DNA of 64,000 bases, taken from contig NZ_VLLE01000008.1 in assembly GCF_007830055.1 (NCBI RefSeq), positions 1-64,000 of the forward strand. Reading direction: 5' to 3'. Under the pieces are notes generated by a model. It had not been told where the DNA came from. It made no database searches and saw only the letters and a program-made list of their open reading frames with translations. Positions 1 to 64,000 of this stretch are shown piece by piece (position 1 is the first letter of the stretch; each line of letters begins with the position of its first letter). The DNA comes from Lacibacter cauensis. Its GTDB lineage: Bacteria > Bacteroidota > Bacteroidia > Chitinophagales > Chitinophagaceae. The translations under genes were made by a program, and so were the position numbers.

Positions 1-197
1 GATGCAGCAGCAATGATCGCTGCCTGCAAATCTTTTTTCGCCGTTGCCCAGCTAGTCCCCACACCACTATTATCAGGCCTGCCCGCATCTACATAGCGGA
101 TCGTTTGAGCAGAGGAAGTTGTTAAACAGACAAACAGCAGGAAAGCTGTCAATAAAACAAAAGGGTTACAACGCGGTGTTATGCTTATTTTTTTCAT
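1..197 (-). CDS. Secreted right-handed beta-helix type protein (N-terminal part only)
   Basis: The first 65 codons of a minus-strand gene whose remainder lies outside the window. It opens with a clear Sec signal peptide (two lysines, a hydrophobic stretch, cleavage likely after SSAQ or SSA). The mature part begins IRYVDAGRPDNSG then GTSWATAKKDLQAAI. That 'YVDA..G.....GTSWA.A..DLQ.AI' opening is typical of Bacteroidota secreted proteins with a parallel beta-helix (choice-of-anchor Q or T9SS-sorted). The specific function cannot be told from this end. The gene lies 64.5 bp downstream of the axis of a perfect palindrome that I treat as an activator site, and a TATACTTG box lies between them. ORF, signal peptide and start are seen directly; the family call is by recognised motif. 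Confidence 0.78.
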   Translation of the reverse strand, partial: MKKISITPRCNPFVLLTAFLLFVCLTTSSAQTIRYVDAGRPDNSGVGTSWATAKKDLQAAIIAAA

Positions 198-224
198 GCA
201 TTCAGGTTTGGTCAATGAATGCGG

Positions 225-271
225 CAAGTATAGTTTATTGTCGTGCAGGAAAAATTAACTTAAGTTAATTT
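225..271 (-). promoter_or_regulatory. Palindromic activator site plus -7 box for the beta-helix gene
   Basis: Positions 252-271 form a perfect 20-bp palindrome around CTTAAG (core TTAACTTAAGTTAA, axis 261.5). On the minus strand TATACTTG lies at 232-225 (centre 228.5), close to the Bacteroidota -7 consensus TAnnTTTG. The axis is 33 bp upstream of the -7 centre, about position -40, which is the class II site of Crp/Fnr-type activators. The same geometry recurs at 2758-2807 and 17144-17187. The regulator is inferred. Confidence 0.55.
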
Positions 272-877
272 ACATACACCCTGCAGCAAACAACATCGAC
301 TCTTTACACAGTTATTCCTACAAAAACGATGCAGTTGATCAGCACAGTAGTAAACTGGTCCTCACAAACAAAAAAATTGATCTCGGGAACATCTCCAATT
401 AACAGCAAAGCAGCTGTTCATAAGTTGTTGTTAACGCAAGCAGAAGCAGGAAACAAAAGAACCTGCCTACAGGTTACCTAGTTTACCGTGAAGCACCGGG
501 TCGATGCAACTGCAGACAATGAAGACCGGTTGGTACATGCAGTTAAAACAAAACTGGTTTTATTTTTTTTGTGAACCTACAATTGATTGGCCATACAAAT
601 GCTGCCCGAAAATAAAGGTGTATACAAAATGCTTATTGCATTGATCAACTTTGTGTCATTATCGATTTTTGATTGACGCCGCCAATCAAACGCAAGTCTC
701 AATGCGGTACTTTACCCAGCAAAATTCAGACAGCTTGCACGATGAAGGCGACGCCCTACATACAGAAGAGGATTTTATTACCGGAGAGCAGCATTTAGTA
801 GCAAGCTTAAAAACACGACCCGCTGCAGTAATGAAATTTACCGGTCTATCAATTCACTGATTGCAATTCCGCATGAA
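272..877. other. Intergenic, no supported gene
   Basis: About 600 bases with no convincing gene. The only reading frame of note (651-860, plus strand, 69 codons) lacks recognisable motifs and has a low-complexity, polar composition, so I do not call it. Confidence 0.5.
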
Positions 878-1516
878 TCATTTTTTACCAATTGGTTTCA
901 TTTTGTATTGTTTGAGTAAAACAGGAAGTGGTTCTACATTGTACTTCTTTCTTTCTTCGTCACTGGTCAGCGTTGTGTCAATCGGTGCTAAAAGTGTTTC
1001 TCCTGTTTGATCGTCAAATACAAATTGTGTTCCGAACTTCTGGTATCCAAAAGTGAATAGTAAATACCTGTCATAATTCAATGCAACGATTCTAGGAATA
1101 TACTGCTTTCTGATTAGTGCTGTATCATTGTTCTTTTCGAGCGTAGCCAATGCGCTTGAAGAAAGCGAATATGCCAGCAGAAAATTCTCCGGACTCAGAC
1201 TGGTCAATTCACCATCGCAGATTCTGGCAACTGTATGTTGCAAAATCCAGGCGGCTCTTAATTTATCTTTTGGCGTCACTACTTTATTTTCAGAAAGTAA
1301 ACGAAATATTTGTTCCCGGTGTTTTTTATCGTATTCCTCCAGATTAACGGTGTCTGTTTTAGCATCTAGCTCTCTTATCTCAATATCTTTTTTATACATC
1401 TGCTCTATTAAAGCATTGTCTTCTATTTTAATTTCCGTGTTATTCATTTCAAATGAACAACCGCCTAAAAAAAGAAAAAAAAGCAATGAAAAGAATATAG
1501 CTGCAACATTTCTCAT
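878..1516 (-). CDS. Uncharacterised lipoprotein
   Basis: A 212-residue protein with a textbook lipoprotein signal: M-R-N, a hydrophobic run, then LGGC with the lipidated Cys at residue 20. It should therefore be anchored in the periplasm or outer membrane. The mature part is charged and mostly helical (EYDKKHREQIFRLLSENKVVTPKDKLRAAWIL), followed by a region rich in aromatic residues ending YNVEPLPVLLKQYKMKPIGKK. I do not recognise the family. The gene stands alone, with a 128-bp gap from the end of the upstream same-strand gene at 1645, so it may have its own promoter. Possible roles, such as a processing or scaffold lipoprotein, cannot be separated from sequence. Confidence 0.82.
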   Translation of the reverse strand: MRNVAAIFFSLLFFLFLGGCSFEMNNTEIKIEDNALIEQMYKKDIEIRELDAKTDTVNLEEYDKKHREQIFRLLSENKVVTPKDKLRAAWILQHTVARICDGELTSLSPENFLLAYSLSSSALATLEKNNDTALIRKQYIPRIVALNYDRYLLFTFGYQKFGTQFVFDDQTGETLLAPIDTTLTSDEERKKYNVEPLPVLLKQYKMKPIGKK

Positions 1517-1644
1517 AACCTAACTTCAATAAATTGTTATGTAATTTTTCTTTATCTATTTATGTTTAGCAATTGACATAAAAGCTGAATTGAATTTTGA
1601 ATCTTTATCCTTTTACAGTAACCCTATCCCTATCTACATCAAGA

Positions 1645-2124
1645 CTACAAAGGCTTTTCATTTTTTTCCTGATCAACATAATGCCATTTCCATGCATAAA
1701 GGATAATCAGGCAAAGCAGCAGAACCTGTACAACCGTACCAAACAGCATGTGTGTCCAGGCCTCTCCGGCCAGGTTAAACAAGATAAAGGGAATGTTCAA
1801 CGCAGCAACTATGATATTGACCAGGCGATTGGCTTTTGCCGGAAGGGCAACAGAAAGAAAAATCATCAGTGCCGGAATTCCCACCAAGGCAAGTGCGATC
1901 AACAGAAACCCTTGCGTAATAGCAAAAACAATCACCTTCCCTGTCTGAATCTCTGCTATCTTGCCCGGCATATACAGGTGGAAATAATCAAGATAGAGAA
2001 TGATGAACAGCAAACTTGTCCACAGCAAAGCAAGCTTTACTTTCAAACTCACGTTACTCTGTTCGTGTGAATTCGTTGCTGCTTGATTTGTATGCATAAA
2101 CATTCCATTAAAAATTAAAGTCAA
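1645..2124 (-). CDS. DUF6326-like four-helix membrane protein
   Basis: 159 residues with four hydrophobic segments (about 28-47, 63-95, 103-120 and 125-148 from the first Met) and short charged loops. The first helix contains LWTSLLFIILYLDYFHLYMPG, a signature I associate with the DUF6326 family of small inner-membrane proteins of unknown function. The listed start could instead be Met8 or Met10 (2103 or 2097), which would shorten a non-conserved leader. It begins 6 bp after the stop of the gene at 2131-2730 and is almost certainly cotranscribed with it, so it would share the palindrome-controlled promoter at 2758-2807. Biochemical role unknown. Confidence 0.78.
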   Translation of the reverse strand: MTLIFNGMFMHTNQAATNSHEQSNVSLKVKLALLWTSLLFIILYLDYFHLYMPGKIAEIQTGKVIVFAITQGFLLIALALVGIPALMIFLSVALPAKANRLVNIIVAALNIPFILFNLAGEAWTHMLFGTVVQVLLLCLIILYAWKWHYVDQEKNEKPL

Positions 2125-2130
2125 AATGCA

Positions 2131-2730
2131 TTACCTGTTTTCTAAAAACCACTTTGCCCGTTTGTCGTCTAACTGCTTAAATCCATCAGCCAGTTTTGTT
2201 GATAAATAAGCTGTAGTAGGCCCCGGGATGGTTGAAAAAAAACGATGCTTAAACAATTTCATGTCGTAGCCAACACGGCAGGTATTGAAGAGCTGAAAGT
2301 CATTATCAATATTTTTGCCTTCATCATGCACAAACTTTTGCAATGTGTGTATTGGATTCATTTCAGCACAATGGTCCTTATGCAAAAAACGTTGGTACGG
2401 AACGGATAAACCAACCGCAGGTACATATCCCGGAAATTGTTCTTCCAGGTTAATATATGCTTTCTTAAAAAAGGGATGAATACTGTTCGGCCAGTCGTAC
2501 TTCCAGATTTTTGGTTCTACAGTCAGCGCAACTTTGCCTCTAATACGATAGCCGATATTGACTGGAACAAAGCCGGGATGGTTCACAGAAGACAGGTTGC
2601 CCAATAAAAACAACGTGCTGCCAACGAAGCACCACTTATAGCTGCTGTCTGTTTTTGCATATTGTGCAAGCACCTGTAAACTGCCTGTCATTACCAGGGT
2701 CTGTACCATCCACAACATTTTCATTTGCAT
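2131..2730 (-). CDS. Uncharacterised protein, first gene of the palindrome-controlled operon
   Basis: 199 residues. The N-terminus (MQMKMLWMVQTLVMTGSLQ) is weakly signal-peptide-like. The body has many aromatic residues and short alternating stretches (GYRIRGKVALTVEPKIW, NHPGFVPVNIGY) and two pairs of His/Cys around HKDHCAEMNPIHTLQKFVHDE, which could be a metal or haem site. I do not recognise the family. The start chosen is the first Met; Met3 (2724) is also possible. With the first Met, the start codon is 64.5 bp from the axis of the upstream palindrome, exactly as for the gene at 1-197. It heads a two-gene operon with the DUF6326-like gene and lies directly downstream of the Crp/Fnr-type gene. 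Confidence 0.72.
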   Translation of the reverse strand: MQMKMLWMVQTLVMTGSLQVLAQYAKTDSSYKWCFVGSTLFLLGNLSSVNHPGFVPVNIGYRIRGKVALTVEPKIWKYDWPNSIHPFFKKAYINLEEQFPGYVPAVGLSVPYQRFLHKDHCAEMNPIHTLQKFVHDEGKNIDNDFQLFNTCRVGYDMKLFKHRFFSTIPGPTTAYLSTKLADGFKQLDDKRAKWFLENR

Positions 2731-2757
2731 ATCTTCTCAACTGATGAACTGATGCTG

Positions 2758-2807
2758 CAAATGTGGATCGGAGGGATCGTATATTTCTTAACTTAAGTTA
2801 AGAAATA
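2758..2807 (-). promoter_or_regulatory. 26-bp perfect palindrome and -7 box between Crp/Fnr gene and operon 2730-1645
   Basis: Positions 2782-2807 are a perfect palindrome (core TTCTTAACTTAAGTTAAGAA, axis 2794.5), extended by GATCGT/ACGATC arms with a one-base offset. On the minus strand CACATTTG lies at 2765-2758 (centre 2761.5), 33 bp from the axis. It could fold as a hairpin after the regulator gene, but it has no T-tract, so a terminator is less likely than an operator. Confidence 0.6.
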
Positions 2808-2810
2808 CGA

Positions 2811-3389
2811 TCAGCTCTTTTTTTCATACATTCTTGCCCTTAGCCTGCTTAATGATTGCGGTTTGATCCCTAAATAGCTTGCCAGCTGCTGTTGCGGCAC
2901 CCTTTGAATAAGGTCTGGTCTGTTTTGCAGCAGGTTGCGGTAACGTTGTTCAGGTGAGGAAGTTTTAAATTCGTCAAAGTCGAAACGTTGTTTGGCCAGC
3001 AGTTCTTCTGACATTTTTCTGCACATGATTTCAAACTTTGGAAATTTACTGTTCATTTCTGCTTCCTTATCAGCATTTGAAATGGTAAGGACCGTATCTT
3101 CAATACAACTGATAAAATACTCAGAAGGCGTTTGATTGACAACACAATTAGGTGTCAGGGCTTCCATTTCTGTGTAGAACGCCGTTGTTTTTTCTTCTCC
3201 GTCCAATAAGTAATACGTGCGGATACAGCCTTTTAAAACAAAGTAGCTCTCTTTTGAATATTGTCCTTCCCTGAGTAAAATAGTACCCTTCGTTACTGTG
3301 TGAAAGATGTCCATTGGGAGAATCGCATCCTTTTCCTCTTCCGTGAGGGTAATGTACTTCGCTATAAAATCAAGTAGTATATCTTTCAT
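2811..3389 (-). CDS. Crp/Fnr-family transcriptional regulator
   Basis: 192 residues with an N-terminal cyclic-nucleotide-binding-like beta roll (about residues 20-115; GTILLREGQYSKESYFVLKGCIRTYYLLDGEEKT) and a short C-terminal helix-turn-helix (QLASYLGIKPQSLSRLRAR, about 165-187). This is the common short Bacteroidota Crp/Fnr architecture. The 'PSEYFISCIEDT' segment replaces the cAMP phosphate-binding cassette, so the effector is not obviously cAMP. It has no Fe-S cysteine set of the Fnr kind. It sits just upstream of a perfect palindrome whose copies occur in front of three transcription units, so I infer that it, or a close relative, binds TTAACTTAAGTTAA. A different palindrome (TACAATA-aaaa-TATTGTA, 3443-3460) lies about 60 bp upstream of its own start and may be an autoregulatory site. 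Confidence 0.88.
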   Translation of the reverse strand: MKDILLDFIAKYITLTEEEKDAILPMDIFHTVTKGTILLREGQYSKESYFVLKGCIRTYYLLDGEEKTTAFYTEMEALTPNCVVNQTPSEYFISCIEDTVLTISNADKEAEMNSKFPKFEIMCRKMSEELLAKQRFDFDEFKTSSPEQRYRNLLQNRPDLIQRVPQQQLASYLGIKPQSLSRLRARMYEKKS

Positions 3390-4062
3390 AGTTGACTATT
3401 CATACGTGTCCGTTTGTTACTCTTGCCGGCAAACGCACTTGTTACAATAAAAATATTGTACAATATAAAAACGAAGTTTTCTGCTGACCAAAAAATCGGT
3501 GTTATACTTTTTATATACTTATCCCTATCCCGCTTTTTGAATTAACCCTGTGTAGCATCAGCATTGTCTAAAGTTTATACACCACTATCACCTGCAAACA
3601 CTTTCAGCAGCATCGTTTTAAACTGCAGAAAGGGTAACTGGCCGTTTATTGGTCTATCACAAAAGGCCATTGTCTGCGGCCACTTACAGTTGACTATTAA
3701 TCATCCTGCCTTTTCCATTTGTTGTAATGCTGCTGAAAAAAACATTGTGTTCATTGTACTGTTACAGGCTCCGGTTTACGCAAGGTCCCCATTCTCGTTG
3801 CACCAATGAGCAACCTGAACAATTAGATGAGGTTGCCGGAATGAAAATACGATTCTATGTGAAAAAGCGCCAGCTCGAAAAAATAAGCTGCCGCAGTCCG
3901 ACTGTTTACCGATTAGCCGTGTATGCTGCGGAACTTTTCCATGCATTTCTGCACATTCCTTAAAACAGTCGCCCTGCATGCTATCCTGTCGGTAACTGTA
4001 GTCAGGTAATGAAATCATCCGCAACAGACGTTGCACAATTGTCAAGTGATACATGCTGTAAA
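3390..4062. other. Intergenic region between the divergent regulators
   Basis: About 670 bases with no supported gene. It holds the inverted repeat TACAATA-aaaa-TATTGTA at 3443-3460, close to the start of the Crp/Fnr-type gene. Overlapping frames on both strands at 3564-4054 have no protein-like features and are not called. Confidence 0.5.
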
Positions 4063-4100
4063 ATAAAATATACCAATTGGTATATTTTATCCTATATTTG
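4063..4100 (+). promoter_or_regulatory. TetR operator O1 and -7 box
   Basis: Positions 4063-4090 are a perfect 28-bp palindrome centred on TATACCAATTGGTATA (axis 4076.5). TATATTTG, a perfect Bacteroidota -7 box, follows at 4093-4100, only 7 bp before the tetR ATG at 4108, so the transcript is nearly leaderless. The operator covers the -33 region, as expected for an autorepressor. A matching site lies at 4725-4744. Confidence 0.75.
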
Positions 4101-4107
4101 TGTTATC

Positions 4108-4710
4108 ATGAGCAGTGCATCTACAAAAGCGGAACGAACAAAACAATTTATCGTTGAAAAAACAGCACCTGTTTTCAACGAAAAGGGCTTTGCCGGTACT
4201 TCACTCAGCGATCTGACCATTGCAACCGGTCTTACAAAAGGCAGTATTTACGGCAACTTTGAAAACAAGGATGAAGTGGCCCTTGCAGCCTTTGACTATA
4301 ATTTCGCCCGAATTACTAATTATATAAAAGACCGGATCTTACAAACGGACAGTGCAATTGAACGACTTTTAGTTTATCCCGAAGTATACCGGGAGTTTTT
4401 AAGTATCCCGTTTTTGAAACCCGGTTGCCCACTGTTAAATACCGCAACAGAAGCAGACGATACCCATCCTCTATTAAAAGAGCGAGTGGCCAAAGCACTT
4501 GCCTACTGGAAAACATCTTTAGAAAATCAAATCAAACGGGGAATACAACGAGGCGAAATAAAACCGGATACCAAACCAACGGAAATAGCTGTTATTTTAA
4601 TATCGCTGATTGAAGGAGCGATCATGCAGGCAAAAGTTACCGGCAAACCCGGTGAATTACGGATTGCAATGAATTTTCTAACGCAACTTATCAACGGATT
4701 AAAAGTGTAA
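4108..4710 (+). CDS. TetR/AcrR-family transcriptional repressor
   Basis: 200 residues starting MSSASTKAERTKQFIVEKTAP. The reading frame is open back to 4009, but Met at 4108 fits the family and follows the -7 box. The N-terminal HTH (about residues 10-60) has the classic pattern FNEKGFAGTSLSDLTIATGLTKGSIYGNFENKDEVALAAF. The C-terminal ligand domain is helical and contains KPGCPLLNTATEADDTHP, a segment typical of the TetR_C_16-like group. It autoregulates in all likelihood, because a 28-bp palindrome overlaps its promoter. A related palindrome between it and the next gene suggests that it also represses the downstream operon, which starts with the gene at 4760. The inducer is unknown; small electrophilic or lipophilic compounds are common for this group. 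Confidence 0.93.
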   Translation: MSSASTKAERTKQFIVEKTAPVFNEKGFAGTSLSDLTIATGLTKGSIYGNFENKDEVALAAFDYNFARITNYIKDRILQTDSAIERLLVYPEVYREFLSIPFLKPGCPLLNTATEADDTHPLLKERVAKALAYWKTSLENQIKRGIQRGEIKPDTKPTEIAVILISLIEGAIMQAKVTGKPGELRIAMNFLTQLINGLKV

Positions 4711-4724
4711 TTTTTTTGCATAAT

Positions 4725-4744
4725 AATATACCGATCGGTATATT
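4725..4744 (+). promoter_or_regulatory. TetR operator O2 in front of the 4760 operon
   Basis: A perfect 20-bp palindrome with core TATACCGATCGGTATA, the same TATACCNATNGGTATA pattern as the site before tetR. It lies 15 bp upstream of the ATG at 4760 and after the tetR stop. Downstream transcription therefore probably has its own repressible promoter. The -7 box is less clear here (TACTTTAT at 4754-4761). Confidence 0.7.
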
Positions 4745-4759
4745 TTATAAGAATACTTT

Positions 4760-5482
4760 ATGAACAGACTTTTGGAACAAACCATCCATGCGCACGGCGG
4801 ACTGGACAAATGGAATACGATTCAACAGGTCAAACTGCGGGCAACAATTGACGGTCTTCTTTGGAAGCTAAAAGGACAACCTACGCTTTTAAGGGATACC
4901 TATGTTGTTGTTGATACAAAACAACAAGCAGTCCGGTACAAACCTGTGAACGAAAAATGGTATACGTCATTTGAACCAAACCGGGTAGCTGCTTTTGCAC
5001 AAAACAACTGTCTGGAAGAATTGCAGGATCCCCGTCAATCGTTTGCCAACCATTCCAAAGAAACAAAATGGACAAGACTACAAACCTTCTACTTTGCGAG
5101 CTATGCCATGTGGAATTACATCAACATTCCCTATGTGTTTGCCGACCCTGCCTATCAGATCAAAGCCATCGGAACATGGCAGGAAAATAACGAAGAATGG
5201 CAACGCTTACAGGTACAATTTCCCGGACATGTTGCGACACACGCACCGGTGCAAACTTTTTACATTGATCAAAGCGGGCTGATTCGAAGGCATGATTACG
5301 ATGTAGCAATCATCGGCAATGGAAGAAGTGCCCACTATTTGTATGCTTACCAGGATATCAACGGGATAAAGATACCAACCCAACGTCGGGTGTTTACACG
5401 ACTGGAAAATAATACAGCACGGCAACCTGAACCCCTGCTCGTTGCAATAGACCTGACTGAAATTGTCCTGACAGTTGAATGA
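4760..5482 (+). CDS. Uncharacterised protein (LolA-like beta-rich), TetR-controlled
   Basis: 240 residues, cytosolic by sequence (no signal peptide). It opens LLEQTIHAHGGLDKWNTIQQVKLRATIDG, the 'HGG..KW..I..L' start seen in proteins with a LolA/LolB-like half-barrel that often sit beside TetR genes. The rest alternates strands with conserved aromatic residues (YASYAMWNYINIPYVF, then YIDQSGLIRRHDYDV, then YQDINGIKIPTQRRVF). Such folds bind lipid-like ligands, so a role tied to the neighbouring thioesterase is plausible but inferred. It is the first gene after operator O2, and its stop overlaps the start of the thioesterase gene (ATGA). Confidence 0.8.
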   Translation: MNRLLEQTIHAHGGLDKWNTIQQVKLRATIDGLLWKLKGQPTLLRDTYVVVDTKQQAVRYKPVNEKWYTSFEPNRVAAFAQNNCLEELQDPRQSFANHSKETKWTRLQTFYFASYAMWNYINIPYVFADPAYQIKAIGTWQENNEEWQRLQVQFPGHVATHAPVQTFYIDQSGLIRRHDYDVAIIGNGRSAHYLYAYQDINGIKIPTQRRVFTRLENNTARQPEPLLVAIDLTEIVLTVE

Positions 5483-6006
5483 ATAACAAGAACGCAGATC
5501 AATCAAACAAAATGGATACACTTAAAAAAATACTGGAAAGTAAAACAAGGATACAATACCAGGATTGCGATCCCTTTAATCATTTGAACAACGCCAAATA
5601 CATCGATTACATGATAGCTGCGAGAACAGAACAGTTACTCGACAACTATGCTTTCAATACAGCTGTCATTGCCAGAGACAAAGGCATTGGCTGGGTTGTC
5701 GTACAGACGCAGATTTCCTATTTCTATCCTGCTGTATGGCTTGAAAAAGTAACCACCGAAACCAAACTGATCGCCTATTCGGATGCCAGTTTATTGGTTG
5801 AAGCGATCATGTGGGATGAACACAAGACACAGCTTAAGGCAGTGATATGGTCAAAGCTGGTTCATTTCAATATCAACACGCAGCGGAGTTACAAACATAG
5901 CGAGGAACTGATGCAGTTCTTCAGCCAGATACATGTACCGATTGCCGACAATGCAAGCTTTGAGGAACGGGCAAAAACGTTGAAACAATTCAATCAAACC
6001 GTATGA
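5479..6006 (+). CDS. Hot-dog fold acyl-CoA thioesterase (4HBT/YbgC-like)
   Basis: 175 residues. The motif YQDCDPFNHLNNAKYIDYMIAARTE near the N-terminus is the 4HBT signature, with the catalytic Asp in 'DCDPFNHLNN'. The remaining strands (VVVQTQISYFYPAVWLEKVTTETKL) fit the hot-dog fold. The enzyme would hydrolyse an acyl-CoA or similar thioester in the cytosol. The start overlaps the previous stop (ATGA), giving a 12-residue polar leader; Met at 5512 (MDTLKK) is an equally reasonable start. It overlaps the PEBP gene by 4 bp, so 4760-6542 is translationally coupled. The substrate cannot be predicted. Confidence 0.9.
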   Translation: MNNKNADQSNKMDTLKKILESKTRIQYQDCDPFNHLNNAKYIDYMIAARTEQLLDNYAFNTAVIARDKGIGWVVVQTQISYFYPAVWLEKVTTETKLIAYSDASLLVEAIMWDEHKTQLKAVIWSKLVHFNINTQRSYKHSEELMQFFSQIHVPIADNASFEERAKTLKQFNQTV

Positions 6007-6542
6007 GACAACTACTTTTCGTTATCGTTCTGTTTGCAGGTGCCTTTGTGAATGCCCAAACATTCACCTTAAAAAGCAATGAACTGGGCGGACAGGCGAC
6101 CAACAAACAAGTCTTCAATGATTTTGGCTGTTCCGGTGAAAACAAGTCGCCGCAATTGTATTGGGAACATGCACCGGCCGGAACCAAAAGCTTTGCCGTT
6201 ACAGTTTACGATGAAAATGCACCTACCGGAAGCGGATGGTGGCACTGGGTGATCTTTGATATTGCGCCAACGATCACGCAACTGCAATCCGATGCGGGAA
6301 ATGTAACCGGCAGCAGGCAGCCTGCAAATGCGATACAGAGTAAAACAGATTTTGGCAAGCCGGGATACGGTGGCCCCTGCCCTGCACCGGGAAGCGGTTT
6401 TCATCAATACACAGTAACAGTCTATGCATTGGATACCGAAAAACTGGGCCTCGATGCCAACGCAAACCCGGCACTGGTTGGCTTTTACCTGACACAGCAT
6501 TTGCTTCAAAAAGCATCCCTTGTTTTTTACTACAAGCAATAA
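6003..6542 (+). CDS. YbhB/YbcL-family PEBP (Raf-kinase-inhibitor-like) protein, exported
   Basis: 179 residues with a signal peptide (MRQLLFVIVLFAGAFVNAQ). The mature domain shows the bacterial PEBP pattern: FGCSGENKSPQLYWEHAPAGTKSFAVTVYDENAPTGSGWWHWVIFDI, then the GYGGPCPAPGSGFHQYTVTVYALD block. These conserved Asp, Pro and His residues line the small anion or phosphate-binding pocket of the family. The biological role of bacterial homologues is poorly known. Unlike many homologues it is predicted to be periplasmic. Its start overlaps the thioesterase stop by 4 bp. Confidence 0.93.
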   Translation: MRQLLFVIVLFAGAFVNAQTFTLKSNELGGQATNKQVFNDFGCSGENKSPQLYWEHAPAGTKSFAVTVYDENAPTGSGWWHWVIFDIAPTITQLQSDAGNVTGSRQPANAIQSKTDFGKPGYGGPCPAPGSGFHQYTVTVYALDTEKLGLDANANPALVGFYLTQHLLQKASLVFYYKQ

Positions 6543-6651
6543 TACAGGAAGCGAAGCCTGTCCAACACGTTGTTGCTTTTTTGAACAGCAGTGTAAAAAA
6601 AAGAGGGCTGTTCAGCAGTGATCCAACTACAAAACTTCTAAATACGATCGT

Positions 6652-7224
6652 ATGAGTTACCTCGAAAGCGTACGCAAACAATTCGCCTATTACAAGCTGT
6701 TAGGCGATCAAACTTTTGCACAGGTGGATGAAGAAAAACTGTTCCGGCAATACAACGAAGACAGTAACAGCATTGCTGTCATCGTCAACCATTTATCGGG
6801 TAATATGCGCAGCCGCTGGACTGATCTTTTTACGACTGACGGTGAAAAAGAATGGCGCAACCGTGATGAAGAATTTGAAAACAACATCACTACCAAAGAA
6901 GAACTACTGCAAAAATGGAATGATGGCTGGAACCTGTTTTTTGAAACATTGAACAGCTTACAGGAAGAAGACCTTGAAAGAATAATTTATATCCGTAACC
7001 AGGGACACACTGTAATGGAAGCCATCAACAGACAGCTGGCACACTATCCCTATCATATCGGTCAGATCGTTTTTATCGGGAAAATGTATGCAGACAAATG
7101 GACGTCGCTGTCTATTCCGAAAGGGCAATCCACAACATTCAATCACGATAAATTTTCACAACCAAGAAGCAAGGTTCATTTCACAGATGAATTGTTAAAC
7201 CCATCTAACCAGCAACAAGCATGA
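6652..7224 (+). CDS. DUF1572 / DinB-like protein
   Basis: 190 residues. The pattern SIAVIVNHLSGNMRSRWTDLFTTDGEKEWRNRDEEF and later INRQLAHYPYHIGQIVFIGKM is typical of DUF1572, a DinB-type four-helix bundle. Three His (NHLSGNM, AHY, YHIGQ) are placed to bind a metal as in DinB/YfiT proteins. These proteins are often thiol-S-transferase-like or of unknown role. A 110-bp gap separates it from the PEBP gene, so a local promoter is possible. Its stop overlaps the next start by 4 bp. Confidence 0.87.
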   Translation: MSYLESVRKQFAYYKLLGDQTFAQVDEEKLFRQYNEDSNSIAVIVNHLSGNMRSRWTDLFTTDGEKEWRNRDEEFENNITTKEELLQKWNDGWNLFFETLNSLQEEDLERIIYIRNQGHTVMEAINRQLAHYPYHIGQIVFIGKMYADKWTSLSIPKGQSTTFNHDKFSQPRSKVHFTDELLNPSNQQQA

Positions 7225-7580
7225 TAACAACAGCAACGGCAAAAGCATTTGCAACAGCATGGATCGATGCATGGAACAGTCATAGCATTGAAAACATACT
7301 GGCACATTATGAAAACAATGTGCTGTTTTATTCGCCGATGATTCCCTTATTGCAATTCAATGAACAGGGATTTATCACTAACAGAACTGAACTGAAAAAG
7401 TATTTTGAAACAGGACTGCGTACCTACCCCAACCTGCATTTTCAATTACAGCACTGTTTTGCAGGCATCGATTCTGTTGTGCTCTGTTACATTTCCGTAA
7501 ACGGAACATTAGCAGCTGAAGTTTTTGAATTGAGTGAAAACAGAAAAGCCATAAGGGTGCTTTGTAACTACGCCACCTGA
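7221..7580 (+). CDS. NTF2-like / SnoaL-like protein
   Basis: 119 residues, cytosolic, matching the NTF2-like alpha+beta cone: AWIDAWNSHSIENILAHYENNVLFYSPM at the N-terminus, then ELKKYFETGLRTYPNLHFQL and GTLAAEVFEL. Members are small enzymes (isomerases, cyclases) or ligand-binding proteins; no catalytic dyad can be named with confidence here. It is translationally coupled to the DUF1572 gene through an ATGA overlap. A 135-bp gap follows, without an obvious terminator. Confidence 0.85.
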   Translation: MITTATAKAFATAWIDAWNSHSIENILAHYENNVLFYSPMIPLLQFNEQGFITNRTELKKYFETGLRTYPNLHFQLQHCFAGIDSVVLCYISVNGTLAAEVFELSENRKAIRVLCNYAT

Positions 7581-7715
7581 GCAACGCCTTTTTCCCGGAG
7601 ACGAAAACTGCTGCAAGCAAAAGCGATGCAAGCAGTAAACTAAAAGCAACTGTACGCAACTGCGTTATAAAGCAAACCCATTTTTACAGATTTCATCGAC
7701 CAATAAAAAAATCAA

Positions 7716-8414
7716 ATGAAAAAAATCGGATTAGTCGGCGGAACAAGCTGGACATCGACAATAGACTACTACAGGTTGATCAATGAAGAGACCAATAAAA
7801 AATTAGGTCATTTGAACTTTGCAGAATGCATCCTCTACTCCTTAAACTTTGAACAATTCAAGAACTGCAATGCGCAGCATAACTGGGACGGAACGTTCGA
7901 ATTACTGGCAAATGCAGCACAGAGTTTGAAAAACGCAGGTGCGGAAGTTCTTGTGCTTTGTGCCAACACAGCGCATATCGTAGCAGAGCGTGTAAGCGAC
8001 CGGGTTGGTCTTCCCCTAATTGACATCCGGATTGTGACTGCGCAAGCTGTTAAACACAAAGGGCTCAGGAAAGTTGGCTTACTGGGCACCGTCTATACCA
8101 TGGAGCTGGATTTTTATAAAAACAAACTCTCAGAAGAAGGCCTGGAAATTCTCATTCCTCCAACAAAAGAAGAAAGAAACTTTATCGAAAAAACATTGCT
8201 GGAGGAACTGGGCAAAGGCATTTTCCTGCCCGAAACAAAACAGCAATACCTTGCTATTATCAACCGGCTGATTGCACAGGGTGCAGAAGGTATCATTTTA
8301 GGTTGCACAGAAATACCTCTGATCATCAGCCAGCAAGACGTTTCCCTGCCTGTTTTTAATACCACCTTCCTCCATGCACAGGCTGCAGTTGCATTTGCTT
8401 TGTCCACTTCGTAA
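7716..8414 (+). CDS. Aspartate/glutamate racemase family protein
   Basis: 232 residues. The start KKIGLVGGTSWTSTIDYY and the two catalytic-cysteine motifs LCANTAH (Cys82) and LGCTEIPLI (Cys197) define the Asp/Glu/hydantoin racemase superfamily. The usual length is about 230. The first motif has A where many aspartate racemases have GNT, but Cys-x-N-T is intact, so the protein should be active. It probably interconverts D- and L-aspartate or a related acid in the cytosol. It lies 11 bp upstream of an amino-acid permease gene, which supports a role in amino-acid use. Confidence 0.93.
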   Translation: MKKIGLVGGTSWTSTIDYYRLINEETNKKLGHLNFAECILYSLNFEQFKNCNAQHNWDGTFELLANAAQSLKNAGAEVLVLCANTAHIVAERVSDRVGLPLIDIRIVTAQAVKHKGLRKVGLLGTVYTMELDFYKNKLSEEGLEILIPPTKEERNFIEKTLLEELGKGIFLPETKQQYLAIINRLIAQGAEGIILGCTEIPLIISQQDVSLPVFNTTFLHAQAAVAFALSTS

Positions 8415-8425
8415 AACCATACTAC

Positions 8426-9895
8426 ATGAACCTACAACAACTGTTTAGAAAAAAACCACTTGCAGCTTACAACGATGACATTCAAACCAGCCAGCTGAAA
8501 CGCACTCTGGGCAAATGGGAACTGACGGCCATCGGTGTCGGGGCTGTAATTGGCGGCGGCATCTTTGTGCTGACGGGTGTAGCCGCCAACCAATACGCCG
8601 GACCTGCCCTGGCACTATCGTTTATCCTGGCAGGAACTGGCTGTTTACTTGCGGCATTTTGTTATGCTGAATTTGCGAGTATATTGCCGGTCTCTGGTTC
8701 TGCCTATGCCTATTCTTATGGAACAATCGGAGAATTTTTTGCCTGGTTTATTGGTTGGAACCTGATCCTTGAATACATGATGGGCGCTACAACTGTAGCC
8801 GTCAGCTGGTCAAAATATTTTGTGAAGCTGCTGCACCTCTCGGGCATTCAGCATATACCGGCCTGGCTGATCAATGACCCGTTTACAGCAAAGGAAGAAG
8901 CTTTAAAACTGGGAATCCCTCCACCCTCCTTTTCCATCAATCTTCCCGCTGCAATCATTGTATGGGCAGTTACCTCTATTCTTGTCCGGGGCATCAAAGA
9001 ATCTGCAAAAACCAACAATATCATTGTTGCGGTAAAAGTAGCTGCGGTGCTGTTTGTTATTGCAGCAGGTGTTGCCTATATCAACCCGCTTAACTGGCAG
9101 CCATTCATACCCGAGCGGGTTGTTGATCCTGCAGGCGTATCCCATTATGGTATTTCAGGAGTCGTGACGGCCGCAGGCCTGGTGTTCTTTGCGTTCATTG
9201 GTTTTGATGCCGTTTCCACCCAATCGCAGGAAGCGGTCAATCCCACCAAAGATATTCCGTTTGCCATCATCACTTCTCTGGTAATCTGTACAACGCTGTA
9301 CATCCTTGTATCCCTTACATTAACAGGAATGACAAGGTATACAGATCTGGACCTCGGAGCGCCTGTAGCCTCTGCATTCAGTGGCTTAGGGCTTAACTGG
9401 GCCTCCCTGTTAATCACGATCGCTGCGGTAATTGGCCTCATATCGGTGATGCTTGTCATGCTGTTGTCGCAAACAAGGATATTCCTGAACATGGCCAAAG
9501 ACGGGTTATTGCCTGCCAAACTTTTTGGAGCTATTCATCCGCACTTTAAAACTCCCTGGAAGAGTACCATCTTACTGGGATTTCTTTCCTCTGTGATCGC
9601 AGCTTTCACGCCCATTGAAAAAGCGACCAAGATGACAAGTATCGGGACCTTGTTTGCGTTTGCGATGATTTGTCTGGCTGTTCTCATTCTCCGCAAAACG
9701 CAGCCTGCTCTTCACCGGCCGTTCAGGGTAAAGTATCTACCAGTGATCGCATTGACAGGATTTGTATTCAATTTACTGCTGATGTTCAGCCTGGATCAAT
9801 CCACCTGGTTACGGCTGCTGGTATGGAGTTTTTCCGGTGTCCTTATTTACTTTCTGTACAGTGCAAAACACAGTAAACTAAACAAAAAAGAATAA
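8426..9895 (+). CDS. APC-family amino acid permease
   Basis: 489 residues with about 12 transmembrane helices. The N-terminal block GKWELTAIGVGAVIGGGIFVLTGVAA is the APC superfamily signature (unwound TM1 'GxGxxIGGGIF'). GFDAVSTQSQEAVNPTKDIPFAI is the conserved TM6/loop of the cationic amino acid transporter (YfnA/CAT-like) group. It imports an amino acid, probably by proton symport or exchange; the exact substrate is unclear. It sits between the racemase and an acetyltransferase in a tight same-strand run (11 bp and 5 bp gaps). Confidence 0.95.
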   Translation: MNLQQLFRKKPLAAYNDDIQTSQLKRTLGKWELTAIGVGAVIGGGIFVLTGVAANQYAGPALALSFILAGTGCLLAAFCYAEFASILPVSGSAYAYSYGTIGEFFAWFIGWNLILEYMMGATTVAVSWSKYFVKLLHLSGIQHIPAWLINDPFTAKEEALKLGIPPPSFSINLPAAIIVWAVTSILVRGIKESAKTNNIIVAVKVAAVLFVIAAGVAYINPLNWQPFIPERVVDPAGVSHYGISGVVTAAGLVFFAFIGFDAVSTQSQEAVNPTKDIPFAIITSLVICTTLYILVSLTLTGMTRYTDLDLGAPVASAFSGLGLNWASLLITIAAVIGLISVMLVMLLSQTRIFLNMAKDGLLPAKLFGAIHPHFKTPWKSTILLGFLSSVIAAFTPIEKATKMTSIGTLFAFAMICLAVLILRKTQPALHRPFRVKYLPVIALTGFVFNLLLMFSLDQSTWLRLLVWSFSGVLIYFLYSAKHSKLNKKE

Positions 9896-9900
9896 ACACG

Positions 9901-10416
9901 ATGCGCTCTACCATCATCCATGCAACTGCAGATGATCTGCCGGTGATCTACGGGCTTTTTGAAGAAGCTATCCGGTTTCAAAAGGCCAACAATTTCACCG
10001 GCTGGAAGCAGTATGACAAAGCATTTATCAAGGCAGATATTGCCAACGGGCTTTTGTACAAGATCGTCTCAGACAAGGATACAGCCTGTATTTTCAGTAT
10101 TTGTTTCAGCGATGCGTTGATATGGCGTGAACGGGAAAAAGGCCATGCACTTTACCTGCACCGTGTGGTACTGAATAGGAAGTATGCAGGCACCCACATG
10201 TTCGGGCAGGTGCTTGCATGGGCACAGCAATTGGCAAAAGAACGCAAACTCCAGTTCTTACGGATGGACACCTGGGCAGACAACCGAAAGCTCATTGCTT
10301 ACTATCAAAGCTTTGGTTTTGCAGTCATCGAAACATATACAACGCCGGGAACCATAGAGCTGCCGGTGCAGCACAGGAATCTCCATGTAGCATTACTGGA
10401 AAGACCCGTCAACTAA
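9901..10416 (+). CDS. GNAT-family N-acetyltransferase
   Basis: 171 residues. Acetyl-CoA-binding motif A is present in divergent form (VVLNRKYAGTHMFGQVLAWAQQLAKER), followed by FLRMDTWADNRKLIAYYQSFGFAVIETY, the classic GNAT motif B ('D....N....Y...GF'). The N-terminus (TADDLPVIYGLFEEAIRFQ) also fits. Substrate unknown. It starts 5 bp after the permease stop, so it is part of the same transcription unit. Confidence 0.92.
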   Translation: MRSTIIHATADDLPVIYGLFEEAIRFQKANNFTGWKQYDKAFIKADIANGLLYKIVSDKDTACIFSICFSDALIWREREKGHALYLHRVVLNRKYAGTHMFGQVLAWAQQLAKERKLQFLRMDTWADNRKLIAYYQSFGFAVIETYTTPGTIELPVQHRNLHVALLERPVN

Positions 10417-10436
10417 AGTATCCGAAAATATAAAAC

Positions 10437-10868
10437 ATGCCAATGAACAATCAGCTACTCATTCATGTGATCAAAACGATTGCATACCGGTTTGTCAAAT
10501 CCACAACGGGTTCGACCGCTACTTTTGGAACATTGAAAATAAATGACCACACCCGTAGTCCAAATGAGATCATCTTTCATATGTATGATCTGGCGGTGAA
10601 AACAACAACGATGATCAAGGAAGGTCACTTCAATGTACCGATACCACAGCCTCTCAATTTTCACGATGAACAAAAACGGTTTCTAACAGCATTACAGGAT
10701 CTACAAAGCGTGCTGGAGGAATCGCATCTTGAACAGGCGTTAAGTCAAAAACTATTGCAGGGTCCACTGCTGGATATGGTTACGCATGTCGGCCAGTTGG
10801 CGATGCTCAATGGTATCCATGGCAACAGGATCCCCAAAGAAAGTTATTTCAATGCCAAAATCAATTAA
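10437..10868 (+). CDS. DinB-superfamily-like protein
   Basis: 143 residues, helical. The C-terminal HVGQLAMLNGIHGNRIPKESYFNAKI is characteristic of a DinB-like group in Bacteroidota, and IIFHMYDLAVKTTTMI supplies the first His-containing helix. Metal ligands would be the His residues of FHMYD and THVGQ. The function of this group is unknown. The start is the first Met at 10437; MNNQ at 10443 is an alternative. It is the second DinB-type protein of this operon after the one at 6652. Confidence 0.82.
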   Translation: MPMNNQLLIHVIKTIAYRFVKSTTGSTATFGTLKINDHTRSPNEIIFHMYDLAVKTTTMIKEGHFNVPIPQPLNFHDEQKRFLTALQDLQSVLEESHLEQALSQKLLQGPLLDMVTHVGQLAMLNGIHGNRIPKESYFNAKIN

Positions 10869-10875
10869 GGAATCT

Positions 10876-11811
10876 ATGCAGAACAGCAAAAAAACAATTT
10901 ATATCATTGGTGCAGGTGCCATCGGCAAAGCGTTGGCCGTCTTTCTTACGCAGGCGGGCAAAAAGGTTGTACTGCTTCGTGGACATGTTCATGGTATAAC
11001 TGCACATGTTGAACACATTGAAGTAGAACTGCGTGATGGTCAGACGGCCGAGGCGGATATTGCTGTAAGCAGCATGGATCATTATCCGCATCTGGACGGG
11101 ATCCTTGTTATCACAACCAAATCATACGGCAATCCGCAGATCGCTTCATTCCTGAAAGGGAAAACAGGTAACTCACCTGTTGTTCTCCTGCAAAACGGAT
11201 TGAACGTGGAAGCCGCATTTACAAGCAATGCCTTCCCGGAAATTTATCGCTGTGTATTGTTTGCTTCTTCACAGTATACTGCTGAGCTAAGGCTGCGCTT
11301 TATGCCTGCATCCGTTTCACCGATCGGTGTAGTAAAAGGAAGTTTGGAAAACCTCGCTGCGATCATTGAAACCCTGGATAACCGGCAGCTTGTTTTTAAA
11401 GTTGAAGAAACGATTCAGCCCATCATCTGGACAAAAGCAATTATCAACAGTGTTTTTAATTCTATCTGTCCCTTACTTGAAACAGACAACGGTATCTTCT
11501 ACCGCAATCAAGATGCACAAAGCATCGCCAGAACAATCATTGATGAATGCATTGGAGTTGCAGCAAACGAAGGTATCCTGTTGGATGCGGATCAAGTGGT
11601 AAAGCAATTGTTGTTGATCAGCAAAACTTCTGAGGGGCAGCTCATTTCTACCTACCAGGATCTGCTGCATAAGCGTAAAACAGAAATTGAAACACTGAAC
11701 ATCACAATTGCAGCAATAGCAGACCAACAGCACAAAAAAGAATTAACCAGAAACACGTTGCTATTGGGTAAATTAATCCAGTTAAAATCGGCAATCACCA
11801 TGCCAGCATAA
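10876..11811 (+). CDS. Ketopantoate reductase (PanE/ApbA)-like oxidoreductase
   Basis: 311 residues from the chosen start MQNSKKTIYIIGAGAIGKALAVFL, 7 bp after the preceding stop. The frame is open further upstream (10786), but that part overlaps the previous gene. The GxGxxG Rossmann motif (IIGAGAIGKAL) binds NADP. VLLQNGLNVE and WTKAIINSVFNSICPLLETDNG match the PanE catalytic region, with the Lys in 'WTKAIINS' as the likely catalytic residue. The reaction would be NADPH reduction of 2-dehydropantoate or another 2-oxo acid. Since it ends an amino-acid-related operon, it may be a paralogue with another substrate. Confidence 0.9.
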   Translation: MQNSKKTIYIIGAGAIGKALAVFLTQAGKKVVLLRGHVHGITAHVEHIEVELRDGQTAEADIAVSSMDHYPHLDGILVITTKSYGNPQIASFLKGKTGNSPVVLLQNGLNVEAAFTSNAFPEIYRCVLFASSQYTAELRLRFMPASVSPIGVVKGSLENLAAIIETLDNRQLVFKVEETIQPIIWTKAIINSVFNSICPLLETDNGIFYRNQDAQSIARTIIDECIGVAANEGILLDADQVVKQLLLISKTSEGQLISTYQDLLHKRKTEIETLNITIAAIADQQHKKELTRNTLLLGKLIQLKSAITMPA

Positions 11812-13312
11812 ATAATCAGTGTAATGCAGCATTTAACAACAACTTTTTCGTACAAACGCCTGCTTTCTGTAAAAGCCAACATCCACAGTTCAATCCTCAC
11901 CGACACGAAACAGTCTTTGTTATCTGCACTGATCGGCAGAATCGGTTCCAGTTGTATCAATATCTGCTACGAAAACAAATGTTTTCCGTCTGCACAAAAA
12001 TTAACCTAATTGTTTTTTACTGTACCTAATCAATTTCACTGAATGCAATTTTTTGCAAAGTTGTCCCGCATCCCTTTTGACATGGATGTACTCAGCAATG
12101 GTCCTAGCGTTGAGCAATGAATTGTACCAGAAAATAAACAGGAATACGCATCAGCAGATCATGGTTTACGTTTTCGATTTTTAAAGTATCAATCCGCCCA
12201 CACCTGTCAGCAAACAGAATCCGGTCTTTTCACGCTGCTGCAAATGCAGGATCAAAGCTGCTCTGCTTTTATTTTCACCGATAACTGACCTGGTTCTGAT
12301 CTAATCATTTCGCTTACGGCAAATACGATTATCTTATGATGTTCTGTATGCGCCACGGTAACGATTTTCGCACGCTTTATTTCGTCGGTTCAATTTGCAG
12401 CAAAGTTATTGATGACATGGTAAGGGATTGTCAACACCAATCTGTTTCTACACTCAAAGCTTGTACAACTACCATCAAAAGGGTCTGTTTTTCGCCATAC
12501 GCTCTTTCTGAAACCGCTTACCTGTTAAGCATGGCAGGTCCGGGGGGGTACGTCAATCAACCCGTCCGTTCGATATCCTCTTTTACATCTGAACATGCAA
12601 AAAAGAACAAATGAAAATCGGTGGAAACCGGTTATTCATTCTGCAGATAATAACAAAAAAGTCAACTGATCATTTTATCGTTATTCATTCCGCATTACCT
12701 CATCATTAATACCTGTCTTAAAAAAGTTTATATACCCTATCAGCTGCGTACAATTAATCTTTGCTGCCGTCCATGCACCCTTTTACATTTTCTCGCAGAT
12801 CGTCTTGCACTGCAGACAAATAAGGACAGCAAAAAATATTGCTCCTTTCACAGAATATAGAGGAGCCAGCAGAAAAGGGTTCTACGCTGTTTCACCGTTG
12901 ACAACATGTTTTATGCCGGAGCTTACCGGCTTTCCACATCTGTATCATTCATCGACAACATTCAATGCCCGGAAGGTTGTCACAATGTTTGTATCATCAA
13001 AACCCTGAATAATGAATCCTAAAATTAAACGGCACAGCCGGAACTACTCATTCACTTAAGTTAAGAAAATAAGCAGCGGGCAGAACGCACCGGAGACAGT
13101 ACTGTATTTCTATCGTGAACAGATCAAGTACTGAATAACCAGAAGTGATTGCGCATAAATAAACAGTTGACTGCTCTATCCAATCCGTTGATAGCCGTGT
13201 AGTACAGTGTTAGCTTTCAACAATAACAAAAAGTCTGTAAGCAACCGTAAGCAGCTCTGCAGTTAATGCATGAATATGCTTTGTCCATTCAACACAAGTA
13301 AATCGTCGGGGC
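11812..13312. other. 1.5 kb gene-poor stretch
   Basis: No gene can be supported. Short open frames occur on the plus strand (12336-12614, 12805-13008) but lack motifs, upstream signals and protein-like composition. An imperfect copy of the TTAACTTAAGTTAA palindrome (TTCACTTAAGTTAA) lies at 13051-13064, without a -7 box at the spacing seen for the other three copies. The region may be decayed sequence or long untranslated DNA. Confidence 0.5.
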
Positions 13313-13756
13313 CTAATAAACCAATACCGGTTTGCCTTCTTCACAAACAACAGACTTGGGCGCTGGTTCTACCATACAATCTGAACCAATGGCATACTTC
13401 CGATTATATTCCTGTGCCTGCTTATTATAACAGTCGAGCACTTTCAGAAAACACTCTGCATTCTCTTTTTTGTAAGCGATATAACCCGCCGGCCCACCAC
13501 AAGGTTTTGCACCGATACCGGCAATTCCCCATTGATCACCCCGTTGGCAGGATGAAGATTGAGAAGCAAGGTAAACCGCATCAGATAGTTTTTTGAGTAC
13601 AGCCTGATCAAATACTTTTGAACTTTTTGTTGTAATAACATCCGAAGGCATGCTGCAAGCTGGGTCCCCGCAACCCATATCCATGTGTTCCATTTTACAG
13701 GCACTTAGTAAGGTCAAAAGAAAGAGCATTGCAAAAACCGAAATTATTTTTTTCAT
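13313..13756 (-). CDS. Cys-rich lipoprotein of a Bacteroidota-specific family
   Basis: 147 residues. A lipoprotein signal peptide ends LLSAC, with the lipidated Cys at residue 20. The mature part holds CGDPACSMP, then SSCQRGDQWGIAGIGAKPCGGPAGYIAY and ends CEEGKPVLVY. The 'IG.KPCGGP..YIAY' block and the terminal 'C..GKPVLVY' recur in a family of short Bacteroidota lipoproteins whose function I do not know. The several Cys residues suggest disulfides in the periplasm. The gap to the DUF4249 gene is 84 bp, so it may be the last gene of the TonB/DUF4249 transcript or separate. Confidence 0.85.
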   Translation of the reverse strand: MKKIISVFAMLFLLTLLSACKMEHMDMGCGDPACSMPSDVITTKSSKVFDQAVLKKLSDAVYLASQSSSCQRGDQWGIAGIGAKPCGGPAGYIAYKKENAECFLKVLDCYNKQAQEYNRKYAIGSDCMVEPAPKSVVCEEGKPVLVY

Positions 13757-13840
13757 ATCATTTTTTTTTATTCTGACAATCCATTACAAATCACCGTTGC
13801 ACCCGAACCCGTATTTAACACTCACTAAACGAAGCATTAT

Positions 13841-14641
13841 TTATTGTACTGTGACGGTTCGCTTTTGATAGGTATGCGCACTGAAAATACCGATTGCCTT
13901 TCCTTTAATATTACTCACCGGATTATCCGGAACAGCAAATGGTCTGCCGGTTGAAGATTGCGAAAAACTAAACCAATATTTATAATTAGCATTGTCAACA
14001 CAATTCATTACAACATCAATCACATCTCCTTTCTTAAATTCATCCGCTTCTCTTGAATAAATCAACGGAAATGTACTTTTTCTTCCTTCAATAAAAACAT
14101 CATCAAATGCAAAGGCATCCTTAATCAACCGGCCATTCTTATACATGAAAAACGTATAGTTATTTCCTGTTCCAACCGGATCGTTGAAATACGGAGTAAC
14201 AACCTTGATCACTTTTCCAAAGGAGGGAAAATCTTCCACAACCAACGAATCAAAGTTGACCATTACCGGCATCTTAGAACTGGAAGTAATGGTAAGTCCA
14301 TCTGTTGTTACAACCCGCAGATTGTACGTTTTGTTTGTACTACCAACAAGACCCTTGTTTTGATAAACACCGGTTGATACTTCCGGTAAAGAATAAACAG
14401 CTCCATTATCTTCCTGGATGGTAACATTTGCGCCGGTTAATGGCACGATGCTGTTATCGGATTTCACTTTATTGGTATAAGATAATTTCACCACACTTCC
14501 TGCTGTTAAATCATTGGTCACCTGTCCATCAACCACAATAACCGGAGCTGCATGCTTTAACTCCAGATCAATTACTTTTTCGCAACCTGTCATACTGAAT
14601 AACAGTACGCTTACAGCGATGATTAAATATTTTTTTTCCAT
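13841..14641 (-). CDS. DUF4249-family lipoprotein
   Basis: 266 residues with a lipobox ending MTGC (Cys20). The first mature residues, EKVIDLELKHAAPVIVVDGQVTND, followed by VKLSYTNKV and NVTIQEDNGAVYSL.....TGVYQN, are diagnostic of DUF4249, an outer-membrane lipoprotein family encoded almost always next to a TonB receptor. It begins 22 bp after the receptor gene, in the usual order receptor then DUF4249. It probably acts as the surface-exposed or periplasmic accessory lipoprotein of that transporter. The substrate is unknown. Confidence 0.93.
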   Translation of the reverse strand: MEKKYLIIAVSVLLFSMTGCEKVIDLELKHAAPVIVVDGQVTNDLTAGSVVKLSYTNKVKSDNSIVPLTGANVTIQEDNGAVYSLPEVSTGVYQNKGLVGSTNKTYNLRVVTTDGLTITSSSKMPVMVNFDSLVVEDFPSFGKVIKVVTPYFNDPVGTGNNYTFFMYKNGRLIKDAFAFDDVFIEGRKSTFPLIYSREADEFKKGDVIDVVMNCVDNANYKYWFSFSQSSTGRPFAVPDNPVSNIKGKAIGIFSAHTYQKRTVTVQ

Positions 14642-14663
14642 TTGCTTGGTATGTATAATTTGA

Positions 14664-16994
14664 TTAAAATTTAAAATTGTATGATACAGATGGCACCCAT
14701 CGGAATAAACTGGTTTGTGTTATTTCGATGACATTGGGGTTCTCTTTATTGTCCTTGAAATTGATCGTGTAAGCATTTTCCCGCCCGTAAACATTGTATA
14801 AGCTAAAAACCAATTCTTTCGTCCATTTTTTTGTTTTCTTTAATTGCATCGTGGCGCCAAGATCCAAACGATGATAGTTCGGCATCCGGTCAGCATTTCT
14901 GCTGTCGTAATAATAAGCCGTTTGCCCATTCACCTGGTATTTACCCGTCGGAAGAGTGACCGCATTGCCGGTATAAAAAACAAAGTTTCCACTAAGCGTC
15001 CATTTCTTACTCAACTGGTAAATTCCTACAATGGACAGGTCATGTGTACGATCCTGCGTTGCGTTGTACCATTTATTATTATTGATACCGTTGATTTTTC
15101 TTTCTGATTTGCTTAACGTGTAACTGATCCATCCTGTGATGATGCCTGTTTTTTTCTTTAGCATCAACTCTAAGCCATAGGCCCTGCCTGTTCCAAAAAG
15201 CAATTGCGCTTCTACTGTTTCATTTAAAAATAAGTCTGCACCATTTCGGTAATCCAGCACATTCTCCATTTCCTTGTAATAAGCCTCAGCCGTAAATTCA
15301 TAATTATTCATCAAAACGTTTGCGTAATAACCTACACTAAACTGGTTACTGATCTGGGGTTTAATGATATTACTTGTACTCGCCCATTTATCCAACGGAC
15401 TGGAACCATTTGAATTGGTTATCTGATGCATGTATTGGGCATTGCGTGTAAATGAAGCTTTGATGGACGAAGCCGCATTCAGCATAAAGCCAACAGCAAT
15501 TCTTGGCTCCAGGTTATAGTACGATTTTACAACCTCACCTCTTTCATATTTGATTGTGTCTTTAATTGTACCGTTTTCGTCGATGTTAAAGAAACTTCCC
15601 CCACCCATGACATTGAACCCACTAAGCCTTGCACCAAGTGTAACAGTTAAATTTTTAGTGGGTTTAAACACATTGCTTGCATAAACGGCATTTTCATAGG
15701 AAAATCGCTTATCCTGCACTTTATTGCTGATACTGGAAGTAGCATTGGCAGTAATTTCTCCCGGACGAATAATGTGATAGATACCAGACCATCCGAATCG
15801 CAGGTTGTTTTTATTATTGATGCTATACTGGTAATCCTGTTTTAGATTCCAGTCTCTTATCTGTGAGAAGATCCTGATATCGTTGGTACCATTTCTAACC
15901 TTGAACTCATAGTTGTAATTACTGAATATTAAGGAGGTATTTAAAAACAAACGGCTATTAAAAATATGATTCCAACGCAGCGTTCCGGTTCCGTTTCCCC
16001 AGTTGGTTTTAAACTGATTATTGAACCCTAAAATATCCTTGCCAAAATATCCACTTAAATAAAGCTTATCTTTTTTACCCAGTTCATAGTTCAGCTTTGC
16101 ATTGAGATCGTAGAAATACAATTGATTACCCTTGTATTTCTCGTCCATCTTCAGAAACACATCTGCATAAGTCCGTCTGCCGGTAATAAGAAAAGAAGAT
16201 TTATTTTTTTGAATCGGCCCTTCAATGTTCAGCTTTGCACTAATAAGTCCCAAACTGCCACTAACAGCGGTATGCTGATTATTACCCTCATTCATTCGTA
16301 TATCAAGTACACTGCTTAATCGTCCACCGTACTGCGCCGGCATTCCTCCCTTGTATACTGCTATATCTTTTACGGCATCACTGTTAAACGTAGAAAAGAA
16401 TCCAAACAAATGTGCTGCATTATAAATATTGGCTTCGTCTAAAATGATCTGATTCTGATCGGTACTTCCGCCTCGTACAAAAATACCGCTGCTTCCATCG
16501 CCTGCAGTTTTTATACCCGGAAGTAATTGAATCGTTTTTAAAAGATCTTTTTCACCGAAAATCACCGGAATATTTTTTGTTTCCTGAACCGACAATCGTT
16601 CAATACCCATTTGCGAACCGGTAACGGACCGTCCGGAAGACCGGTTGCCGGTAATGGTGATCCCTGTCAACTCGTAATTAGCATCGGCAAGGCTTATATT
16701 CTTTTCGGTATTACTGACCAAATTGATACTGATCGTATCGGGTGATTTTCCAATTGCACTGTATACAATCCGGTAGGTTGCAGGCAGCAATGAAATGCTG
16801 TAAAAGCCATATTCATTTGATGTGGTGCCATAGTTGCTGTTTAACACTTTGATACTGGCTCCAATAATAGACTCGCCATTATTTTTACTCTTAATACTGC
16901 CACTGATAGTGTAGTTTTTCTGCGCAATTGCATTACCCGCTGAGCAGAAAAAGGAAAGCAAGAACAGGGCTTTCACTGTTTTTCGAATGTTCAT
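14664..16994 (-). CDS. TonB-dependent outer membrane receptor with carboxypeptidase-regulatory-like N-terminal domain
   Basis: 776 residues. After a signal peptide (residues 1-24) comes a carboxypeptidase-regulatory-like beta domain (YTISGSIKSKNNGESIIGASIKV..., about 28-110). The plug follows (NIPVIFGEKDLLKTIQLLPGIK... GIFVRGGSTDQNQIILDEANIYNAAHLFGFFSTFN, about 130-235), then a large beta barrel ending YNFKF with a terminal Phe. The plug motif GGSTDQNQIILDEA is typical of receptors paired with DUF4249. It takes up an unknown compound across the outer membrane with TonB/ExbBD energy. Transcription probably starts about 145 nt upstream, at the palindrome-linked promoter at 17144-17187. Confidence 0.95.
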   Translation of the reverse strand: MNIRKTVKALFLLSFFCSAGNAIAQKNYTISGSIKSKNNGESIIGASIKVLNSNYGTTSNEYGFYSISLLPATYRIVYSAIGKSPDTISINLVSNTEKNISLADANYELTGITITGNRSSGRSVTGSQMGIERLSVQETKNIPVIFGEKDLLKTIQLLPGIKTAGDGSSGIFVRGGSTDQNQIILDEANIYNAAHLFGFFSTFNSDAVKDIAVYKGGMPAQYGGRLSSVLDIRMNEGNNQHTAVSGSLGLISAKLNIEGPIQKNKSSFLITGRRTYADVFLKMDEKYKGNQLYFYDLNAKLNYELGKKDKLYLSGYFGKDILGFNNQFKTNWGNGTGTLRWNHIFNSRLFLNTSLIFSNYNYEFKVRNGTNDIRIFSQIRDWNLKQDYQYSINNKNNLRFGWSGIYHIIRPGEITANATSSISNKVQDKRFSYENAVYASNVFKPTKNLTVTLGARLSGFNVMGGGSFFNIDENGTIKDTIKYERGEVVKSYYNLEPRIAVGFMLNAASSIKASFTRNAQYMHQITNSNGSSPLDKWASTSNIIKPQISNQFSVGYYANVLMNNYEFTAEAYYKEMENVLDYRNGADLFLNETVEAQLLFGTGRAYGLELMLKKKTGIITGWISYTLSKSERKINGINNNKWYNATQDRTHDLSIVGIYQLSKKWTLSGNFVFYTGNAVTLPTGKYQVNGQTAYYYDSRNADRMPNYHRLDLGATMQLKKTKKWTKELVFSLYNVYGRENAYTINFKDNKENPNVIEITQTSLFRWVPSVSYNFKF

Positions 16995-17143
16995 AATAAT
17001 ACTTGTTTAGCTACTTTTAGAGGACTATGAGTAATGAAAATGAAAGCCAATAAGAGAATACGAGAAAATTTATTTACCGCTTTGGTGCTTCTTGTTTGAG
17101 TAGTCATTTATTACCAATAATCCTTTTGTAAAAAAGGAATGCG

Positions 17144-17187
17144 CAAAAGTGACGTTGTAAGATGAATGAATAATTAACTTAGGTTAA
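17144..17187 (-). promoter_or_regulatory. Palindromic activator site plus -7 box for the TonB receptor/DUF4249 operon
   Basis: Positions 17174-17187 hold TTAACTTAGGTTAA, one mismatch from the perfect palindrome at 252-271 and 2782-2807 (axis 17180.5). On the minus strand CACTTTTG lies at 17151-17144 (centre 17147.5), exactly 33 bp from the axis, the same spacing as the other two sites. The start codon is at 16994, so a leader of about 145 nt is predicted. Confidence 0.5.
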
Positions 17188-17819
17188 AAAGCGAGTAAAA
17201 GGGATGCTCTACTTCTGAACAAGCTATTTCCTTCCACCAGAAAACAGCAATGAATAAGATCAAATGCCGGCAGAAAGAAAAGAACATGCAACACGAAAAT
17301 TCCTGATGCAGATTTAAACCATTAAATAAACGGCTTCATTTCCCGTAATCCGGCAGCCCATTGAAATTGCATGCAGCAGGAGTTCATGGTTGCTACGGCA
17401 TGACTCCGGATCTTTCCAGCACTTGTCTATCAATGAGAAACCCCGGGGAGCCTCAAGGGTTTTCAGCATCCAGCAAATAGTAAAACAGCGTTGCGCATCA
17501 GCAATGATGCGCAATAGAAGAACTGCAGCCTTACAGATAGTTGCAAACCAGCACTAACGGTTACAGTTTGCTTCCAGTCAAGAGTTAAGTCTCAGCGCCG
17601 CATTCAGCCTGGTCTTCCCAGCTGCCTGTTGCGTTTTGATCATACGCACCAACAACATGTTTCTGCTTTTACTTTTTGTTACCTGCCCGTTATTTTTCTG
17701 TCTCGCATGCCAATGTATTTTTCCTTCAGTATCAGCTATCCGCTAACTCTTTGCACCAATATGGCTGTTCCAATTCTTTTCTCATCTCACCGGTCATTGA
17801 CCTTTACCAAACAACGCTT
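17188..17819. other. Intergenic, no supported gene
   Basis: About 630 bases upstream of the TonB receptor promoter. Two short frames (17314-17514 minus, 17629-17823 plus) show no motif and are not called. Confidence 0.45.
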
Positions 17820-18128
17820 TTAGTTTTTTTCCAGTAAAGCGCCGCTCAAATTTTTCGCAATAATTTTTCCGTCCGGGTCTATCAGAAAATTATCCGGTAT
17901 ACTATACACTCCGTACATTAGAGCCGGCAGGTTATCAGCAACTTTTAAATCACTAACATTTGCCCACGTCAAAGAATCCCTCTCAATCGCACTACGCCAT
18001 TGCTGCTCATTCACATCAAGGGAAACTGCCAGAATTTAAAAACCCTGTTGCCGATACTGCCTGTATAGTTTGACCAGCGCCGGGTTCTCTTTCCTGAAAA
18101 ATATCAGGCACCAAAAACATCCGCTCAA
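17820..18128 (-). pseudogene. Broken TlpA-like thioredoxin gene
   Basis: The minus strand after the WD40 gene reads CFWCLIFFRKENPALVKL then YRQYRQQGF, a TAA stop (18038-18036), then ILAVSLDVNEQQWRSAI and ends GVYSIPDNFLIDPDGKIIAKNLSG. This is the CxxC-to-C-terminus half of a TlpA/AhpC-TSA-like thioredoxin. The usual FWASWC lead-in and everything before it are missing, and one sense codon is replaced by TAA. The remaining open part (17820-18014 from a GTG) lacks the active-site cysteines. The gene is therefore a remnant truncated at its 5' end, lying directly after the WD40 stop. Confidence 0.75.
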
Positions 18129-18135
18129 TCTTCTC

Positions 18136-19167
18136 TTATACGTTCCAGAATTTTATTCCACCTTTTAAGTCGATTGACACCAGTTGTGTTTCAGCTGCAT
18201 TAACTTTAATTTTATTAACCGTAGCCATATGCCCCGTTAACGAACGCATAAGGGTGCCGCTTTTTTTATCCCAAACCCTGATCGATCTGTCAATACTGGC
18301 TGTAAAAATTTTATCTCTTGCAAACCGTACCATCGTTAATTGCAGGTTGTAGTCTTTCATTATCAACAGGCCGTCTTTCGTAAAATCCTCCGGAGCGCTA
18401 CGTACCATATCTTCATAGTCGGGGTAATCCTTTAAATCCCTCAGCCAATCGGGATGCATTAACGTAAACTCATTTTTGCCGGTTATACTGTTATACTTGG
18501 TGCATGTATTAAAGTCAACAGACAAAAAATTCCCTTCCTGATCCATATCACCAAAGCGGGATAGGACAACATCGGTTTCTTTGACAGTGCTGTCATTGCG
18601 GATATCCCAGATGATTATTTTTCTTGTACTCACAATGGTCAATAACCCGTCTTTATCCAGTTTAACCATTCTCCCCGGGGGCATCTTTGAAGAAACAGGC
18701 AGTTCCCGGTAATTCCTATGTACATCCCAGATATACCTGTTGCCTTTTTGATCCTGAGTAAATAAATACGCAAAATCATCGGCATACAATAAACTGACAC
18801 TCCATGTAGTTTTAAGCCGTAATGCTTTCAGCCGTTTACCTGTTTTTTGATCAATCACTATGATCCCGCTCTCAAGCGTGCCTGCTGCAATTTCCTTCCG
18901 TACCGGATTGTAGGCGAGCGAATAAATTTCATCATTCAATACGGCTATTACTTTTTCGGAACCCAACCCGTTTACACGCATCGCAATCCTGCCGCTGAAT
19001 GTAGAAACCAAAACAGTATCCTTTGCACCCATAAATACAACGTCGGTATAAGAAGCAGGGTTAATGGCCGTTAATTTACCAATGAACAGATCATTGGTTT
19101 GTGCCCGCACAACAAAAGATATATACAGGAGAAAAAAGCCTGTCAGTATCACGCTTTTACTTTTCAT
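18136..19167 (-). CDS. Secreted WD40/beta-propeller protein
   Basis: 343 residues with a signal peptide (MKSKSVILTGFFLLYISFVVRAQ). Repeats resembling WD40 blades follow, for example IYSLAYNPVRKEIAAGTLES.. IIVID, GNRYIWDV, TRKIIIWDI, KIFTASIDRSIRVWDKKSG and a last TVNKIKV.....LVSIDLKGGIKFWNV. About five or six blades can be seen, so a propeller is likely. It would act in the periplasm or outside, probably as a binding scaffold. It overlaps the upstream gene (19157-19657) by 11 bp, so the two are cotranscribed. The stop is followed immediately by the TlpA remnant. Confidence 0.85.
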   Translation of the reverse strand: MKSKSVILTGFFLLYISFVVRAQTNDLFIGKLTAINPASYTDVVFMGAKDTVLVSTFSGRIAMRVNGLGSEKVIAVLNDEIYSLAYNPVRKEIAAGTLESGIIVIDQKTGKRLKALRLKTTWSVSLLYADDFAYLFTQDQKGNRYIWDVHRNYRELPVSSKMPPGRMVKLDKDGLLTIVSTRKIIIWDIRNDSTVKETDVVLSRFGDMDQEGNFLSVDFNTCTKYNSITGKNEFTLMHPDWLRDLKDYPDYEDMVRSAPEDFTKDGLLIMKDYNLQLTMVRFARDKIFTASIDRSIRVWDKKSGTLMRSLTGHMATVNKIKVNAAETQLVSIDLKGGIKFWNV

Positions 19168-19657
19168 CTTGATACAGTTTTACAGTCTTGTTATTACGTT
19201 TTAAGACAATGTCTGCCTGGCCATCAGTCGTTTCAAGAGAAATCTTATTAATCCCCTTTCTGTCCCACAACTGCAGTGCCGTAGAACCGTTTGGTTCAGC
19301 AATCGCAAGAAAGCTCTGGCTCGTCTTTGAATCAAGTGTCAGAAAAACATTCCCGTAATCATCGTCTGTAACATAACCACCCCGCTCCTGGCCTTCGGCA
19401 TCGTAGAGCATTACCCCCGATACAGCAGCGCCTTTTTCCCTGGGATAAATTCTGTTCCCAAAACTGCTTTGAGCTGTAGGAAGCGGCGATCCGATAATGA
19501 CCCGTTCAATTCCCAAAGAATCAACAACCACCAAACCGCGGACTTTCAGAATCTTATCAACCAAATCATTGTCCTGCTTTTCTCTGAATGAAAGAAAGTA
19601 AAAACTGAACATGACCACGTTCATTATGCTTACTGCATAAAATAATTTTGATTTCAT
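19157..19657 (-). CDS. Membrane-anchored/secreted protein of unknown function
   Basis: 166 residues. One N-terminal hydrophobic segment (KLFYAVSIMNVVMFSFYFL) may be an uncleaved anchor. The body is beta-rich with repeated 'D..G' turns: VRGLVVVDSLGIERVIIG, GVMLYDAEGQERGGYVTDDDYGNVFLTLDS and LQLWDRKGINKISLETTDGQ. These look like short propeller- or beta-helix-like repeats of the kind 'D..G..R..L....G', and proteins with this layout occur as hypothetical proteins in many bacteria. Function unknown. The end overlaps the start of the WD40 gene by 11 bp, suggesting a joint role. Confidence 0.8.
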   Translation of the reverse strand: MKSKLFYAVSIMNVVMFSFYFLSFREKQDNDLVDKILKVRGLVVVDSLGIERVIIGSPLPTAQSSFGNRIYPREKGAAVSGVMLYDAEGQERGGYVTDDDYGNVFLTLDSKTSQSFLAIAEPNGSTALQLWDRKGINKISLETTDGQADIVLKRNNKTVKLYQDEK

Positions 19658-20964
19658 ACGTTTATTTTAATTGGTATACTTCAGCCATGCAGGCAATTCC
19701 TGTTTGTTATTCGGTAACTGTTTCCGTTTCTTCTGCCGAATGTAACTTACTGACTAAGCGCTGCAGATTCTCTAATAAAGCGTTCATCACAAAACCGCAT
19801 AACAAAAACCACCGCATAAAATTCAACTAATACGTTCAGTTTGTATGCGGCAAAATGATGAGTATGTGCAGATCCAAAGTTCTTCTGTATACCAGGAAAC
19901 CGCTTTCGTGGACGTAAACAAATTCCCGGTCGCCATTATCAGTCAAATTGCAACCAGAAAACAAAGGTATAAATGGCAGTAATTTTGTTTTAATGGCTAT
20001 CGCTAACGAAAAAGATTCATTTCACCTGCTATTTACACTTTCGTTGTTAACCATAAAACAAGTGCGTATGCGAAAACATTCTTTCCCAGCTTGTAAAAAT
20101 TGAAACTAAAAAATTCAATCATCAGTCCTACCCGATACGAATGCCCCCATTCATGAAATTCGTTTTCTACGAACTATATCCAAAGACAGCAATGATCCAT
20201 CAGTCAAAAACAGTTCCCTTATTGCTATTACCATGATCCTGTCAAAACAGATCTGCACTTCCACGTATGCAGACATGATGTAAACAGGTTTCAGTACGAT
20301 GCATGTATACCCGAACAGCTGAAGAATCCTGGCGTCTTCTTCAAATATGGCAACAATATGTACAATGCCCGTTCCGAAAATATTTTCGATCCAAATCAAC
20401 CTGGTTTAAAATCAAACAGAACCTTGGCCTCATTGTAACAGAAGACAATTATGAACACCGCAGGATCATCGGATGGAAAAACAAAGTCCTCTACTTTATC
20501 CGTTTGCGTTCAAAGACAACAATGCGCATTCCTGCAGTATAGAATTCCCTGGATGCAAATCCCGATACATTGCAGGCATCAAAGCATCCGGCGATAAAAA
20601 ATTCCTCGAAGCCATCAATAAAAAGTTTTACCTCATTTATCTCCCTTCCGATCCTTCACAAAACAGCATCCTCCCTTATTGCATGGTATCTCCTGCCTAT
20701 AGCCGCCAGAACAAATCCTGGCCCTCATTACCCGAAGGAAAAATCAATGACCATGTTGGTAAAGGCGACGAGTAAATCAGTTTTGATGCTTTTGCCTTTT
20801 TTAAGCCCTGTATCGGTAGCAAGCAACTACGTTCCTAAAATAAAAATTGCGAGATAATCGAATAATCCCGCAATTTCAAGAATTCATCCTGTGCAGTAAA
20901 ACGTACTGGCACACAGTAAAGTGCTAACAAAAGGTTTCATCGCTAAAGTATATTGTAACACATT
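19658..20964. other. 1.3 kb gene-poor stretch
   Basis: No supported gene. Between about 20140 and 20775 there are overlapping plus-strand frames with somewhat protein-like stretches that switch frame (LGLIVTEDNYEHRRIIGWKNK in one, KFLEAINKKFYLIYLPSDPS in another). This could be a frameshifted remnant, but no family is recognisable. Confidence 0.4.
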
Positions 20965-21144
20965 TTACACTACATCCGTAACGGGAGCGGCTTCAAATAA
21001 AAGGCTGTGGTTTATAATTAAACGTTTGGCGGCCCCGTTGAAAAACAACCACCAAACTTTTGCACCAATAACCAATAGAATTACAAATGTTGCGTTTACA
21101 ACTATCAGTCCAACTGTTGTTAATACGATAGTGGTGCCTGCCAT
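20965..21144 (-). CDS. Small hydrophobic peptide, 59 residues
   Basis: An ORF starting MAGTTIVLTTVGLIVVNATF and ending EAAPVTDVV. Residues 5-36 are strongly hydrophobic and fit one or two membrane helices, followed by a basic turn (NGAAKRLIIN). Its ATG overlaps the TAA stop of the upstream lipoprotein gene as TAATG, a typical translational-coupling arrangement. That, together with the membrane-protein composition, is why I call it. Function unknown; it may be a partner of the lipoprotein encoded just before it. Confidence 0.6.
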   Translation of the reverse strand: MAGTTIVLTTVGLIVVNATFVILLVIGAKVWWLFFNGAAKRLIINHSLLFEAAPVTDVV

Positions 21145-21788
21145 TAATTTCTGTTCAATATCTTTAAATTGGCAAAATCACCATTTGAGTTATTGCCTAC
21201 CCAATACCCCAGTTTTCTCCCCTTTGGATTTGGATTAAGTGTCATAACGTTTAAGGCTGGTTCGCTATGTCCATTCACAAACACTCTAATCCTATTACCA
21301 ATCACCTCTACTTTTACATGAAACCAATCTGTAGGGATCGTGTTCGCTGGTAAAATTGCTGATTCAAACTCGTCTTTTCGGGTTTTACGTAGTTTTTCAA
21401 AATTATAACCGGGTTCAAAAGCATATTGAACAGCATGAATATGCCTTATCGGGTCAGTCGATTGAAAATTAAACGGTCGAAAATAAACAGTTTCATACGT
21501 TGAGTCATTTATGCCATGAAAAGCAATTCCAACAAAACTCTTTTGTAAAACATCTCTTCCTTTTACATCAAACTCAATTGTCCCTTCTTCGAATTCAATA
21601 GTAGTAAACCAAACTATTCCTGCCCCTTCTTTTTCGCTAAGTCTGTATACGAATTTATCCTCTTCTTTCACTTGTTCTACATCTCTATTAAAAACGTTGA
21701 TTGCTGTTTTTTTTGTGTTTTGCTTTGTCGTAGTACAGTGAGAAAGCAGTATTACCAGTAGTCCCAAAAGGGCAATTTTACTCGTCAT
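21144..21788 (-). CDS. Lipoprotein with concanavalin-like (DUF1080-type) jelly-roll domain
   Basis: 214 residues. The lipobox LLSHC puts the lipid on Cys18. The mature protein matches the beta-sandwich of DUF1080/3-keto-disaccharide hydrolase-like or LamG-like domains. Key segments are FTTIEFEEGTIEFDVKGRDVLQKSFVGIAFHGINDSTYETVYFRPFNF, then DWFHVKVEVIGNRIRVFVNG, then KGRKLGYWVGNNSNGDFANLKI. The 'G.I.FD.KG.......FVGIAFH......E..YFRPFN' pattern is common in Bacteroidota surface lipoproteins. It probably binds or acts on carbohydrate at the cell surface. A repeat/terminator element lies 55 bp upstream of its start (21843-21897), and a small membrane peptide gene overlaps its end. Confidence 0.85.
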   Translation of the reverse strand: MTSKIALLGLLVILLSHCTTTKQNTKKTAINVFNRDVEQVKEEDKFVYRLSEKEGAGIVWFTTIEFEEGTIEFDVKGRDVLQKSFVGIAFHGINDSTYETVYFRPFNFQSTDPIRHIHAVQYAFEPGYNFEKLRKTRKDEFESAILPANTIPTDWFHVKVEVIGNRIRVFVNGHSEPALNVMTLNPNPKGRKLGYWVGNNSNGDFANLKILNRN

Positions 21789-21842
21789 TTCAGTTATAGA
21801 TTTTAGTTATCATTAGCATTTGTATTAGCGCAACTTCTTTAT

Positions 21843-21897
21843 AAAAAAAGGTCTTCCTTAAAAAAAGAAGACCGTTGCTAACCTATGAAAAACACCA
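21843..21897 (-). repeat. Conserved leader/terminator element, copy 1
   Basis: Read on the minus strand: GGTGTTTTTCATAGGTTAG, then CAACGGTCTTC, a loop, GAAGACC (stem 21850-21856 with 21867-21873) and a run of seven T. This is an intrinsic terminator preceded by a conserved 30-nt block. A second copy lies at 25404-25458. Both sit within 100 bp upstream of a minus-strand secreted-protein gene. Confidence 0.6.
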
Positions 21898-22223
21898 GGT
21901 TTAAAACTAAACTAAAAAAAATCAAACTGCAAGCAGTTACAATAAAAAACAAAAAGATGTCAATAAACAGTTCATAAAAGTCAACCAACAATAAGCAGGA
22001 ATCTGCGTGCAAAGCTCCTGCTATAAAAGCAGGTTCAGTCAGCAGCAACGAACACAGCAGCGCATTTGTGCAGCAAGCTTCTGCACAAATACAAAATAAA
22101 AATCAGCCAACTTCCGTTGTGCAAAAGGTATTCAAGATTGCATGGTTACAGTAAATCTTTGCAGCAACTTTATTTGTAAAACAGGCAAGCCCGTTTGTTA
22201 CGATTGTAAAAGAGTCTCCCCCC
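21898..22223. other. Intergenic, no supported gene
   Basis: About 325 bases between the repeat element and the gene at 22224. It is A-rich. A 31-codon plus-strand frame could start at ATGAAAAACACC inside the repeat, but nothing supports it. Confidence 0.4.
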
Positions 22224-22835
22224 TCACCTTCGCATAGAAATGTTTTGATGCACCCACATCGCTTCCTCTTCTGCTGTTATCTGGTCAGCCTTGCTGCTGA
22301 TCCTGCTAAACGTGGCGTGCGGAAAGTCGTACGGTTTACTGTCATCAAAATAAGGTCCAACAACACCCAAAAACCAACCGTCCTTCGCTGCCCAATGGGG
22401 TTCATTTACCCGGCATCGAAATACTTCGTAATGCACAAAATTATGCTGCCCGTCAAAATCAATACTTACCCGTTGCACATGCTTCATTTCATCGGGGCAG
22501 GCATCCAGCTCTGTCGGAAACTCCAGCCAGTTGGCAAGGTTACTTTCCGCTGCTTGCACAATCGTATAATATTGTTCCGGAAAAAGATCAGTTCGCTTAT
22601 AGTCGCTTAAAAGCTGGTAAGTCAGTTCCCTGGTTAACACATTCTCCGCAAAGGGCAACACATCCGGTCCGGTCAGCGGTTGTCCGCTTTCAAGTTTGTC
22701 GTAAAGCGCTTTTACCCGTTCAAAGCGCTCAGCATTCAGCTTCCTGCCTTGGCGCTTCACAGTTATCAGCCGGTAAACGGCAAAGAATATAACGGCTGCG
22801 ACAAGTAATCCTGCTATTAATAAAAATGTATTCAT
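22224..22835 (-). CDS. Single-pass membrane protein of unknown function
   Basis: 203 residues. One N-terminal helix (LLIAGLLVAAVIFFAVYRLI, residues 5-24) is followed by a cytosolic-type domain with a helical region (RFERVKALYDKLESGQPLTGPDVLPFAENVLTRELTYQLL) and a beta-rich C-terminal part (VSIDFDGQHNFVHYEVFRCRV, GWFLGVVGPYF). Conserved Trp/His pairs occur near WAAKDGW and WVHQN. I do not recognise a family. It stands alone on the minus strand, with about 120 bp to the AAA gene upstream. Confidence 0.8.
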   Translation of the reverse strand: MNTFLLIAGLLVAAVIFFAVYRLITVKRQGRKLNAERFERVKALYDKLESGQPLTGPDVLPFAENVLTRELTYQLLSDYKRTDLFPEQYYTIVQAAESNLANWLEFPTELDACPDEMKHVQRVSIDFDGQHNFVHYEVFRCRVNEPHWAAKDGWFLGVVGPYFDDSKPYDFPHATFSRISSKADQITAEEEAMWVHQNISMRR

Positions 22836-22957
22836 TTCACAAATGCTCTCTATTTTTTGAATAATGTTAATTCTTCAACAGACTAGCAAATAACAAGGCT
22901 CATGCAAGATCTCATTTTATACTTTAGTAGATTTTCCCCTCGGCTAATATAATATCG

Positions 22958-24922
22958 TCAACTGGTAATATCTTCGATTAGCCGTATAGTTGTCTTGGGT
23001 ACAAATGGAAAACACTTACCCATAATACGTATAAGATCAATCTGAAGTTGCCCCTCAGAAGAATACTTATTAAGAGCCGTAAATACAAGCTTTACTTTTC
23101 CCACAATCTCATGCCCATTCATCGATAAAAACCATTTTGGTAACATTATTTGTCTGCCATTCAGATATTCGACTACTTGCATATCACCATCATATTTACA
23201 AGTAGGAAATTTTTTCTCCAGTTCATGAAAAAATACGGCTACAATTTCCTGCAACCTTTTATCAGGTTCATTCCCTAAGAGATACTGATTGTCATTTTCA
23301 GAAATACCGATCAATTGACAAATTTTATGTGCATTGTTAAGTTCAACCAATAAACAAATAAGATAAACCGGGTCTAGAATAAAATTCTCCACACTGTATC
23401 TTTCCGCCCATCCGTGTACATGCACATACGCATTCGATAAGTTCTTTGTATCCCAATCAACTATTCCGTATGCTGTTGTATTGCCCGATTCCCGGATCTT
23501 TTCAACAATAGTATAAACCTGGTCGCAATTACCTTTGCCGTATCCATTTGAAATAAAATACAACTTACTATTCAACCTCTTTTCCTGCTGATATTTATCA
23601 TGCAATAGCTGGTAATAAAATACATCTGTAGGGCTTTCAACAAAAACCTGGCGATGGTTCTTGTAATCGATACTTAGGGTTGGAATAAACCCTGTAAGTA
23701 ACTGCAGCGCCTCATCCTTGGTGGTTTTTGTTAATGAAGATTTATCGCCATTATTTAAACGATATATACTTTCTTCCGGCGCAAGGGCCACGGTTGATGG
23801 AGAGTGTGTGGTAATGATAACTTTTACACCCAACTTTCCAACAAAAGTATTAGCCAAAACATCCAACAAAAGTTTCGACATTTCCGGATGTAAATGGGCG
23901 TCTGGTTCATCTAACAGAATCATTTCCGGAAACCTTAAACTTTCACCATAATGCGTACTTGTAAACAATTTCAAAACCAAACCAATAATCATTTTTTCTC
24001 CATCAGATAAATCAGCAAACAATATTGGCAAATCAGTCGATTTTTTGAAGAGATAAAATGGAATCGGCACATCTGTTGAAAAGTCTTCTTTACTTACTCC
24101 CTTGAAATAAAAATCAATATTGTGCTCTTCCATTGCCTCATTAAATACATCCCAGGGCGCTTTATTATTTTTTTCAAATTCGCTATCAGAAACAGCATTG
24201 TTCCTCTCTCCGTTTACCTGTTGAAAAAAGTATTTTTTTCGGTTCCGATCCCGCCTTAAAGCATAGTTATAAAATACAAGTTCAAATTGAGACGAAAAAA
24301 GATCACTTTCATCAACAAGCTGGTCAACAGCAGAACAATTATAGAAATCAACTTCCTTTAAGTCATCAATATTTTTTCCCGTGTCCCGGCAAATCAGTCT
24401 TGCCAGTTGCATGCTTTTAATATTCAGATTTGTTGCTACTCTTTGTTTAACAACATGCTCTAAACGCTGTAAGTTTTGCAATATGGGTGGAGCAATTCTC
24501 TGTCGTGCATTCTTTCCCCATGATACTAATAATTCATTATATCTCATAATACTCTCAGGCTCTTGGCTTCCGGGTTTATTCCAGAAATCTGTAGCTAAAA
24601 CAAAATCCAGATAGTTTCGTTCTTCTAAAGTCAGTTGGTTAAAGGAATCGTAACATTGCCGTATAATGGTTCGCCAGTGTTCATAGCTAAATTGCCTTGA
24701 ATTTTCTACTGCAAGGCCTTCAAATTGTATTCTTATTTTCGGAGGATCAAATTCAAACTCAATTTTCTTTTCAAGAGGTTTCCCATTTCGATAGCCTGAA
24801 AGAATATTCAACAATTGTGTTTTTCCACTTCCATTAATTCCTGTAACAATTACCAAATCACTCAAATCATCACTTTCAAATGGATTTAAGGACATATATG
24901 GTTCCTTAACAATAAGCTTCAT
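22958..24922 (-). CDS. AAA ATPase fused to DUF4435-like TOPRIM nuclease (PARIS/OLD-like defence protein)
   Basis: 654 residues. The N-terminal ABC/AAA_15-type ATPase has Walker A GINGSGKT (28-35), signature LSDGEK (305-310), Walker B ILLDEPDAH (335-343) and the H-loop TTHSP (His373). From about residue 420 a second domain follows: VFVESPTDVFYYQLL (Glu429), SNGYGKGNCDQV, GIVDWDTKN (Asp489, Asp491) and AERYSVENFILDP. This matches the DUF4435/TOPRIM pattern 'VEG..D..FY', 'GKGN', 'G..D.D', 'EN.L.'. In the PARIS anti-phage system the ATPase (AriA) and DUF4435 nuclease (AriB) are separate or fused, and OLD nucleases have a related ATPase-TOPRIM layout. This protein looks like a fused form. All catalytic residues visible are intact. 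It is a single-gene unit flanked by ordinary chromosomal genes. Confidence 0.85.
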   Translation of the reverse strand: MKLIVKEPYMSLNPFESDDLSDLVIVTGINGSGKTQLLNILSGYRNGKPLEKKIEFEFDPPKIRIQFEGLAVENSRQFSYEHWRTIIRQCYDSFNQLTLEERNYLDFVLATDFWNKPGSQEPESIMRYNELLVSWGKNARQRIAPPILQNLQRLEHVVKQRVATNLNIKSMQLARLICRDTGKNIDDLKEVDFYNCSAVDQLVDESDLFSSQFELVFYNYALRRDRNRKKYFFQQVNGERNNAVSDSEFEKNNKAPWDVFNEAMEEHNIDFYFKGVSKEDFSTDVPIPFYLFKKSTDLPILFADLSDGEKMIIGLVLKLFTSTHYGESLRFPEMILLDEPDAHLHPEMSKLLLDVLANTFVGKLGVKVIITTHSPSTVALAPEESIYRLNNGDKSSLTKTTKDEALQLLTGFIPTLSIDYKNHRQVFVESPTDVFYYQLLHDKYQQEKRLNSKLYFISNGYGKGNCDQVYTIVEKIRESGNTTAYGIVDWDTKNLSNAYVHVHGWAERYSVENFILDPVYLICLLVELNNAHKICQLIGISENDNQYLLGNEPDKRLQEIVAVFFHELEKKFPTCKYDGDMQVVEYLNGRQIMLPKWFLSMNGHEIVGKVKLVFTALNKYSSEGQLQIDLIRIMGKCFPFVPKTTIRLIEDITS

Positions 24923-24946
24923 TACTCTACTTTTATTGGTTCAAAT

Positions 24947-25309
24947 TTATTTTACTTTTAGATCTTCCCTCCTTCTCAACACAATCTGCGGCTTGTCTTT
25001 ATACAGCTCAATCCTGCCCGTCACACACACTTCCTTATCCTTAAATAACACTTCCGGCGCTGTTTCAAATTGCTTCCGTACATCACTCCAAATAACAATG
25101 GTTAAAGCATTGTTAGGAAATGCAGGGCCCAGGTTGAGAAACGTAGGTGTATTCTTAGCAGTTTCTAAAAAGCGTGCGCCGCTCACTTTACCACAAACGG
25201 TCACACTATCAGCAACATGCTTAACCGCTTCCTCCAACGGAATATTAGTTTGTGCATAGGAAGTAACAAAGGAGAAAAAAAGCATAAATGTGCAGATGGG
25301 TAATCTCAT
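24947..25309 (-). CDS. Exported OB-fold protein
   Basis: 120 residues with a signal peptide (MRLPICTFMLFFSFVTSYAQ). The mature part reads VTVCGKVSGARFLETAKNTPTFLNLGPAFPNNALTIVIW, then EVCVTGRIELYKDKPQIVLRR. This is the five-stranded OB-fold pattern of 'tRNA_anti-like' periplasmic proteins ('V.G.V......FL.lG.....T.vi......V.VtG.i..Y.g.PqIvl'). It probably binds small ligands or nucleic acid outside the cytoplasm; the role is unknown. The second copy of the repeat/terminator element lies 95 bp upstream of its start. It precedes the AAA gene on the same strand by 24 bp, so AAA could be cotranscribed with it. Confidence 0.85.
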   Translation of the reverse strand: MRLPICTFMLFFSFVTSYAQTNIPLEEAVKHVADSVTVCGKVSGARFLETAKNTPTFLNLGPAFPNNALTIVIWSDVRKQFETAPEVLFKDKEVCVTGRIELYKDKPQIVLRRREDLKVK

Positions 25310-25403
25310 AAATTAGTTTTTTCTCAATATGCAAAATAGAATTGGCAATGCAAATACTTAACCCTCATTTTCTTTAATCACGTAATGACCGGTTTTTTCA
25401 TGC

Positions 25404-25458
25404 AAAAAAAAGGTCTTTCTTAAGAAAAAGCAGACCGTTTCTAACCTATAAAAAACAC
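25404..25458 (-). repeat. Conserved leader/terminator element, copy 2
   Basis: Same element as 21843-21897. On the minus strand it has GGTGTTTTTTATAGGTTAG, then AAACGGTCTGC, a stem with TTTCTTAAGAAA at its core (GGTCT with AGACC) and a run of eight T. About 80% of positions match copy 1. No minus-strand gene precedes it, so it would end a short transcript or act as an attenuator for the gene at 25309. Confidence 0.6.
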
Positions 25459-25952
25459 CTGTCATAAAGCAATAATAAATTAATTCAAATTTCAAATTTT
25501 GAATTTCCCGTTAATAACCTATATAAAAACCATGGCAATATCCTTTCCTTTCTGCTATCAGCTTTGCTGCCTCGTAAAAAATATGGTATTTAAATTCAAA
25601 ACTTAATTTAGAAACAATATGTTTTTTAAACTATACTGATTCCCTTTATGATCAAAAGTCCCATTTCAGTACAAATCGAATTTCCAATCAAAAGCATTGA
25701 TGTGATAGATCATTGCAGGTATATATAATTTTGAGAATTAAAATTAAATATTCAAGAAATTTTTGTGGCTCTACACCATATTCGCAAAGTGATTTTTTTT
25801 GTTTTCACTAAAAAATCCATCTTAAGAATGTTTAACAATAGCTCCCTTTATTTATCATAAATATTACCGGTTCGTGCTTTACGAATTGATTCAATTTGAA
25901 TTATCATGAAAAAGTATAAATCAATACTGCTCCAATTTGCTTTGCAGCGTAA
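25459..25952. other. AT-rich intergenic region upstream of the AraC-type gene
   Basis: Very AT-rich. It contains TCAAATTTTGA at 25492-25502, also found at 27106-27116. A mini-ORF at 25906-25956 (MKKYKSILLQFALQRK, 16 residues) has a TGA stop that overlaps the GTG start at 25953, so it could be a leader coupled to the regulator gene. Confidence 0.35.
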
Positions 25953-27047
25953 GTGAAATATTTTGAATTCGGTAATTTCAAGGAAAGGAACAGGCTTAAA
26001 AACCACTTTTTTTCAATTACCTACTTTCAAAATCAGGTTAAGCGTTGTATTTTTAAAAGACAAGAAAACACTTTTGTGAAAAACAACCAAACTTTCGAGG
26101 ATTTAGCTTCTTTGAACGGTATACCTGGAATTCCCAGAGGTTACTCCGGGCCAGTATTAACTGGTGCAGATCATTACCGGTTAAGCACAGGTCAGCTTGA
26201 AATTTTTGTTCAGGAACTAATCAGAGATTATTATTCTATCCGTCTTGTAATTGGGAATGTATTTGCGAAATTTAAAGCCAGCAATTGGTTACAAAAAGAA
26301 GGACTCTACGTTAATTTCATGCTGCAGAACGGTGTAAGGAAAAACATCGACAGTATCGGCAAACTACATATTCGTCCAGGATATCATTCAGCCTACTACA
26401 CGAAACCAACAAACTGCAGCATAACATTCGACAGTACTGATGAATTGAAATTTCTGGGAATTTATTATTCGCCGGAACTTCTTGAAGAACTTGTTCCTTA
26501 TTTCCCTGATTTTAAGAAAGTCATAAAAAATAACACTGCAACATTTCAGATTAATCCGTCAATCTGGACAATTCCTTCGCTTAAAAAAGCAACAAACGAG
26601 TTGATTGAATGCCCTTATAGCGAGCAATCAAAACATTACTATTTTGATTTAAAAGTCAGAGAAGTCCTTTATCAATTACTTGAACTAACTTATCGTAAAA
26701 CAAACAAACAGTATAATTATACATCCTTCGAAGTTGGCAAAATTCATACAGTAAAATCTATTCTTGAAAACTCAATCGATCAAAAACCACCAACAATTAA
26801 ATCGCTTGCGAAAAAAGTTGCAATAAATGAATTCAAGCTAAAAACAGGTTTTCGCCAGCTTTTCCACAGCAGTCTTTTTGAATTTATCACCGATCAAAAA
26901 ATGCATTTTGCTCATCATCTTCTTTTAAACAGCGATAAACCAATTAAAGAAATTGCAGCACTTGTTGGCTACCCTTTAACAACAAACTTCATCACCGCCT
27001 TCCGAAAAAAATTTGGTTATACACCGGGATCATTGCGCAGATCTTAA
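25953..27047 (+). CDS. AraC-family transcriptional regulator
   Basis: 364 residues from the GTG at 25953. A GTG at 26076 (VKNNQTFEDLASLNG) would fit the usual family start better, so the start is uncertain. The N-terminal domain has GIPGIPRGYSGPVLTGADHYRLSTGQLEIFVQEL, a hallmark of a Bacteroidota AraC group. The C-terminal double HTH (about 270-364) includes KKVAINEFKLKTGFRQLFHSSLFEFITDQKM and PIKEIAALVGYPLTTNFITAFRKKFGYTPGSLRRS, the typical AraC signature. It is likely to activate the next two genes on the same strand (27145, 27646). The same 11-bp TCAAATTTTGA lies upstream of it and upstream of those genes. Confidence 0.93.
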   Translation: MKYFEFGNFKERNRLKNHFFSITYFQNQVKRCIFKRQENTFVKNNQTFEDLASLNGIPGIPRGYSGPVLTGADHYRLSTGQLEIFVQELIRDYYSIRLVIGNVFAKFKASNWLQKEGLYVNFMLQNGVRKNIDSIGKLHIRPGYHSAYYTKPTNCSITFDSTDELKFLGIYYSPELLEELVPYFPDFKKVIKNNTATFQINPSIWTIPSLKKATNELIECPYSEQSKHYYFDLKVREVLYQLLELTYRKTNKQYNYTSFEVGKIHTVKSILENSIDQKPPTIKSLAKKVAINEFKLKTGFRQLFHSSLFEFITDQKMHFAHHLLLNSDKPIKEIAALVGYPLTTNFITAFRKKFGYTPGSLRRS

Positions 27048-27144
27048 TCCTGTTCACAATACTTTTATACAACGCTGCAAATCTATTTGACCAAAAAATC
27101 AAAAATCAAATTTTGATCTTTACAGTACAGTGAAAAACAGCAGT

Positions 27145-27606
27145 ATGAAAAAAAGCACCGGCAGAACACTATACGTTGAATTCGTTATCGCCCTGTTTAT
27201 TTTTCTTTTTGTCTATACAGGAATCAATAAACTATATACAATTCAAGAATTCCGGGCAGTACTGTCAAAATCACCTCTTTTATCATTTACTGCGTCTTAT
27301 CTATCCTTGATTTTACCGGTTTTTGAATTGCTTGTTTCGTTACTGTTATTGTTGCCACATACTAGGACTTTGGGCTTATTCCTGTCAACCATGTTAATGG
27401 CATTGTTTACAGCATATATTGGATATATGATTTTGTTTACGCCAAAACTTCCCTGTTCCTGTGGAGGAATACTCAAAGATTTGAATTGGTCACAACATCT
27501 GCTATTAAATTTTGCTTTGCTACTGATGAGTATACCTGCATGGTTGCTTTCAAAAAAGGATAAACGTTTTATTGCAATAAACAGGAACAGCCGAATACCT
27601 GTATAA
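27145..27606 (+). CDS. MauE/DoxX-like four-helix membrane protein
   Basis: 153 residues from the ATG at 27145; a GTG at 27130 would add five residues. Four membrane helices (about 10-30, 47-70, 77-98 and 112-130) with VYTGINKLYTIQEFRAVLSKSPL and the loop LPCSCGGILKDLNWSQHLLLNF. The CSCGG...W..H..LN loop is the Bacteroidota MauE/DoxX-family signature. The paired Cys suggest thiol-redox transfer across the inner membrane. In Chitinophagaceae this gene commonly stands between an AraC gene and a short DUF6520-type gene, next to TlpA, exactly as here. Confidence 0.9.
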   Translation: MKKSTGRTLYVEFVIALFIFLFVYTGINKLYTIQEFRAVLSKSPLLSFTASYLSLILPVFELLVSLLLLLPHTRTLGLFLSTMLMALFTAYIGYMILFTPKLPCSCGGILKDLNWSQHLLLNFALLLMSIPAWLLSKKDKRFIAINRNSRIPV

Positions 27607-27645
27607 AAAAGTAGGCAGCAATTTCTCAACAAAAACAGAAAACAA

Positions 27646-27936
27646 ATGAAAAAGTATCTCTTAGGAATCATTGCTGTTATAGCAGCAATCACCTTCAGTT
27701 CATTTACAAAAGAAGAGAAAAAGCCGGCTGATGACATCTATTATTTTTATATGGTAGATGAAAACGGCGTTATTCCGGCAGGTGCATCTGTACAATTTGG
27801 TGGACAGGTAACACTTGGTTATGCCAATGCAAATGATGGCTGTACCGGATCTACCAATCATTGTTTACGTGGCTTTATTACACAGCCATCATTGCCAACT
27901 GCACAAAGTGGCGATGTTCAAACCCTTAAAAACTAA
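27646..27936 (+). CDS. DUF6520-like small exported protein
   Basis: 96 residues with a signal peptide (MKKYLLGIIAVIAAITFSSFT). The mature part is short and polar and ends with two Cys eight residues apart (DGCTGSTNHCLRGF). This N-terminus and the Cys spacing fit the DUF6520 family, which accompanies MauE-like proteins. It is probably a small periplasmic or exported peptide; the function is unknown. A strong hairpin terminator follows at 27945-27976. Confidence 0.75.
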   Translation: MKKYLLGIIAVIAAITFSSFTKEEKKPADDIYYFYMVDENGVIPAGASVQFGGQVTLGYANANDGCTGSTNHCLRGFITQPSLPTAQSGDVQTLKN

Positions 27937-27944
27937 TGTAAAGC

Positions 27945-27976
27945 AACAGGCAACCATTTCAGTATGGTTGCCTGTT
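27945..27976 (+). terminator. Hairpin terminator after the DUF6520-like gene
   Basis: AACAGGCAACCAT (27945-27957) pairs perfectly with ATGGTTGCCTGTT (27964-27976) around a 6-nt loop, followed by TAATTATTT. It lies between convergent genes ending at 27936 and 27980 and could serve both strands. Confidence 0.85.
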
Positions 27977-27979
27977 TAA

Positions 27980-29221
27980 TTATTTATCACTCACAATTAG
28001 TACAGGAATAATTCTTCTTTCTTTTGCTAAATAAAAACCTGCAGCATAAATATCCTGTTGCAGATTTGGAATATTTAATGGAAATAATGATTTGTAGCGA
28101 ATGTTGCAGGATACACTTTCTAGTGGTACGGCTTCAACAAAAAACGGATAAGATTTTTCAATACGAACGCTAAGTTCACGGACAAATTGATCAAACGTTA
28201 TTTGCCGAAAGCTTATAATTGAATCTGAAGCCATATTACTTATCTCCTGCCGTTTGAAATCAGATGGATTTCGTCTGCGTAAAACAAGGCTCTCAGTTAG
28301 TTTGAATTGTACTTCTGCCTTCAAATTAAAGTACCTGCCAAGATCCTCCTGCATTATTCGATAGGCATGTTCGCTTTTGGCAACAGGCAACATTAGTTCA
28401 TAACTGTACGCATAACTTTGCAGCCACTGATCCAGTGAGTCTTTATTTGAAGGGTACTCATATTTAAACAGTTCACGTACGTTTAATAAAAAATTGTAGT
28501 GATAGTTAAACCTATATTTTCCATTTTCATTATATGCTTTTCGATATAAATTTGCAATCGAATAACAGTTACTTGCAATGGAAACAGCTTTGCCCATTTT
28601 TACTTTCACAGCCTCCGTACTTCCTATATTTATCGAATCTGAACAACGTGCAATCGACGAAAAATAATCATGCTTACTGTAATCAACCGAAGATGCAAAC
28701 CGTATAAGCGTCGGATCACGAAAACCAAGTATACGACCTGCTATAAACTCCTGCACTGTTTCTTTCGTTACTGCATGTACGCCAGAATAACTTTTCACTA
28801 TCCCATTTTGAACCCAAACTGTGTAAGGATATCCATCTACCGGAAACAAATCCGAAAGTTTCTTTGCATCGGTAATCATCGGAACTCCGGGCTTATAAAG
28901 TAATGGTCGTTTGTTAAAAAAGTCCTGTGTAAATACTTTGCTCTCATTATTCACAAGCAATATTTCAATTCGATCACCGAAATATTTTTTTAACGAGTCT
29001 AGTTTTGGAAATGCTTTAAAACAGGCTACGCATCTTGTATTCCAAAAATCGATGATCAAGAGCTTTTCTTTAAAATCAGTCAGTCTTAATGAATCAACCT
29101 GATAATTCAGTACATTCCTAAAAACAAGATCAGGCAATCGATCTCCGGGATGCAATTGTTGTGTATTTGCCCGGGTTATACCAATAGCAACCCAGAGCAT
29201 TAGTATGACTAAACGCTTCAT
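27980..29221 (-). CDS. TlpA-family thiol-disulfide oxidoreductase
   Basis: 413 residues with a signal peptide (about 1-20). Residues 23-165 are a TlpA/AhpC-type thioredoxin: HPGDRLPDLVFRNVLNYQVDSLRLTDFK, DFWNTRCVACFKAFP (CxxC Cys64/Cys67) and DLFPVDGYPYTVWVQNGIVK with the cis-Pro. The C-terminal 240 residues are a longer helical/beta extension of a kind common in Sus-linked TlpA proteins. It acts in the periplasm, reducing or shuffling disulfides. It lies 36 bp downstream of the SusD gene on the same strand, so it belongs to the SusC-SusD unit and probably matures its proteins. Confidence 0.9.
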   Translation of the reverse strand: MKRLVILMLWVAIGITRANTQQLHPGDRLPDLVFRNVLNYQVDSLRLTDFKEKLLIIDFWNTRCVACFKAFPKLDSLKKYFGDRIEILLVNNESKVFTQDFFNKRPLLYKPGVPMITDAKKLSDLFPVDGYPYTVWVQNGIVKSYSGVHAVTKETVQEFIAGRILGFRDPTLIRFASSVDYSKHDYFSSIARCSDSINIGSTEAVKVKMGKAVSIASNCYSIANLYRKAYNENGKYRFNYHYNFLLNVRELFKYEYPSNKDSLDQWLQSYAYSYELMLPVAKSEHAYRIMQEDLGRYFNLKAEVQFKLTESLVLRRRNPSDFKRQEISNMASDSIISFRQITFDQFVRELSVRIEKSYPFFVEAVPLESVSCNIRYKSLFPLNIPNLQQDIYAAGFYLAKERRIIPVLIVSDK

Positions 29222-29257
29222 GTAATTTCAGCAGTTTTATGTAAGGATTATTTTAAA

Positions 29258-30658
29258 CTAATACCCGGCATTTTGGGTTAAGGATGAATTCAGCATTATC
29301 TGGTCAAATGGAATTGGGAAAAGTGTATCTGTGGCTTGCCAGTTTGTTGTTTTGATACCTGATAATACATGATTTGCTCTGTCGGTTCTTTTTAGATCCA
29401 GCCAGCGGTGGCCCCATTCTGCAAACAGTTCCAACTGTCGCTCCTTTTCAACTGCAAGCAGCAATTCATTTTTACTGGTTGCCATTGTAACGGGCAAACC
29501 TGCTCGTTGTCGGATAACATTAATATCTGCCTGACAAGCTGCATTGTTTCCCAAGTTTACGTTTGCTTCTGCACGTATCAAATACTGTTCTGCGAGGCGA
29601 AAAACAACATAATACTCTGTTGGAGCCGGAGGTGTACTGGAAAAATCAGCACCTTTTTTATACTTCAATGGGTAGTAAACCGGCAACCCATTAATTGTTG
29701 TAGATGCCAGCCACTTGCTTTTTCGTAAATCATTCATTTCAAAGGAACGAAACAAGGTATCTGTTAGAATAAACGGGGGCTTCAGGAATGAAAATGCCGG
29801 AATAAACAACTGGCCCTCTGAGGTATTACTTCTGTCCTGTATTAACGACCAGATGGTTTCAGTTGAACCAGAAAGAAAACAATTGTTGAGTTCAGCAGGC
29901 AGTACATAAACTCCCGAATTGATGATTTCTGATGCCTGCTTTTCGGCGTTTATCCAGTCTTTCTGATACAGATATACTCTGGCCAATAATGCAGCGGCAG
30001 TAAATTTATTGGGTCTTACCCTTCCGGCACTGGGGTAAGTAGTTACCAATAAACTTTTTGCCCTCAGCAAATCTGTTGTTAGCTGCACATAGATATCTGA
30101 AATCCTGGTACGGGAGATTGATTGATTTAAGCGGTAATCAGTGGTAAGCACTAACGGAACATCGCCAAACAGTTGAATAAGATAAAAGTAATTAAGTGAC
30201 CGGACTACCAATGCTTCCCCCTGTAATTGCTTTTTTAAAGATTGTGTGATACCTGCATTTTCCAACCCTTCAAGAACTGCATTTGCATGGTAGATGTTTT
30301 TGTAAGCCATTTGCCATAAGGAGCCGGAAACACTTCCATTTCGAACCTGAATGGCATTGTTACGAAATTCATCATCAGCATCGGGGCTTGTAGTATTCAT
30401 TAACTCATCAGCCGATAAACCGCAAAAACGGGTAATACCGCCATTTGTAATGATTGAACCCGTCAATAACATTTGCCTGTACATGCCCGATACGGCAGCA
30501 ACAGCAGACTGATCATTCTGAAAAATCTGTTTTGTCTCCAACTGTGTAACAGGTGGTTCTACTTCTATCAGCTTTTTACAGGAAAACAAACAAATAAGCT
30601 GCAGCATAATTATGAAGCGAACGGAAAATATATGTTTAGTGATTTGCTTTGTACACAT
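29258..30658 (-). CDS. SusD/RagB-family outer membrane lipoprotein
   Basis: 466 residues from the Met at 30658. The frame continues to 30697 but would overlap the SusC gene. Its signal peptide ends CLFSCKKLIEVEPP with a lipidated Cys, the standard SusD start. The middle has AVLEGLENAGITQSLKKQLQGEALVVRSLNYFYLIQLFGDVPLVL (TPR-like helices and FGDVPL), and the end has LLAVEKERQLELFAEWGHRWLDLKRTDRANHVL, all SusD/RagB hallmarks. It forms the lid of the SusC channel and binds the imported glycan or oligopeptide. It follows SusC by 10 bp. Confidence 0.95.
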   Translation of the reverse strand: MCTKQITKHIFSVRFIIMLQLICLFSCKKLIEVEPPVTQLETKQIFQNDQSAVAAVSGMYRQMLLTGSIITNGGITRFCGLSADELMNTTSPDADDEFRNNAIQVRNGSVSGSLWQMAYKNIYHANAVLEGLENAGITQSLKKQLQGEALVVRSLNYFYLIQLFGDVPLVLTTDYRLNQSISRTRISDIYVQLTTDLLRAKSLLVTTYPSAGRVRPNKFTAAALLARVYLYQKDWINAEKQASEIINSGVYVLPAELNNCFLSGSTETIWSLIQDRSNTSEGQLFIPAFSFLKPPFILTDTLFRSFEMNDLRKSKWLASTTINGLPVYYPLKYKKGADFSSTPPAPTEYYVVFRLAEQYLIRAEANVNLGNNAACQADINVIRQRAGLPVTMATSKNELLLAVEKERQLELFAEWGHRWLDLKRTDRANHVLSGIKTTNWQATDTLFPIPFDQIMLNSSLTQNAGY

Positions 30659-30668
30659 CGGATAAAAT

Positions 30669-33600
30669 TTAGAATGTGAAATGAATACCCGCAACAATTG
30701 TCTTCAACGGCGGAAGTACCGATATATCCTGCGTTTCAGGATCAGAGCCTTTATACTTTGTAATCAGAAACAAATTCTGGGCGTTTATGTAAATACGGCT
30801 GGTTTCAATGTGCAGCTTGCGCAGTAACACAACTGAAAACGAATAAGACAAGGCTACATTTTTCAGCCGAACAAAAGAGGCATCACTGAAAATCCCGTCA
30901 GAATTTGCTAAATAATTGGCACCCGTTGCTGTAGCACCAACGGAAAAACGGCTTGTAAATTTTTGCACCAATGCGTGATCACCTTGCTTCTGCCAACGGT
31001 CAAGAATGATTGCCGGTTGATTCAACGCAATGCCGGGTGGATTTCTGTCGATATAAGCAAGAAAGTTTCTTCCTGTTTGTTTACGGTATTCAAAAAAGAA
31101 TGAAAAACTGAATTGTTTATAGTCAAAAGTATTTTGAAGGCCGCCATAAAATACAGGGTCAGTTGTACCCAAAAACTGATAGTCCGCAGGGAAACGAATC
31201 AACCCATCCCGGTTAAAGTCTTCAACCATGTAATTCCCTATTTGTGGGTCAATACCTAAAAATTTTGCTTTATAAATACTGTTCAGCGAAAGGCCTTCTT
31301 TAAACTGTGTTCGGTAACTGGAACTGCTCAAACCGGGAAAAGAAAGCAGTTCATTTTTGGGCAAGCTCATGTTAAAGGAGCTGGTCCAAGTAAAACTTTT
31401 TGCAGTAATGTTCCTGCTGGTAAGCACAAGCTCAATACCACTGTTCTGTACTAATGCAGGCAGGTTTCTGATAACAGCGGTAAATCCGGTCTGGTCGGGC
31501 AATTGGTAATTGATCAATTGGTTACTGGATCGGTTGCGATATGCAGCTATTGAAAACAGGATTCGTTCTTTCCACAAACCCAACTCGAGTGCAGCTTCCA
31601 GTTTGTTTGTTTTTTCCCATTCGTAATCAGGATTAAATAAACTTCCCGGTTGTAAGCCCGGAACACCCTGGTATGGAATGGTTGTTGAGTTCCACAAGTC
31701 AAGGTACTTGTAATTACCAATCTGATCATTACCTGTAATACCTGCGCTGGCTCTAAGTTTTCCGAAACTTATAAACTGAATTTTTTCCTTGAAAAACGAT
31801 TCGTTTGAAAATATCCACGCTGCGCCAATTGCTCCAAAATTGGCAAACCTGTTGTCTGTTCCAAACCTGCTTGATCCATCCCTTCTTGCAGAAAAATTAA
31901 CGATGTATCTGCTCAACAAATTGTAATTGAGCCTGCCAAAGAATGCAGTATATCTGTATTGTGAAAAATTATTGGTGCCTGTTAGTATGCCCGCTGCGCC
32001 CATCGAGTTCAATAATAAATCGCTGGTATAATTCTGCGCATTAACAAAAGAACTTTTTGTTGTACGATCCTGTAATGTTGCACCCAATAACAGATTGAGT
32101 TTTCCTTTACCCAATACACTTGCATACTCCAGTTGCGGATCAATATTCCAGCTTTGCGAATTACCGTAACCAAATTTTGATGAAGCAAGCTGGCTTGTGG
32201 ATGGATCGAGGGAAGCCCTTGGCGTCGTTGCTACTTCATCTGTTGTAAACGTATTAAATCCTGCATTTAACCTGATCGTGAGTTGTTGCGATAAACGATA
32301 AATGAGTTGCAGGCTTGCGAGTGCATTGTCATTTTTTGTAAGATAGCTTTTTAACAACTCTGCTGAAGGAATACCCGGCAAACCAAGATTGATATAATTG
32401 AAAGGAATACCTTTTTGTAACCAAGCGGGCTTCCCCAACGAATCATACAAAGTAAAATTAGGTGGCAGGTTAATAAATTGTGTAAGGTCTTTTTGTATTA
32501 ATTGATTTTTTTCGCCGGAGTAAAACCCTGAAAAATTAGTTTCAAATTTTTTATCTGCTGATTTATGATTGATGTTAAAATGCACCGAAGCACGTTGATC
32601 TGTTAATGCTTTGGAAAACACATTCGTCTCTTTATGATATGCACCTCCGATTGAGAAAAAGGTATTTCCCGAACCTCCCGAGAAACTCACTTCTGCATTG
32701 GTTGCTTGTGCGGTATTCCCAATCAGTAATTTTTTAAAATCCGTATAAATTGTTGTATCAAGTAGTAACAGGTCGGGGGCATACCCATTTGCAAACGGAA
32801 CTGTTACCTGTGGCGTATACCCGTCATTTGCAAAAGCTTCCCTGCGCATTTGTAAATACTCGGTTGTGTTAAGCATACGCATCGTACGTGCAACTTTGCT
32901 CCAACCGGTATTAACATTTACACTCAATTGTGATTTACCCGATTTTCCTTTTTTTGTTGTAATCAATATCACACCATTCGCACCACGGCTTCCGTAAATG
33001 GCCGTTGCATCCGCATCCTTCAACACTTCTATACTTTCAATGTCCAGCGGATTGATAGTATTAAATGGGCTGATACCGCCAACATTGGTTGAAAACGGTT
33101 TATTCGCTGCTGATACAAGTTGATTCGAGGAAAGATTACCCGGCTCAAAGGGCACACCATCAATAATAAATAAGGGATCGTTTCTTGAAAGTGCTGCATC
33201 CAATGCACTTCTTCCTCTGATCTCCACATTAAATGCCGATCCCGGTACACCACTGGTTTGTGTTACAACCAAACCCGGCACACGGCCGGCCAGTGCAGCC
33301 AGCGGATTGGCTACAGGTTGTTTGGCAATCTCCTCCCCTTTAACTTTTGAAATACTGCCGGTATTGTAACGTTGCGTTGTAGAGCCATAGGCAATAACAA
33401 TGGTTTCATCCAATACAGCTACAGCAACAGAAAGCTTTACCACATAGTATAATCCTTTACCTACAGGTACTTCTTTTTTAACATAGCCTATACTCGTAAA
33501 AACAAGCAGGTCATTTTCATATACACCGCTTAACGAAAACTCCCCTTTATCATTGGTTGAAGTAGCAACACCTGCTTTTTTTGCCAACACGGTTGCACCA

Positions 33601-34025
33601 GCTAAAGCTTCACCTGTTTCGCTCATTACTTTACCGCTAACTGTAAGCACGGTGTTGGTTGGCAATGGAGAAGATGTAACAACAGCAGGCTTGGTTTGTA
33701 CAACAATATAATTATCGACTATGGTAAATGTAAGCGGTTGTTTTTCGAAGCATTTGCGCAGTACCTGCTCCAGTTGTTCGTTCTTAACCGCAAGTGTAAC
33801 AGGGTTTGTAATTGTTAATTGACTACGCTGATAAATAAACGAGTAGCCTGTTTGGCGTGTAATTTCTTTAAACACCTTTTCAATAGGAGCATTGGTAAAC
33901 GAAGCTGATACAGTTTGAGCAAAACTGCCGGCCGAGGCCTGTATGCAGGCCGCTATCGTCAGCACGCATAGGAGTTTCATGGTTAGAAATTTTTTACAGC
34001 AGTATCCTGCAATAGTTAATTGCAT
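30669..34025 (-). CDS. SusC/RagA-family TonB-linked outer membrane transporter with STN domain
   Basis: 1118 residues from Met at 34025 (MQLTIAGYCCKKF...), the usual start form in this family; the frame extends 15 codons further. After the signal peptide comes an STN (secretin/TonB short N-terminal) domain (SFTNAPIEKVFKEITRQTGYSF), then a carboxypeptidase-regulatory-like domain (VSGKVMSETGEALAGATVL...). The plug has NPLAALAGRVPGLVVTQTSGVPGSAFNVEIRGRSAL, then SIEVLKDADATAIYGSRGANGVILITTKKG. The barrel ends IHFTF. The STN domain shows that it signals to the FecR/sigma pair next door. It imports a glycan or peptide together with SusD. Confidence 0.96.
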   Translation of the reverse strand: MQLTIAGYCCKKFLTMKLLCVLTIAACIQASAGSFAQTVSASFTNAPIEKVFKEITRQTGYSFIYQRSQLTITNPVTLAVKNEQLEQVLRKCFEKQPLTFTIVDNYIVVQTKPAVVTSSPLPTNTVLTVSGKVMSETGEALAGATVLAKKAGVATSTNDKGEFSLSGVYENDLLVFTSIGYVKKEVPVGKGLYYVVKLSVAVAVLDETIVIAYGSTTQRYNTGSISKVKGEEIAKQPVANPLAALAGRVPGLVVTQTSGVPGSAFNVEIRGRSALDAALSRNDPLFIIDGVPFEPGNLSSNQLVSAANKPFSTNVGGISPFNTINPLDIESIEVLKDADATAIYGSRGANGVILITTKKGKSGKSQLSVNVNTGWSKVARTMRMLNTTEYLQMRREAFANDGYTPQVTVPFANGYAPDLLLLDTTIYTDFKKLLIGNTAQATNAEVSFSGGSGNTFFSIGGAYHKETNVFSKALTDQRASVHFNINHKSADKKFETNFSGFYSGEKNQLIQKDLTQFINLPPNFTLYDSLGKPAWLQKGIPFNYINLGLPGIPSAELLKSYLTKNDNALASLQLIYRLSQQLTIRLNAGFNTFTTDEVATTPRASLDPSTSQLASSKFGYGNSQSWNIDPQLEYASVLGKGKLNLLLGATLQDRTTKSSFVNAQNYTSDLLLNSMGAAGILTGTNNFSQYRYTAFFGRLNYNLLSRYIVNFSARRDGSSRFGTDNRFANFGAIGAAWIFSNESFFKEKIQFISFGKLRASAGITGNDQIGNYKYLDLWNSTTIPYQGVPGLQPGSLFNPDYEWEKTNKLEAALELGLWKERILFSIAAYRNRSSNQLINYQLPDQTGFTAVIRNLPALVQNSGIELVLTSRNITAKSFTWTSSFNMSLPKNELLSFPGLSSSSYRTQFKEGLSLNSIYKAKFLGIDPQIGNYMVEDFNRDGLIRFPADYQFLGTTDPVFYGGLQNTFDYKQFSFSFFFEYRKQTGRNFLAYIDRNPPGIALNQPAIILDRWQKQGDHALVQKFTSRFSVGATATGANYLANSDGIFSDASFVRLKNVALSYSFSVVLLRKLHIETSRIYINAQNLFLITKYKGSDPETQDISVLPPLKTIVAGIHFTF

Positions 34026-34159
34026 AGTTTTGTAATGTTTGGGTTTCTGAAATTCGGTTGACAGCCTCAATTGATAACAGGGTTAACCCAAACTTCCGCC
34101 GGAGGTGCTCGTAACACTTCCGGTTTTTTGTTTGCATTAACCGTTTGCTTTGTTAATCG

Positions 34160-35359
34160 TCAGGGTAATACATAAATGATTTTATTTTCAATTTTAAAAT
34201 GAACGTATCCGTTTAACTCCAGCAGGCCAAGCAACTTTGGTAACGGCTCGCTGCGTAATATTTCTGCATTCAGTAATTGTTTTGTTTTTGCCCGGTACAC
34301 CACTTTGGCACCATACCATCGTTCAACCTGCGTCATGATCGTTTCAATAGATGCATCATGAAATACAAACAAACCATTTTTCCATCCTGTTATTGCTTCA
34401 ATATCTACACCTGTATATTTTACTAATCCGTTGGCAGAAACTGCAGTTTGTGTACCGGGCTCCATGTTTTGCGTTTGTCCTTTATGCGCAACTGCAACAC
34501 GTCCTTCTACCAACGTCACTTCATTTTGAGTAGCGGTACTGTAACACATTACATTAAACTGTGTACCTGTAACCGTAACAACCGAACTATCGGGCAACAC
34601 AACCCGAAACGGCTGCTGTTCATTTTTTGCAATTTCAAAATACGCTTCACCATTCACTTCTACCCTGCGCTCCTTACCGTTAAATGCAGCAGGATATTTC
34701 AGCGTAGTAGAAGCATTGAGCCAAACCTTACTGCCATCGGCCAGTACTACTTTGTATTGACCACCCACCGGTGTGGAGAGTGCATGAAGGGCTGAAACGG
34801 GGCCGTTGTTTTTAGCTTCATACACTAACTCTCCATCAGCCGGCTTGTTGGCATGAGAAACGAGGTTACTGTCAATAACACCATTCTTTGCTGTCGACAA
34901 ATCCACAACCGAACCATCTGCAAGCGTTAACGTTGCTTTGTTACTACCCGGTACTAATTGCAGGGAGTCCGCATTCATCACAGTGGTTTGCTCCGGTTTA
35001 CTTTTAACTAATAGTAAGAACAAGACTGCTCCACTGATGATGATTACAATGGCAGCTGCCATTGACCATACTGTTCGTTTTTGTTTTTTTCTGTATTCGT
35101 TTTCTGCCTGCGCAAGTTTGTTATTAACTTCCTGCCAGTGTTGATCTACCAACACCAGATCCATCTTGGCAAGATTTGCTTTGATGTTTTCTTCATCCGT
35201 CAGCTCTTCAAACAACTGCATGTTATGATCACTTTCATTTACCCAATCGTCCAGTTCCGTATGTTCCGTTTTGGTTAGCGTATTGCGTATATAACCGGCT
35301 ATAAGGTATGCTATGCGATAGGCAGGTTGGTCCCTGTCGCTGTAAGAGGTTGCTTTCAT
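34160..35359 (-). CDS. FecR-family anti-sigma factor (DUF4974)
   Basis: 399 residues. An N-terminal cytosolic anti-sigma part (AYRIAYLIAGYIRNTLTKTEHTELDDWVNESDHN), one transmembrane helix (AAAIVIIISGAVLFLLLV, about 101-118) and a periplasmic FecR domain (LSTPVGGQYKVVLADGSKVWLNASTTLKYPAAF ... EVNGEAYFEIAKNE). A C-terminal DUF4974 domain (FHDASIETIMTQVERWYGAKVVYRA) follows. It holds the ECF sigma factor inactive until the SusC STN domain signals substrate. It lies 134 bp upstream of SusC on the same strand. Normally it follows the sigma gene directly, but here a plus-strand nuclease gene (35486-36571) separates the two. Confidence 0.94.
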   Translation of the reverse strand: MKATSYSDRDQPAYRIAYLIAGYIRNTLTKTEHTELDDWVNESDHNMQLFEELTDEENIKANLAKMDLVLVDQHWQEVNNKLAQAENEYRKKQKRTVWSMAAAIVIIISGAVLFLLLVKSKPEQTTVMNADSLQLVPGSNKATLTLADGSVVDLSTAKNGVIDSNLVSHANKPADGELVYEAKNNGPVSALHALSTPVGGQYKVVLADGSKVWLNASTTLKYPAAFNGKERRVEVNGEAYFEIAKNEQQPFRVVLPDSSVVTVTGTQFNVMCYSTATQNEVTLVEGRVAVAHKGQTQNMEPGTQTAVSANGLVKYTGVDIEAITGWKNGLFVFHDASIETIMTQVERWYGAKVVYRAKTKQLLNAEILRSEPLPKLLGLLELNGYVHFKIENKIIYVLP

Positions 35360-35485
35360 GCTATTAAGTTACTCAGTCTTTTTCTAACAACGAAGAATGC
35401 GGGGTTTTGGACTACAACTTCAAAAAGAATAATACAGCAGCCTGAACATATTATGCATATTTTACTGAAACAGTATATTTGTTGA

Positions 35486-36571
35486 ATGTCGAAACTCATA
35501 CCGCATAACGCACTTATCAACAGTATCAAAAAACTGATTGATGAGGCAAGAAAACAGGTTGTACGAAATGTAAATACAACGATGCTGGTTACGAATTTCG
35601 AAATTGGCAGAATGATTGTTGAATACGAACAGAAAGGGCGGCAACGGGCTGAATACGCAAAAGAAACATTAAAAACAATCAGCCAGTACTTAACTGCCGA
35701 ATTTGGAAAAGGGTATTCGGTAGACAATCTGGAGAACTGCAGGAAATTCTATCTCGCCTATAAGATTTCCGATACAGTGTCTCGGAAATCAACCCAACCA
35801 AAATCCGGTACGCCGTCTCGGATTTCTGAAAAAACTTCCGGCACCTCTCCTTACGAAACGCTGTCTCGTAACAGCAAACTGTCATTTGAATTAACCTGGT
35901 CGCATTATGTTCAGTTACTCAAAATCGCCGACGAACAAGAAAGGAGTTTTTACCAGATAGAGGCCATTGAAAACAATTGGTCGGTACGGGAATTTGCAAG
36001 ACAATATAGCGCCGGCATTTACGAACGGCTGGCATTCAGCAGAGATAAAAAAGGCATTAAACAACTGGCAAAAAAAGGACAGGTTATTGAAAAGCCAATT
36101 GATGCATTAAAAAGCCATTATGTTCTGGAATTTTTAAACCTGAAAGAAGATAACCGCTATTCCGAAACAGAACTTGAAACAGCTATCATTGACAAGCTTG
36201 AACATTTCATGCTGGAACTGGGCAAAGGCTTTTTATTTGAAGGAAGACAACGACGGTTTACGTTCGAAGGTGACAGTTTTTTTGTTGACCTCGTATTCTA
36301 TAACCGCCTGCTGAAATGCTTTGTTATTATCGATCTGAAGATTGGTAAACTCACGCACCAGGATATTGGCCAGATGCAGATGTATGTAAACTATTACGAC
36401 AGGATGATGAAAACAGATGATGAAAACCCAACAATAGGCATCATCTTATGCAGAGAAGAAAATAAAACGGTTGTTGAATTTACCTTACCCAAAACAAACA
36501 ACCAGATTTTTACAAAAGAATACAAACACTATTTGCCAAGTAAAGCTGAGTTGCAAAAGCAATTACAATAA
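35486..36571 (+). CDS. DUF1016 / YhcG-type PDDEXK nuclease protein
   Basis: 361 residues. The N-terminal DUF1016 helix-rich region (INSIKKLIDEARKQVVRNVNTTMLVTNFEIGRMIVEYEQ) is followed by a variable linker (about 96-130) and FELTWSHYVQLLKIADEQERSFYQIEAIENNWSVREFARQ. The C-terminal nuclease core FLFEGRQRRFTFEGDSFFVDLVFYNRLLKCFVIIDLKIGKL holds the E, D and DxK of the PD-(D/E)XK fold. The linker repeats a TxSRxS unit three times (TVSRKS, TPSRIS, TLSRNS). YhcG-type proteins are related to mobile and defence-associated nucleases. The gene stands in opposite orientation between FecR and its sigma factor, 3 bp from the sigma gene stop, so it looks inserted. Confidence 0.93.
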   Translation: MSKLIPHNALINSIKKLIDEARKQVVRNVNTTMLVTNFEIGRMIVEYEQKGRQRAEYAKETLKTISQYLTAEFGKGYSVDNLENCRKFYLAYKISDTVSRKSTQPKSGTPSRISEKTSGTSPYETLSRNSKLSFELTWSHYVQLLKIADEQERSFYQIEAIENNWSVREFARQYSAGIYERLAFSRDKKGIKQLAKKGQVIEKPIDALKSHYVLEFLNLKEDNRYSETELETAIIDKLEHFMLELGKGFLFEGRQRRFTFEGDSFFVDLVFYNRLLKCFVIIDLKIGKLTHQDIGQMQMYVNYYDRMMKTDDENPTIGIILCREENKTVVEFTLPKTNNQIFTKEYKHYLPSKAELQKQLQ

Positions 36572-36574
36572 TGG

Positions 36575-37183
36575 CTAAAAATACGGGTAGCTATTCATCA
36601 ACAAATAACCCGTAAGTATAATTGGCCGCAATATTTTTTTACGTAACAACTCCAACCCTCTTTGCTTCTGGGTTTTAACCGTACTTGGATGCAGGTTTAA
36701 CTCTCTTGCAATATCACCGGTCGATTTACCTTCCAGATAATACATACTGATGATTTGCTGGCTGCCGGGGCTGAGTTCTTTTAAAGCAGCATGCACAAGC
36801 CGGTAGGTTTCGGTACGTATCAATTGATCGTAAGGACTGTTCAATGAAATATCCGGCAAGGCTGCATCAGCTTCCTTCCCATCACGCATTTTTTCGTTGC
36901 GCAGGTAATCGACGCTGTCGTGGTAAACAATTTTGTAGAGGTATGCACGAATGGCGTTATAGCTATCTAATTTCTCGTGCATCTTCCAGGCCTTTAAAAA
37001 AGCACCCGAAGCAACTTCTTCGGCAGCAGAAAAATCAGCAACCCATTTGTTAGCATATAACGAAAGTGCAGGTAAAAACTCTCTATAGAAATAAGATAAA
37101 GCAGCCTCATCTCCTTTCTGAAATGCCAAGGCATAAGTTTCCTTGTTAGTATCGTTAGCAGCTGTATCCATGAGGTACAGCAA
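36575..37183 (-). CDS. ECF RNA polymerase sigma-70 factor
   Basis: 202 residues (Met5 at 37171 is an alternative start). Region 2 runs about 15-95 (DEAALSYFYREFLPALSLYANKWVADFSAAEEVASGAFLKAWKMHEKLD). Region 4 is ALKELSPGSQQIISMYYLEGKSTGDIARELNLHPSTVKTQKQRGLELLRKK. It is the standard Bacteroidota SusC/FecR-linked ECF sigma factor. It would transcribe the SusC-SusD-TlpA genes when released by FecR (34160-35359). The terminal segment (PIILTGYLLMNSYPYF) is unusually hydrophobic. It lies divergent to the XRE genes at 37275, sharing a 90-bp promoter region. Confidence 0.94.
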   Translation of the reverse strand: MLYLMDTAANDTNKETYALAFQKGDEAALSYFYREFLPALSLYANKWVADFSAAEEVASGAFLKAWKMHEKLDSYNAIRAYLYKIVYHDSVDYLRNEKMRDGKEADAALPDISLNSPYDQLIRTETYRLVHAALKELSPGSQQIISMYYLEGKSTGDIARELNLHPSTVKTQKQRGLELLRKKILRPIILTGYLLMNSYPYF

Positions 37184-37219
37184 CCTAACTTTTTTGTTTA
37201 TTGTGAAAAACTAAACAGA

Positions 37220-37260
37220 GTTGACTTTTACGTATCTTTAGTTGACCTTTACTATCTTTA
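37220..37260 (+). promoter_or_regulatory. Tandem 20-bp direct repeat with promoter-like boxes
   Basis: GTTGACTTTTACGTATCTTTA (37220-37240) is followed directly by GTTGACCTTTACTATCTTTA (37241-37260). The second ends in TATCTTTA, a near-match to the -7 box, 14 bp before the start at 37275. Two direct copies suggest a binding site for one of the XRE regulators. Confidence 0.5.
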
Positions 37261-37274
37261 CAAAAACAGATTTT

Positions 37275-37676
37275 ATGGCAGAAGTTATGGAAAAGACCTC
37301 AAAACGACACATTGGGCGAAACGTTCAGCGCATGCGTATTTACTTTGGTATAAAACAGGAAACCTTGGCCAATGAATTAGATATGAGTCAGCAAGCTGTT
37401 TCCAAACTAGAACAACAGGAAGAAATAGAACCTGCATTGTTGAAAAAAATCAGCGAAGTGATTGGTGTTTCGCCAGAGATGATAGAGAACTTTGATGCAG
37501 ATAAAGCGATTTATAATATCAATAATTACAATTATCCTGATGCTACGATTTCGGAGGGAGCAACAGCGATTGTTCAGCAAATCAATCCAGTAGAGAAAAT
37601 TGTTGAACTTTACGAACGACTCTTAAAAAGCGAACGAGAAAAAATTGAATTACTTAAAACAACCACTAAAGAATAA
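37275..37676 (+). CDS. XRE-family HTH regulator (first of two)
   Basis: 133 residues from MAEVMEKTS (frame open back to 37242). The HTH covers about residues 14-65: IGRNVQRMRIYFGIKQETLANELDMSQQAVSKLEQQEEIEPALLKKISEVIGVSPEMIENF. It is followed by YNINNYNY and a C-terminal helix NPVEKIVELYERLLKSEREKIELLK. The same layout is repeated in the next gene, so the two are paralogues. This architecture is common in Bacteroidota regulators with an oligomerising helix at the end. Divergent to the sigma gene, it starts the defence-like cluster. Confidence 0.93.
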   Translation: MAEVMEKTSKRHIGRNVQRMRIYFGIKQETLANELDMSQQAVSKLEQQEEIEPALLKKISEVIGVSPEMIENFDADKAIYNINNYNYPDATISEGATAIVQQINPVEKIVELYERLLKSEREKIELLKTTTKE

Positions 37677-37699
37677 CCTGAACTTAAAATCATTTGAAT

Positions 37700-38101
37700 A
37701 TGGAAACAGCTAACTATACCAATATGCTTCACATGGGTCGAAAGATTGAACGTGTTCGCAGGCTTAGAGGTATGACACAAACAGAATTAGGCGATGTCTT
37801 AGGTATTACCAAACAGGCTGTTTCTAAAATGGAACAAACCGAACAAATCGATGATGAAAGATTCAAGCACATAGCTGAAGCTTTAGGGGTTACTGAGGAA
37901 GGATTGAAAAACTTTCATGAAGAAAGAGTTATTTATAACACTAATAATTTTTATGAGAACTGCAGTGTCAACGCTGCATCTATTAGTGGTAATACTGAGG
38001 CCTTTAACAACTTTCCTATTGAAAAAACAATTGAGATGTTTGAGAAACTGTTACAGCGAGAAAGAGAGCGTTATGAGGAAGTAAAGAAAGGAAAGAAATA
38101 A
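37700..38101 (+). CDS. XRE-family HTH regulator (second of two)
   Basis: 133 residues from the ATG at 37700. The HTH (about 11-65) reads MGRKIERVRRLRGMTQTELGDVLGITKQAVSKMEQTEQIDDERFKHIAEALGVTEEGLKNF. It is followed by YNTNNFYEN and the helix PIEKTIEMFEKLLQRERERYEEVKK, so it is a tandem paralogue of 37275-37676. It lies 23 bp after it and 16 bp before the ATPase gene, in one probable operon with the ATPase and TOPRIM-like genes, which it may repress. Confidence 0.93.
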   Translation: METANYTNMLHMGRKIERVRRLRGMTQTELGDVLGITKQAVSKMEQTEQIDDERFKHIAEALGVTEEGLKNFHEERVIYNTNNFYENCSVNAASISGNTEAFNNFPIEKTIEMFEKLLQRERERYEEVKKGKK

Positions 38102-38117
38102 AAAGTAACTTGCTGCA

Positions 38118-39104
38118 ATGTTTAACTGGATCGAAAATATTACTATCGACAACTTTAAATCAATCTAGCATCTAGAGATTGATAACATAAATCGAATTAA
38201 CCTGTTTATTGGAAGGCCAAATGTGGGCAAATCGAATCTTATTGAAGCTTTATCGCTTTATTCAATTCCATATCTTCGGGAAAACTCTTCAAAAAAGCTA
38301 TCTAATTTAATTAGGTTGGAAACTGAGAGTGAATTATTCTACAATGGCAATACTGAACTTGATGCTAGTGTTACCACCAACCTAGGACGCTGCAGATTTG
38401 GCTACCATCCTAAGGAGGGCCTGAAAATTGAACTTGACTTTTGGGGAAACTCTTTCCTTTATAAAGTCGATGATAAACTGGTTGTAAAAGGAGGTTTCAA
38501 GAATGACTTTTTTGAGGCTCCAGTAAAAAAATATGTATTTAAAACGGACGTTAAATACAAGCGATCTCACGCTAAATACCTTGTTCCTCCCTTTGGCTTT
38601 AATCTACTCAGTATTATTGAGAATTACGATGAATTGAAGCAAGAAGTTTATAAACTATTTAAAGAATATAACTTGGAAGTTGCTTTTGACAAAGGAAGCC
38701 AGACAATTAAAATTATTCAGTCTGATAAAAACAAAGATATCTTCCTCATTCCATACAATTCCATTGCTGATACACTACAGCGAATTATTTTCTACAAAGC
38801 CGCTATTGTTTCAAACAATCATAGCGTTTTATTATTTGAAGAACCGGAAGCGCATTCATTTCCTCCATACATGTCCCATTTAACTCAGGAAATGATATTC
38901 AAAAAAGATAACCAGTATTTCGTAGCCACGCATAGTCCTTTTATTCTAAACGATCTGCTCGAAAACGGCCGTAAAGACCTGTCTGTATTTGTGGTTCACT
39001 ATGAGAATCATGAAACCAAAGTAAGAAAACTATCAGGCGATGAACTTCATGAGATCTACCAAAACGGAATAGATTTATTTACGAATAATGAAAGCTTTGT
39101 TTGA
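38118..39104 (+). pseudogene. AAA_21/OLD-like ATPase with an early nonsense codon
   Basis: From the ATG at 38118 the frame reads MFNWIENITIDNFKSI, then TAG (38166-38168), then HLEIDNINRINLFIGRPNVGKSNLIEAL and on to 39104. The N-terminal strand, Walker A (GRPNVGKS), Walker B (LLFEEPEAHSFPP) and H-loop (VATHSPFILNDLL) are those of an OLD/RecF-like ABC ATPase. One codon, probably AAG, is now TAG. A restart at the GTG of 38223 would leave only GKS of Walker A. The gene is otherwise intact for 293 codons, so it is either recently inactivated or read through. It overlaps the downstream TOPRIM-like gene by one base (TGATG). Confidence 0.8.
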
Positions 39105-39643
39105 TGGACCATGCAATTATTCCTGAATGCTATGTTGACACCAATTTAGCTGAAACACTTACACCTCCACAAAAACAATACAACCATCAAAAAGGATGCG
39201 GCACCGTCACGAAAGTGATGAAAGAGAAATTCAAAGATAGTTTCGCTGTTGGCATTATTGACAAGGATAAAAAAGAAGTGGACTACTTAAAAGAGTTCTC
39301 AGAAATAGCAAAGTCAAAAGGATTAATACTGCATAAACACAACAATAAGGATAAACACCATTATATTATCCAAATATCTCCTGCTATGGAGCGCTTCCTT
39401 TTTGATTGTATGCAAGAAGCGGGGGTATCTCCTAGCAATTATGGGCTTCCTGACAATTTCGATGCTTTTAAAAAGCAAGCAAAGACTGTTACGAGCAAAG
39501 ACGATGATAGATTTAAAAGATTATTCAAGGACTTAAGAAAAAAAGGCTCATCTGAAATAAGTTTGCTTGAAGCGCTTTTGAAATATCTGAAACAGAAGAA
39601 TTATAAAGCCGACTACACAGAACTAAAAGCTTTCTTCGTTTAA
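39104..39643 (+). CDS. TOPRIM-like partner of the ATPase
   Basis: 179 residues from ATG at 39104, overlapping the ATPase stop (TGATG). An early Glu (IIPECYVDTNLAETL), a glycine-rich turn (HQKGCGTVTKVMKEKF) and FAVGIIDKDKKEVDYL (DxD) follow the TOPRIM/DUF4435-like order Glu, then a G-rich segment, then DxD. A helical C-terminus (LLEALLKYLKQKNYKADYTEL) ends it. It is probably the nuclease half of a two-gene OLD/PARIS-like module whose ATPase half carries a stop codon. The family is not one I can name precisely. Confidence 0.75.
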   Translation: MDHAIIPECYVDTNLAETLTPPQKQYNHQKGCGTVTKVMKEKFKDSFAVGIIDKDKKEVDYLKEFSEIAKSKGLILHKHNNKDKHHYIIQISPAMERFLFDCMQEAGVSPSNYGLPDNFDAFKKQAKTVTSKDDDRFKRLFKDLRKKGSSEISLLEALLKYLKQKNYKADYTELKAFFV

Positions 39644-39666
39644 ATAACTAAAAAAATATTCTATAA

Positions 39667-39942
39667 CTCTCAGGAAACAAAACCAAGGATAACCTTAACC
39701 TCGTTACGAGCTTAAGGAAGTTGGTGGCAGCATCTGAGATTGAATATTCAATAATTCAAAAAAAAACTTCCGGCAAAAAAGATCCTCAGCATACAACAGT
39801 TGCTGCAATTATTGAAGGTTTCAAAATATCCCCCACCGAGTTCTTTACAATTTATGACAGCGTTACTGACAGAGAATTAGCTGAGATGACAATTCAAAAC
39901 AAAAGAAGCAAACCAAAAAATAAATCGAGGTCCACCAAGTAG
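39667..39942 (+). pseudogene. N-terminally truncated HTH (XRE-like) gene
   Basis: The frame after the TAA at 39664 reads KTKDNLNLVTSLRKLVAASEIEYSIIQKKTSGKKDPQHTTVAAIIEGFKISPTEFFTIYDSVTDREL. 'LRKL...SEIEYSIIQK.TSGKKDPQ..T.AAI..GF.ISP.EFF' is the body of a Cro/XRE-type HTH. No ATG precedes it (a TTG at 39721 is the best internal start) and the first helix is missing. I regard it as a remnant, though translation from TTG cannot be excluded. Confidence 0.55.
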
Positions 39943-40429
39943 CCTCTTACTTTTTATTTTTTCAGCACTGTGGGTAGGGAAAAGGAATATCGAGAATTCA
40001 AATTGGGGCTATCACTACTAAAGGCATGGGAAAAGAGGAAGAAGAATCTGATATCGATACATCTTCGGTTTACAAGAAAATCGTATACAAATAAGGAGGT
40101 CTCGGTAGTTTAAGTGCTTTGCTGGAAGGCTGCATTCTTACCCTACCGAGACCCCCGAATTTTTTTTGCAGTTCCCCACGGTACAAACCATGTTGCCCTG
40201 CCAGTATTTCGATGAAATTAACAGTAAACTCATCGACATCCTCATTTGAGCGCTCAAACAAGGAGACCCTCTAAAAAGATCTAAATGTAAGCTACTACTC
40301 TCTTTGGTAATCTGCAAACTGATTTATACACACGTTGTGGATTACGATCAATTCGGTAGAAACATGGCTTCTTGGTTGAAGATTTTTTTTATATTGGGTT
40401 TCGCAAATGAACCTGTTTGGGAGATCTTT
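39943..40429. other. Intergenic, with a long hairpin
   Basis: About 490 bases without a supported gene. It contains a long stem-loop with a T-tract (40095-40167, listed separately). A 63-codon minus-strand frame (40070-40261) runs through the hairpin and is not called. The plus frame upstream of 40430 is open to 40304 but looks like non-coding lead-in. Confidence 0.4.
40095..40167 (+). terminator. Long stem-loop followed by eight T
   Basis: GGTCTCGGTAG (40098-40108) pairs perfectly with CTACCGAGACC (40143-40153). Two more G-C pairs lie outside a single mismatch, the loop is 34 nt, and then GAA and T8 (40160-40167) follow. This fits a plus-strand intrinsic terminator, but the loop is long enough to hold further structure. 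Confidence 0.5.
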
Positions 40430-41023
40430 ATGAGTACACAACTGGAAAAAGAAAGAGAATTGCTTGCCAACATAAAGGACAAGAGTGACGATGACTATGA
40501 AAAAAACATAACCTACATCGCTGCAGGAACGTTAGTATTATCAATGACGTTCATTGAAAAGATAGTCACTCTGAATAAGTCCAATTCAATATGGATTCTT
40601 ATTTTTTCTTGGTCAGTCCTTGTTTTGACGCTATTGACAAATTTGATTTCTCATCAATTATCAAGTTTATTTCACGAAAACACTATTAATGAGTACGATG
40701 AGAGTAATCCCAAAATGCTTACCAATATTAAATCACGAAATAGAATCATCAGAAGAATTAATTGGAGCACAACTTTCGGTCTCACACTAGGTTTGATTTT
40801 ATTAGTTATATTTTGTTCAATAAACTCAATTAAAATGACAAACGACAAAGATTTCGGCACAAAGGATTCAGACTACATTGAAAAAGGCAGAACAATAACA
40901 ATTCCTGCAACAGGCAACAGCGGCACGACGAGCAATTCGAACAACACTTCATCAGACTCTTCAGGCCAAAATACGGAAAGTACGCAAACATCAACGACAA
41001 CATCAGATACAACAAAGAAGTAA
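40430..41023 (+). CDS. Two-helix membrane protein with a Ser/Thr/Asn-rich tail
   Basis: 197 residues from MSTQLEKERELLANIKDK. The open frame begins at 40304, but this Met fits the composition. Two membrane helices (about 28-45 and 52-70, TYIAAGTLVLSMTFIEKIV and WILIFSWSVLVLTLLTNLI) plus a third (TTFGLTLGLILLVIFCSI, about 113-130). A 45-residue tail rich in S, T and N (from about 150) follows EKGRTITIPATG. No known family. It may be a membrane effector, as similar proteins appear in defence islands, but that is inference. A 36-residue basic protein follows after 2 bp. Confidence 0.75.
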   Translation: MSTQLEKERELLANIKDKSDDDYEKNITYIAAGTLVLSMTFIEKIVTLNKSNSIWILIFSWSVLVLTLLTNLISHQLSSLFHENTINEYDESNPKMLTNIKSRNRIIRRINWSTTFGLTLGLILLVIFCSINSIKMTNDKDFGTKDSDYIEKGRTITIPATGNSGTTSNSNNTSSDSSGQNTESTQTSTTTSDTTKK

Positions 41024-41025
41024 AT

Positions 41026-41136
41026 ATGAGCAAAGAAAAAAGTAAGGTCACACCAAAGAAAAAGCCATTGACAGAAGGGCGAACTATTGTTGCGCCGAAA
41101 CCAACAACAAAAAAGCCTTCAGAAAAAAAGAAATAA
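41026..41136 (+). CDS. 36-residue basic peptide
   Basis: A short gene two bases after the previous stop: MSKEKSKVTPKKKPLTEG, then RTIVAPKPTTKKPSEKKK. Fourteen of its 36 residues are basic (thirteen Lys, one Arg). It shares 'GRTI..P' with the tail of the preceding protein (KGRTITIPATG). The tight spacing, in-frame ATG and shared motif are the only support, so the call is tentative. Confidence 0.45.
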   Translation: MSKEKSKVTPKKKPLTEGRTIVAPKPTTKKPSEKKK

Positions 41137-41230
41137 ATTTCTGCAAATGCACATCCCAATCAAAGTAATACAAAATGGCTGCTAACAGTCGAGTAATTTC
41201 CCATTTTATAAACTTGCCAAACTAAAGTTT

Positions 41231-41749
41231 ATGGGTACTAATACACAAGACGATTTAAAAGAAAATAATACTTCATTTGCGATCACCGCATTTGTGACAG
41301 GCATCGTTATAGTTGGCCTTTGGGCTGCAACAATCTTATTTCTAAAGGACTGGGACGATGCGAAAAAGAGCGCCTTTGGTGACATGTTCGGGTCTATCAA
41401 CGCACTGTTTTCAGGCCTTGCTTTAGCTGGCATTATTTTGACTATTCTTCTTCAACGAAAAGAACTGTCATTGCAAAGAAAAGAATTAAGAGACACTAGA
41501 GAAGAACTAAAACGCACGGCCACGGCTCAAGAAAATTCTGAGAAAGCATTAAAGAAGCAAGCAGAAAATTTAAAAATCTCTGCACAATTATCGGCATTAA
41601 ATACCCTTGTAAGTTTTTATACCGATCTAGAAATAAATGTTCGTAAAGGTTTCTCTTCTCCAATTGGGTTGAATGATATCACTTCAAAAAAAAATGCATA
41701 TGTATCAAGGATCGAAGAAATCCTTGAACATAAAGAAGAACTAATTTAG
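41231..41749 (+). CDS. Two-helix membrane protein with coiled coil
   Basis: 172 residues. Two N-terminal helices (about 16-38, FAITAFVTGIVIVGLWAATILFL, and 54-75, INALFSGLALAGIILTILL) are followed by a long charged coiled coil (QRKELSLQRKELRDTREELKRTATAQENSEKALKKQAENLKISAQ). A short folded end (LVSFYTDLEINV) closes the protein. Such 2TM-plus-coiled-coil proteins recur in phage-defence islands, but no specific family is certain. It starts a run of small membrane proteins. The sequence CTTGCCAAA lies about 15 bp before its ATG and recurs before the next gene. Confidence 0.8.
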   Translation: MGTNTQDDLKENNTSFAITAFVTGIVIVGLWAATILFLKDWDDAKKSAFGDMFGSINALFSGLALAGIILTILLQRKELSLQRKELRDTREELKRTATAQENSEKALKKQAENLKISAQLSALNTLVSFYTDLEINVRKGFSSPIGLNDITSKKNAYVSRIEEILEHKEELI

Positions 41750-41817
41750 AAACTAAGGCCAGATGGCAGACTTTCGCATATTTGTGCTTTTACTACAAAC
41801 CTTGCCAAAACTCTACA

Positions 41818-42462
41818 ATGATAGATATTAATACATTAGTCGGACTACTTAGTGGTTCTTTGGCGACGTTAATCATCAAAGAGGCAATTAACGTTTTTAA
41901 TAAACAGCAAGATTTCAATCGGGAACTAAAAAAAATAACCTATTTAAAAAAGCTAGAGAAAGCCGAAAATGCAATTGCTTTTTACTGGACATATCTCAAC
42001 AGAGTTACGGAGATGAAGAAGTCATTCGAAGTGCTGATAAAAGCAATTAACGAGCTTGATGAAAATGACTATGACGTGGAGATAATACTAGAAGTAATAA
42101 ACAACACAAGCCAAAGATTGGCAGAACTATCAAGCGACAAATACTCGAGCATAAATGCTATCCACTTATACTTTGACCTGGACGACAATGATAAATGGAA
42201 TGAAAATGACATAGAAAGCCTTCTCAAATCTTTAGCAGAAATTAAATCCATAGATAATGAAATAAATTTTTGGATGGATTTACACAACAACGCAAATAAT
42301 GCGAACGACACTCCCAAGGCGGACATTTATTGGAACAATGCGATTGGATTGTTCCCTACTTATGTAAAATCCCTTCAGAGTTTCATTGATACTATTGAGA
42401 AAAACAAGAAGGCTTCCTATGCAGTTGTGCACTCAATAAAAAAACAATTAAAACGATACTAA
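41818..42462 (+). CDS. Membrane-anchored helical protein
   Basis: 214 residues from MIDINTLVGLLSGSLATLIIKEAINVF (frame open back to 41782). One weak N-terminal membrane segment (about 5-22) is followed by a helical, acidic body with repeated aromatic and Leu heptads (LKKITYLKKLEKAENAIAFYWTYLNRV, WNENDIESLLKSLAEIKSIDNEINFWMDL). It has no catalytic motif I can see. The spacing (33 bp) to the HEPN gene that follows suggests cotranscription. Confidence 0.75.
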   Translation: MIDINTLVGLLSGSLATLIIKEAINVFNKQQDFNRELKKITYLKKLEKAENAIAFYWTYLNRVTEMKKSFEVLIKAINELDENDYDVEIILEVINNTSQRLAELSSDKYSSINAIHLYFDLDDNDKWNENDIESLLKSLAEIKSIDNEINFWMDLHNNANNANDTPKADIYWNNAIGLFPTYVKSLQSFIDTIEKNKKASYAVVHSIKKQLKRY

Positions 42463-42495
42463 AATTATTCCAAATACCACCCGCGATTCCCATTC

Positions 42496-43842
42496 ATGCT
42501 AAAAAACTTACAATCAAGGATTGGTACTTTGTTGGGGTATCTTGCTGCCAAGGGATTGAATGAGCTGAGTTTTGATGATCCTCCTAACCAACCAATGCTT
42601 AATGCTGCACAGAATTATTATGATGACGTTTGGAGTTTCGACTTATTTAATGACTACTTTGAAAGAGGCCTGAAAGAACAAATTCGCAATCGAAAAGATG
42701 ACATCTACATATCCAACTTAATAGGCGATATTAGTACCTATCTGCAATTAAATATTGAAACCGTTATTATTGTTGTACCCCTAAAAGGAGCCTACATTAA
42801 AAAAAGTGTAACTATAGAAAATATTAGCATAATTAAGACAATTACTGATGGGAATGCTGTCACCCCACCAACACTTCCAATTTCAGACTTTATTAAGGAA
42901 GTAAGCCAGCTTACTGCTATTCCCGATATTAGAATTAGAAAAGCAGTTGCCCAGATTACAGATCATCGTGCACCTGGTTTTCTATCTTGTCCGCTTTTAA
43001 TCATACAAACAAAAGGACAGTTTATCGAATTAACTAGTCAGTTTTTATACCTCATAAAAAATTACAACATCTTCTTAAGACTATTAGCGGCATTTAATCA
43101 AGAAAAAGTTAACCGACATACAATCTGGCTTAAGGCTGAACATTTTTTTGCTATTGGCAGCTGGGCAAACTACCAACACGCACCACTTATGAATAGCATT
43201 AATGTCCCGTTTGATTTGAGTTTCTTATTGAAGCCCTCGAACCAGCTTATTTTGAAACAAATAATTTCCATATTTGAAAGTAAATCTTTAGACAACTTGC
43301 AATCCACTTACTTTAGGGCACTAAGGTTCTTCAACTTTTCAATCGATGGGCAAAGCCCTCCATTTAATGAAATTTCTTTTAAAATTCTGAACATATTGAT
43401 TGCGGAAGAAACCTTAATGATGTTCTCAACCCGGGACGAAAAAAAGAAAAAGCTAGCAAACATAATGGTGGTGCTATCAAATATTCCTGTTGCAGATCGG
43501 CAAAAGTATCTAAATGCGGCTATTGAGGTTTACAACGATCGAAGTGGCTTGGTACACTCGGGTAAGCAGCAATTATCGAAGTATAAGCTTGATCAGGAGA
43601 CTCAAAAACTAGAAAGTAAAAGTTTTGAACATTTAAATGAAATGATGTTAGCTATTCTAACCCATTTCCCTCAGTGGTATGCAGAAATTCAGGTTACGGC
43701 AAGTCCCATACAGTATTTAGAAGAATGGAAAAAGAAAGTGGCAAGCTACATCCCTGAAGAGAAATACTCTGCTTGGCAAAAGCTCGCTATTCGGGTAATC
43801 TACTTTTTGAAAAAAAATGCCAAAATTCATTCGGAGGTTTAA
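42496..43842 (+). CDS. ApeA-type HEPN domain protein (putative RNase)
   Basis: 448 residues. The C-terminal third has the HEPN_Apea signature FNEISFKILNILIAEETLMMF ... AAIEVYNDRSGLVHSGK, with the Rx4xH catalytic pair Arg349-His354 (RSGLVH). The N-terminal 280 residues are mixed alpha/beta with many aromatic residues, typical of the variable sensing part of these proteins. HEPN nucleases cut RNA, and several (for example ApeA) act in abortive infection. It sits 33 bp after a membrane protein gene and 150 bp before a reverse transcriptase gene. That makes a combined system possible but not shown. Confidence 0.82.
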   Translation: MLKNLQSRIGTLLGYLAAKGLNELSFDDPPNQPMLNAAQNYYDDVWSFDLFNDYFERGLKEQIRNRKDDIYISNLIGDISTYLQLNIETVIIVVPLKGAYIKKSVTIENISIIKTITDGNAVTPPTLPISDFIKEVSQLTAIPDIRIRKAVAQITDHRAPGFLSCPLLIIQTKGQFIELTSQFLYLIKNYNIFLRLLAAFNQEKVNRHTIWLKAEHFFAIGSWANYQHAPLMNSINVPFDLSFLLKPSNQLILKQIISIFESKSLDNLQSTYFRALRFFNFSIDGQSPPFNEISFKILNILIAEETLMMFSTRDEKKKKLANIMVVLSNIPVADRQKYLNAAIEVYNDRSGLVHSGKQQLSKYKLDQETQKLESKSFEHLNEMMLAILTHFPQWYAEIQVTASPIQYLEEWKKKVASYIPEEKYSAWQKLAIRVIYFLKKNAKIHSEV

Positions 43843-43992
43843 TTCACTGACTGTCTTTAATAATAAATGGAACGGGATTTTGAAATACCTATTAAGTTAC
43901 TTTTCATGGCGACTCACTTTTGATTTGATAAAAGGTTGTGTCTATCTGATCATTGTAAAACATTTTACGATACTAATAATTAAAAAAAAATA

Positions 43993-45549
43993 ATGAAACT
44001 AGCTGAGTCATCATTGGAATGGGCAATAAAACACATTTTTAAAGAAAGTGATAATGATTTATTTCCACGTCCATACGAATTGTCTATTATCAAAGAACTT
44101 CAGAATGATACAATCGAACTATGCAAAAATGTTGATCTAGGCGGTTATAAATGGAAGGCAGCAAGAAGGTTTTTGATTCCGAAGGACAATTTATCATTTA
44201 GGAATGCCACTCAACTTGATTTGATAGACAGTATTTTTTTTGGAGCAATAATTTATGAATATGGAAACTTAATTGAAAACAAAAGAAGACCAATTGGAGA
44301 AGACACCGTATTTAGTTATCGTTTCAATCCATTGTCAGATGGCACTCTCTATGCAAACAAAAATGCATGGGAAAAATTTTGGCAATCGAATAAAACCAAG
44401 GCTGAAGCATTTTCGCATATCGTAATGTGTGATATTTCTGATTTCTATAATCAAATAAATTTGCACACGATCGAAAATCAATTGGGCGTTTGTGGATTCC
44501 CGAATCCAATAATTAAGAGTCTAAAAGAACTTATTATTTCTATAACTCAAAGGAGCTCAAAAGGAATACCAATTGGTCCGCATTGTTCACATTTATTGGC
44601 TGAAATGTCATTAATACCGTTTGATGACTACTTAAGTTTATTAGATATAACTTTTAAAAGATATGTTGACGATATTGTTATTTTTTGCCAAAGCGAAAAA
44701 GAGGCAAGAATTGCACTAAATCAGGCAGCAGAAATTTTAGATAAAGAACAAAGGCTAATTCTTCAAAAACAAAAAACCCGAATATTGTCATCAGAAGAAT
44801 TTATTTCACTATGTAAGCAAAACCTTCTCGAAGAAACAACCAATTCAACAGAAGAGGAAATCTTAGAAGTTATTAAGACTTATTCAGACGGGGATGCATA
44901 TACCAAAATAAAGTTATCCGATATCAGCGACGAGCATCTAGAGAAGATTTCGGAGACAAATATAATCCAGTTATTAGAATCATATCTAAATACCGACTCC
45001 CCAAATTTTGAAAAAATCAGATGGATTTATAGACGTCTCTCACAAATAGGAGTACCTCATGTAGTTGATTTTTCTATTGAAAACTTTGACAAGCTAATTC
45101 CAGCTCTAAATGACGTCTGTCTCTACATAAATTCCTGCGCAGAAAATTACTCTTCTGATTGGAAGGCGATCGGAGGGTACATTCTAGATTTACTAGAAGA
45201 TGAAATTGTTGACTCGAATGAGTTCTATAAAATCGCACTTTACAATCTTTTTGTTTTCAACTCGAACTTGAATCATATTGCGGCACTTGTGGATTCATTT
45301 TCAAGTTCAACTGAAAATATTAAACGGAAAATCTTATTTGCAAGTATGAACTATCACTCTTCAAGTTGGATAAAGAGTCTAAAGGAAAACTACAATAGAT
45401 TTGATACTTGGACAAAAAGAGCTTATCTGATAGCAGCTTCGAAATTGCCCAAAGAAGAAAGGGAGTACTTTTACAAAGGAATTCGGGTTCAATTTACTAA
45501 TGCTGATATTCTGGAAGACATAATCATTAAGTGGGCGAAAACAAAATAG
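43993..45549 (+). CDS. Reverse transcriptase of the unknown-group/Abi type (putative defence RT)
   Basis: 518 residues. The RT palm motifs are clear: RRFLIPKDN near 59 (region 1), IVMCDISDFYNQINLH (Asp147 in the first catalytic strand), GIPIGPHCSHLLAE (191-204) and RYVDDIVIF (catalytic YVDD, 224-227). From about 290 a helical extension runs to the end (DEHLEKISETNIIQLLESYL ... WTKRAYLIAASKLPKEEREYF), resembling the alpha-repeat tails of Abi/DRT reverse transcriptases. It has no maturase, endonuclease or integrase domain, so it is neither a group II intron nor a mobile retroelement RT. The exact UG/DRT class cannot be fixed by eye. No ncRNA is obvious, although 150 AT-rich bases precede it. 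It follows the HEPN gene on the same strand. Confidence 0.88.
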   Translation: MKLAESSLEWAIKHIFKESDNDLFPRPYELSIIKELQNDTIELCKNVDLGGYKWKAARRFLIPKDNLSFRNATQLDLIDSIFFGAIIYEYGNLIENKRRPIGEDTVFSYRFNPLSDGTLYANKNAWEKFWQSNKTKAEAFSHIVMCDISDFYNQINLHTIENQLGVCGFPNPIIKSLKELIISITQRSSKGIPIGPHCSHLLAEMSLIPFDDYLSLLDITFKRYVDDIVIFCQSEKEARIALNQAAEILDKEQRLILQKQKTRILSSEEFISLCKQNLLEETTNSTEEEILEVIKTYSDGDAYTKIKLSDISDEHLEKISETNIIQLLESYLNTDSPNFEKIRWIYRRLSQIGVPHVVDFSIENFDKLIPALNDVCLYINSCAENYSSDWKAIGGYILDLLEDEIVDSNEFYKIALYNLFVFNSNLNHIAALVDSFSSSTENIKRKILFASMNYHSSSWIKSLKENYNRFDTWTKRAYLIAASKLPKEEREYFYKGIRVQFTNADILEDIIIKWAKTK

Positions 45550-45622
45550 TACATTTGAATTACTTGAATCGCTGGCGAGAAAGTTTGAACACTAGCGAAC
45601 TAGGACTTTTTAACATTGTTGT

Positions 45623-47458
45623 TTAGGCCGCACGTTGTTTCAAAAACGAAATCCAATGTTCCCACACAATTACCATTGCAAGAGTGTCCAGCTTACAATA
45701 TTGCAGGAGCATATTTTCGTAAACCGATTTTATGCTTGTATTAGCTTTGCTTTTACCATACAACATTTCCTGGTATGCCATCATAGCATCGGTGCCATTG
45801 CTTACATCGAGCACTTCACCATCGAGTTCTAACTTTGGCAGCTGTTTATACGGGTCAATTATTTCGTTGTTTTCGGTCACTCTATACAACCCCATTTCAA
45901 CTAGATACTTCTTTATCTTTTCCGACTTGCTTGCCGCCAGTACCGCAGGAAGGGTTACTTTAATAGACGTTCTCCCGCCCATTTTTGGATGAAAATAGTA
46001 TCTTTTTGCAAGCTCATGCAGATCTATAATTCTGCTGTCCTCTTCTTTTGAATATCGGATAGTTCTTTGAAGCCAGGCCTTTAATTCTACATCACTAAAA
46101 TCCATTGTTTCAAAGCTGCTACTTATATCCTTCAAAATTGTATTTTCATAAGGGCTCCATATCATTATCGTTCCCCTCTCCCCTAATAGGTTTCTAAGAG
46201 CCTTTGCAAATTCAAAGTTAGGATACTTATCAACCGTATTCAGCCATTCGTGGTGTTTCGGTTCCTGACCTTCTCTTTCAATTACATGGCAACTCCATTG
46301 AAAAACAACTTTACCGTAAGGCCGCATACCGGCATGGTAAGGTATTGCCATTTGTGATGTTTCAAAATCAATGAAGAATAACGGGTATCGAATTGATTTT
46401 ATTTCTTCTGTAATCTCATTTAAAAGAAACTCATGTTTTTTTGTTATCTGGTAATACGGCCTGTTGCTATATTTATTTTCAATTGCCTCAAGCGGCATGT
46501 CGTTCAAATTTACTTTGCCTTGCTTTATCAGGGTGTCGATATATTTTTCTTTTGAACGATTAAAATTACCCAGCTGTGCAAGCTCAAAGAGATGAGGTTT
46601 CACATCCGCAAGCCTTCCCCAGCACTGCTGAAAGCCACTTGTAGCAAAGTCAGTATTTGTTTCGGTAAATTCACATTTGCTACAAGAAGTTTCAATTGGT
46701 ACGTCAATTTTGGTATTCGTTTGCAGAGCTTTTAAATAAATCTGAGCATTTCCTGCTATCATAGTCATTATCTTATCGACATATACATCTACGTTCACCA
46801 TTTCAAGTATATGCCCCTTTCTGAGTTCGTCAACGTTGCCACTAAATACAACCTCTGTTTTTCTGAATTTCGTTTTTCCAACTGTTTCTGTACTTTGTAG
46901 TTGAAACCAGTCTATCAAACCTTCAATAGGCGTGGTTTTTGCCTTGTCAGGCATCATTAAGTATGCCTCAATCTTGGCCCCGGGAAACTTTTTTTGGAGT
47001 ACATGTTTTTGAAAAGCGATATCCTCAATATATTCCTTCCATTCCGCCAGTTCAAAATACTTTTTGTTATTTTGGGAAGCTGCCAGAAACTCTATGCTGT
47101 CAAAAGATTTTGACTTCACTTCAATCAATCTTATGACATTTTTTTCCTTCTGCAAAATATCCACCCTCACCAGCATATGATCTATTTCAATAGCAGGCTC
47201 AAACAACGTTACAGTTTCCTGTTCCAGGTATTGTTCAGTTTCCTTGATGGCAAACTCAGTACCGTTATCTGTTTTTATTTCAAATCCTCCCTCAAAAAGA
47301 AGTTGTGCCATTGTGCCAATCATATATCCACCATCGGCTAGCATTAATAGGTATTCATTATCTTCTTTGGATGTCGGAAATCCGTTTTTCTTAAAATACA
47401 GTTTTGCTGCACAGCTTTGGGCAATTTTGAAGTCTGACTTTGAAAGAAATGGAGACAT
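45623..47458 (-). CDS. DUF2779 domain protein (predicted nuclease)
   Basis: 611 residues. The N-terminus has FLSKSDFKIAQSCAAKLYFKKNGFP, a PDDEXK-type opening, and later VIRLIEVKSKSFDSIEF, where E-x-K would be the nuclease core. The cysteine cluster (CSKCEFTE about 268-275, with FQQCWG about 285) fits an Fe-S or Zn site of Cas4/AddB-type nucleases. The second half (PLFFIDFETSQMAIPYHAGMRPY, IDLHELAKRYYF) matches DUF2779, which contains an exonuclease-like DEDD fold. It follows the WYL gene by 9 bp and is probably cotranscribed with it, divergent to the ubiquitin-like operon. Its target is unknown. Confidence 0.88.
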   Translation of the reverse strand: MSPFLSKSDFKIAQSCAAKLYFKKNGFPTSKEDNEYLLMLADGGYMIGTMAQLLFEGGFEIKTDNGTEFAIKETEQYLEQETVTLFEPAIEIDHMLVRVDILQKEKNVIRLIEVKSKSFDSIEFLAASQNNKKYFELAEWKEYIEDIAFQKHVLQKKFPGAKIEAYLMMPDKAKTTPIEGLIDWFQLQSTETVGKTKFRKTEVVFSGNVDELRKGHILEMVNVDVYVDKIMTMIAGNAQIYLKALQTNTKIDVPIETSCSKCEFTETNTDFATSGFQQCWGRLADVKPHLFELAQLGNFNRSKEKYIDTLIKQGKVNLNDMPLEAIENKYSNRPYYQITKKHEFLLNEITEEIKSIRYPLFFIDFETSQMAIPYHAGMRPYGKVVFQWSCHVIEREGQEPKHHEWLNTVDKYPNFEFAKALRNLLGERGTIMIWSPYENTILKDISSSFETMDFSDVELKAWLQRTIRYSKEEDSRIIDLHELAKRYYFHPKMGGRTSIKVTLPAVLAASKSEKIKKYLVEMGLYRVTENNEIIDPYKQLPKLELDGEVLDVSNGTDAMMAYQEMLYGKSKANTSIKSVYENMLLQYCKLDTLAMVIVWEHWISFLKQRAA

Positions 47459-47467
47459 TAGAAAAAT

Positions 47468-48478
47468 TTAAGAGTTATAAAGCTTTAAGGTATCCTCAGC
47501 CATCTTTTTTATTTTATTTTTTATACTCGGAGGGCTCACAACTTTTACTTCAGCACCATAACTTAAAATAGTCGATATCAGCTCGTAATTAGGAACCACA
47601 TTAATTTTAATCCTAAACTCTTTATTGCTATCCGTAAGTATTTCCTGCGTTTGATGTAAATGCTGCGTTTTAATATAATTTCCTTGCATTGGGGAAAATG
47701 ACAATACAACATCAACCGGTTTAATATCATGGTATGTCACGCCTATTGTATTCTTAAAATACAATTCAGCCGAAAAGTCCTTGGCGTTTATAAAAGGTTC
47801 TTTTGAAACGGCCTGCACTTCCGAAATCCTGTCTAGTGCAAATGTTTTTATTTTATTTTCTTTTTTTACATGCCCGAGTAAGTACCAGCGGTTACGGTAT
47901 TCTTTAAGAAGATATGGACAAACAAGATGCGCCTTATTGTCGGCGGCATCAAACCTTTTATAAATCAAATTGATTGTGCTATTGCTTTTAATTGCATTAA
48001 CCAGCACATCCAGATGTTCTGAACCTTTCGAATATGGCGCTTTTTCGAAATCAACGAAGGCCGCTTGCGATTCGTAATCTGTTTGTTTAAGACTGTTAAG
48101 GAGATTTATCAGTTTATCAATCGTGCCGGCAAAATCGTTTAAAATTGTAATGCCCTTATACTGGGCCAAAACACTTGTTGCAAATGCTAACGACTGCAAA
48201 TCGTGTTCTGTAAGTGGTAATTTGTCAATTGAATAATCCCGGTCTGTATAACAATATCCACCTTTTTCTTTCGAAAATTCAATAGGCGCATCATAATTAA
48301 AATAAGTGTTGTAACGCATATCATGAATATCTCCTTCAAATGTTCGAACACCTATGCGTTTTCCGGTTCTTTCATAAATGGTTTCAATCAATTCTTCTCT
48401 TGTCCAATACCTTTTTACCGAAGTGAGGCAACTATTGATTATTCTAACACGGGTATGGAAGGATTTATTGTCAGGCAT
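47468..48478 (-). CDS. WYL-domain transcriptional regulator
   Basis: 336 residues. The N-terminal winged-helix segment (VRIINSCLTSVKRYWTREELIETIYERTGKRIGVRTFEGDIHDM) is followed by the WYL core (INLIYKRFDAADNKAHLVCPYLLKEYRNRWYLLGHVKKENKIKTFALDRIS) and a WCX-like end. WYL repressors such as CapW and BrxR control CBASS and BREX defence operons. Its start faces the ubiquitin-like operon across a 100-bp region with the inverted repeat CCGCAA/TTGCGG, so I infer that it regulates that operon and its own DUF2779 partner. Confidence 0.92.
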   Translation of the reverse strand: MPDNKSFHTRVRIINSCLTSVKRYWTREELIETIYERTGKRIGVRTFEGDIHDMRYNTYFNYDAPIEFSKEKGGYCYTDRDYSIDKLPLTEHDLQSLAFATSVLAQYKGITILNDFAGTIDKLINLLNSLKQTDYESQAAFVDFEKAPYSKGSEHLDVLVNAIKSNSTINLIYKRFDAADNKAHLVCPYLLKEYRNRWYLLGHVKKENKIKTFALDRISEVQAVSKEPFINAKDFSAELYFKNTIGVTYHDIKPVDVVLSFSPMQGNYIKTQHLHQTQEILTDSNKEFRIKINVVPNYELISTILSYGAEVKVVSPPSIKNKIKKMAEDTLKLYNS

Positions 48479-48520
48479 TTTTGGGTTATTTCAAGTAAAG
48501 ATTAAAAAAAAATATCAGCT

Positions 48521-48555
48521 CCGCAAATAGGTTGCGGTGTGCACTTTTAAGTTTG
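48521..48555 (+). promoter_or_regulatory. Candidate WYL operator and -7 box of the Bil-like operon
   Basis: CCGCAA (48521-48526) and TTGCGG (48532-48537) form a perfect inverted repeat with a 5-bp spacer. TAAGTTTG, an exact TAnnTTTG box, follows at 48548-48555, 25 bp before the ATG at 48581. A repressor on the repeat would cover the -33 region. Confidence 0.5.
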
Positions 48556-48580
48556 CCTGCAAAACAAACAAATCTTTACA

Positions 48581-48907
48581 ATGCAAGAAAAAAATACAAA
48601 CCCCTCGAATGAGAAAAACGGGCAAGGTAACGGCAATGACAGACCTGACAAAGGTGATAAGAAAATTAACCTGACCATTATCGTTAGTGGAACTCCCACT
48701 GTTGTGGAAGCAAATCCCAAACAAAAATTACAAGTGATAGCACAAAAAGCACTTGATAGTACTGGCAACAAGTCCCGGCCGTTGTCTGATTGGACTTTAA
48801 AAACACGGGATGGAGTTGTTTTAGATATGAACAACACGGTTGAAAGTTATGGATTGGTTGACGGTGACCAATTGTTTCTAACACTTGAAGCCGGAGCCGG
48901 AGGATAA
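48581..48907 (+). CDS. bilA: Ubiquitin-like modifier with free GG end (BilA-like)
   Basis: 108 residues. A polar, Asn/Gly/Asp-rich leader (1-27) is followed by one beta-grasp domain: KINLTIIVSGTPTVVEANPKQKLQVIAQKALDSTG, DWTLKTRDGVVLDMNN, SYGLVDGDQLFLTLEAGAGG. The protein ends in the diglycine itself, so no processing is needed before E1 activation. It is the first gene of an Ubl-E2-JAB-E1 operon, the order of the Bil (bacterial ISG15-like) anti-phage system. Known Bil modifiers often have two Ubl domains; this one has one plus a disordered leader. The annotation rests on the domain, the GG end and the neighbours. Confidence 0.88.
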   Translation: MQEKNTNPSNEKNGQGNGNDRPDKGDKKINLTIIVSGTPTVVEANPKQKLQVIAQKALDSTGNKSRPLSDWTLKTRDGVVLDMNNTVESYGLVDGDQLFLTLEAGAGG

Positions 48908-48912
48908 TAAAT

Positions 48913-49587
48913 ATGGAAAGGCAAACTAATACACAGAGTGCACCGATTAGAGTCGGAGCACAGGTTGTTGACCCCTCCGTCTCTCTTGCAAAATTTGAAA
49001 AGGAACTTAGTTTATTTCAGAGTGCTGAAAAACACCATCGCCAACGTGGAGTTTCATTGGTTTGGGCAGAATTCCCGTCAATGGTTCTAACTTTTAGCGC
49101 ATACAGATTGCGCCCCTTATCAATTGTGTTTGCAGTAAAACTGGATTTTACTAACTACGATTTAGACCCTATTTCAGTAAAATTCATTGATCCAATTTCC
49201 GAGGCAGAATTAAGAAAGCAAGAACTGTATACACACATGCATAGGAAAATTCCGATTCCCGGAGCAAACACAGATGTAACGGTGGCACCCACTTTTACGA
49301 GACAGGAATTGATCCAGTCACACGAACCGGATCATATTCCTTTTTTGTGTTTGCCAGGAGTCAGAGAGTATCATGCTCATTCCGTTCACTCAAATGATCC
49401 TTGGTTAAATCGTCGGGGCAAAGGAGAAGGAACTCTGGGATTTATTATTGACCAATTGGTTACTTACGGCACTGAGCCAATAAGCGGAGTTACGCCAAAG
49501 ACAGTAAATATCGCCATGCTGCCTCCTGGAACTATGCAGGTTCAGTACAATGGAATTATTTTCATGATTGATAAGACTCCACTATGA
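48913..49587 (+). CDS. bilB: E2-like conjugating enzyme (BilB-like)
   Basis: 224 residues. The block DHIPFLCLPGVREYHAHSVHSNDPWLNRRGKGEG is the signature of the bacterial E2 family often annotated as 'putative metal-binding protein'. Cys146 in FLCLPG is the only cysteine in the protein, which fits a catalytic thioester Cys, followed by the His-rich REYHAHSVH. It would receive the Ubl from the E1 (50123-51637) and pass it to a target; in known Bil systems the target is a phage tail protein. It starts 5 bp after the Ubl gene and overlaps the JAB gene by 4 bp (ATGA), so the operon is translationally coupled. Confidence 0.86.
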   Translation: MERQTNTQSAPIRVGAQVVDPSVSLAKFEKELSLFQSAEKHHRQRGVSLVWAEFPSMVLTFSAYRLRPLSIVFAVKLDFTNYDLDPISVKFIDPISEAELRKQELYTHMHRKIPIPGANTDVTVAPTFTRQELIQSHEPDHIPFLCLPGVREYHAHSVHSNDPWLNRRGKGEGTLGFIIDQLVTYGTEPISGVTPKTVNIAMLPPGTMQVQYNGIIFMIDKTPL

Positions 49588-50132
49588 ATAAAGGATACAT
49601 TGAAATAAGAAAACTGTATCTGCCCAAAAGTTGTGCTGTTGCTGCATTAGATTGGATGTATCATCAAGGAAAAAAACATAAAGAAGGAGTAGCCTTGTTT
49701 GCCGGAATAAGGCAAGAGGGTTCTTTTTATATAAAAAGAACCATTATTCCGCAGCAATATGCTGGCAGTTTTAATGAGGGCTTGCTCTATGTTGTGGAGG
49801 GCGCAGAGTTGCATCGTATTAATGTAGAATTATTTGATACAGGCATGCATCTGATTGCGCAAATTCATAGCCATCCAACCGAAGCTTATCATTCAGATAC
49901 CGATGATGACTACCCTATTGTAACAGTTTTAGGTGGAGTATCGATTGTGGTTCCCAATTTTGGAAATGGAGGTTTAAATGTTTCTGAATGGGCGCTTTAT
50001 CGCTTTTATGCTGAAACTGGCTGGACTTTACTGACACAAAAAGAAAAAATAAAATTTCTCATTTTGGTTGATGATGAGTCGCCGCAACTTCAAACGAGTA
50101 AAAAACCATCTAAATTTTGGCCATGGGGTTAG
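49584..50132 (+). CDS. bilC: JAB/JAMM metalloprotease, deubiquitinase-like (BilC-like)
   Basis: 182 residues with the JAMM motif: Glu34 (KEGVALFAG), His95-Ser-His97-Pro, Ser104 and Asp107 (IHSHPTEAYHSDTDD). The spacing between HSH and Ser is one residue shorter than in Rpn11, as is common in bacterial operon-type JABs. It would bind Zn and cleave Ubl conjugates or release the modifier. The tail ends in a basic and aromatic stretch (KKPSKFWPWG). It overlaps the E2 gene by 4 bp and the E1 gene by about 10 bp. Confidence 0.9.
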   Translation: MNKGYIEIRKLYLPKSCAVAALDWMYHQGKKHKEGVALFAGIRQEGSFYIKRTIIPQQYAGSFNEGLLYVVEGAELHRINVELFDTGMHLIAQIHSHPTEAYHSDTDDDYPIVTVLGGVSIVVPNFGNGGLNVSEWALYRFYAETGWTLLTQKEKIKFLILVDDESPQLQTSKKPSKFWPWG

Positions 50133-51637
50133 CAATGTACTTTGATAAGGCAGCATTGGGTGCATCTCAAATTTTACAAGGATACAATCGAGAAGATTTT
50201 GAAACAAGGGTAATGTCTGTGACAATTGAGATTGCTTTTGATACGAAAGCGGTAACCTCCCCAGAAGGTATGGCAACACTTGATCTGTTGATTAGATTAC
50301 TGGCTCGTTTCTATCCAAAACTAAAAATAAGCCCGCTTGACTCCGCTTCCTGCGCTTATGCTGAAGAGCTAAAACAACTTGCGATCAGGATCAATCGGTT
50401 CATTGAGTTTTCGGAAGACGAATCTTTGGCTGTAATCGTTGTCGGCAAAACACCTATTACGAAAGAAAAGAATTGTTTCTATGTAGGCTCCGAGGAATGG
50501 ACAGTTCATTTCTCGCCAATAAATACTGTTCCAATAGGTAACTCGAATAACCCTTTTGGTGCCGGTGCCGCAGCTTGCTTTGCTGTATCGAATGTATTCA
50601 GAGCTGTATTTGGAGATCAATTGAGTAATGGGCATTTAGATACCGATTTTTCACTTTCATTGTTAAACTTTGAACTTACAACTTCAGCGGAAAAAATCCC
50701 GATCGATGGCTTAAAATTATCTTTTAACGAAACATTCATAGTTGGCGTTGGAGCGATTGGAAATGGTGCAGTGTGGGCACTTTCAAGGTTGCAAAAATTG
50801 GAAGGCTCTATTTATCTGGTGGATCATGAAAAAGTTGAGAGATCTAACTTGCAGCGATACGTGTTAACAACAGAAAATGACGAAGGCCATCAAAAAACTT
50901 CATTGTATCAAAGGTTTACAAATTCCAAAGTATTTATTCCTTATCAAGGGACATGGTCAGATTTTTTAAGCGTTAGACAAAACTGGAATTTGCCATTGGT
51001 CGCATTAGCGCTTGACACTTCAGCTGACCGAATCGCCGCTCAAGCCTCTTTACCTAAACAAATTATTAACGCCTGGACACAGCCCGATGATCTTGGTATT
51101 TCCCGACATAACGACTTTTTAAAGGACGCCTGCATATCATGCTTATATCCTGCAAAAAGTGGCGGGTTGACCCGAGCTCAACTTATTGCCGGTTCACTTG
51201 GTTTGTTACATCGAGAATTAGAAATTAGAACATTGATACATAATGATAGTTCGTTGGATGAAAGTTGGATAAAGACCATTGCTGTCGCCAAGGAAATAGA
51301 TTTTGAAACATTAAAACCATTTATAGGATTGCCAATTTCGCAGTTCTATAGTAAGGTCTTGTGCGGTGGACTCATTACAACAAATGCAAAAAATCAGCTA
51401 ACAGAAACACCGATGGCATTTCAATCTGCATTGGCGGGAATACTGCTCGCTTCGGAACTAGTATTAAAAATTACAGGAATAAGGACCTCTGAAATCAGTG
51501 CATTAACAAGAATTAATCTCCTTAAACCAATCACTAGGTATATGAATGAACCATTGTTAAAAGTTACTCATCGGGATTGTATTTGTCAGGATGATGATTT
51601 TAAAAAACAATATCGTGCAAAATACTGTTCCGTATAG
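50123..51637 (+). CDS. bilD: E1-like ThiF-family adenylyltransferase (BilD-like)
   Basis: 504 residues from ATG at 50123; ATG at 50135 is an alternative, just after the JAB stop. The N-terminal 190 residues are a separate inactive-looking domain. The ThiF Rossmann part starts FIVGVGAIGNGAVWAL (about 206-219), with VDHEKVERSNLQRY giving the ATP-binding Asp and Arg. The catalytic-Cys candidates are in DACISCLYP (Cys337, Cys340). A terminal HRDCICQDDD has two more Cys, perhaps a Zn site. It adenylates the GG end of the Ubl and passes it to the E2. It closes the Ubl-E2-JAB-E1 operon. Confidence 0.9.
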   Translation: MGLAMYFDKAALGASQILQGYNREDFETRVMSVTIEIAFDTKAVTSPEGMATLDLLIRLLARFYPKLKISPLDSASCAYAEELKQLAIRINRFIEFSEDESLAVIVVGKTPITKEKNCFYVGSEEWTVHFSPINTVPIGNSNNPFGAGAAACFAVSNVFRAVFGDQLSNGHLDTDFSLSLLNFELTTSAEKIPIDGLKLSFNETFIVGVGAIGNGAVWALSRLQKLEGSIYLVDHEKVERSNLQRYVLTTENDEGHQKTSLYQRFTNSKVFIPYQGTWSDFLSVRQNWNLPLVALALDTSADRIAAQASLPKQIINAWTQPDDLGISRHNDFLKDACISCLYPAKSGGLTRAQLIAGSLGLLHRELEIRTLIHNDSSLDESWIKTIAVAKEIDFETLKPFIGLPISQFYSKVLCGGLITTNAKNQLTETPMAFQSALAGILLASELVLKITGIRTSEISALTRINLLKPITRYMNEPLLKVTHRDCICQDDDFKKQYRAKYCSV

Positions 51638-51807
51638 TTTGACAAAGCATTCTATCCATAGTGCTTGTTCAGTATACACCTATACTTCGCTAACATAAAT
51701 AATTAAATGTGATCTCAACGACTAAGATACTTGAGTCGAATTATTTTTGAATAGCTTCAACTGCACTGACAGTAAGCTAATTAAAGAAAGTAAAGCGATA
51801 TTATTGA

Positions 51808-53139
51808 ATGAAAAGCATCATTGAATCAATCAGTAACAGAGAACTAGCCTTTTTAATATGGGCGTTCGTGCTCATTATATATCTCCTATTTAAAAACATA
51901 GGATTGAGATCAATCGGCGGCTTATTGAGAATGATCTTTTGGAGCAAGTTGACTACACTCTTCCTTGCTATCCTGATTTATACTATTGTTATAACATATT
52001 TTTTGTCCGAAATCCGATTGTGGAATTTAAGCCAGTTAAAAAATACTGTACTTTGGTTTCTAACTGTCGGGGCAGTTTCTTTATTCCATACTACCGATAA
52101 AAATAAAAGCAATTATTTAAAGGAAACACTAAAAGATGTTTTAAGCATAACTGCTGGTTTACAATTCTTGCTTGGCATTTACAGTTTCAGCTTAGCTGTC
52201 GAGCTTATATTACTTCCGGTTGCAGTTTTGATAGGCGGAATGAACGTTGTTGCAAAACAAAAAAACGAATTTCATCAAATTGCAAAGGTTCTACAAAAGC
52301 TGATAATGTTGGCAGGCCTTTTACTGATTTGCCATACGCTGTTCAAAATAACTACAGATTTTAAGAGTTTCGCTAATAAAGGGACGCTTACTGATTTTCT
52401 GATGCCGGCCTTATTATCAATTTTGTTTTTGCCAATGCTATATGTACTTTCCATACATGTTACTCATAACGATCTATTCGCAGGACTGGAAAAAAAAATA
52501 AAGAGCCGGAATTTACTTCGCTATGCAAGATGTAAAGCGCTGATCCACTTTCATGTAAACAAAACAGACCTTTATCGTTGGCAAAAAATTCTTTTTCTCC
52601 GACGAATAAGTTCTAAAAACGATATCAATGAAAGTATTGAACTAGTGAAAGCTATGAAACGCAGGGAAAAGCACCCGCCTCTTATCGAAATCAATAAAGG
52701 ATGGTCACCTTATGCAGCTTTGAAGTTTTTAGAGACTAAAAATCTTCCTACAGGCTTCTATCATCCAACTTATGTAGAAACAGAATGGATGGCCTGTTCA
52801 AATTATACAAATGTGGATGATAATATACCTCCCAGCAATATTGCCTATTACGTGGAAGGGAATGAGGATGTTGCTAACAAACTCACTTTAAATCTAAAAG
52901 TTCATAACGTAAAACTTGATGGATTGGCAATAGCGGAGTTTATAGATTCTGTTAACATATTATGCAAGAATGCATTGAACTTGGATATCGCAAACATTGT
53001 TCTTGAAGAAATAGTTGCGCAGAGAAATTGGGAAATACAATTAGAAAACAAAAAGTTGTATTTGAAAAAAGAGCATTTTGTTAATAAGGATCAGGGGTAC
53101 AACATGACATTTACTATTAAAAGAATTCCTTCTGTCTAA
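51808..53139 (+). CDS. Polytopic membrane protein of unknown function
   Basis: 443 residues. Six or seven hydrophobic segments lie in the first 225 residues (about 13-30, 47-66, 80-94, 112-150, 165-180 and 200-220), then a charged cytosolic domain (GLEKKIKSRNLLRYARCKALIHFHV ... YHPTYVETEWMACSNYTNVDDN) to the end. No known motif was seen. It lies 170 bp downstream of the E1 gene on the same strand, with 33 bp to the HNH gene that follows. It may be an accessory of the Bil-like operon or, with the HNH gene, a separate unit. Confidence 0.78.
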   Translation: MKSIIESISNRELAFLIWAFVLIIYLLFKNIGLRSIGGLLRMIFWSKLTTLFLAILIYTIVITYFLSEIRLWNLSQLKNTVLWFLTVGAVSLFHTTDKNKSNYLKETLKDVLSITAGLQFLLGIYSFSLAVELILLPVAVLIGGMNVVAKQKNEFHQIAKVLQKLIMLAGLLLICHTLFKITTDFKSFANKGTLTDFLMPALLSILFLPMLYVLSIHVTHNDLFAGLEKKIKSRNLLRYARCKALIHFHVNKTDLYRWQKILFLRRISSKNDINESIELVKAMKRREKHPPLIEINKGWSPYAALKFLETKNLPTGFYHPTYVETEWMACSNYTNVDDNIPPSNIAYYVEGNEDVANKLTLNLKVHNVKLDGLAIAEFIDSVNILCKNALNLDIANIVLEEIVAQRNWEIQLENKKLYLKKEHFVNKDQGYNMTFTIKRIPSV

Positions 53140-53172
53140 ACTCATTGTTTAACATAGAATTTATAAATTGAT

Positions 53173-54285
53173 ATGGAAGAGAATCCAGGTTGGTTTGTTC
53201 ACAAAGAATTTAGTTCATGGGCTGAATTATTTGAAGAAAAATATCAAATGATTGATTTTGTTTTTCTTAGCGATTCTCTTTTCGCAAGAGCTAAAACAAG
53301 GAAGCAGGATGGCAGGCATTGCATTTTCTGTAATAAAAGTTATCCAGAAGTTTCTTTCGCAAATGCAGCGCATTTAATTTCAAAAATGATTGGCAACACC
53401 GATCTGTATTCAACCTTTGAATGTGATTCATGTAATAATAAATTCAGCCTGCTTGAAACTGATCTGGCTTATTTTTTAGGTGTTGGAAGATCACTTGTAG
53501 GTATGCAGGAAAATAAGAAGCCTCCCGGTTTTGCTGGTATCAATTTAGAAACAAGATCGATCATTTTCAAAAACAAAAACATACTGATAATTAAACCAGA
53601 CAAAGCAAATCGTTTAGAAATAGAAGATTTAACACAGTTCGCTTATCAAAAACCTACCTATACACCTGCAAATGTTTATAAACTATTTTTAAAATGTGCT
53701 CTATCAGTTCTTCCTAACGATGTGGTAGTATCCGAATATCAAGCCGCCCTCTCCTTCCTTCGTGGAGAAAAGGTCCTTAGTGGAGCTCATATAAATGTGT
53801 TTCGCTTCCCTTTAAGTGTTAAGATGCCGCTTCATGTTTATATTTTTAGAAAAAAGGAGCAGTCGGATATTCTACCTACATACATGGCATCATTTTACTT
53901 TCATAATTTAGTTATTAGTTTTCCTGTTCTCCTCCACCGGGATGATTTTAAATTTATAAATCAACCGATTCTTCTCCCTATAGCCCCTCCCTATTTTTTG
54001 TATGGTACTGATTTAAATGAAATTAGTCCGTCTTGTTATTCTTATGATTTAAGTTCTCCGTTAAAAACAAGAAATCAAACAGAGGAATTGAATTTTCAAT
54101 TCGATAAATCGCAATTAGAAAAAGCTGTAATGTTTGATCCGCTTACGGGTGTTGAAAGTGTTGAAACTTACAATCCGTCAGATTCGAAATATCTTATTGC
54201 GACCCAAGATCAAGTATCATTTACAAAAGAGGAGCTTTCAGAACTGATTAAACTTATCGAAGCTGAGTTTGGAAAAAACAAGTAA
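53173..54285 (+). CDS. HNH-type zinc-finger nuclease-like protein
   Basis: 370 residues. Residues 50-100 read CIFCNKSYPEV (Cys50/Cys53), NAAHLISKMIGN (His67), FECDSCNNKF (Cys84/Cys87) and LLETDLAYFLG. This is the HNH_5-like layout C-x2-C...H...C-x2-CN..F, which suggests a Zn-bound DNA nuclease or reader. The remaining 270 residues have no recognised motif and contain several hydrophobic strands. It is the last gene of this plus-strand run and is 33 bp from the membrane protein gene, so the two may work together. Confidence 0.8.
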   Translation: MEENPGWFVHKEFSSWAELFEEKYQMIDFVFLSDSLFARAKTRKQDGRHCIFCNKSYPEVSFANAAHLISKMIGNTDLYSTFECDSCNNKFSLLETDLAYFLGVGRSLVGMQENKKPPGFAGINLETRSIIFKNKNILIIKPDKANRLEIEDLTQFAYQKPTYTPANVYKLFLKCALSVLPNDVVVSEYQAALSFLRGEKVLSGAHINVFRFPLSVKMPLHVYIFRKKEQSDILPTYMASFYFHNLVISFPVLLHRDDFKFINQPILLPIAPPYFLYGTDLNEISPSCYSYDLSSPLKTRNQTEELNFQFDKSQLEKAVMFDPLTGVESVETYNPSDSKYLIATQDQVSFTKEELSELIKLIEAEFGKNK

Positions 54286-54713
54286 CAATTCTACTACATC
54301 AAACATTATTGTATGAAGAAGTCTGAAATAACACCTGGTTCCAAATTTATAATATCCTCACTGTATTTAAAATGGTTCTCCTCCCTGTATTGCTTTTGTA
54401 AGATTACTCGTTCAGCGTGTATAGCCAATTCGGGATTTATTTAATTAACTGTATAGCTATTTTAAAAATAGACACATGCCTGGTTACCGCCACTATAAAG
54501 TATAGACAAAGCGTATCTGGCCTTCAAATCCTAATCACACAATCTGATTCAACCTTCCCTGTAAGATTTGCTTTATTATTGAGTCCTCTTAACAGGCAGA
54601 ACCAGTAAATCTATCTATTTTATCCATTTTATCCAAAACATCCCAACCATTGTAATCATAATTAACCGGTTTGTACGTTGAAGAATCCGTATAAACAAAA
54701 AACTACCAGGCAA
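54286..54713. other. Intergenic, no supported gene
   Basis: About 430 AT-rich bases between convergent genes. The frame at 54417-54608 has no motif and is not called. Confidence 0.4.
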
Positions 54714-54738
54714 CAAAAAACCCCGAATAAATTCGGGG
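54714..54738 (-). terminator. Intrinsic terminator for the minus-strand pair 56000-54778
   Basis: On the minus strand CCCCGAATTTATTCGGGG (stem 54721-54738) is followed by TTTTTT (54720-54715). It lies 40 bp after the stop of the caspase-like gene. Confidence 0.9.
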
Positions 54739-54777
54739 CTCACAAACTAATAACTCCTTCCTTAATTACTGCTACTC

Positions 54778-55206
54778 TTACACCTGAACCCAATCACCTT
54801 CAAACGTGTCTGCATCAACTCCGGTTTCCGAAGCCCAAACGGTTGCCTCGGGAAAGGCGGTCTTTACCGAATTTGCAAAGTTTCCATAGGCAAACAAGGA
54901 TCCCTCGGCTGCCGTGTCACACGAAACAACATAAATTGATGAAGGGTTTGCGGGGCTACTGTGTAAACGCGCAGCATATAACAAATATGTTTTTTGCCCG
55001 CTTACCCCGTTGGGCGAACCATGTCCGAGTATCACAGCAATATTTTTCGTTGGATTACCATCACCAAAAACCTGGCTACTGTTTCCGGTAACAAGCACAT
55101 AGTTACCATTTGTTGGTGGCAATACTACCTGGGTATCGTTTTGTAAAGCTGCGTATGCAGTTTCAACAACAGGGTCAGCAAGTTCAATACAATAGATCGT
55201 ATACAT
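54778..55206 (-). CDS. Small caspase/C80-like cysteine protease fold protein
   Basis: 142 residues, cytosolic. The centre reads IAVILGHGSPNGVSGQKTYLL ... ARLHSSPANPSSIYVVSCDTAAEGSLFAYGNFANSVKTAFP. The spacing His62 (LGHGS) to Cys96 (VVSCDTA), each after a hydrophobic strand, is the His-Cys dyad arrangement of the caspase/clostripain/C80 clan. The domain is close to minimal size, and a C-terminal stretch VWASETGVDADTFEGDWVQV follows. Substrate unknown. It lies 26 bp after a 255-residue gene in one short operon ending in a clear terminator. Proteases of this clan can activate a neighbouring toxin, which is inferred here only from context. Confidence 0.65.
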   Translation of the reverse strand: MYTIYCIELADPVVETAYAALQNDTQVVLPPTNGNYVLVTGNSSQVFGDGNPTKNIAVILGHGSPNGVSGQKTYLLYAARLHSSPANPSSIYVVSCDTAAEGSLFAYGNFANSVKTAFPEATVWASETGVDADTFEGDWVQV

Positions 55207-55232
55207 ACATGATGATTTTAGGAATGAATAAA

Positions 55233-56000
55233 TTATTGTTCCTGTTTGGGTGCTTCAGCTGCAGCAACGGCATCCTGCTTTTTGAAGGTTGCCGCACTGT
55301 GCATACGCTGTGCCCATGTAGGATGCTCATCAAGAAGCTTCTGCTGCATAATATCGGTATCCATACTCTGTAATATTTTATACAGCTCTGTAAGTTTTTC
55401 TACAAGTATCTTCAGGTTGTCTATTAACTTAAGCGCTTCGTCGAAATTGCCTCCGGAAATACGGGAGATAAAGTAAATAAGCTCATCTGGCGAAAGTTTT
55501 TTATGGTCAATTATTGACTTTGTAAAAATGTAGCAGAAAGCATTTTCAACTGTATCAATGATATCAGTTGAGGTAAAGTTATATCTCCAGACCCGCACAT
55601 CTACCCTTATCAAATTAAGCTTGTCGGGAATAATAAAAAACATCGACTGTTCCACTTCGCCGGCAATCCGGTTACCGAGCACGGTGTTGAGTCCTATTTC
55701 TACAAGACCAAGTATTCCGCTCTTAACCCCTTCTTCAGTTCCCTGAAAAAATTTATCCAGCACTTCTCTAATAGCGCCGGCGGGTGTTTGCGAAATATTG
55801 ACGCTGTAAATTTTGTATTGCTCAAAGGCACGGTTCCCGATAATCTGAACATTTTCCTGTGCCGCAGGATTCCTGAACATCTCTTGTAGTTCGAGTTCAA
55901 ATTCTCCAAGCTTTCCCCTGGCAGTGGCCAGTAAAAGCTGAAGCCGCTCCTGCACTTTTTCGTCGGAAGCATTTACAATTTTGTCTATTAAACTTGCCAT
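55233..56000 (-). CDS. Unrecognised protein paired with the caspase-like gene
   Basis: 255 residues from MASLIDKIV (frame open to 56045). It is soluble and mainly helical at the start (DEKVQERLQLLLATARGKLGEFELELQEMF). A middle region (TPAGAIREVLDKFFQGTEEGVKSGILGLVEIGLNTVLGNRI) has an amphipathic, glycine-bearing stretch, then a beta-rich MFFIIPDKLNLIRVDVRVWRYNF. The end is helical with a short Ala/Glu tail. I do not recognise a family. It does not resemble bacterial gasdermins in any part I could compare. First gene of the two-gene operon with the caspase-like protein. Confidence 0.72.
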   Translation of the reverse strand: MASLIDKIVNASDEKVQERLQLLLATARGKLGEFELELQEMFRNPAAQENVQIIGNRAFEQYKIYSVNISQTPAGAIREVLDKFFQGTEEGVKSGILGLVEIGLNTVLGNRIAGEVEQSMFFIIPDKLNLIRVDVRVWRYNFTSTDIIDTVENAFCYIFTKSIIDHKKLSPDELIYFISRISGGNFDEALKLIDNLKILVEKLTELYKILQSMDTDIMQQKLLDEHPTWAQRMHSAATFKKQDAVAAAEAPKQEQ

Positions 56001-56317
56001 AATTAAATTTTTAAGTGTAAAAAAGATACCACATGAAGCAGGCATGCATGTTTACTTGCTTAATAGCAAAAGCATGCAGAGCTACCAGATTATGGTTAGC
56101 GGTGTGTAAATAGCTTTCTTAAGGTGAAAGGGTAGAATGATAAACAGGCCTGCTGAAATACATATTAAATATCTTTTAAGAATGTTCTTTTTCTTAGGGT
56201 GAAAACACCCTTTTCCTAATTCCATTCTATTGCGTACTTACTTCTTTCTCTGAAAAAGAAAATAGTAAATTTAAAACAGGCAGCAGCTACCATTACCTAA
56301 CCAAACTGCAGGCATAT

Positions 56318-56704
56318 ATGAAACACTGTTTTTTTCCGCTTCTACTTATAGTTACACTAATCAGTTGTAAACAATTAACACCCGGTTTGCATGATGGGAA
56401 GTATATTTTTACAGATAGTGCCCATACCCCACTATTGGAGGAGTCAATTATTATTCATGGTCACTCAGCAAGCTTACATTTCCGTGCCCTGTTTAATAAA
56501 TCCAAACTTAGTAAAACAAAATACCTCTGCTTCCAGGATTCAAGTAAAATAGTGCTGTACATGGGTAGGCGGCAACGGCCACTCAGCATACAGGTCAATC
56601 AACAAGGCAACCTTCTGTTAGATGGCCATGTGTTTACCAAACAACAGGTGCCGGTTATCAGCAATACCCCTGTTTCTGCATTTTTTCTGCAAGACAGAAA
56701 ATAA
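56318..56704 (+). CDS. Small lipoprotein
   Basis: 128 residues with a lipobox ending LISC (Cys17). The mature part is short, beta-rich and basic (KQLTPGLHDGKYIFTDSAHTPLLEESIIIHGH ... RRQRPLSIQVNQQGNLLLDGHVF). No family is recognised. It stands alone between the caspase-like operon and the AbiE pair. Confidence 0.7.
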   Translation: MKHCFFPLLLIVTLISCKQLTPGLHDGKYIFTDSAHTPLLEESIIIHGHSASLHFRALFNKSKLSKTKYLCFQDSSKIVLYMGRRQRPLSIQVNQQGNLLLDGHVFTKQQVPVISNTPVSAFFLQDRK

Positions 56705-57169
56705 AAAAGGGTGCGGTTTTATCAGCAACATTTAACACAAGAGCCTGAGGTGTTTTTGCTAAAGCTTTTCAGCTTATCGGTATCTCAGCCGCTTCATTTT
56801 ATATGTTTTAGAATTGTATTGTATTCAAAACCTTTGAGACCAAACCATAAAAACGGCACTACTAATGAAAGTGGGAATTAAACCCATTCCAAAAAAATTA
56901 CAAACCAGAACGTTAACAAACAGCATCAACAGAACTATAGCTCTGGCAACGACTTGAATTGTACTTGCACTTGTTAGAGAGAAAAACAAAACTCACGCTG
57001 CGGGGCTTTGGAAGAATGAAGGAATAGTTTACTAGAGCCGGAATCTTATTACTTGTATCGAAGCTGCGAGAATCCGCGACACTTAAATATCAACTCAGAA
57101 AAATAGACTTTTTTGAAGCTGCTGTTTGTGTGTACATATACTCACAACCAGCACCTTGGATCGTATAGA
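56705..57169. other. Intergenic, no supported gene
   Basis: About 460 AT-rich bases upstream of the AbiE operators. No reading frame with protein character was found. Confidence 0.4.
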
Positions 57170-57240
57170 TGTTACACTTTTTTCCAAAAATGTAACAAAA
57201 AACAATTTAAAATGTTACAAATATTTATAAATTTGTAACA
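57170..57240 (+). promoter_or_regulatory. Twin 28-bp inverted-repeat operators of the AbiE pair
   Basis: Two inverted repeats of TGTTAC-n16-GTAACA: 57170-57197 and 57213-57240, both 28 bp with centres 43 bp apart, about four helical turns. The second has extended 10-bp arms TGTTACAAAT/ATTTGTAACA and contains TAAATTTG (57228-57235), an exact -7 box, 6 bp before the ATG at 57242. Transcription is thus nearly leaderless. AbiEi-type antitoxins repress their promoter through inverted repeats, and this layout fits. Confidence 0.75.
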
Positions 57241-57241
57241 A

Positions 57242-57874
57242 ATGAGCAATACACACACATCCATAAACAACTATTTATCAAAGGTTAAGAAGGGCTCCAT
57301 CCTCTTCCCGACTGATTTCCGGGGTCTGGGAACAGAGGGAGCCATAAAAATGGCCTTATCCCGTTTAGTTAAGGAAGGGAAACTTAAGAGGGTCGCCCAC
57401 GGCATATACTATGTTCCTAAAACCGACCCATTATTAGGCGAATTACATCCGGGAGCAGAAAAAATAGCTGAAGCCATTGCCCAAAAGGAAAAAATATTAA
57501 TAAAACCTTCGGGAGCTTCCGCACTGAATAAACTGGGGCTAAGCACACAAGTGCCAATGAGGTTAGTATATATCACTAATGGTTCACCCAGGAAATTAAA
57601 AATCGGAAAAATGACCGTTGTATTTAAAGCCACCACCAGTAAAAAACTGGCTATGGAGGGCCGGATAAGCGGATTGGTATTACAGGCACTTGAAGAACTT
57701 GATTTAGAAAATGTACAACCGCAAACTGTCGCAAAAATTAAGAGCCTGTTGATGAAAGAAAATCCCAGTAAGTTAAAACACGATCTTGCATTGGCGCCTG
57801 CTCGGTTGAACGATTATATTGTGAAACTATTAAACGAGAAAGACTATGACAGGATGGTTGAAGCTAACAGATGA
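57242..57874 (+). CDS. AbiEi-type antitoxin/repressor (DUF6088 family)
   Basis: 210 residues. It starts with a winged-helix region (SINNYLSKVKKGSILFPTDFRGLGTEGAIKMALSRLVKEGKLKRVAHGIYYVPKTDP), the DUF6088/AbiEi DNA-binding domain. The C-terminal antitoxin domain (IKPSGASALNKLGLSTQVPMRLVYITNGSPRKLKIGKMTVVFKATTS) follows. It neutralises the nucleotidyltransferase toxin encoded next (type IV toxin-antitoxin) and represses the operon through the twin inverted repeats just upstream. It overlaps the toxin gene by 29 bp. Length and layout fit the usual family. Confidence 0.92.
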   Translation: MSNTHTSINNYLSKVKKGSILFPTDFRGLGTEGAIKMALSRLVKEGKLKRVAHGIYYVPKTDPLLGELHPGAEKIAEAIAQKEKILIKPSGASALNKLGLSTQVPMRLVYITNGSPRKLKIGKMTVVFKATTSKKLAMEGRISGLVLQALEELDLENVQPQTVAKIKSLLMKENPSKLKHDLALAPARLNDYIVKLLNEKDYDRMVEANR

Positions 57875-59078
57875 TCAACGAAGGGAAACATTGGATCAGG
57901 TACAGCGAGTGACCGGTATAAATGTTAAGGCAATTGAAAAAGACTGGTGGGTAACATTGGTATTAAAAGCTCTTTTTCAAACAGCAATGGCCGGGCATTT
58001 TATGTTCAAAGGAGGTACCTCATTAAGCAAAGGCTGGAAATTAATACCACGTTTTTCCGAAGATATTGATATTGCGCTTCATCCAAATGCTTTTGGCAGA
58101 GACTATGTAAACAATCCCACCCATTCTTACGTAAAGCAATTGAAGCGGGAAGGCTGTGCATATACCAGCACAGCTATTAAAGACGCATTACAACAATCCT
58201 TCCTTTCTTTAGGAGTACCTGCTGGTATTTTAGAAATAATAGTTGAAGAAGTAAAGCAGAATATACCAGATAAAGACCCGCAAACGCTTTATGTTCATTA
58301 TCCGTCACTCTACCAACCCAACCCCTACCTGGCTGATGCAGTAAAAATTGAATTCAGTGTACGGTCGCTTGCCGAACCATTTGAAATAATTCAGATACAA
58401 TCTCTGCTCAATGAATATTTTCCAAATCGAGCGTATGCAGAAACTCCTTTTTTGGTGAGAACTGTTGTACCACGGAAAACGTTCATTGAGAAAGTGCTTT
58501 TACTGCATGAAAAATTTGCAAATCCTGCATTGTCAAAACTCCAGGGAGATCGTATGTCAAGGCATTTGTACGACCTGATTGTAATGATGAAAACAGCAGT
58601 ATTGCAGGATGCATTAAACGACAGGGAACTTTTCAAAAATCTGTTACAACACCGGGCTGGTTATATACGAGTAATTGATTATAAAGGACTGACTGTTGAA
58701 GGTTTAACATTCATACCTTCTCCAGATTTAATAGAATTATACAGACGGGACTATGAATTTATGCAGGCCAATATGATCTATAGTGAGTCTCCTGACTTTT
58801 CTGACCTCATAAAAGAATTAAAATGGCTCAATGGTAAATTCAGGGTAGCTAATGAACATTTAAGCCTGGAACAGTTAGCTGAGCAGGGTTCACATCAACT
58901 AAAGGACGGCTGGGAGCATCATCCCAATGATACCGTTTTACAAACCAGAATAGTAAAAGTGGTAGATCCATATTTACCTTCCAGTCCTGCAAATAAAGCA
59001 GTTAATTACATTGTAAGCTTTGTAAAAACAAACGGACAATTGGTATTTGAAGATATAGTTATTGAAAACAAAACTTAA
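57846..59078 (+). CDS. AbiEii/AbiGii-type nucleotidyltransferase toxin
   Basis: 410 residues. Residues 53-80 read MFKGGTSLSKGWKLIPRFSEDIDIALHP: the GG-S motif (Gly56-Gly57, Ser59) and the DxD metal pair (Asp73/Asp75) of the DNA polymerase beta-type nucleotidyltransferase toxins. Downstream, IEFSVRSLAEPFEI and TFIEKVLLLHEKF ... HLYDLIVMM fit the AbiEii core. The toxin blocks translation or tRNA function by nucleotide transfer in the known systems; the target here is not known. It overlaps the antitoxin gene by 29 bp, so the two are coupled. Confidence 0.92.
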   Translation: MTGWLKLTDDQRRETLDQVQRVTGINVKAIEKDWWVTLVLKALFQTAMAGHFMFKGGTSLSKGWKLIPRFSEDIDIALHPNAFGRDYVNNPTHSYVKQLKREGCAYTSTAIKDALQQSFLSLGVPAGILEIIVEEVKQNIPDKDPQTLYVHYPSLYQPNPYLADAVKIEFSVRSLAEPFEIIQIQSLLNEYFPNRAYAETPFLVRTVVPRKTFIEKVLLLHEKFANPALSKLQGDRMSRHLYDLIVMMKTAVLQDALNDRELFKNLLQHRAGYIRVIDYKGLTVEGLTFIPSPDLIELYRRDYEFMQANMIYSESPDFSDLIKELKWLNGKFRVANEHLSLEQLAEQGSHQLKDGWEHHPNDTVLQTRIVKVVDPYLPSSPANKAVNYIVSFVKTNGQLVFEDIVIENKT

Positions 59079-59432
59079 TAACAAGAAGAGAAAGGCAAAA
59101 TGGTGGTAACCCGGTAGCCAAATTTATTTTTTTCACACAGTCCCAAGAACATTACGACCTCCTAAGGAGGTAGCGTTGCAGGTTACATTATCTACAAGAC
59201 TTGAAAAGGATGATCTTTAAATGTCGCATATTTTCAAAATTCTGAGACATTCTATAGGCGTTACAACGATACGAACGGATAAATGAATGTAATGAGATTA
59301 TATCTTTAAACAGATACTGCACCTTCTTTGGCACAAATCAAAAGCGTATATTATCGTATCAAATCGAATATACTTTGTTGCCCCTTTTTATATTCCTTTT
59401 TCAATTTGTAATTTTCTGAAAATTGCTAATCT
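59079..59432. other. Intergenic; contains a tRNA-Arg-like fragment
   Basis: About 350 bases without a gene. It holds the fragment listed at 59154-59184. The rest is AT-rich. Confidence 0.45.
59154..59184 (+). other. Fragment resembling tRNA-Arg(CCT) anticodon and T-arm sequence
   Basis: ACGACCTCCTAAG (59154-59166) matches the 5' anticodon stem plus loop of a tRNA-Arg with anticodon CCT (loop CTCCTAA). GTTGCAGGTT (59175-59184), eight bases later, matches the T-arm opening of E. coli argW-like genes. The 3' anticodon stem does not pair, the T arm is incomplete, and no acceptor stem can be drawn, so it is not a functional gene. It may be a leftover attachment site. Confidence 0.35.
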
Positions 59433-59687
59433 ATGACTCCTGCTAAATTTCATAAACTCGAATATGAAGAGCAAATGCTCGAAATCTTCAACAATGCTGT
59501 AGAGCTTGCAGTAAGGGAAGATAAAGAACACCGGTATCACTTATACAAACTGCACGATTTTTATGTTGATGAAATTATTCATAAGGAAGAATATGCAAGG
59601 CTGGCTATAAAAACATTTACTTCCGTGGAATCTGTCATGTTGCGGCCTTACCTTAATCAGATTGATATTACTAAATTAAACAGTTAA
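59433..59687 (+). CDS. Small conserved-looking protein, function unknown
   Basis: 84 residues, acidic and helical: MTPAKFHKLEYEEQMLEIFNNAVELAVREDKEH, then YKLHDFYVDEIIHKEEYARLAIKTFTSVESVMLRPYLNQIDI. No motif is recognised. The composition is protein-like and the frame well used, so I call it. It is followed by a 106-bp gap and the 232-residue gene, and may belong to the same unit as that gene and the 1096-residue protein. Confidence 0.6.
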   Translation: MTPAKFHKLEYEEQMLEIFNNAVELAVREDKEHRYHLYKLHDFYVDEIIHKEEYARLAIKTFTSVESVMLRPYLNQIDITKLNS

Positions 59688-59793
59688 TTTTCTCTTCTTT
59701 TTAAAACCGCAAAGAAGATGGAATAAAAAATCTGTTGCAGAATCTAAATAGCCAAAAGCAAATGTTCTAAATATCAAATATTCCCCAAAACGC

Positions 59794-60492
59794 ATGAATA
59801 CTAATTTATCAGATTCAATAAACGAGCTTAAAACTTTTTTACTCCAAATAACAGAGAAACAAATAAAGAGAAATAAGGAAATAGCGGCCAATGAAGCAGA
59901 TTTATCTTGGGAAGCTGCAAGATTTTTTGCTGAAATTATTGATAAGTCGACAGCTCCTGTTAATTTAAAAACCTATGATCAATTTGCAACGATAAAGAAA
60001 GATTTTGAAGCAATCAATAACCTTAACATTAATGAGTCGGAACTATTCAATAAGTTTTGGCTTAGAAATGTTTTAGGCTACGTGAAAATATCGGAGGGTA
60101 TTCGCTCTCTCCTTTTCAATTTCAATAATATTAAAGCCTATAAAAACGAGCTAGATTTTTGGCTTCAATTTCAAAAGAAAAAAAAAGGGGACAGAAGAAA
60201 ACAGGAAAAGAATATCATAGACCAAGCGGCTCGAAAATTTGAGTCGGAAAGGAAAATAAAATTAAACCCTGAAGGAATTTATTTAAACCGATGGACTAAA
60301 ATTGAAGACGATATAATTGAATACTCCGATTTCGAAATTTACTTTAAACAGTATATAGATAACTGGAACGATTTCCTTTTTCTTTCTGAATTTGACACCC
60401 ACACAACGGAAGAAAATTTACTCAAAATACAAAAGGAAGAAGTGCGGAAATCTCATACATCATTTCGTAATTTTTACAGGCTAACCCCTTAG
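59794..60492 (+). CDS. Helical protein upstream of the 1096-residue gene
   Basis: 232 residues, predicted helical and charged (INELKTFLLQITEKQIKRNKEIAANEADLSWEAARFFAEII; LDFWLQFQKKKKGDRRKQEKNIIDQAARKFESERKIKLNPEG), ending SHTSFRNFYRLTP. It has no signal peptide, membrane helix or known motif. It lies 36 bp before the large gene on the same strand and is probably cotranscribed, so it may be its partner. Confidence 0.75.
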   Translation: MNTNLSDSINELKTFLLQITEKQIKRNKEIAANEADLSWEAARFFAEIIDKSTAPVNLKTYDQFATIKKDFEAINNLNINESELFNKFWLRNVLGYVKISEGIRSLLFNFNNIKAYKNELDFWLQFQKKKKGDRRKQEKNIIDQAARKFESERKIKLNPEGIYLNRWTKIEDDIIEYSDFEIYFKQYIDNWNDFLFLSEFDTHTTEENLLKIQKEEVRKSHTSFRNFYRLTP

Positions 60493-60528
60493 ATAGATAG
60501 ATTAAAAGAAGAGAATGTATTAAAAGAC

Positions 60529-63500
60529 ATGGGTAATTTTTGGGGTATTAATTTCAGGAATACCGAGCCGAACTATTGGGCGGCATTAATGGATAAAACA
60601 AGCGGACTACTTTGGGAAGTACTTCTCAGCAAAAATCATGGCGTTGATGACAAACAACTATTAAGTATCTGGCTCTCAAAAATACTGGTTTCACCTGGCT
60701 GGCCCCAACCTTTGTTATTTACCACCCGACAATCAACTATTCGATTTCTTAATGCGGCTTTTGAACTTGTTATTAATGAACCGGACATTGATGGTATTGA
60801 AAACGAGTTTGCTAAAGTTTGTATGGATGAATGGGCTGGCCATAGTACGTTGCAAAGTATTGAAACAACTATCAAATCCGGCGAATTTACACTCAATGGC
60901 AGCGATATCTTTGAGTTGCTGACAAGTTTTAATACGTGGGAAGAAAAAGCTAACAGAACTTATTTATATAACCAAGGGTCCCGGAAAACATTGGCCTTCC
61001 TTGTTTACACTCTTGTTAACTACGATAGTGAATCCAATAATGAAGTAACAACAGATTCAGCCATTAGAACTGTAACGCATTTTCATCGATTGATTTCATT
61101 GTTGCATGCAAGCAACTCAAAACCATATTTAGTTTGGGAAATTACCCGATTCATTATCCTTTACAGGCCAGAAGTAATACCATACTTAATTATTGAACCT
61201 GGATTAAAAACACTTTCCTTTATTTTTCTAGACGATATTAATTTGTTCCGGGAACAGAAATCTGTTTTGAATTTAGAGCTTTGGAATAAATCGACATCAC
61301 TGTTGCTACACAGTCTTTCCGTGGAAGAATCACAAGCTGCAGCAAAAATGATTTTTCAATTATACCGAAGCCTCAATAAGAATAAATATGAAATCCCTTA
61401 CAATCGAAGCAATAAGAAATTAGAAATTGAAACAAAAGAAAATCATGACAAAAAAGAGTCAGTTGTTCTTGGATTAATAGAAAATTACAAGCTCTATCCG
61501 AATCAACATATGCACACTCAGGATGAGTTTTTATTACCAACATTATATGAAGATCTTTCAGCTGCTATTATTAATTATTCATCCAAGCCACTCTATTTTA
61601 ACGGCACTGTACAATTTCCTATTATACAATGGGATGCAATGAGCTGGCTTCTTCGGGCATCAACTTATTGGAAGTACAATAGCCAGAAGTTTCTTATAAA
61701 AGATTCAGCTGATCGGTTGACTAGCGAATTTTTAAACCGCTACTTAGAGAGTATAGAAGTAACCGAGATTAATAAGTTCAATCAATTCGAAGGAAAGGAG
61801 GAAATAGGAATACCACTTTGGAGCGAAAAAATTGAACGACTTCAGTTTATAGATTGGATATATCCTATCTATTTAATCAATACTCAGGGAAACTTAAACA
61901 TGTTCTTATCACCACGAATTGCCATTGAAAGAACACCCGACAAATATCATAAAAAAAACAGCTTTAGTGCTGACAAACTAAGAACACATATTGGTGTTTT
62001 ATTGCAAGTTCTTCGAAAACTACTTCTCCCTGTTATACCTTATAGTTTTCAAAAAGATCAATTAAAAAGCATTAAGAATAAAATAGAAAAGCAGCTAATT
62101 GATTTACTCAGAATGCATATAAAGGATCTGCCGAAACAAGGCAGAATTGATTTATTTAGCTATAATAAAGAATGGCAATATCAAACAACCGACATTGAGG
62201 CCCTTTTTCCACAAATTGCCAGAGCTATTAACTGGTTTTCTGAAAAGGATGCTGTTATTAATGTCATAAGCGAGTCCGGAGATATTAATAAACTGCTTAC
62301 ATTATTGGAACATGTAAAATCTGAAGGTGTAAAACAAAACCTTCTGGATAAGATAAAAGAACTAGATGTCCAGTCCTTTCTTGAAACTTACAATTGGATT
62401 CCAGAAGTCCAGAATACAGTTTCAAATCTTAGCAAATATCCAGAATTAATTACACAAATTGAACAGGCAATTGTGTTCTGGAAACAACGTATAATGACAT
62501 CAAGAGAAGACCCGACCTATAATTTGGTTCTTTATAAAGCAGAGCTACTTGTGGCATATTTTAAAAAATCGGAACAGCTTATCGATGCAGTAATAGAACC
62601 GAAAGTGAGTTTCCATGGACAAAAGGAATTACAGATTAAAGACTACAAGAAATTTTATAAAGGTCTGCTATATATTCTTTCCAAGCCTGCTGATTCTCAC
62701 AGTATTTTCAATTCTCTTTTAAATCAATACCCTAGCTATCCTTCTTTTGCGCTGAATAGAATGGTTGCCAAAATAAACCTTGCAATTTCTGCAAAAGACA
62801 ACAATCTCTACCAAGAGGCATTGGAAGAATGGAAAGAAGCTGCAAAAGAATTTGAAACGGATGCAATGGGTTCGTTAAATCCAAAAATATCTGAAAGCAT
62901 AATGACCATCTTGTGTAAAACCGGTGAACATGAAGCTTTGCATGAAACGTATAGAAATTTGGATCTGCCAGATCGAATGAGGCCAACAATTCTTGAAATA
63001 CTTGTGGACAGTTTATTAACTCAAAACAAGGTATCCGAAGCGTTACAAATAATCAGTGCTGCGAAAACATATCATCAGTTTAGCGATATTCTGGATTTAC
63101 AATTTGTAATTGACCTGGAAAAGAGTATTACGACTATTGACAATGTTGAAGAACTGAAGCATTACTACAACAGGATTTTCATGAGCGAACCAGGAAAACT
63201 GATTAGAATATTTCCTGAAAATTTGAATGGCCGTGTAGATCTTAGCGAGTTTATGGTAAAAGAAATAATTTTGGCAGCCGACAAATTACTTGATAAGATA
63301 ATGTCAATTTCAGAAATTGCCAGTGAAGATAAATACAACGATCTAATCGAGCTTGCATTAGATGCCAGGATTAATCCGTGGGGCTGGCAGGTAGGCCCAC
63401 AGTCAAGAGCGGCATTTTCTGGTACTGGTGGAAAACAGCCTGGAGAAAGAGATCTTCCAATAATGAATCAGTTCAAACGCACATTTATGGTATGTGAAGC

Positions 63501-63819
63501 ATTTATATATCGAGATTCTAAAACCGCAAAAGATCATCTAAAAAAAGTTTTTAATTATCATCATAATCGTAATTCATTTTGTATGTTGATTTACGACCTG
63601 AGCAAAAATGTGAAAGGATTTCAAAAACATTGGCAACATTACGTAGAAAAAATACTACCAAGCACCTCCTTCCCTCTTGGACACGAAATTAAAGGTAGTG
63701 CTAAAGATGTTTGCAAAGACTTTGGCTTTGAAAACTCTGCTATAAAAATATGTTCGTCGGAACATCAGAGCGGCACACTACTTTATCATGTATTTATCAA
63801 TTTAAATTACAAGCTCTAA
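60529..63819 (+). CDS. Large helical protein of unknown function, 1096 residues
   Basis: Starts MGNFWGINFRNTEPNYWAALMDKTSGLLWEVLL. No catalytic motif (Walker, DEDD, HEPN, RT, methylase) was found in a full read. Most of the length is alpha-helical. The region about 640-860 has TPR-like helix pairs (for example YNLVLYKAELLVAYFKKSEQLIDAVI, FALNRMVAKINLAISAKDNNLYQEALEEWKEAAKEFE, GEHEALHETYRNLDLPDRMRPTILEILVDSLLTQNKVSEALQIISAAK). There is no signal peptide or membrane helix. Such a scaffold could be a sensor or bind nucleic acid, but there is no direct evidence. It is probably cotranscribed with the gene at 59794. Confidence 0.8.
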   Translation: MGNFWGINFRNTEPNYWAALMDKTSGLLWEVLLSKNHGVDDKQLLSIWLSKILVSPGWPQPLLFTTRQSTIRFLNAAFELVINEPDIDGIENEFAKVCMDEWAGHSTLQSIETTIKSGEFTLNGSDIFELLTSFNTWEEKANRTYLYNQGSRKTLAFLVYTLVNYDSESNNEVTTDSAIRTVTHFHRLISLLHASNSKPYLVWEITRFIILYRPEVIPYLIIEPGLKTLSFIFLDDINLFREQKSVLNLELWNKSTSLLLHSLSVEESQAAAKMIFQLYRSLNKNKYEIPYNRSNKKLEIETKENHDKKESVVLGLIENYKLYPNQHMHTQDEFLLPTLYEDLSAAIINYSSKPLYFNGTVQFPIIQWDAMSWLLRASTYWKYNSQKFLIKDSADRLTSEFLNRYLESIEVTEINKFNQFEGKEEIGIPLWSEKIERLQFIDWIYPIYLINTQGNLNMFLSPRIAIERTPDKYHKKNSFSADKLRTHIGVLLQVLRKLLLPVIPYSFQKDQLKSIKNKIEKQLIDLLRMHIKDLPKQGRIDLFSYNKEWQYQTTDIEALFPQIARAINWFSEKDAVINVISESGDINKLLTLLEHVKSEGVKQNLLDKIKELDVQSFLETYNWIPEVQNTVSNLSKYPELITQIEQAIVFWKQRIMTSREDPTYNLVLYKAELLVAYFKKSEQLIDAVIEPKVSFHGQKELQIKDYKKFYKGLLYILSKPADSHSIFNSLLNQYPSYPSFALNRMVAKINLAISAKDNNLYQEALEEWKEAAKEFETDAMGSLNPKISESIMTILCKTGEHEALHETYRNLDLPDRMRPTILEILVDSLLTQNKVSEALQIISAAKTYHQFSDILDLQFVIDLEKSITTIDNVEELKHYYNRIFMSEPGKLIRIFPENLNGRVDLSEFMVKEIILAADKLLDKIMSISEIASEDKYNDLIELALDARINPWGWQVGPQSRAAFSGTGGKQPGERDLPIMNQFKRTFMVCEAFIYRDSKTAKDHLKKVFNYHHNRNSFCMLIYDLSKNVKGFQKHWQHYVEKILPSTSFPLGHEIKGSAKDVCKDFGFENSAIKICSSEHQSGTLLYHVFINLNYKL

Positions 63820-64000
63820 AATTTAATAAATAGAAACCCTTTAAAAGATAGCACCAAATCTATAATCAAAAATCGGATGGCATACTTAGCTTAGCACTTT
63901 AGATATTTCTCATGATAAAAGCTATCCAAAAATTCATACTCATATTCATATGCAACACCAAACTGCCCTGCCAGATAAATCTGATGTTCAAATAACAGTT
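63820..64000. other. End of window, no supported gene
   Basis: 181 AT-rich bases after the large gene. No gene or terminator is obvious. Confidence 0.4.

Follow-up and report, generated by a model that had tools for sequence, protein, structure and literature searches.

Described regulators of the Crp/Fnr type

Several regulators of the Crp/Fnr type have sites that resemble the one described here. In the excerpts of PMC1274295 the FNR/DNR site is given as TTGATnnnnATCAA, and HcpR2, which is found in Bacteroides and has hcp as its target, has the site GTAACnnnnGTTAC; a proline at the position of CRP E181 goes with GTAACnnnnGTTAC, and in P. gingivalis a glutamine occupies that position and the motif departs from the common one. 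CprK has the site TTAATnnnnATTAA; according to the excerpts of PMC2610375 its Val-192 corresponds to FNR Glu-209, and the residue at this position, Val in CprK, makes the site require a pyrimidine. The hly box of Listeria PrfA, in the part of PMC7221254 that describes it, has TTAAC half-sites. Half-sites of this last kind are found in a window of Lacibacter cauensis DNA (the whole stretch analysed, 64,000 nucleotides), one of them next to a Crp/Fnr-family gene. The features under study are the following.

255-268, minus strand: candidate operator TTAACTTAAGTTAA, perfect palindrome, before the beta-helix gene
225-232, minus strand: -7 box TATACTTG, pairs with palindrome 255-268
2788-2801, minus strand: candidate operator TTAACTTAAGTTAA, perfect palindrome, regulator stop codon 9 bp away, upstream
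2758-2765, minus strand: -7 box CACATTTG, pairs with palindrome 2788-2801
17174-17187, minus strand: candidate operator TTAACCTAAGTTAA, one mismatch, before the TonB-receptor gene
17144-17151, minus strand: -7 box CACTTTTG, pairs with palindrome 17174-17187
13051-13064, minus strand: degenerate copy TTAACTTAAGTGAA, one mismatch, without a clear gene behind it
2811-3389, minus strand: Crp/Fnr-family regulator, 192 aa, recognition helix PQSLSRLR (Pfam; nearest structure 3dn7)
2131-2730, minus strand: predicted outer-membrane barrel protein gene, the putative primary target, 199 aa (residues 1-194 match the C4 copy at 61%)
1645-2097, minus strand: DUF6326 membrane protein gene (Pfam PF19851, 4.5e-8)
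878-1516, minus strand: 212-aa protein, part of a duplicated cluster (72% to its C4 counterpart)
1-197, minus strand: start of a secreted-protein gene cut by the contig end (80% over 64 aa to the C4 copy)
14664-16994, minus strand: TonB-dependent receptor gene (CarbopepD_reg_2 and Plug; Pfam)
13841-14641, minus strand: gene behind the TonB receptor, DUF4249 label not confirmed

Sites and genes in the window

The sequence-only reading had paired three palindromes with a TTTG/CTTG box centred 33 bp from the axis, and this distance is found in all three. The start codon at 64.5 bp from the axis, claimed for the sites at 255 and 2788, was also right on recomputation, as was the presence of the Crp/Fnr-family gene beside the second of them; in related loci the start codon lies anywhere from +11 to +166 past the box. 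The fourth copy, at 13051, does lack TTTG (on the minus strand it has TTTT at +27..30 and TTTA at +28..31), but instead of the clean natural comparison proposed it is a degenerate copy. Allowing one mismatch, the window contains these four copies versus a mean of 0.04 in shuffled sequences, and looser matches (2–3 mismatches) showed no enrichment in the window (6 versus 10.4). By tblastn, remnants of the barrel, Crp and DUF6326 genes were absent near 13051, 17174 and 75883.

The cluster with the first two units is duplicated on another contig (C4), so that the sites at 255 and 2788 are not independent. For the supposed two-gene operon of unknown function, a better description is a barrel-protein gene, probably degenerate, followed by the DUF6326 gene, which is probably in the same transcript. 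The frame at 2131-2730 leaves the family near its end and the last strand is missing; the C4 copy is full length, and it is from the fold of that copy that the family behind the site is predicted to be an outer-membrane barrel. The protein at 878-1516 had no match in Pfam. The beta-helix label of the protein at 1-197 comes from the sequence-only reading; its C4 copy has 828 aa and carries a Por_Secre_tail domain (Pfam PF18962). In the TonB/DUF4249 operon, Pfam bears out the receptor, and the gene at 13841-14641 had no Pfam match above the cut-off. A single recruitment of the site is a plausible origin for the TonB promoter (17174).

The regulator matched the Pfam sensor domain PF00027 (cNMP_binding) with 1.1e-7 and 32.2 bits, above the cut-off of 27.5; HTH_Crp_2, a profile that aligns through the helix-turn-helix of FNR and 3dn7, gave 0.0018 and 18.6 bits, below its cut-off of 27. 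The putative operator is a two-fold site of 5-bp half-sites, as expected for the Crp/Fnr superfamily. The nearest solved structure is 3dn7 (E 3e-30); the assignment of the fold rests on sequence because the structure model was poor (pLDDT 59) and was left out of the fold search. Nearly invariant cysteines are located at 55, 82, 95 and 123, and 39 of the 40 alignment rows have none before residue 55 (the remaining one, L122, has a cysteine at 47). Neither the barrel protein nor the regulator gave a match among the phage families.

Sites across the genome

Perfect copies of TTAACTTAAGTTAA number five in the genome versus 0.09 expected (P about 5e-8), which argues against random occurrence of the palindrome, and all five have the box at the fixed spacing. 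The five one-mismatch copies (3.5 expected) are not significant alone, and with up to 2–3 mismatches there was no enrichment genome-wide (27 matches versus 55 for the reversed control). The signal is thus confined to near-exact sites, and a genome-wide regulon defined at 2–3 mismatches was dropped. The fixed spacing proved to be the rule in the scan for sites with a box: TTAACnnnnGTKAA plus box occurs at nine places in the genome versus none for the reversed pattern. When the gap was altered, 19–20 bases gave matches in 0 of 59 genomes and 26–27 bases in 13 of 59.

The cassette is present in four copies, and the regulator has three close paralogues, at 86, 83 and 69% identity; all four genes terminate between -9 and +10 bp from a site. 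In two of the cassettes only a vestige of the barrel gene follows the site directly. Site and spacing are found in addition before the secreted-protein gene (twice), before the TonB-receptor operon and, at a distance of 440 bp, before an S15 hydrolase gene. Taken one by one, the TonB and S15 sites lack significance; for the former, the genome should contain about 0.5 sites of like quality by chance (37 strand readings x 0.014).

A cassette conserved in other Bacteroidota

That the site should be conserved in relatives was borne out behind the orthologues of the adjoining Crp/Fnr gene: of 80 loci examined in other Bacteroidota, 78 have TTAACTTAAGTGAA, with up to two mismatches, in the first 400 bp after the regulator gene. 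The same search in the 400 bp before the gene found a site in only one of the 80, three of which had less than 400 bp of sequence there. An autoregulatory site upstream of the regulator gene was discarded as a candidate, a TTGTACAA-like palindrome being present in only 3 of 77 loci. Among the 78 loci with the site, TTTG begins at +27/+28 in 75, a gene for a predicted outer-membrane barrel of ca. 207 aa follows in 74, and the DUF6326 gene is directly behind the site in three. Runella, Dyadobacter and Chitinophaga are among the genera with the cassette. There were 30 further readings of the site with a box, spread over 29 loci and in most cases upstream of a second barrel gene. In 29 of these readings TTTG was at +28, and no other offset between 10 and 49 had it more than three times.

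Regulator and site also occur together at the level of genomes. In a sample of the class (198 genomes) the site was present in 6 of 7 genomes with the regulator versus 2 of 191 without it (Fisher 2.5e-9), and in a sample of the genus in 9 of 9 versus 0 of 5. Five genomes (G046, G049, G211, G214 and G226) have one exact site with box and no regulator. Among less similar regulators the site is lost: that of G041 (C36:71595, 61%) has none beside the gene, nor has that of G213 (58%), though two exact sites are located elsewhere in its genome; that of G250 (61%) has a site with two mismatches and no box, and the second copy in G217 (54%) has no site.

Recognition helix and half-site

Across the Crp families the half-site tracks the recognition helix, in line with the published CRP/FNR codes. 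ETLSR would be paired with TTGAC/T, QSLSR and PSLSR with TTAAC, QVSLSR with TTATC, ATNFSK with TTGGT and ATQLSR with TTTAC. The residue Q178 of the regulator occupies the position of the E in the FNR sequence ETISR. A natural swap is provided by a relative at 72% identity with V for Q in the helix: the barrel family is the same, and the site in front of it is TTATCTTAAGATAA. Among the other Crp genes, 35 of 78 had none of the listed site types, counts that are not independent since the family members are related and the site types were picked after inspection of the data. The helix patterns caught some of the fetched loci only, so that most genes of 38–52% identity were judged solely in the comparison of clusters. 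A simple one-residue rule, with G at base 3 wherever residue 178 is E, was rejected: under blind scoring it fitted 6 of the 10 E clusters with a site (cluster 14 was mixed; 13, 23 and 37 went against it), and of the 10 non-E clusters that have one, cluster 2 (TTGGT) went against it. Also against a one-residue code are L065, with E at 178 yet a TTAAC site, and the PQSLSR genes outside the focal cluster, 4 of 5 of which lack a TTAAC site. Residue 179 seems to matter as well.

Proposed mechanism and alternatives

The sequence-only reading of a Crp/Fnr-type site at the class II position is supported. With a probability of roughly 0.86, the 14-base palindrome would be the operator of the adjoining Crp/Fnr-type regulator and its paralogues, acting as a local class II activator. 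Sites, spacing, conservation, co-occurrence and the covariation of helix and half-site are observed directly; binding, activation, start sites and signal we infer as follows. The ancestral unit, in many Bacteroidota, would consist of the regulator gene, the operator behind its stop codon and the gene of the ca. 207-aa outer-membrane barrel, which the regulator probably turns on. A dimer would bind the FNR-format site TTAAC-n4-GTTAA (or GTGAA), which would stand in for the -33 element, and would recruit RNA polymerase to the weak -7 box. In a flavobacterium TAnnTTTG covers -12 to -5 (excerpt of PMC9723704), which would place the palindrome axis at -41.5. The centre would be at about -41.5 if TTTG begins at +27 and at -42.5 if it begins at +28; provided that TTTG ends at -5, this arrangement is compatible with a class II activator, and a site at -41.5 suggests activation, short of proof.

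The regulator might also repress at the site, whose position is compatible with either sign of regulation, or another factor of the cell might bind it with the Crp gene as a mere neighbour. We regard this as unlikely: regulator and site co-occur and are gained and lost together, a change in the helix of the neighbouring regulator is accompanied by a change in the half-site, and a repressor would not require one fixed spacing. Less likely still is that the shared spacing is no more than the trace of a single promoter having been duplicated, with no selection on it. Clusters C7 and C4 are indeed paralogous, and barrel-gene remnants lie behind the sites at C4:23970 and C1:1134188. However, the same element lies behind regulators of 72–82% identity in many genera, and at the TonB and S15 promoters a tblastn search gave no trace of a barrel gene.

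Directly behind a stop codon, the palindrome might also be the transcription terminator of the regulator gene; the transcript at 2788 could form a strong hairpin there (-16 kcal/mol, z -6.3), with z values of -2.6 at 255 and -2.0 at 17174. Yet the only relative folded, L047, where one half is GTGAA, had no hairpin (z +1.1), and the sites at 255, 17174 and 75883, as well as those before second barrel genes, sit in promoters at the fixed distance from the -7 box. After the RNA folding we rejected a terminator, which we consider highly improbable.

The short Crp/Fnr regulators of Bacteroidota may widely be self-contained cassettes, with the operator behind the stop codon, the fixed spacing to the -7 box, helix and half-site diverging together and a code readable in each genome, and the four-cysteine subfamily may sense redox or metal and control the outer membrane; we give this generalization even odds. 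To our knowledge, operators have been described for few Bacteroidota regulators from beyond the gut genera. The present data provide a candidate, supported from many genera, with a testable outer-membrane target, and a simple rule (directly behind the stop codon, 27–28 bases before TTTG) by which more Crp/Fnr genes can be given candidate operators. They also extend the known E181/E209 recognition code by Q, V and further residues.

Comparison with known systems

An exact literature search for the 14-mers returned one unrelated yeast paper, and a search mostly outside subscription journals gave no description of a regulator-operator-barrel cassette. The subfamily of the regulator is new, its kind already known. 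Like FNR/DNR, it combines a cNMP-fold sensor with a predicted helix-turn-helix in the register xExxSR and a 14-bp site of 5-bp half-sites around a 4-bp centre. However, it has 192 aa and ends directly after the recognition helix, it lacks the N-terminal cysteine cluster for 4Fe-4S, and it pairs Q-xx-SR with TTAAC where FNR proper pairs E-xx-SR with TTGAT, which leaves it outside FNR proper. To judge from the excerpts cited above, HcpR2 shares with it a half-site xxAAC paired with a non-E residue and a local regulator beside its target, but the site here, TTAACTTAAGTGAA, has other outer bases and the next gene encodes the predicted barrel and not hcp. By the same kind of source CprK has the same site format, although it is a halorespiration regulator with another ligand in another phylum, and PrfA, compared by site only, has identical half-sites (TTAAC-n4-GTTAA) and different targets. 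The match to 3dn7, a cyclic nucleotide binding regulatory protein of 194 aa, is nearly full length, with a helix PEYLSE where the regulator described here has PQSLSR.

Conservation of the site behind the regulator gene

The Crp/Fnr-family gene of the window (2811..3389, minus strand) is followed by a 14-bp palindrome with TTAAC half-sites and by a gene for a predicted outer-membrane barrel protein of a ~207-aa family, an arrangement that we refer to as the cassette. The sequence-only reading had proposed comparing orthologous promoters, and in relatives the site is indeed kept behind the regulator. Among the best 80 of 130 loci, with regulators 72–82% identical, TTAACTTAAGTGAA (up to two mismatches) was found within 400 bp behind the regulator in 78, usually ~10 bp past its stop codon, and in the 400 bp before it in one of the 80 (less than 400 bp was present there in three). 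In the two misses (L048 and L103) the site was located 491 and 847 bp away, before a barrel gene. The sample included Runella, Spirosoma, Emticicia, Dyadobacter, Chitinophaga, Pedobacter, Flavobacterium and others; many loci are metagenome bins, a few with labels of other phyla. In the 78 loci, TTTG started at +28 past the 14-mer in 73 and at +27 in two, and the next gene belonged to the ~207-aa family (74), DUF6326 (three) or another membrane protein (one). A further 30 readings of site plus box, most of them ahead of a second barrel gene, came from 29 loci. The window regulator gene (locus L127) also has a perfect palindrome, ATATTGTACAATAT, ~77 bp before its start; similar ones were found before the regulator in 3/77 related loci.

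Regulator and site also occur together. In a class sample of 198 genomes, counting regulators at 61% identity or more, seven had the regulator, and the exact site with TTTG was present in six of these against 2/191 of the others (Fisher 2.5e-9); the seventh (G111) had a two-mismatch site with box. Within the genus the site was found in 9/9 genomes with the regulator and 0/5 without. Among 59 more widely drawn relatives, one site without the regulator was present in each of G211, G214 and G226; G217 (regulator 71%) had a one-mismatch site with box and G250 (61%) a two-mismatch site without box, while in G213 (58%) there was no site beside the regulator gene.

Spacing between site and box

Perfect copies of the 14-mer number five in the whole 4.95-Mb genome versus 0.09 expected (derived from the dinucleotide content of 177 kb of sequence), and matches with at most one mismatch four in the window versus a shuffle mean of 0.04. 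One-mismatch copies in the genome (five versus 3.5 expected) are not significant alone, and looser matches were not enriched in window or genome scans. YTTG occupied bases 27–30 past the 14-mer in 5/5 perfect and 3/5 one-mismatch copies, chance at that spacing being 0.028 per site, either side; the other two have TTTA (C4:32722) and TTTT (C7:13051, proposed earlier as a box-less comparison). The suggested genome-wide scan bore out the spacing bias: TTAACnnnnGTKAA followed by 26 bases and YTTG was found at nine places, the reversed control at none. Without the box requirement the half-site pattern was about equally frequent to its reversed control (37 versus 36 strand readings).

Places with site and box (C7, NZ_VLLE01000008.1; C1 and C4, other contigs of the genome)
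C7:2788 (element at 2758), behind close Crp paralogue
C4:23970, behind close Crp paralogue
C1:1134188 (element at 1134158), behind close Crp paralogue
C1:1143980 (element at 1143950), behind close Crp paralogue
C4:25391, before barrel gene
C7:255 (element at 225), before secreted-protein gene related to that at C4:28351
C4:28351, before secreted-protein gene related to that at C7:255
C7:17174 (element at 17144), before TonB receptor
C7:75883, 440 bp before S15-family hydrolase gene

By position and quality, the TonB-receptor and S15-hydrolase sites are candidate operators. All nine sites are at +27, whereas the cassette has +28 in 73 of the 75 relatives with TTTG and in the eight genus relatives, i.e., a regulon-wide one-base shift. 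With the gap altered to 19–20 bases, 0/59 wider relatives matched, versus 13/59 with the original gap.

The classical class II position is -41.5, where a site takes the place of the -33 element. In Flavobacterium psychrophilum, TAnnTTTG is placed at -12 to -5 (PMC9723704); if this geometry applies, the axis would fall at -41.5 here and at -42.5 in most of the relatives.

A duplicated cluster

The left end of the window (1–3389) is paralogous to C4:23–31 kb (in locus L017, C4:20001–31000), with identities of 86% (Crp), 61% (barrel protein), 68% (DUF6326), 72% (212-aa protein) and 80% (secreted-protein start). Of the three promoters proposed to have a common palindrome, positions and boxes were confirmed in the window sequence; given the paralogy, the first two are not independent of the C4 promoters. 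Crp, barrel, DUF6326, 212-aa and secreted-protein genes are duplicated as a whole cluster on two contigs, and the C7 end falls inside the secreted-protein gene. The barrel gene is reduced to remnants directly behind C4:23970 and C1:1134188; the window copy (2131-2730) has lost family sequence near its end, with an early stop, and is probably decaying. A type I phosphodiesterase/nucleotide pyrophosphatase-like gene (labelled by Pfam in the C4 copy) precedes the regulator in the C4 (L017 1-1920) and C1 (L018 10133-12118) cassettes.

Signal and recognition helix

Four cysteines of the focal subfamily hardly vary: out of 116, residue 55 is conserved in 115, residue 82 in 107, residue 95 in 113 and residue 123 in 115. 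In other Crp genes they are less common (22, 4, 20 and 6 of 90, respectively), hence our guess that the signal may be redox or metal.

The recognition helix of the focal subfamily is PQSLSRLR. Where it reads PVSLSRLR, in a 72% relative, the equivalent place before a barrel gene holds TTATCTTAAGATAA. We analyzed 78 other Crp genes (eight own, 70 from 12 genus genomes). Twenty of them have a perfect palindrome between 10 bp before and 50 bp past the stop codon together with [ACT]TTG exactly at +27 (20 rounds of shuffles: mean 0.25, largest 1). When half-site types were counted over 200 bp behind each of these 78 genes, ETLSR went with TTGA[CT] in 23/29 and ERLSR in 2/2, GPSLSR/PPSLSR with TTAAC in 5/5, QVSLSR with TTATC in 2/2, ATNFSK with TTGGT in 6/6 and TQLSR with TTTAC in 1/2. 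None of these types occurred there with the helix of another group: TTGA[CT] appeared only with E, and TTAAC was confined to P, Q and ESLSR. In FNR, the E of ETISR aligns to the position that varies. In 35/78 none of the types was present in those 200 bp, including 4/5 PQSLSR and 4/4 VSLSR/VSMSR other than QVSLSR. A half-site-blind rule found a site in 134/197 distinct genes (focal cluster 98/113, elsewhere 36/84). The DATNFSK family (L136, L240, L245, L247, L248, L249) has TTGGTttttACCAA behind the stop codon in 6/6, with the box at +27. PETLSRIRK members (L138, C2:482274-482831; L258, L259, L263, L265, L266, L267, L269) have an FNR-format palindrome, e.g., TTGACatatGTCAA, directly behind the stop codon, and L138 has two or three similar palindromes in a row ahead of the next gene.

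The same link between helix and site has been published for positions 180 and 181 of CRP, Pro going with GTAACnnnnGTTAC (PMC1274295), and a crystal structure of CprK accounts for it for Val (PMC2610375). The helix–site match thus supports assigning the site to the regulator, and the principle itself is not new.
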